In this document: in pieces, positions 1 through 22,818 of the stretch
Position numbering within the stretch: position 1 is the first letter of the stretch
How the letters are laid out: each line of letters begins with the position of its first letter
NCBI RefSeq assembly: GCF_000003605.2
Contig: NW_003119817.1
Location: forward strand, 1 to 22,818
DNA: 22,818 nucleotides
Source: Saccoglossus kowalevskii
Taxonomy: Eukaryota; Hemichordata; Enteropneusta; Harrimaniidae
Direction: 5' to 3'
Program-made: the position numbers and the translations under genes
The notes under the pieces: generated by a model
What the model was told of the DNA's origin: nothing
What the model saw: the letters and a program-made list of their open reading frames with translations, nothing else
The model's database searches: none

Positions 1-841
1 TTCATCATTGCAGCCCTGCTAGTGGAATTCATGCATTGTAGTATATATTGCAGCCTGTCAGTGGAATTCATGCATTGTAGTATCTATCGCACCCTGTCAG
101 TGTAATTCATGCATTGTAGTATATATTGCAGCCCTGCCAGTGGAATTCATGTATTGTAGTGTATATTGAAGCCCTTTCAGTGGAATTCATGCATTGTAGT
201 ATCTATTGCAGCTCTTTCAGTGGAATTCATGCATTGTAGTATCTATTGCAACCCTGCCAGTGGAATTCATGCATTGTAGTATCTCTTGCAGCCCTGCCAG
301 TGGAATTCATGGATTGTGTTATATATTGCAGCCGTGTCAGTGGAATTCATGCAATGTAGTATCTATTGCAGCGCTGCCAATGGAATTCCCGCACTGTAGT
401 ATATATTGCAGCCCTGTCAGTGGAATTCATGCAATGTAGTATCTATTGCAGCCCTGTCAGTGGAATTCATACATTGTAGTATATATTGCACCCTGTCAGT
501 GGAAATCATGCTTTGTGGTACCTATTGCAGCCCAGCCAGTGGAATTCATGCAGTGTAGTATCTGTTGCAGCCCTGTCAGTGGAATTCATGCATTGTAGTA
601 TATATTGCACCCTGTCAGTGGAATTCATGCATTGTGGTATTAATTGCAGCCCTGTCAGTGGAATTCATGCATTGTAGTATATATTGCACCCTGTCAGTGG
701 AATTCATTCTTTGTAGTATCTATTGCAGCACTGCCAATGGAATTCATGTATTGTAGTATATATTGCAGCCCTGTCAGTGTAATTCATGCATTGTAGTATC
801 TATTGCAGCCCTGTCAGTGGAATTCATGCTTTGTAGTGTCT
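1..841. repeat. Region A, D-like part (mosaic HOR fragment)
   Basis: This stretch carries D-family variants. About 10-90 matches 18018-18098 (offset 18008, marked by CCCTGCTAG followed by the short GCAGCCTGTC monomer). About 115-395 matches 15455-15735 (offset 15340). About 400-841 matches 16100-16541 (offset 15700), including the GGAAATCATGCTTTGTGGTA monomer near 500. The change of offset by 360 bp equals nine monomers, so this copy joins parts of two adjacent 9-monomer subunits of D1. At ~841 the match stops and a C-like segment follows. The first ten bases do not fit the monomer phase well. Confidence 0.8.
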
Positions 842-1318
842 ATTGAAGCCCTTTCAGTGGAATTCATGCATTGTAGTATCTATTTCAGCCCTTTCAGTGA
901 ATTCATGCATTGTAGTATCTATTGCAGCCCTTTCAGTGGAATTCATGCATTGTAGTATCTATTGCAGCCCTGCCAGTGGAATTCATGCATTGTAGTATCT
1001 ATTGCAGCCCTGCCAGTGGAATTCATGGATTGTATTATATATTGTAGCCGTGTCAGTGGAATTCATGCAATGTAGTATCTATTGCAGCGCTGCCAATGGA
1101 ATTCCCGCATTGTAGTATATATTGCAGCCCTGTCAGTGCAATTCATACATTGTAGTATCTATTGCAGCCCTGCCAGTGGAATTCATGCATTGTAGTGTAT
1201 ATTGAAGCCCTTTCAGTGGAATTCATGCATTGTAGTATATATTGCAGCCCTTTCAGTGGAATTCATGCATTGTAGTATATATTGCAGCCCTGCCAGTGGA
1301 ATTCATGCATTGTAGTAT
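841..1318. repeat. Region A, C-like part
   Basis: From about 964 to 1318 the order of variant monomers follows C2 at 9569-9923 (offset 8605). Shared markers are the GCGCTGCCAATGG monomer at 1084, the CAGTGCAATTCATACATTG variant at ~1132-1150, and two successive CCCTTTCAG monomers after GTGTATATTGAAG. Monomers between 841 and 964 include two private variants: TATTTCAGCC at ~882 and a one-base loss giving CAGTGAATTC at ~896. At ~1318 the match to C2 ends and the B unit begins. Confidence 0.75.
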
Positions 1319-3508
1319 ATATTGCAGCCCTGTCAGTGGAAATCATGCACTGTAGTATATATTGCAGCCCTGTCAGTGGAATTCATGCATTGTAGTATCT
1401 ATTGCAGCCCAGCCAATGGAATTCATGCAGTGTAGTGTCCATTGCAGCCCTGTCAGTGGAATTCATGCATTGTAGTATCTATTGCAGCCCTGCCAGTGGA
1501 ATTCATGCATTGTAGTATATATTGCACCCTGTCAGTGTAATTCATGCATTGTAGTATCCATTGCAGCCCTGCCAGTGGAATTCATGCATTGTAGTATATA
1601 TTGCACTCTGTCAGTGTAGTTCATGCTTTGTAGTATCTATTGCAGCCCTGCCAGTGGCATTCATGCATTGTAGTATATATTGCATCCCTGCCAGTGGCAT
1701 TCATGCATTGTAGTATATATTGCACCCTGTCAGTGTAATTCATGCATTGTAGTATCTATTGCAGCCCTGTCAGTGGAATTCATGCAGTGTAGTATATATT
1801 GCAGCCCTGCCAGTGGAAATCATGCATTGTAGTATCTATTGCAGTCCTGCCAGTGGAATTCATGCATTGTAGTATCTATTGCAGCCCTGTCAGTGGAATT
1901 CATGCAGTGTAGTGTCCATTGAAGCCCTGTCAGTCGAATTCATGCTTTGTAGTACCTATTGCACCCCTGCCAGTGGCATTCATGCATTGTAGTATATATT
2001 GCACCCAGTCAGTGGAATTCATGCAATGTAGTATCTATTGCAGCCCTGTCAGTGGAATCCATGCAGTGTAGTGTCCATTGCAGCCCTGTCAGTGGAATTC
2101 ATGCTTTTTAGTATCTATTGCAGCCCTGCCAGTGGCATTCATGGATTGTAGTATATATTGCACCCTGTCAGTGGAATTCATGCATTTTAGTATCTATTGC
2201 AGCCCTGCCAGTAGAATTCATGCATTGTAGTATCTATTGCAGCCCTGCCAGTGGAATTCATGCATTGTAGTATCTATTGCAGCCCTGCCAGTGGAATTCA
2301 TGCATTGTAGTATCCATTGCAGCCCTGCCAGTGGAATTCATGCATTGTAGTATATATTGCAGCCCTGTCAGTGGAATTTATGCTTTGTAGTATCTATTGC
2401 AGCACTGCCAGTGGCATTCATGCATTGTAGTATATATTGCAGCCCTGTCAGTGTAATTCATGCTTTGTAGTATCTATTGCAGCCCTGCCAGTGGAATTCA
2501 TGCATTGTAGTATATATTGCACCCTGTCAGTGTAATTCATGCTTTGTAGTATCTATTGCAGCCCTGCCAGTGGCATTCATGCATTGTAGTATATATTGTA
2601 TCCCTGCCAGAGGCATTCATGCATTGTAGTATATATTGCACCCTGTCAGTGTAATTCATGCATTGTAGTATCTATTGCAGCCCTGCCAGTGGAATTCATG
2701 CATTGTAGTATCTATTGCAGCCCTGCCAGAGAAATTCATGCATTGTAGTATCCATTGCAGCCCTGCCAGTGGAATTCATGCATTGTAGTATATATTGCAC
2801 CCTGTCATTGTAATTCATGCTTTGTAGTATCTATTGCAGCCCTGCCAGTGGCATTCATGCATTGTAGTATATATTGCATCCCTGCCAGTGGCATTCATGC
2901 ATTGCAATATATATTGCACCCTGTCAGTGTAATTCATACATTGTATTATCTATTACAGCCCTGTCAGTGGCATTCATGCAGTGTAGTATATATTGCAGCC
3001 CTGCCAGTGGAATTCATGCATTGTAGTATCTATTGCAGCCCTGCCAGTGGAATTCATGCATTGTAGTATCTATTGCAGCCCTGTCAGTGGAATTCATGCA
3101 GTGTAGTGTCCATTGAAGCCCTGTCAGTGGCATTCATGCAGTGTAGTATATATTGCACCCTGTCAGTAGAATTTATGCAATGTAGTATCTATTGCAGCCC
3201 TGTCAGTGGAATTCATGCAGTGTAGTGTCCATTGCAGCCCTGTCAGTGGAATTCATGCTTTGTAGTATCTATTGCAGCCCTGCCAGTGGCATTCATGCAT
3301 TGTAGTATATATTGCAGCCCTGCCAGTGTAATTCATGCATTGTAGTGTATATTGAAGCCCTTTCAGTGGAATTCATGCAGTGTAGTGTCCATTGAAGCCC
3401 TGCCAGTGGAATTCATGCATTGTAGTATATATTGCAGCCCTGTCAGTGGAATTCATGCATTGTGGTATATATTGCAGGTCTGCCAGTGGAATTCATGCAT
3501 TGTAGTAT
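1319..3508. repeat. HOR unit B1, 2190 bp, 55 monomers
   Basis: Landmarks recur 2190 bp downstream. The CCCAGCCAATGG monomer is at ~1408 and ~3598. The CAGTCGAATTC variant is at 1931 and 4121. The GTGGAATTTATGCTTTG variant is at 2371 and 4561. Ten 39-bp monomers can be counted, and 55 x 40 - 10 gives 2190, so the length is fully explained. The unit is rich in GTGTAATTC and GTGGCATTC monomers, which lack the EcoRI site. It has none of the GCGCTGCCAATGG monomers seen in regions A, C and D. The edges are defined by where matching to flanking segments changes and may shift by a monomer. Confidence 0.85.
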
Positions 3509-4468
3509 ATATTGCAGCCCTGTCAGTGGAAATCATGCAGTGTAGTATATATTGCAGCCCTGTCAGTGGAATTCATGCATTGTAGTATCTATTGCAGCCC
3601 AGCCAATGGAATTCATGCAGTGTAGTGTCCATTGCAGCCCTGTCAGTGGAATTCATGCATTGCAGTATCTATTGCAGCCCTGCCAGTGGAATTCATGCAT
3701 TGTAGTATATATTGCACCCTGTCAGTGTAATTCATGCATTGTAGTATCCATTGCAGCCCTGCCAGTGGAATTCATGCATTGTAGTATATATTGCACTCTG
3801 TCAGTGTAGTTCATGCTTTGTAGTATCTATTGCAGCCCTGCCAGTGGCATTCATGCATTGTAGTATATATTGCATCCCTGCCAGTGGCATTCATGCATTG
3901 TAGTATATATTGCACCCTGTCAGTGTAATTCATGCATTGTAGTATCTATTGCAGCCCTGTCAGTGGAATTCATGCAGTGTAGTATATATTGCAGCCCTGC
4001 CAGTGGAATTCATGCATTGTAGTATCTATTGCAGTCCTGCCAGTGGAATTCATGCATTGTAGTATCTATTGCAGCCCTGTCAGTGGAATTCATGCAGTGT
4101 AGTGTCCATTGAAGCCCTGTCAGTCGAATTCATGCTTTGTAGTACCTATTGCACCCCTGCCAGTGGCATTCATGCATTGTAGTATATATTGCACCCAGTC
4201 AGTGGAATTCATGCAATGTAGTATCTATTGCAGCCCTGTCAGTGGAATCCATGCAGTGTAGTGTCCATTGCAGCCCTGTCAGTGGAATTCATGCTTTTTA
4301 GTATCTATTGCAGCCCTGCCAGTGACATTCATGCATTGTAGTATATATTGCACCCTGTCAGTGGAATTCATTCATTTTAGTATCTATTGCAGCCCTGCCA
4401 TTGGAATTCATGCATTGTAGTATCTATTGCAGCCCTGCCAGTGGAATTCATGCATTGTAGTATCTAAT
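3509..4468. repeat. HOR unit B2, 5' part (second B copy, runs into C1)
   Basis: This is collinear with B1 at offset 2190, with scattered substitutions (for example GTGACATTC at ~4321, where B1 has GTGGCATTC). The 2190-bp collinearity continues past 4468 to about 4787, where B2 has three monomers that B1 lacks. From 4469 onward the same DNA also aligns with C2 (offset 3506), so B and C are overlapping descriptions of related units rather than unrelated families. I split them at 4469 to give each C copy the same start point. Confidence 0.8.
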
Positions 4469-4787
4469 GCAGCCCTGCCAGTGGAATTCATGCATTGTAG
4501 TATCCATTGCAGCCCTGCCAGTGGAATTCATGCATTGTAGTATATATTGCAGCCCTGCCAGTGGAATTTATGCTTTGTAGTATCTATTGCAGCACTGCCA
4601 GTGGCATTCATGCATTGTAGTATATATTGCAGCCCTGTCAGTGTAATTCATGCTTTGTAGTATCTATTGCAGCCCTGCCAGTGGAATTCATGCATTGTAG
4701 TATATATTGCACCCTGTCAGTGTAATTCATGCTTTGTAGTATCTATTGCAGCCCTGCCAGTGGCATTCATGCATTGTAGTATATATT

Positions 4788-4906
4788 GCATCTCTGCCAG
4801 TGGCATTCATGCATTGTAGTATATATTGCACCCTGTCAGTGTAATTCATGCTTTGTAGTATCTATTGCAGCCCTGCCAGTGGCATTCATGCATTGTAGTA
4901 TATATT
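4788..4906. repeat. Three-monomer (119-bp) indel present in C-type copies, absent in B1
   Basis: B1 goes directly from the GTGGCATTC monomer to the GTATCCCTG monomer (~2597). In this copy 119 extra bases (two 40-bp and one 39-bp monomer, beginning GCATCTCTGCC) intervene, changing the offset from 2190 to 2309. The same extra triplet occurs in C2 (from ~8292) and C4 (from ~13399). It could be a triplet duplication in the C lineage or a loss in B1; presence in three copies mildly favours loss in B1. Confidence 0.85.
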
Positions 4907-4949
4907 GTATCCCTGCCAGTGGAATTCATGCATTGTAGTATATATTGCA

Positions 4950-5627
4950 CCCTGTCAGTGTAATTCATGCATTGTAGTATCTATTGCAGCCCTGCCAGTG
5001 GAATTCATGCATTGTAGTATCTATTGCAGCCCTGCCAGTGGAATTCATGCATTGTAGTATCCATTGCAGCCCTGCCAGTGGCATTCATGAATTGCAATAT
5101 AAATTGCACCCTGTCAGTGTAATTCATGCATTGTAGTATCTATTGCAGCCCTGCCAGTGGAATTCATGCATTGTAGTATCTATTGCAGCCCTGCCAGTGT
5201 AATTCATACATTGTAGTATCTATTGCAGCCCTGCCAGTGTAATTCATGCATTGTAGTATCTATTGCAGCCCTGCCAGTGGAATTCATGCATTGTAGTATC
5301 TATTGCAGCCCTGCCAGTGTAATTCATGCATTGTATTATTTATTACAGCCCTGTCAGTGGAATTCATGCAGTGTAGTATATATTGCAGCCCTGCCAGTGG
5401 AATTCATGCATTGTAGTATCTATTGCAGCCCTGCCAGTGGAATTCATGCATTGTAGTATCTATTGCAGCCCTGTCAGTGAAATTCATGCAGTGTAGTGTC
5501 CATTGAAGCCCTGTCAGTGGCATTCATGCAGTGTAGTATATATTGCACCCTGTCAGTAGAATTCATGCAATGTAGTATCTATTGCAGCCCTGTCAGTGGA
5601 ATTCATGCAGTGTAGTGTCCATTGCAG
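4950..5627. repeat. 678-bp (17-monomer) tandem duplication, copy 1
   Basis: This is collinear with the adjacent 5628-6305 at offset 678, which is 15 x 40 + 2 x 39. The copies share rare markers: TGCAATATAAATTG, GTGTAATTCATACATTG, TTATTTATTACAG, CAGTGAAATTC and CAGTAGAATTC. I see only one clear difference, CATGAATTGC here near 5088 against CATGCATTGC near 5766. C2 and C3 hold a single copy of this segment, so the doubling is specific to C1 and must be recent. Confidence 0.9.
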
Positions 5628-6305
5628 CCCTGTCAGTGTAATTCATGCATTGTAGTATCTATTGCAGCCCTGCCAGTGGAATTCATGCATTGTAGTATCT
5701 ATTGCAGCCCTGCCAGTGGAATTCATGCATTGTAGTATCCATTGCAGCCCTGCCAGTGGCATTCATGCATTGCAATATAAATTGCACCCTGTCAGTGTAA
5801 TTCATGCATTGTAGTATCTATTGCAGCCCTGCCAGTGGAATTCATGCATTGTAGTATCTATTGCAGCCCTGCCAGTGTAATTCATACATTGTAGTATCTA
5901 TTGCAGCCCTGCCAGTGTAATTCATGCATTGTAGTATCTATTGCAGCCCTGCCAGTGGAATTCATGCATTGTAGTATCTATTGCAGCCCTGCCAGTGTAA
6001 TTCATGCATTGTATTATTTATTACAGCCCTGTCAGTGGAATTCATGCAGTGTAGTATATATTGCAGCCCTGCCAGTGGAATTCATGCATTGTAGTATCTA
6101 TTGCAGCCCTGCCAGTGGAATTCATGCATTGTAGTATCTATTGCAGCCCTGTCAGTGAAATTCATGCAGTGTAGTGTCCATTGAAGCCCTGTCAGTGGCA
6201 TTCATGCAGTGTAGTATATATTGCACCCTGTCAGTAGAATTCATGCAATGTAGTATCTATTGCAGCCCTGTCAGTGGAATTCATGCAGTGTAGTGTCCAT
6301 TGCAG
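5628..6305. repeat. 678-bp (17-monomer) tandem duplication, copy 2
   Basis: This is the second copy, directly abutting the first. At its left edge the sequence reads GCAGCCCTGTCAGTGTAATT where copy 1 has the 39-bp form GCACCCTGTC, which places the exchange point within the first bases of a monomer. At its right edge copy 2 continues into the normal C-unit order (CATGCTTTG monomer), while copy 1 jumps back to GTGTAATTC. This is the layout expected of an unequal exchange in register with the monomer. Confidence 0.9.
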
Positions 6306-6688
6306 CCCTGTCAGTGGAATTCATGCTTTGTAGTATCTATGCAGCCCTGCCAGTGGCATTCATGCATTGTAGTATATATGCAGCCTGCCAGTGTAATTCA
6401 TGCATTGTAGTGTATATGAAGCCCTTTCAGTGGAATTCATGCAGTGTAGTGTCCATTGAAGCCCTGTCAGTGGCATTCATGCAGTGTAGTATATATTGCA
6501 CCCTGTCAGTAGAATTCATGCAATGTAGTATCTATTGCAGCCCTGTCAGTGGAATTCATGCAGTGTAGTGTCCATTGCAGCCCTGTCAGTGGAATTCATG
6601 CTTTGTAGTATTTATTGCAGCCCTGCCAGTGGCATTCATGCATTGTAGTATATATTGCAGCCCTGCCAGTGTAATTCATGCATTGTAG
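6174..6688. repeat. Seven-monomer tandem duplication in C1 (275/279 bp)
   Basis: The GTGTCCATTGAAG monomer at 6174 recurs at 6449, and the following monomers repeat in order: GTGGCATTC, CAGTAGAATTC, GTGTCCATTGCAG, CATGCTTTG, GTGGCATTC, GTGTAATTC. The spacing is 275 bp here but 279 bp in C2 and C3, because four bases are missing at about 6340-6418. The second copy is incomplete and ends where GTGTATATTGAAG would be expected. Confidence 0.85.
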
Positions 6689-7173
6689 TATCTATTGCAG
6701 CCCTGTCAGTGGAATTCATGCATTGTAGTATCTATTGCAGCCCTGCCAGTGGAATTCATGCATTGTAGTATCTATTGCAGCCCTGCCAGTGGAATTCATG
6801 GATTGTATTATATATTGCAGCTGTGTCAGTGGAATTCATGCAATGTAGTATCTATTGCAGCGCTGCCAATGAAATTCCCGCATTGTAGTATATATTGCAG
6901 CCCTGTCAGTGGAATTCATACATTGTAGTATCTATTGCAGCCCTGCCAGTGGAATTCATGCATTGTAGTGTATATTGAAGCCCTTTCAGTGGGATTCATG
7001 CATTGTAGTATATATTGCAGCCCTTTCAGTGGAATTCATGCATTGTAGTATATATTGCAGCCCTGCCAGTGGAATTCATGCATTGTAGTATCTATGGCAG
7101 CCCTGCCAGTGGAATTCCCGCATTGTAGTATATATTGCACCCTGTCAGTGGACTTCATGCATTGTGGTATTAA

Positions 7174-7887
7174 TTGCAGCCCTGTCAGTGGAATTCATGC
7201 ATGGTAGTAAATATTGCAGCCCTGTCAGTGGAATTCATGCTTTGTAGTATCTATTGCAGCACTGCCAATGGAATTCATGCATTGTCGTATTTATTGCAGC
7301 CCTGTCAGTGTAATTCATGCATTGTAGTATCTATTGCAGCCCTCTCAGTGGAATTCATGCTTTGTAGTATCTATTGCAGCACTGCCAATGGTATTCATGC
7401 ATTGTGGTATTTATTGCAGCCCTGTCATTGGAATTCATGCATTGTAGTGTCTATTGCAGCCCTGCCAGTGGAATTCATGCAGTGTAGTATCTCTTGCAGC
7501 CCTGTCAGTGGAATTCATGCATTGTGGTATTAATTGCAGCCCTGTCAGTGTAATTCATGCATTGTAGTATCAATTGCAGCCCTGTCAGTGGAATTCATGC
7601 ATTGTAGTATCTATTGCAGCACTGCCAATGGAATTCATGCATTGTGGTATTTATTGCAGCCCTGTCATTGGAATTCATGCATTGTAGTGTCTATTGCAGC
7701 CCTGCTAGTGGAATTCATGCAGTGTAGTATCTATTGCAGCCCTGCCAGTGGAATTCATGCATTGTGGTATCTATTGCAGTCCTGCCAGTGGAATTCATTG
7801 ATTGTAGTATATATTCCAGCCCTGCCACTGGAATTCATGGACTGTATTATATATTTCATCCCTGCCAGTGGAATTCATGCATTGTAG
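7174..7887. repeat. Three-monomer (120-bp) sub-repeat block in C1
   Basis: Monomer types recur every third copy: GCACTGCCAATGG, then CCCTGTCAGTGTAATTC or CCCTGTCATTGG, then a TCAGTGGAATTCATGC monomer. The GCACTGCCAATGG marker at 7259 recurs at 7379. Because 120 bp is 40 codons, one frame stays open for 119 and then 117 codons, separated by a single TAA. The usual TAG in ATTGTAG is replaced in this frame by TGG (ATTGTGGTAT), with one TCG at 7285. Both segments are initiated by TTG rather than ATG. The translated words are the same as elsewhere in the array. I treat it as non-coding satellite; the equivalent block is at 10006-10719 in C2. Confidence 0.75.
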
Positions 7888-7896
7888 TATATATTG

Positions 7897-7974
7897 CACC
7901 CTTTCTGTAGATTCCATGCATTGTTGTATCTATTGCAACCATGTCAGTGAAATTTATGCATTGCAGTGTCTATT
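7897..7974. repeat. Degenerate monomer pair, landmark ending C1
   Basis: The first monomer (39 bp) reads GCACCCTTTCTGTAGATTCC and lacks both CAGTGG and GAATTC. The second reads GCAACCATGTCAGTGAAATT, followed by TATGCATTGCAGTG. These are the most diverged monomers in the window. The pair recurs ending at 10806 and at 13080, giving spacings of 2832 and 2274 bp, and I use it to set the C-unit borders. In the C2 copy the CATTGTTG of the first monomer is CATATTTG. Confidence 0.9.
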
Positions 7975-9001
7975 GCAGCCCTGCCAGTGGAATTCATGCA
8001 TTGTAGTATCCATTGCAGCCCTGCCAGTGGAATTCATGCATTGTAGTATATATTGCAGCCCTGCCAGTGGAATTTATGCTTTGTAGTATCTATTGCAGCA
8101 CTGCCAGTGGCATTCATGCATTGTAGTATATATTGCAGCCCTGTCAGTGTAATTCATGCTTTGTAGTATCTATTGCAGCCCTGCCAGTGGAATTCATGCA
8201 TTGTAGTATATATTGCACCCTGTCAGTGTAATTCATGCTTTGTAGTATCTATTGCAGCCCTGCCAGTGGCATTCATGCATTGTAGTATATATTGCATCTC
8301 TGCCAGTGGCATTCATGCATTGTAGTATATATTGCACCCTGTTAGTGTAATTCATGCTTTGTAGTATCTATTGCAGCCCTGCCAGTGGCATTCATGCATT
8401 GTAGTATATATTGTATCCCTGCCAGTGGCATTCATGCATTGTAGTATATATTGCACCCTGTCAGTGTAATTCATGCATTGTAGTATCTATTGCAGCCCTG
8501 CCAGTGGAATTCATGCATTGTAGTATCTATTGCAGCCCTGCCAGTGGAATTCATGCATTGTAGTATCCATTGCAGCCCTGCCAGTGGCATTCATGCATTG
8601 CAATATATATTGCACCCTGTCAGTGTAATTCATGCATTGTAGTATCTATTGCAGCCCTGTCAGTGGAATTCATGCATTGTAGTATCTATTGCAGCCCTGC
8701 CAGTGTAATTCATACATTGTAGTATCTATTGCAGCCCTGCCAGTGTAATTCATGCATTGTAGTATCTATTGCAGCCCTGCCAGTGGAATTCATGCATTGT
8801 AGTATCTATTGCAGCCCTGCCAGTGTAATTCATGCATTGTATTATTTATTACAGCCCTGTCAGTGGAATTCATGCAGTGTAGTATATATTGCAGCCCTGC
8901 CAGTGGAATTCATGCATTGTAGTATCTATTGCAGCCCTGCCAGTGGAATTCATGCATTGTAGTATCTATTGCAGCCCTGTCAGTGGAATTCATGCAGTGT
9001 A

Positions 9002-9518
9002 GTGTCCATTGAAGCCCTGTCAGTGGCATTCATGCAGTGTAGTATATATTGCACCCTGTCAGTAGAATTCATGCAATGTAGTATCTATTGCAGCCCTGTC
9101 AGTGGAATTCATGCAGTGTAGTGTCCATTGCAGCCCTGTCAGTGGAATTCATGCTTTGTAGTATCTATTGCAGCCCTGCCAGTAGCATTCATGCATTGTA
9201 GTATATATTGCAGCCCTGCCAGTGTAATTCATGCATTGTAGTGTATATTGAAGCCCTTTCAGTGGAATTCATGCAGTGTAGTGTCCATTGAAGCCCTGTC
9301 AGTGGCATTCATGCAGTGTAGTGTATATTGCACCCTGTCAGTAGAATTCATGCAATGTAGTATCTATTGCAGCCCTGTCAGTGGAATTCATGCAGTGTAG
9401 TGTCCATTGCAGCCCTGTCAGTGGAATTCATGCTTTGTAGTATCTATTGCAGCCCTGCCAGTGGCATTCATGCATTGTAGTATATATTGCAGCCCTGCCA
9501 GTGTAATTCATGCATTGT
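9002..9518. repeat. Seven-monomer (279-bp) tandem duplication in C2
   Basis: GTGTCCATTGAAG at 9002 recurs at 9281 with the same six following monomer types. The second copy is incomplete, ending where the first has GTGTATATTGAAG and the second has TATCTATTGCAG. The same arrangement with identical 279-bp spacing is found in C3 (11356 and 11635). C4 appears to have lost one monomer of the second copy. The duplication therefore predates amplification of the C unit. Confidence 0.85.
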
Positions 9519-10005
9519 AGTATCTATTGCAGCCCTGTCAGTGGAATTCATGCATTGTAGTATCTATTGCAGCCCTGCCAGTGGAATTCATGCATTGTAG
9601 TATCTATTGCAGCCCTGCCAGTGGAATTCATGGATTGTATTATATATTGCAGCTGTGTCAGTGGAATTCATGCAATGTAGTATCTATTGCAGCGCTGCCA
9701 ATGAAATTCCCGCATTGTAGTATATATTGCAGCCCTGTCAGTGCAATTCATACATTGTAGTATCTATTGCAGCCCTGCCAGTGGAATTCATGCATTGTAG
9801 TGTATATTGAAGCCCTTTCAGTGGAATTCATGCATTGTAGTATATATTGCAGCCCTTTCAGTGGAATTCATGCATTGTAGTATATATTGCAGCCCTGCCA
9901 GTGGAATTCATGCATTGTAGTATCTATTGCAGCCCTGCCAGTGGAATTCCCGCATTGTAGTATATATTGCACCCTGTCAGTGGAATTCATGCATTGTGGT
10001 ATTAA

Positions 10006-10719
10006 TTGCAGCCCTGCCAGTGGAATTCATGCATGGTAGTAAATATTGCAGCCCTGTCAGTGGAATTCATGCTTTGTAGTATCTATTGCAGCACTGCCAA
10101 TGGAATTCATGCATTGTGGTATTTATTGCAGCCCTGTCAGTGTAATTCATGCATTGTAGTATCTATTGCAGCCCTCTCAGTGGAATTCATGCTTTGTAGT
10201 ATCTATTGCAGCACTGCCAATGGTATTCATGCATTGTGGTATTTATTGCAGCCCTGTCATTGGAATTCATGCATTGTAGTGTCTATTGCAGCCCTGCCAG
10301 TGGAATTCATGCAGTGTAGTATCTCTTGCAGCCCTGTCAGTGGAATTCATGCATTGTGGTATTAATTGCAGCCCTGTCAGTGTAATTCATGCATTGTAGT
10401 ATCAATTGCAGCCCTGTCAGTGGAATTCATGCATTGTAGTATCTATTGCAGCACTGCCAATGGAATTCATGCATTGTGGTATTTATTGCAGCCCTGTCAT
10501 TGGAATTCATGCATTGTAGTGTCTATTGCAGCCCTGCTAGTGGAATTCATGCAGTGTAGTATCTATTGCAGCCCTGCCAGTGGAATTCATGCATTGTGGT
10601 ATATATTGCAGTCCTGCCAGTGGAATTCATTGATTTTAGTATATATTCCAGCCCTGCCACTGGAATTCATGGACTGTATTATATATTTCAGCCCTGCCAG
10701 TGGAATTCATGCATTGTAG
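10006..10719. repeat. Three-monomer (120-bp) sub-repeat block in C2
   Basis: This is the counterpart of 7174-7887 at offset 2832. The same frame is open for 119 codons, then a TAA, then 117 codons. Differences from C1 are few: GCCAG for GTCAG near 10016, TGG for TCG near 10117, and TTTTAG for TTGTAG near 10634. I see no start-codon context, signal peptide, domain or non-repeat sequence to support a gene. Confidence 0.75.
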
Positions 10720-10806
10720 TATATATTGCACCCTTTCTGTAGATTCCATGCATATTTGTATCTATTGCAACCATGTCAGTGAAATTTATGCATTGCAGTG
10801 TCTATT

Positions 10807-13080
10807 GCACCCTGTCAGTGTAATTCATGCATTGTAGTATCTATTGCAGCCCTGCCAGTGGAATTCATGCATTGTAGTATCTATTGCAGCCCTGCCAGTG
10901 GAATTCATGCATTGTAGTATCCATTGCAGCCCTGCCAGTGGCATTCATGCATTGCAATATATATTGCACCCTGTCAGTGTAATTCATGCATTGTAGTATC
11001 TATTGCAGCCCTGCCAGTGGAATTCATGCATTGTAGTATTCATTGCAGCCCTGCCAGTGTAATTCATACATTGTAGTATCTATTGCAGCCCTGCCAGTGT
11101 AATTCATGCATTGTAGTATCTATTGCAGCCCTGCCAGTGGAATTCATGCATTGTAGTATCTATTGCAGCCCTGCCAGTGTAATTCATACATTGTATTATT
11201 TATTACAGCCCTGTCAGTGGAATTCATGCAGTGTAGTATATATTGCAGCCCTGCCAGTGGAATTCATGCATTGTAGTATCTATTGCAGCCCTGCCAGTGG
11301 AATTTATGCATTGTAGTATCTATTGCAGCCCTGTCAGTGGAATTCATGCAGTGTAGTGTCCATTGAAGCCCTGTCAGTGGCATTCATGCAGTGTAGTATA
11401 TATTGCACCCTGTCAGTAGAATTCATGCAATGTAGTATCTATTGCAGCCCTGTCAGTGGAATTCATGCAGTGTAGTGTCCATTGCAGCCCTGTCAGTGGA
11501 ATTCATGCTTTGTAGTATTTATTGCAGCCCTGCCAGTGGCATTCATGCATTGTAGTATATATTGCAGCCCTGCCAGTGTAATTCATGCATTGTAGTGTAT
11601 ATTGAAGCCCTTTCAGTGGAATTCATGCAGTGTAGTGTCCATTGAAGCCCTGTCAGTGGCATTCATGCAGTGTAGTATATATTGCACCCTGTCAGTAGAA
11701 TTCATGCAATGTAGTATCTATTGCAGCCCTGTCAGTGGAATTCATGCAGTGTAGTGTCCATTGCAGCCCTGTCAGTGGAATTCATGCTTTGTAGTATCTA
11801 TTGCAGCCCTGCCAGTGGCATTCATGCATTGTAGTATATATTGCAGCCCTGCCAGTGTAATTCATGCATTGTAGTATCTATTGCAGCCCTGTCAGTGGAA
11901 TTCATGCATTGTAGTATCTATTGCAGCCCTGCCAGTGGAATTCATGCATTGTAGTATCTATTGCAGCCCTGCCAGTGGAATTCATGGATTGTATTATATA
12001 TTGCAGCTGTGTCAGTGGAATTCATGCAATGTAGTATCTATTGCAGCGCTGCCAATGAAATTCCCGCATTGTAGTATATATTGCAGCCCTGCCAGTGGAA
12101 TTCATGCATTGTAGTGTATATTGAAGCCCTTTCAGTGGAATTCATGCATTGTAGTATATATTGCAGCCCTTTCAGTGGAATTCATGCATTGTAGTATATA
12201 TTGCAGCCCTGCCAGTGGAATTCATGCATTGTAGTATCTATTGCAGCCCTGCCAGTGGAATTCCCGCATTGTAGTATATATTGCACCCTGTCAGTGGAAT
12301 TCATGCATTGTGGTATTAATTGCAGCCCTGTCAGTGGAATTCATGCATGGTAGTAAATATTGCAGCCCTGTCAGTGGAATTCATGCTTTGTAGTATCTAT
12401 TGCAGCACTGCCAATGGAATTCATGCATTGTGGTATTTATTGCAGCCCTGTCAGTGTAATTCATGCATTGTAGTATCTATTGCAGCCCTCTCAGTGGAAT
12501 TCATGCTTTGTAGTATCTATTGCAGCACTGCCAATGGTATTCATGCATTGTGGTATTTATTGCAGCCCTGTCATTGGAATTCATGCAGTGTAGTATCTCT
12601 TGCAGCCCTGTCAGAGGAATTCATGCATTGTGGTATTAATTGCAGCCCTGTCAGTGTAATTCATGCATTGTAGTATCAATTGCAGCCCTGTCAGTGGAAT
12701 TCATGCATTGTAGTATCTATTGCAGCACTGCCAATGGAATTCATGCATTGTGGTATTTATTGCAGCCCTGTCATTGGAATTCATGCATTGTAGTGTCTAT
12801 TGCAGCCCTGCTAGTGGAATTCATGCAGTGTAGTATCTATTGCAGCCCTGCCAGTGGAATTCATGCATTGTGGTATCTATTGCAGTCCTGCCAGTGGAAT
12901 TCATTGATTGTAGTATATATTCCAGCCCTGCCACTGGAATTCATGGACTGTATTATATATTTCAGCCCTGCCAGTGGAATTCATGCATTGTAGTATATAT
13001 TGCACCCTTTCTGTAGATTCCATGCATTGTTGTATCTATTGCAACCATGTCAGTGAAATTTATGCATTGCAGTGTCTATT
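10807..13080. repeat. HOR unit C3, 2274 bp, ~57 monomers (deleted form)
   Basis: This is collinear with C2 but shorter by 558 bp, which splits into three events. The opening 12 monomers (C2 7975-8452, 478 bp) are missing, so the degenerate pair is followed at once by GCACCCTGTCAGTGTAATTC. One 40-bp monomer (the CAGTGCAATTCATACATTG type of C2 9736-9775) is missing near 12090. One monomer of the CATTGG pair is missing near 12580. Offsets step 2354, 2314, 2274 accordingly. All three losses are whole monomers, as expected for in-register exchange. Confidence 0.87.
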
Positions 13081-14873
13081 GCAGCCCTGCCAGTGGAGTT
13101 CATGCATTGTAGAATCCATTGCAGCCCTGCCAGTGGAATTCATGCATTGTAGTATATATTGCAGCCCTGCCAGTGGAATATATGCTTTGTAGTATCTATT
13201 GCAGCACTGCCAGTGGCATTCATGCATTGTAGTATATATTGCAGCCCTGTCAGTGTAATTCATGCTTTGTAGTATCTATTGCAGCCCTGCCAGTGGAATT
13301 CATGCATTGTAGTATATATTGCACCCTGTCAGTGTAATTCATGCTTTGTAGTATCTATTGCAGCCCTGCCAGTGGCATTCATGCATTGTAGTATATATTG
13401 CATCTCTGCCAGTGGCATTCATGCATTGTAGTATATATTGCACCCTGTTAGTGTAATTCATGCTTTGTAGTATCTATTGCAGCCCTGGCAGTGGCATTCA
13501 TGCATTGTAGTATATATTGTATCCCTGCCAGTGGCATTCATGCATTGTAGTATATATTGAACCCTGTCAGTGTAATTCATGCATTGTAGTATCTATTGCA
13601 GCCCTGCCAGTGGAATTCATGCATTGTAGTATCTATTGCAGCCCTGCCAGTGGAATTCATGCATTGTAGTATCCATTGCAGCCCTGCCAGTGGAATTCAT
13701 GCATTGTAGTATATATTGCACCCTGTCATTGTAATTCATGCTTTGTAGTATCTATTGCAGCCCTGCCAGTGGCATTCATGCACTGTAGTATATATTGCAG
13801 CCCTGTCAGTGGCATTCATGCATTGCAATATATATTGCACCCTGTCAGTGTAATTCATACATTGTATTATCTATTACAGCCCTGTCAGTGGAATTCATGC
13901 AGTGTAGTATATATTGCAGCCCTGCCAGTGGAATTCATGCATTGTAGTATCTATTGCAGCCCTGCCAGTGGAATTCATGCATTGTAGTATCTATTGCAGC
14001 CCTGTCAGTGGAATTCATGCAGTGTAGTGTCCATTGAAGCCCTGTCAGTGGCATTCATGCAGTGTAGTATATATTGCACCCTGTCAGTAGAATTCATGCA
14101 ATGTAGTATCTATTGCAGCCCTGTCAGTGGAATTCATGCAGTGTAGTGTCCATTGCAGCCCTGTCAGTGGAATTCATGCTTTGTAGTATCTATTGCAGCC
14201 CTGCCAGTGACATTCATGCATTGTAGTATATATTGCAGCCCTGCCAGTGTAATTCATGCATTGTAGTGTATATTGAAGCCCTTTCAGTGGAATTCATGCA
14301 GTGTAGTATCTATTGCACCCTGTCAGTAGAATTCATGCAATGTAGTATCTATTGCAGCCCTGTCAGTGGAATTCATGCAGTGTAGTGTCCATTGCAGCCA
14401 TGTCAGTGGAATTCATGCTTTGTAGTATCTATTGCAGCCCTGCCAGTGGCATTCATGCATTGTAGTAAATATTGCAGCCCTGCCAGTGTAATTCATGCAT
14501 TGTAGTATCTATTGCAGCCCTTTCAGTGGAATTCATGCATTGTAGTATCTATTGCAGCCCTGCCAGTGGAATTCATGCATTGTAGTATCTATTGCAGCCC
14601 TGCCAGTGGAATTCATGGATTGTATTATATATTGCAGCCGTGTCAGTGGAATTTATGCAATGTAGTATCTATTGCAGCGCTGCCAATGAAATTCCCGCAT
14701 TGTAGTATATATTGCAGCCCTGTCAGTGGAATTTATACATTGTAGTATCTATTGCAGCCCTGCCAGTGGAATTCATGCATTGTAGTGTATATTGAAGCCC
14801 TTTCAGTTGAATTCATGCATTGTAGTATATATTGCAGCCCTTTCAGTGGAATTCATGCATTGTAGTATATATT
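13081..14873. repeat. HOR unit C4, truncated and chimeric
   Basis: About 13081-13690 follows C2 7975-8584 (offset 5106) and keeps the 12-monomer opening missing from C3. About 13690-13990 instead follows B1 2769-3069 (offset 10921), marked by CCCTGTCATTGTAATTC and TTATCTATTACAG. After 13990 it returns to C order, with one monomer of the seven-monomer pair missing near 14305. It carries the GCGCTGCCAATGA signature at 14674. It stops about 14866, before the triplet block, where D1 starts. Confidence 0.82.
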
Positions 14874-15155
14874 GCACCCTGTCAGTGGAATTCATTCTTT
14901 GTAGTATCTATTGCAGCACTGCCAATGGAATTCATGTATTGTAGTATATATTGCAGCCCTGTCAGTGTAATTCATGCATTGTAGTATCTATTGCAGCCCT
15001 GTCAGTGGAATTCATGCTTTGTAGTGTCTATTGCAGCCCTGCCAGTGGAATTCATAAAGTGTAGTATCTATTGCAGCCCTGTCAGTGGAATTCATGCATT
15101 GTGGTATTAAATGCAGCCCTGTCAGTGGAATTCATGCATTGAAGTATATATTGCA

Positions 15156-15350
15156 CCCTGTCAGTGGAATTCATGCATTGTGGTATTAATTGCACCCTGT
15201 CAGTGGAATTCATGCATTGTAGTATATATTGCACCCTGTCAGTGGAATTCATGCATTGTAGTATCTATTGCACTCTGCCAGTGGAATTCATGCCTTGTAG
15301 TATCTATTGCACCTTGTCAGTGGAATTCATGCTTTGTAGTACCTATTGCA
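15156..15350. repeat. Run of consecutive 39-bp monomers in D1
   Basis: Five successive monomers lack the G of GCAG (GCACCCTG, GCACCCTG, GCACCCTG, GCACTCTG, GCACCTTG), so the local period is exactly 39 bp, or 13 codons. Two frames therefore stay open together and encode 13-residue repeats (one of the PCQWNSCIVV type, one of the LSVEFMHCSIYC type). The same run recurs in D2 (from ~16668) and D3 (from ~18897), and a shortened one in D5 (~21721-21850). Overlapping open frames with no other coding sign argue against a protein. Confidence 0.85.
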
Positions 15351-15545
15351 GCTCAGCCAGTGGAATTCATGCAGTGTAGTATCTGTTGCAGCCCTGTCAG
15401 TGGAATTCATGCATTGTGGTATTAAATGCAGCCCTGTCAGTTGAATTCATGCATTGTAGTATATATTGCAGCCCTGCCAGTGGAATTCATGTATTGTAGT
15501 GTATATTGAAGCCCTTTCAGTGGAATTCATGCATTGTAGTATCTA

Positions 15546-16125
15546 TTGCAGCCCTTTCAGTGGAATTCATGCATTGTAGTATCTATTGCAACCCTGCCAG
15601 TGGAATTCATGCATTGTAGTATCTATTGCAGCCCTGCCAGTGGAATTCATGGATTGTGTTATATATTGCAGCCGTGTCAGTGGAATTCATGCAATGTAGT
15701 ATCTATTGCAGCGCTGCCAATGGAATTCCCGCACTGTAGTATATATTGCAGCCCTGTCAGTGGAATTCATACATTGTAGTATCTATTGCAGCCCTGCCAG
15801 TGGAATTCATGCATTGTAGTGTATATTGAAGCCCTTTCAGTGGAATTCATGCATTGTAGTATTTATTGCAGCTCTTTCAGTGGAATTCATTCATTGTAGT
15901 ATCTATTGCAGCCCTGCCAGTGGAATTCATGTATTGTAGTATCTATTGCAGCCCTGCCAGTGGAATTCATGCATTGTAGTATCTATTGCAGCCCTGCCAG
16001 TGGAATTCATGGATTGTATTATATATTGCAGCGGTGTCAGTGGAATTCATGCAATGTAGTATCTATTGCAGCGCTGCCAATGGAATTCCCGCATTGTAGT
16101 ATATATTGCAGCCCTGTCAGTGGAA
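15546..16125. repeat. ~9-monomer (360-bp) tandem pair in D1
   Basis: The monomer series CCCTGCC, GGATTGT(G/A)TTATATATT, CC(G)TGTC, GCGCTGCCAATGG with ATTCCCGCA, then CCCTGTC occurs twice at 360-bp spacing (signature monomers at 15708 and 16068). Upstream of it the spacing is 320 bp, so one monomer was gained in the second copy. The pair is kept in D2 (17220 and 17580), D3 (19449 and 19809) and D5 (22274 and 22634). D4 retains one signature monomer (21003). Confidence 0.83.
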
Positions 16126-16385
16126 TTCATGCAATGTAGTATCTATTGCAGCCCTGTCAGTGGAATTCATACATTGTAGTATATATTGCACCCTGTCAGT
16201 GGAAATCATGCTTTGTGGTACCTATTGCAGCCCAGCCAGTGGAATTCATGCAGTGTAGTATCTGTTGCAGCCCTGTCAGTGGAATTCATGCATTGTAGTA
16301 TATATTGCACCCTGTCAGTGGAATTCATGCATTGTGGTATTAATTGCAGCCCTGTCAGTGGAATTCATGCATTGTAGTATATATT

Positions 16386-18614
16386 GCACCCTGTCAGTGG
16401 AATTCATTCTTTGTAGTATCTATTGCAGCACTGCCAATGGAATTCATGTATTGTAGTATATATTGCAGCCCTGTCAGTGTAATTCATGCATTGTAGTATC
16501 TATTGCAGCCCTGTCAGTGGAATTCATGCTTTGTAGTGTCTATTGCAGCCCTGCCAGTGGAATTCATAAAGTGTAGTATCTATTGCAGCCCTGTCAGTGG
16601 AATTCATGCATTGTGGTATTAAATGCAGCCCTGTCAGTGGAATTCATGCATTGAAGTATATATTGCACCCTGTCAGTGGAATTCATGCATTGTGGTATTA
16701 ATTGCACCCTGTCAGTGGAATTCATGCATTGTAGTATATATTGCACCCTGTCAGTGGAATTCATGCATTGTAGTATCTATTGCACTCTGTCAGTGGAATT
16801 CATGCCTTGTAGTATCTATTGCACCTTGTCAGTGGAATTCATGCTTTGTAGTACCTATTGCAGCTCAGCCAGTGGAATTCATGCAGTGTAGTATCTGTTG
16901 CAGCCCTGTCAGTGGAATTCATGCATTGTGGTATTAAATGCAGCCCTCTCAGTTGAATTCATGCATTGTAGTATATATTGCAGCCCTGCCAGTGGAATTC
17001 ATGTATTGTAGTGTATATTGAAGCCCTTTCAGTGGAATTCATGCATTGTAGTATCTATTGCAGCCCTTTCAGTGGAATTCATGCATTGTAGTATCTATTG
17101 CAACCCTGCCAGTGGAATTCATGCATTGTAGTATCTATTGCAGCCCTGCCAGTGGAATTCATGGATTGTGTTATATATTGCAGCCGTGTCAGTGGAATTC
17201 ATGCAATGTAGTATCTATTGCAGCGCTGCCAATGGAATTCCCGCACTGTAGTATATATTGCAGCCCTGTCAGTGGAATTCATACATTGTAGTATCTATTG
17301 CAGCCCTGCCAGTGGAATTCATGCATTGTAGTGTATATTGAAGCCCTTTCAGTGGAATTCATGCTTTGTAGTATCTATTGCAGCTCTTTCAGTGGAATTC
17401 ATGCATTGTAGTATCTATTGCAGCCCTGCCAGTGGAATTCATGTATTGTAGTATCTATTGCAGCCCTGCCAGTGGAATTCATGCATTGTAGTATCTATTG
17501 CAGCCCTGCCAGTGGAATTCATGGATTGTATTATATATTGCAGCCGTGTCAGTGGAATTCATGCAATGTAGTATCTATTGCAGCGCTGCCAATGGAATTC
17601 CCGCATTGTAGTATATATTGCAGCCCTGTCAGTGGAATTCATGCAATGTAGTATCTATTGCAGCCCTGTCAGTGGAATTCATACATTGTAGTATATATTG
17701 CAGCTTGTCAGTGGAAATCATGCTTTGTGGTACCTATTGCAGCCCAGCCAGTGGAATTCATGCAGTGTAGTATCTGTTGCAGCCCTGTCAGTGGAATTCA
17801 TGCATTGTAGTATATATTGCACTCTGTCAGTGGAAATCATGCTTTGTATTACCTATTGCAGCCCAGCCAGTGGAATTCATGCAGTGTAATATCTATTGCA
17901 GCCCTGTCAGTGGAATTCATGCAGTGTAGTGTCCATTGAAGCCCTGTCAGTGGCATTCATGCATTGTAGTATATATTTCAGCCCTGCCAGTGGAATTCAT
18001 GCATTGTAGTATCTATTGCAGCCCTGCTAGTGGAATTCATGCATTGTAGTATATATTGCAGCCTGTCAGTGGAATTCATGCATTGTAGTATCTATTGCAG
18101 CCCTGCTAGTGGAATTCAAGCATTGTAGTGTATATTGAAGCCCTTTCAGTGGAATTCATGCATTGTAGTATCTATAGCGGCCCTGTCAGTGGAATTCATG
18201 CATTGTAGTATCTATTGCAGCCCTGCCAGTGGAATTCATGGATTGTATTATATATTGCAGCCGTGTCAGTGGAATTCATGCAATGTAGTATCTATTGCAG
18301 CGCTGCCAATGGAATTCCCGCATTGTAGTATATATTGCAGCCCTGTCAGTGGAATTCATGCAATGTAGTATCTATTGCAGCCATGTCAGTGGAATTCATA
18401 CATTGTAGTATATATTGCACCCTGTCAGTGGAAATCATGCTTTGTGGTACCTATTGCAGCCCAGCCAGTGGAATTCATGCAGTGTAGTATCTGTTGCAGC
18501 CCTGTCAGTGGAATTCATGCATTGTAGTATATATTGCACCCTGTCAGTGGAATTCATGCATTGTGGTATTAATTGCAGCCCTGTCAGTGGAATTCATGCA
18601 TTGTAGTATATATT
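16386..18614. repeat. HOR unit D2, 2229 bp, 56 monomers
   Basis: This follows D1 at offset 1512 until about 17820, then carries an extra 717 bp (18 monomers, three of 39 bp) before rejoining D1 order. 2229 equals 1512 plus 717, so no other length change is needed. Segments of 100 or more codons-equivalent in D1 and D2 translate identically, showing very high identity. The repeat series and 39-bp run are as in D1. Confidence 0.87.
17820..18536. repeat. 717-bp (18-monomer) extra segment in D2
   Basis: The right part (~18135-18536) repeats 17418-17819 at offset 717. Between about 17920 and 18130 are monomers foreign to D1: GTGTCCATTGAAG then GTGGCATTC (a C/B signature), TATATTTCAGCC, two CCCTGCTAG monomers, the 39-bp GCAGCCTGTC and ATTCAAGCATTG. 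D3 holds most of the same segment (~20048-20450), and the start of the window (10-90) matches part of it. Confidence 0.82.
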
Positions 18615-20450
18615 GCACCCTGTCAGTGGAATTCATTCTTTGTAGTATCTATTGCAGCACTGCCAATGGAATTCATGTATTGTAGTATATATTGCAGCCC
18701 TGTCAGTGTAATTCATGCATTGTAGTATCTATTGCAGCCCTGTCAGTGGAATTCATGCTTTGTAGTGTCTATTGCAGCCCTGCCAGTGGAATTCATAAAG
18801 TGTAGTATCTATTGCAGCCCTGTCAGTGGAATTCATGCATTGTGGTATTAAATGCAGCCCTGTCAGTGGAATTCATGCATTGAAGTATATATTGCACCCT
18901 GTCAGTGGAATTCATGCATTGTGGTATTAATTGCACCCTGTCAGTGGAATTCATGCATTGTAGTATATATTGCACCCTGTCAGTGGAATTCATGCATTGT
19001 AGTATCTATTGCACTCTGTCAGTGGAATTCATGCCTTGTAGTATCTATTGCACCTTGTCAGTGGAATGTATGCTTTGTAGTACCTATTGCAGCTCAGCCA
19101 GTGGAATTCATGCAGTGTAGTATCTGTTGCAGCCCTGTCAGTGGAATTCATGCATTGTGGTATTAAATGCAGCCCTGTCAGTTGAATTCATGCATTGTAG
19201 TATATATTGCAGCCCTGCCAGTGGAATTCATGTATTGTAGTGTATATTGAAGCCCTTTCAGTGGAATTCATGCATTGTAGTATCTATTGCAGCCCTTTCA
19301 GTGGAATTCATGCATTGTAGTATCTATTGCAACCCTGCCAGTGGAATTCATGCATTGTAGTATCTATTGCAGCCCTGCCAGTGGAATTCATGGATTGTGT
19401 TATATATTGCAGCCGTGTCAGTGGAATTCATGCAATGTAGTATCTATTGCAGCGCTGCCAATGGAATTCCCGCACTGTAGTATATATTGCAGCCCTGTCA
19501 GTGGAATTCATACATTGTAGTATCTATTGCAGCCCTGCCAGTGGAATTCATGCATTGTAGTGTATATTGAAGCCCTTTCAGTGGAATTCATGCATTGTAG
19601 TATCTATTGCAGCTCTTTCAGTGGAATTCATGCATTGTAGTATCTATTGCAGCCCTGCCAGTCGAATTCATGTATTGTAGTATCTATTGCAGCCCTGCCA
19701 GTGGAATTCATGCATTGTAGTATCTATTGCAGCCCTGCCAGTGGAATTCATGGATTGTATTATATATTGCAGCCGTGTCAGTGGAATTCATGCAATGTAG
19801 TGTCTATTGCAGCGCTGCAAATGGAATTCCCCAGTGTAGTATATATTGCAGCCCTGTCAGTGGAATTCATGCAATGTAGTATCTATTGCAGCCCTGTCAG
19901 TGGAATTCATACATTGTAGTATATATTGCAGCTTGTCAGTGGAAATCATGCTTTGTGGTACCTATTGCAGCCCAGCCAGTGGAATTCATGCAGTGTAGTA
20001 TCTGTTGCAGCCCTGTCAGTGGAATTCATGCATTATAGTATATATTGCACCCTGTCAGTGGAAATCATGCTTTGTATTACCTATTGCAGCCCAGCCAGTG
20101 GAATTCATGCAGTGTAGTATCTATTGCAGCCCTGTCAGTGGAATTCATGCAGTGTAGTGTCCATTGAAGCCCTGTCAGTGGCATTCATGCATTGTAGTAT
20201 ATATTTCAGCCCTGCCAGTGGAATTCATGCATTGTAGTATCTATTGCAGCCCTGCTAGTGGAATTCATGCATTGTAGTATATATTGCAGCCTGTCAGTGG
20301 AATTCATGCATTGTAGTATCTATTGCAGCCCTGCTAGTGGAATTCAAGCATTGTAGTGTATATTGAAGCCCTTTCAGTGGAATTCATGCATTGTAGTATC
20401 TATAGCGGCCCTGTCAGTGGAATTCATGCATTGTAGTATCTATTGCAGCC
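18615..20450. repeat. HOR unit D3 (follows D2, truncated)
   Basis: This is collinear with D2 at offset 2229, then 2228 after a one-base loss at ~19827, where ATTCCCGCACTG became ATTCCCCAGTG. The same altered monomer, with GCAAATGG for GCCAATGG, is found at 22634-22672, so D3 and D5 share descent there. At about 20451 the D2 order breaks: after TATAGCGGCC the next monomers are CCCTTTC and ATTGTGGTATTAAATG instead of the GGATTG series. Confidence 0.83.
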
Positions 20451-21290
20451 CTTTCAGTGGAATTCATGCATTGTGGTATTAAATGCAGCCCTGTCAGTGG
20501 AATTCATGCATTGTAGTATATATTGCACCCTGTCAGTGGAATTCATGCATTGTGGTATTAATTGCAGCCCTGTCAGTGGAATTCATGCATTGTAGTATAT
20601 ATTGCACCCTGTCAGTGGAATTTATGCTTTGTAGTACCTATTGCAGCTCAGCCAGTGGAATTCATGCAGTGTAGTATCTGTTGCAGCCCTGTCAGTGGAA
20701 TTCATGCATTGTGGTATTAAATGCAGCCCTGTCAGTTGAATTCATGCATTGTAGTATATATTGCAGCCCTGCCAGTGGAATTCATGTATTGTAGTGTATA
20801 TTGAAGCCCTTTCAGTGGAATTCTTGCATTGTAGTATCTATTGCAGTCCTTTCAGTGGAATTCATGCATTGTAGTATCTATTGCAACCCTGCCAGTGGAA
20901 TTCATGCATTGTAGTATCTATTGCAGCCCTGCCAGTGGAATTCATGGATTGTGTTATATATTGCAGCCGTGTCAGTGGAATTCATGCAATGTAGTATCTA
21001 TTGCAGCGCTGCCAATGGAATTCCCGCACTATAGTATATATTGCAGCCCTGTCAGTGGAATTCATACATTGTAGTATCTATTGCAGCCCTGCCAGTGGAA
21101 TTCATGCATTGTAGTGTATATTGAAGCCCTTTCAGTGGAATTCATGCATTGTAGTATCTATTGCAGCTCTTTCAGTGGAATTCATGCATTGTAGTATCTA
21201 TTGCAGCCCTGCCAGTGGAATTCATGTATTGTAGTATCTATTGCAGCCCTGCCAGTGGAATTCATGCATTGTAGTATCTATTGCAGCCCT
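20451..21290. repeat. HOR unit D4, contracted
   Basis: This restarts D order at the ATTGTGGTATTAAATG monomer (equivalent to ~18832 in D3). The run between there and the GCAGCTCAGCC monomer has four monomers instead of six (77 bp shorter). It then follows D3 at offset 1554 through the signature monomer at 21003. In that monomer GCACTGTAG has become GCACTATAG. At ~21290 it switches to GCCAATGG with ATTCATGTATTG, the start of D5. Confidence 0.8.
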
Positions 21291-22818
21291 GCCAATGGAA
21301 TTCATGTATTGTAGTATATATTGCAGCCCTGTCAGTGTAATTCATGCATTGTAGTATCTATTGCAGCACTGTCAGTGGAATTCATGCTTTGTAGTGTCTA
21401 TTGCAGCCCTGCCAGTGGAATTCATGCATTGTGGTATTTATTGCAGCCCTGTCATTGGAATTCATGCATTGTAGTGTATATTGCAGCCCTGCCAGTGGAA
21501 TTCATGCAGTGTAGTATCTATTGCAGCCCTGTCAGTGGAATTCATGCATTGTGGTATTAATTGCAGCCCTGTCAGTGGAATTCATGCATTGTAGTATATA
21601 TTGCACCCTGTCAGTGTAATTCTTGCATTGTAGTATATATTGCAGCCCTGCCAGTGGAATTCATGAAGTGTAGTATCTGTTGTAGCCCTGTCAGTGGAAT
21701 TCATGCATTGTGGTATTAATTGCACCCTGTCAGTGGAATTCATGCATTGTAGTATATATTGCACCCTGTCAGTGGAATTCATGCATTGTAGTATCTATTG
21801 CACTCTGTCAGTGGAATTCATGCATTGTAGTATCTATTGCACCCTGTCAGTGGAATTCATGCTGTGTAGTATCTGTTGCAGCCCTGTCAGTGGAATTCAT
21901 GCATTGTGGTATTAAATGCAGCCCTGTCAGTGGAATTCAAGCATTGTAGTATATATAGCACCCTGTCAGTGGAATTCATACATTGTAGTATATATTGCAC
22001 CCTGTCAGTGGAAATCATGCTTTGTAGTACCTATTGCAGCCCAGCCAGTGGAATTCATGCAGTGTAGTATCTGTTGCAGCCCTGTCAGTGGAATTCATGC
22101 ATTGTGGTATTAAATGCAGCCCTGTCAGTGGAATTCATGCATTGTAGTATCTATTGCACCCTGTCAGTGGAATTCATGCATTGTAGTATCTATTGCACCC
22201 TGTCAGTGGAATTCATGGATTGTGTTCTATATTGCAGCAGTGTCAGTGGAATTCATGCAATGTAGTATCTATTGCAGCGCTGCCAATGGAATTCCCGCAC
22301 TGTAGTATATATTGCAGCCCTGTCAGTGGAATTCATACATTGTAGTATCTATTGCAGCCCTGCCAGTGGAATTCATGCATTGTAGTGTATATTGAAGCCC
22401 TTTCAGTGGAATTCATGCATTGTAGTATCTATTGCAGCTCTTTCAGTGGAATTCATGCATTGTAGTATCTATTGCAGCCCTGCCAGTGGAATTCATGTAT
22501 TGTAGTATCTATTGCAGCCCTGCCAGTGGAATTCATGCATTGTAGTATCTATTGCAGCCCTGCCAGTGGAATTCATGGATTGTATTATATATTGCAGCCG
22601 TGTCAGTGGAATTCATGCAATGTAGTATCTATTGCAGCGCTGCAAATGGAATTCCCCAGTGTAGTATATATTGCAGCCCTGTCAGTGGAATTCATGCAAT
22701 GTAGTATCTATTGCAGCCCTGTCAGTGGAATTCATACATTGTAGTATATATTGCAGCTTGTCAGTGGAAATCATGCTTTGTGGTACCTATTGCAGCCCAG
22801 CCAGTGGAATTCATGCAG
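21291..22818. repeat. HOR unit D5, rearranged, runs off the window
   Basis: It opens like D3 at ~18660 (GCCAATGG, ATTCATGTATTG), then carries a C-like patch at about 21400-21560. Next come a run of 39-bp monomers (~21721-21850) and a five-monomer duplication. From ~22268 it follows D3 at offset 2825, including the shared ATTCCCCAGTG monomer, and ends inside the CCCAGCCAGTGG monomer. No array end or unique flank is reached. Confidence 0.8.
21876..22271. repeat. Five-monomer (198-bp) tandem pair in D5
   Basis: The ATTGTGGTATTAAATG monomer and the monomers beside it recur at 198-bp spacing (3 x 40 + 2 x 39), comparing 21876 onward with 22074 onward. The second copy diverges near its end, where GGATTGTGTTCTATATT begins. 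Copy 1 carries ATTCAAGCATTG and ATATAGCACC variants not seen in copy 2, so the pair has since diverged or was patched. Confidence 0.75.

Follow-up and report, generated by a model that had tools for sequence, protein, structure and literature searches.

What kind of satellite combines a monomer of about 40 bp with kilobase-sized repeat periods that overlap each other, and by what process was it built? We addressed this question in a stretch of 22,818 bp (the window), which is an entire contig, C1257, of a 572-Mb assembly and consists of one head-to-tail array. TRF reports a period of 40 bp in 572.7 copies across positions 7-22817, with 87% matches and 0% indels (consensus ATTGCAGCCCTGTCAGTGGAATTCATGCATTGTAGTATCT). 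Cyclic alignment divides the window (1..22818; this and all coordinates below refer to the + strand) into 574 monomers in a single orientation, counting one partial monomer at each end. The lengths are 40 bp in 475 cases, 39 bp in 96 and 38 bp in one. There are 197 distinct monomers, and the mean monomer identity is 92.3% to the consensus and 87.4% in pairwise comparison. A monomer probe found 308 forward copies in the window and 0 reverse ones. All 12 open reading frames of the window (102-119 aa) are on the + strand and within the repeat, no RNA family matched the window at gathering scores, and the DNA folding of a 160-nt piece was no better than that of its shuffles (z 0.63), which leaves a function via secondary structure unsupported. 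Presumably, the array is heterochromatic and gives rise to no product.

A comparison of the window with itself shows that exact shared 60-mers are most often separated by 2229, 1512, 3741, 2354, 2832, 3506 and 2190 bp. The peaks at 1512, 2190, 2229 and 2832 bp, on which the earlier higher-order repeat (HOR) model depends, are all present, in agreement with that model. In terms of monomers, the window contains 29 block pairs of 10-59 monomers with an identity of 98.4-99.8%, which together take in 520 of the 574 monomers, whereas shuffling of the monomer order gave zero blocks in 20 out of 20 shuffles. The block at a lag of 71 monomers is 59 monomers long (99.1% identity), that at lag 56 has 56 monomers (99.3%), that at lag 38 has 37 (99.3%), that at lag 55 has 32 (99.2%) and that at lag 57 has 12 (99.0%). 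Further blocks are found at lags of 17, 59, 88, 94, 128 and others. The window is thus a HOR satellite in the sense that divergent monomers (87% identity) are assembled into near-identical multimonomer units (98.4-99.8%), and the copy identity of about 99% proposed earlier is correct. The proposed units of 38, 55, 56, 57 and 71 monomers fare less simply. Each of these periods exists, but none runs on, and several of them are one and the same unit with insertions or deletions: 88 monomers are the 71-monomer unit with a 17-monomer duplication, 57 are this unit minus 12 monomers and two single monomers, and 56 are 38 plus 18. There is no regular run of many equal units, only a few edited copies of each. 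In place of a regular higher-order array, the window presents a mosaic of such copies. When the blocks are linked, 145 monomer classes contain two or more members, pieces included; 106 of these have 2-4 members, 36 have 5-6 and three have 7-8.

The order of these elements is as follows. Near the start of the window, a HOR-B fragment (monomers 8-22, 245..841) matches monomers 402-416 at 99.2% and a HOR-A fragment (monomers 25-34, 921..1320) matches monomers 241-250. The 55-monomer (2190-bp) period has its first copy in monomers 35-89 (1321..3510), of which monomers 35-66 correspond to monomers 90-121 at 99.2%. HOR-A copy 1 (monomers 114-201, 4466..7971) is the 71-monomer unit with an internal tandem duplication of 17 monomers (4944..6298), whose halves (4944-5620 and 5621-6298) are 99.7% identical and represent the closest pair among the four full tandem duplications of the window. 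Copy 2 (monomers 202-272, 7972..10803) is the 71-monomer unit of 2832 bp, copy 3 (monomers 273-329, 10804..13077) has 57 monomers and is devoid of the first 12 and two single ones, and the shortened copy 4 (monomers 330-373, 13078..14830) corresponds to parts of monomers 202-248. HOR-B copy 1 (monomers 374-411, 14831..16342) has 38 monomers and 1512 bp, copy 2 (monomers 412-467, 16343..18571) has 56 monomers (38 + 18) and 2229 bp, and copy 3 spans monomers 468-514 (18572..20441). Two HOR-B fragments complete the map: monomers 520-535 (20640..21279), equivalent to monomers 481-496 at 99.4%, and monomers 560-573 (22231..22788), equivalent to monomers 489-502 at 99.5%.

A whole-genome count of two exact repeat patterns located them in three contigs only, the window itself, C3073 and C3933, which together make up 119,931 bp (0.021%) of the assembly. 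We relied on these counts because searches with stretches of the window found C3933 and C4286 but missed C3073, and hence such searches do not show absence. All three contigs start and stop inside the repeat, so no array flank was found. C3073 and the window have 109 blocks in common (the longest has 44 monomers). These lie on many diagonals and in a different order, and they contain 541 of the 574 window monomers (94%). Both C3073 and C3933 have a block structure of their own. Within C3073, the longest internal block has 42 monomers, and none of the longest 25 of its 91 blocks exceeds its lag. C3933 has no block in common with the window and a single one, of 12 monomers, with C3073; it displays an excess of identical pairs at lags 1-4 (0.028-0.033 vs 0.014) and several tandem duplications of 2-8 monomers. 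A related 41-bp satellite fills three other contigs (C4286, C2948 and C755). It aligns with the 40-bp monomer with a score of 34 (mean of 13.2 and maximum of 24 in 300 shuffles) and shares with it the core TGMATTMCACTGACAGRGCTG, but has its own consensus and length and occupies separate contigs.

The mitogenome of the same assembly (C4830) has an inverted COX1, and ND2 precedes ND1. COX1 has nine internal ATA codons. Against each of two mammalian COX1 chains, five of them fall on Ile and the rest on Val or Leu, with one on Met in one chain, and the single AAA codon falls on Lys in both chains; ATA thus encodes Ile and AAA Lys. AGA serves as a sense codon, as it occurs within the reading frames of ND1, cytochrome b and ND2. 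AGG is absent from all ten genes or gene parts whose codons were counted. The mtDNA of Saccoglossus kowalevskii is described as having an inverted COX1, a transposed ND1 or ND2, ATA = Ile, AAA = Lys, AGA = Ser and no AGG (PMC3121625). C4830 fits Saccoglossus in gene order and, for ATA, AAA and AGG, in genetic code, although other harrimaniids may share the order. An affinity to the cephalochordate Asymmetron is ruled out by ATA = Ile and by the position of COX1 opposite COX2, as the two genes are on the same strand in the Asymmetron mitogenome described, and an echinoderm affinity is ruled out by AAA = Lys. Pistachio and Chenopodium were dismissed as hosts because the mitogenome is that of an animal.

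The window very probably comes from the interior of a nuclear satellite array of Saccoglossus or a very close relative, and this array evolves mainly by in-register exchange of large blocks. As we infer, misaligned sister chromatids or homologues would exchange in register, either by unequal crossing-over or by break-induced replication that restarts in a wrong repeat. Each exchange would duplicate or delete about 17-70 monomers (0.7-3 kb), and repeated events at overlapping places would create the layered, edited HOR map. As the arrays would evolve separately, different arrays would have monomers in common but not blocks. The 572 interior monomers of the window all measure 38-40 bp. The 40-bp register is thus kept across every junction, in line with the prediction for homology-driven exchange. 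Identical pairs are, on average, no more frequent at monomer lags 1-16 than in the background (mean share of 0.012 for both; single lags range from 0.000 to 0.037, with the highest at lag 7), whereas their share is 0.05-0.11 at lags 71, 56, 94, 38, 59, 55 and 88. Hence, the exchange took place mostly in large steps. Small steps also occur, as demonstrated by the value at lag 7 and by the short-lag excess and small duplications of C3933. The sharing of nearly all window monomers with C3073 on many different diagonals makes block-wise turnover clearly visible and shows it to be fast; together with the gap between block and monomer identity, it bears out the earlier claim of recent large-block amplification.

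A simple simulation of large-block exchange (mean of 50 monomers, 12 runs) reproduces most features of the window, with 7-103 blocks and a coverage of 0.65-0.99 compared to the observed 29 and 0.91. The observed identity at lags 1-7 (0.016) exceeds that of all 12 runs (0.002-0.011). Simulated small steps (mean of 3 monomers, 8 runs) give a coverage of 0.06-0.46 and an identity at lags 1-7 of 0.14-0.30, and longer small-step runs result in 15-46 blocks, which overlaps the observed number. In these models, which are unfitted, differ in event numbers and mutation rates and assume no selection, only coverage and short-lag identity separate large blocks from small steps.

Block exchange is compatible with the window being a functional centromere core, in which the array would recruit CENP-A and the HORs would represent the homogenised active center. 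We consider this possible but somewhat doubtful. The array-specific blocks resemble the HORs of alpha satellite, which are chromosome-specific. Site variability correlates between two arrays without common blocks (Spearman 0.79), which is compatible with constraint but can be equally explained by inherited variants. Many alpha-satellite arrays carry CENP-B boxes, whereas a search of both strands of the window and C3933 gave 0 strict and 0 relaxed boxes. Furthermore, the two tested patterns are confined to the three assembled contigs, and the 41-bp family competes for the role. The nearest structural parallel, chicken CNM, is a centromeric repeat of 41 bp with HOR units of 26-98 monomers, and by this analogy a (peri)centromeric place is plausible, if tentative; however, chicken CENP-A is described as usually residing at or near the edges of CNM and not in its body (PMC9974502). 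That a ~40-bp satellite whose HORs are giant and mosaic forms a hemichordate centromere core, as part of a 40-/41-bp superfamily and in independent convergence with the bird repeat, seems rather unlikely, but if true, about 40 bp, a quarter of the nucleosomal repeat, would be a centromere-competent length that recurs among deuterostomes.

Rolling-circle amplification, in which blocks are excised as circles, copied and reinserted, should likewise hold the register and give kilobase-sized blocks. Yet it would favor long runs of equal units, of which the window has none, and plain tandem duplication yields a similar pattern in simulation, making such a route improbable. It is more improbable still that the assembler stacked the reads of a simpler array and thus invented the large periods. 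Admittedly, the contig is all repeat without a unique anchor, and 10 monomers from the interior of C3933 deviate in length (36-45 bp). However, the four full tandem duplications are 99.1-99.7% identical and none reaches 100%. The two copies of these duplications differ in 39 monomers; C3073 contains the exact first-copy form of 24 of them and the exact second-copy form of 27. As these forms recur in an independent contig, the differences are real variants, and the distinct block structures of C3073 and C3933 also speak against an artefact. Replication slippage by one or a few monomers per step is the least credible explanation, since, although it would account for the small duplications of C3933 and with many events matches the observed number of blocks, the short lags of the window average to background and all 8 small-step runs had too low a coverage and too high a short-lag identity.

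Hemichordates are the phylum next to echinoderms, and their satellite and centromere DNA appears to be little described. The main text of a 2024 paper on hemichordate chromosomes contains neither 'satellite' nor 'tandem repeat', and 'centromer' occurs once, in a reference title (PMC11175523). The 40-bp family would supply a ready probe for FISH and CENP-A work. Its description as an unrecognised family agrees with our searches, which gave no viral, bacterial/archaeal, phage or plasmid relative: a 34-letter repeat pattern is absent as an exact string from viral_contigs and genome_contigs, and blastn with 1001 bases of the window gave no match among plasmids or phages. In addition, six monomer words of 16-18 letters were not found in the papers searched.

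The view that this architecture is unusual for short-monomer and alpha satellites could not be upheld, as HOR units of comparable size are reported for chicken CNM and, with up to 59 monomers, for orangutan alpha satellite (PMC9974502, PMC11276891). The 40-bp satellite probably represents a new family, but its kind, in which a ~40-bp monomer forms giant HORs, is already known from CNM. Two plant families, Chenopodium CficCl-61-40 (~40 bp) and pistachio PIVE-40 (43 bp), also combine a short monomer with HORs, but the HORs described for them are monomers of up to 332 bp and dimers, and the window has no site for the PIVE-40 primers when up to 3 mismatches are allowed. The orangutan array, with six copies of a 59mer and two 56mer variants (PMC11276891), resembles the window in having large HOR units with indel variants, but the alpha-satellite monomer is ~171 bp long. 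The closest system, as far as published descriptions can be compared, is CNM: in both, divergent monomers of about 40 bp (39-40 bp in the window) form large units (38-71 monomers in the window), but CNM, from a different phylum, forms clusters of 5-162 HOR units (PMC9974502), whereas the window contains a few edited copies of each.

TRF finds a single array with a period of 40 bp at positions 7-22817 of the window, which is contig C1257 in full (the assembly containing it comprises 572,110,611 bases in 4,830 contigs). Cyclic alignment of the window to the TRF consensus cut it into 574 monomers, the two at the ends being partial. The remaining 572 are all 38-40 bp long (475 of 40 bp, 96 of 39 bp and one of 38 bp), and hence no out-of-register junction is present. 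Loss of base 7 alone is the most frequent length change (84 of the 574 monomers). The monomers take 197 distinct forms, with a mean identity of 92.3% to the consensus and 87.4% to each other, and share one orientation, as a monomer probe matched 308 times forward and 0 times in reverse. The consensus of the 40-bp repeat contains no CpG, and the observed/expected CpG ratio of the window is 0.05. Monomer position 13 is divided between T and C (314/258 of the 574 monomers) and position 39 between C and A (327/203); these two are also the most variable sites in C3933 and C3073, two other contigs with the 40-bp repeat. Per-site variability is similar in the window and C3933 (Spearman 0.79), as either constraint or common ancestry would give.

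The array has a clear higher-order structure. Shared 60-mers are most frequent at lags of 2229, 1512, 3741, 2354, 2832, 3506 and 2190 bp, and the four self-comparison peaks proposed in the preliminary description (1512, 2190, 2229 and 2832 bp) are all among them. Twenty-nine pairs of blocks, i.e. near-identical runs of 10-59 monomers, are 98.4-99.8% identical and cover 520 of the 574 monomers; when the monomer order was shuffled, no blocks were found (20 shuffles of the window and five of C3933). Linking these pairs with a few shorter blocks (37 in total) produced two families of higher-order repeat (HOR) units. The HOR-A unit has 71 monomers (2832 bp). Its copy from monomer 114 has 88 monomers owing to an internal 17-monomer duplication, that from monomer 202 has 71, that from monomer 273 has 57 and lacks the first 12 and two others, and that from monomer 330 is shortened; monomers 59-86 and 25-34 are partial matches. 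The HOR-B unit has 38 monomers (1512 bp), with copies from monomers 374, 412 (56 monomers) and 468 and pieces at monomers 8-22, 520-535 and 560-573. A 55-monomer period pairs monomers 35-66 with 90-121. Thus, the previously proposed periods of 38, 55, 56, 57 and 71 monomers are all correct as numbers, but several of them represent the same unit with insertions or deletions. With pieces counted, each monomer class is found 2-8 times, and 106 of the 145 classes 2-4 times.

In the window, the share of identical monomer pairs at lags of 1-16 monomers averages 0.012, equal to the level for any pair (0.012), with a maximum of 0.037 at lag 7; at lags 71, 56, 94, 38, 59, 55 and 88 it is 0.05-0.11. In simulations, an array of about 2,500 monomers evolved by tandem duplication and deletion, in an unfitted comparison where mutation rates and event numbers differed between the two models. 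Small steps (mean 3 monomers, eight runs) gave 2-46 blocks, a longest block of 11-50, a coverage of 0.06-0.46 and a lag 1-7 identity of 0.14-0.30, whereas large blocks (mean 50 monomers; eight geometric and four fixed-size runs) gave 7-103, 39-240, 0.65-0.99 and 0.002-0.011, respectively. The corresponding window values are 29, 59, 0.91 and 0.016. In these simulations block number alone is indecisive, but coverage and short-lag identity separate the models. As the short-lag identity of the window exceeds that of every large-block run, some small-step events are likely to have occurred besides the large-block ones. Small steps are more evident in C3933 than in the window.

Two exact repeat patterns were counted across the assembly, with their reversals as controls. 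The 34-letter pattern occurs 255 times forward and 136 in reverse and the 31-letter pattern 76 and 89 times, both controls giving 0. The window (64 and 26 for the two patterns), C3073 (191 and 50) and C3933 (136 and 89) account for these totals completely. Together they span 119,931 bp, or 0.021% of the assembly, which is the assembled amount and not the animal's content; a contig whose monomers have all diverged would escape both patterns. C3073 and C3933 were analyzed over their entire length. The window and C3073 have 109 blocks in common (longest 44 monomers, 99.7%), covering 541 of 574 and 742 of 1,348 monomers, respectively, and none after each of three shuffles. The 30 longest lie on many diagonals, so block order is scrambled between the two contigs. 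Exact copies of 509 of the 574 window monomers are found in C3073 and of 244 in C3933; no block is common to the window and C3933, and C3073 and C3933 have a single one of 12 monomers. By this block sharing, therefore, the 40-bp arrays of the assembly comprise at least two dialects.

A second satellite, of 41 bp, is carried by C4286, C2948 and C755, and fills both 10-kb pieces examined of C4286 (78,826 bp). Its consensus aligns to the 40-bp one with a score of 34 (300 shuffles: mean 13.2, maximum 24), and the two satellites are homologous. It likewise contains blocks, 97.8-99.9% identical in the two pieces. A 36-bp variant is frequent there (29/248 and 28/249 monomers). There are 43 exact copies of the 41-mer, located on C2948 and C4286. 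The core TGMATTMCACTGACAGRGCTG, common to both repeats, occurs in the assembly 1,382 times forward and 343 in reverse (control 0). The reverse copies belong to the window (117) and C3073 (226); of the forward ones 229 are on C3933 and the remaining 1,153 on further contigs, those among the matches listed all being on C755. That this core is a protein-binding site is only a guess.

Another tandem array, a dense one, occupies C2500 1-5000, where ARAGORN places 20 minus-strand tRNA genes within 5 kb at a spacing of 217-268 bp; 19 are called tRNA-His (anticodon GTG or ATG) and one is unassigned. Rfam tRNA matches also number 20.

The mitogenome of the same assembly is contig C4830 (17,037 bp). By Pfam matches, ND1, COX2, ATP6, COX3, ND4, ND5, cytochrome b and ND2 share a strand, with COX1 and ND6 encoded opposite; the rRNAs lie between ND6 and ND2, followed by ND2, ND1, inverted COX1 and COX2. 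When COX1 is compared with two mammalian chains, five of its nine internal ATA codons align with Ile in either chain and the others with Val or Leu, with one at Met in one chain. The sole AAA of COX1 aligns with Lys in both chains, and all eight AAA codons of ND1 are at positions of what we take to be conserved Lys. In-frame AGA codons are present in ND1, cytochrome b and ND2; none of the ten genes or gene parts counted contains AGG. The inverted COX1 has 32 ATT and 0 ATC codons (ND1 14 and 9, COX2 9 and 7), and this bias is consistent with the gene having long lain on the opposite strand. The consulted part of the Rhabdopleura paper (PMC3121625) describes Saccoglossus kowalevskii, relative to Balanoglossus, as having COX1 inverted and ND1 or ND2 transposed, with AUA as Ile, AAA as Lys, AGA as Ser and AGG unused; the consulted part of the Xenoturbella paper (PMC2697986) concurs on AAA and ATA. 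Compared by description, C4830 resembles this published mtDNA in the COX1 inversion, the transposition of ND1 or ND2, ATA as Ile, AAA as Lys and unused AGG. On these grounds the host is most probably Saccoglossus or a very close relative.

The window array has no ORF longer than 119 amino acids and no RNA family at gathering scores. The CENP-B box is absent from both strands of the window and C3933, and one 160-nt piece of the array has no unusual fold. We expect the array to be structural and heterochromatic; a centromeric or pericentromeric location is possible but less likely than not.

Short-monomer satellites with kilobase units are known from cattle, and human satellite 3, with 5-bp monomers, is a further example. 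Among the matches listed in a literature search on hemichordate satellites no title concerned one, and the word "satellite" is absent from the consulted part of a hemichordate paper (PMC11175523), which is a weak basis for priority. The preliminary description regarded giant HORs on a short monomer as rare. This argument fails because in chicken the 41-bp centromeric repeat CNM is organized into HOR units of 26-98 monomers, with 5-162 units per cluster; the same source, as far as consulted, also describes a W satellite of 21 bp whose HORs are divergent (PMC9974502). As described there, CNM resembles the window in carrying large HORs on a monomer of about 40 bp.
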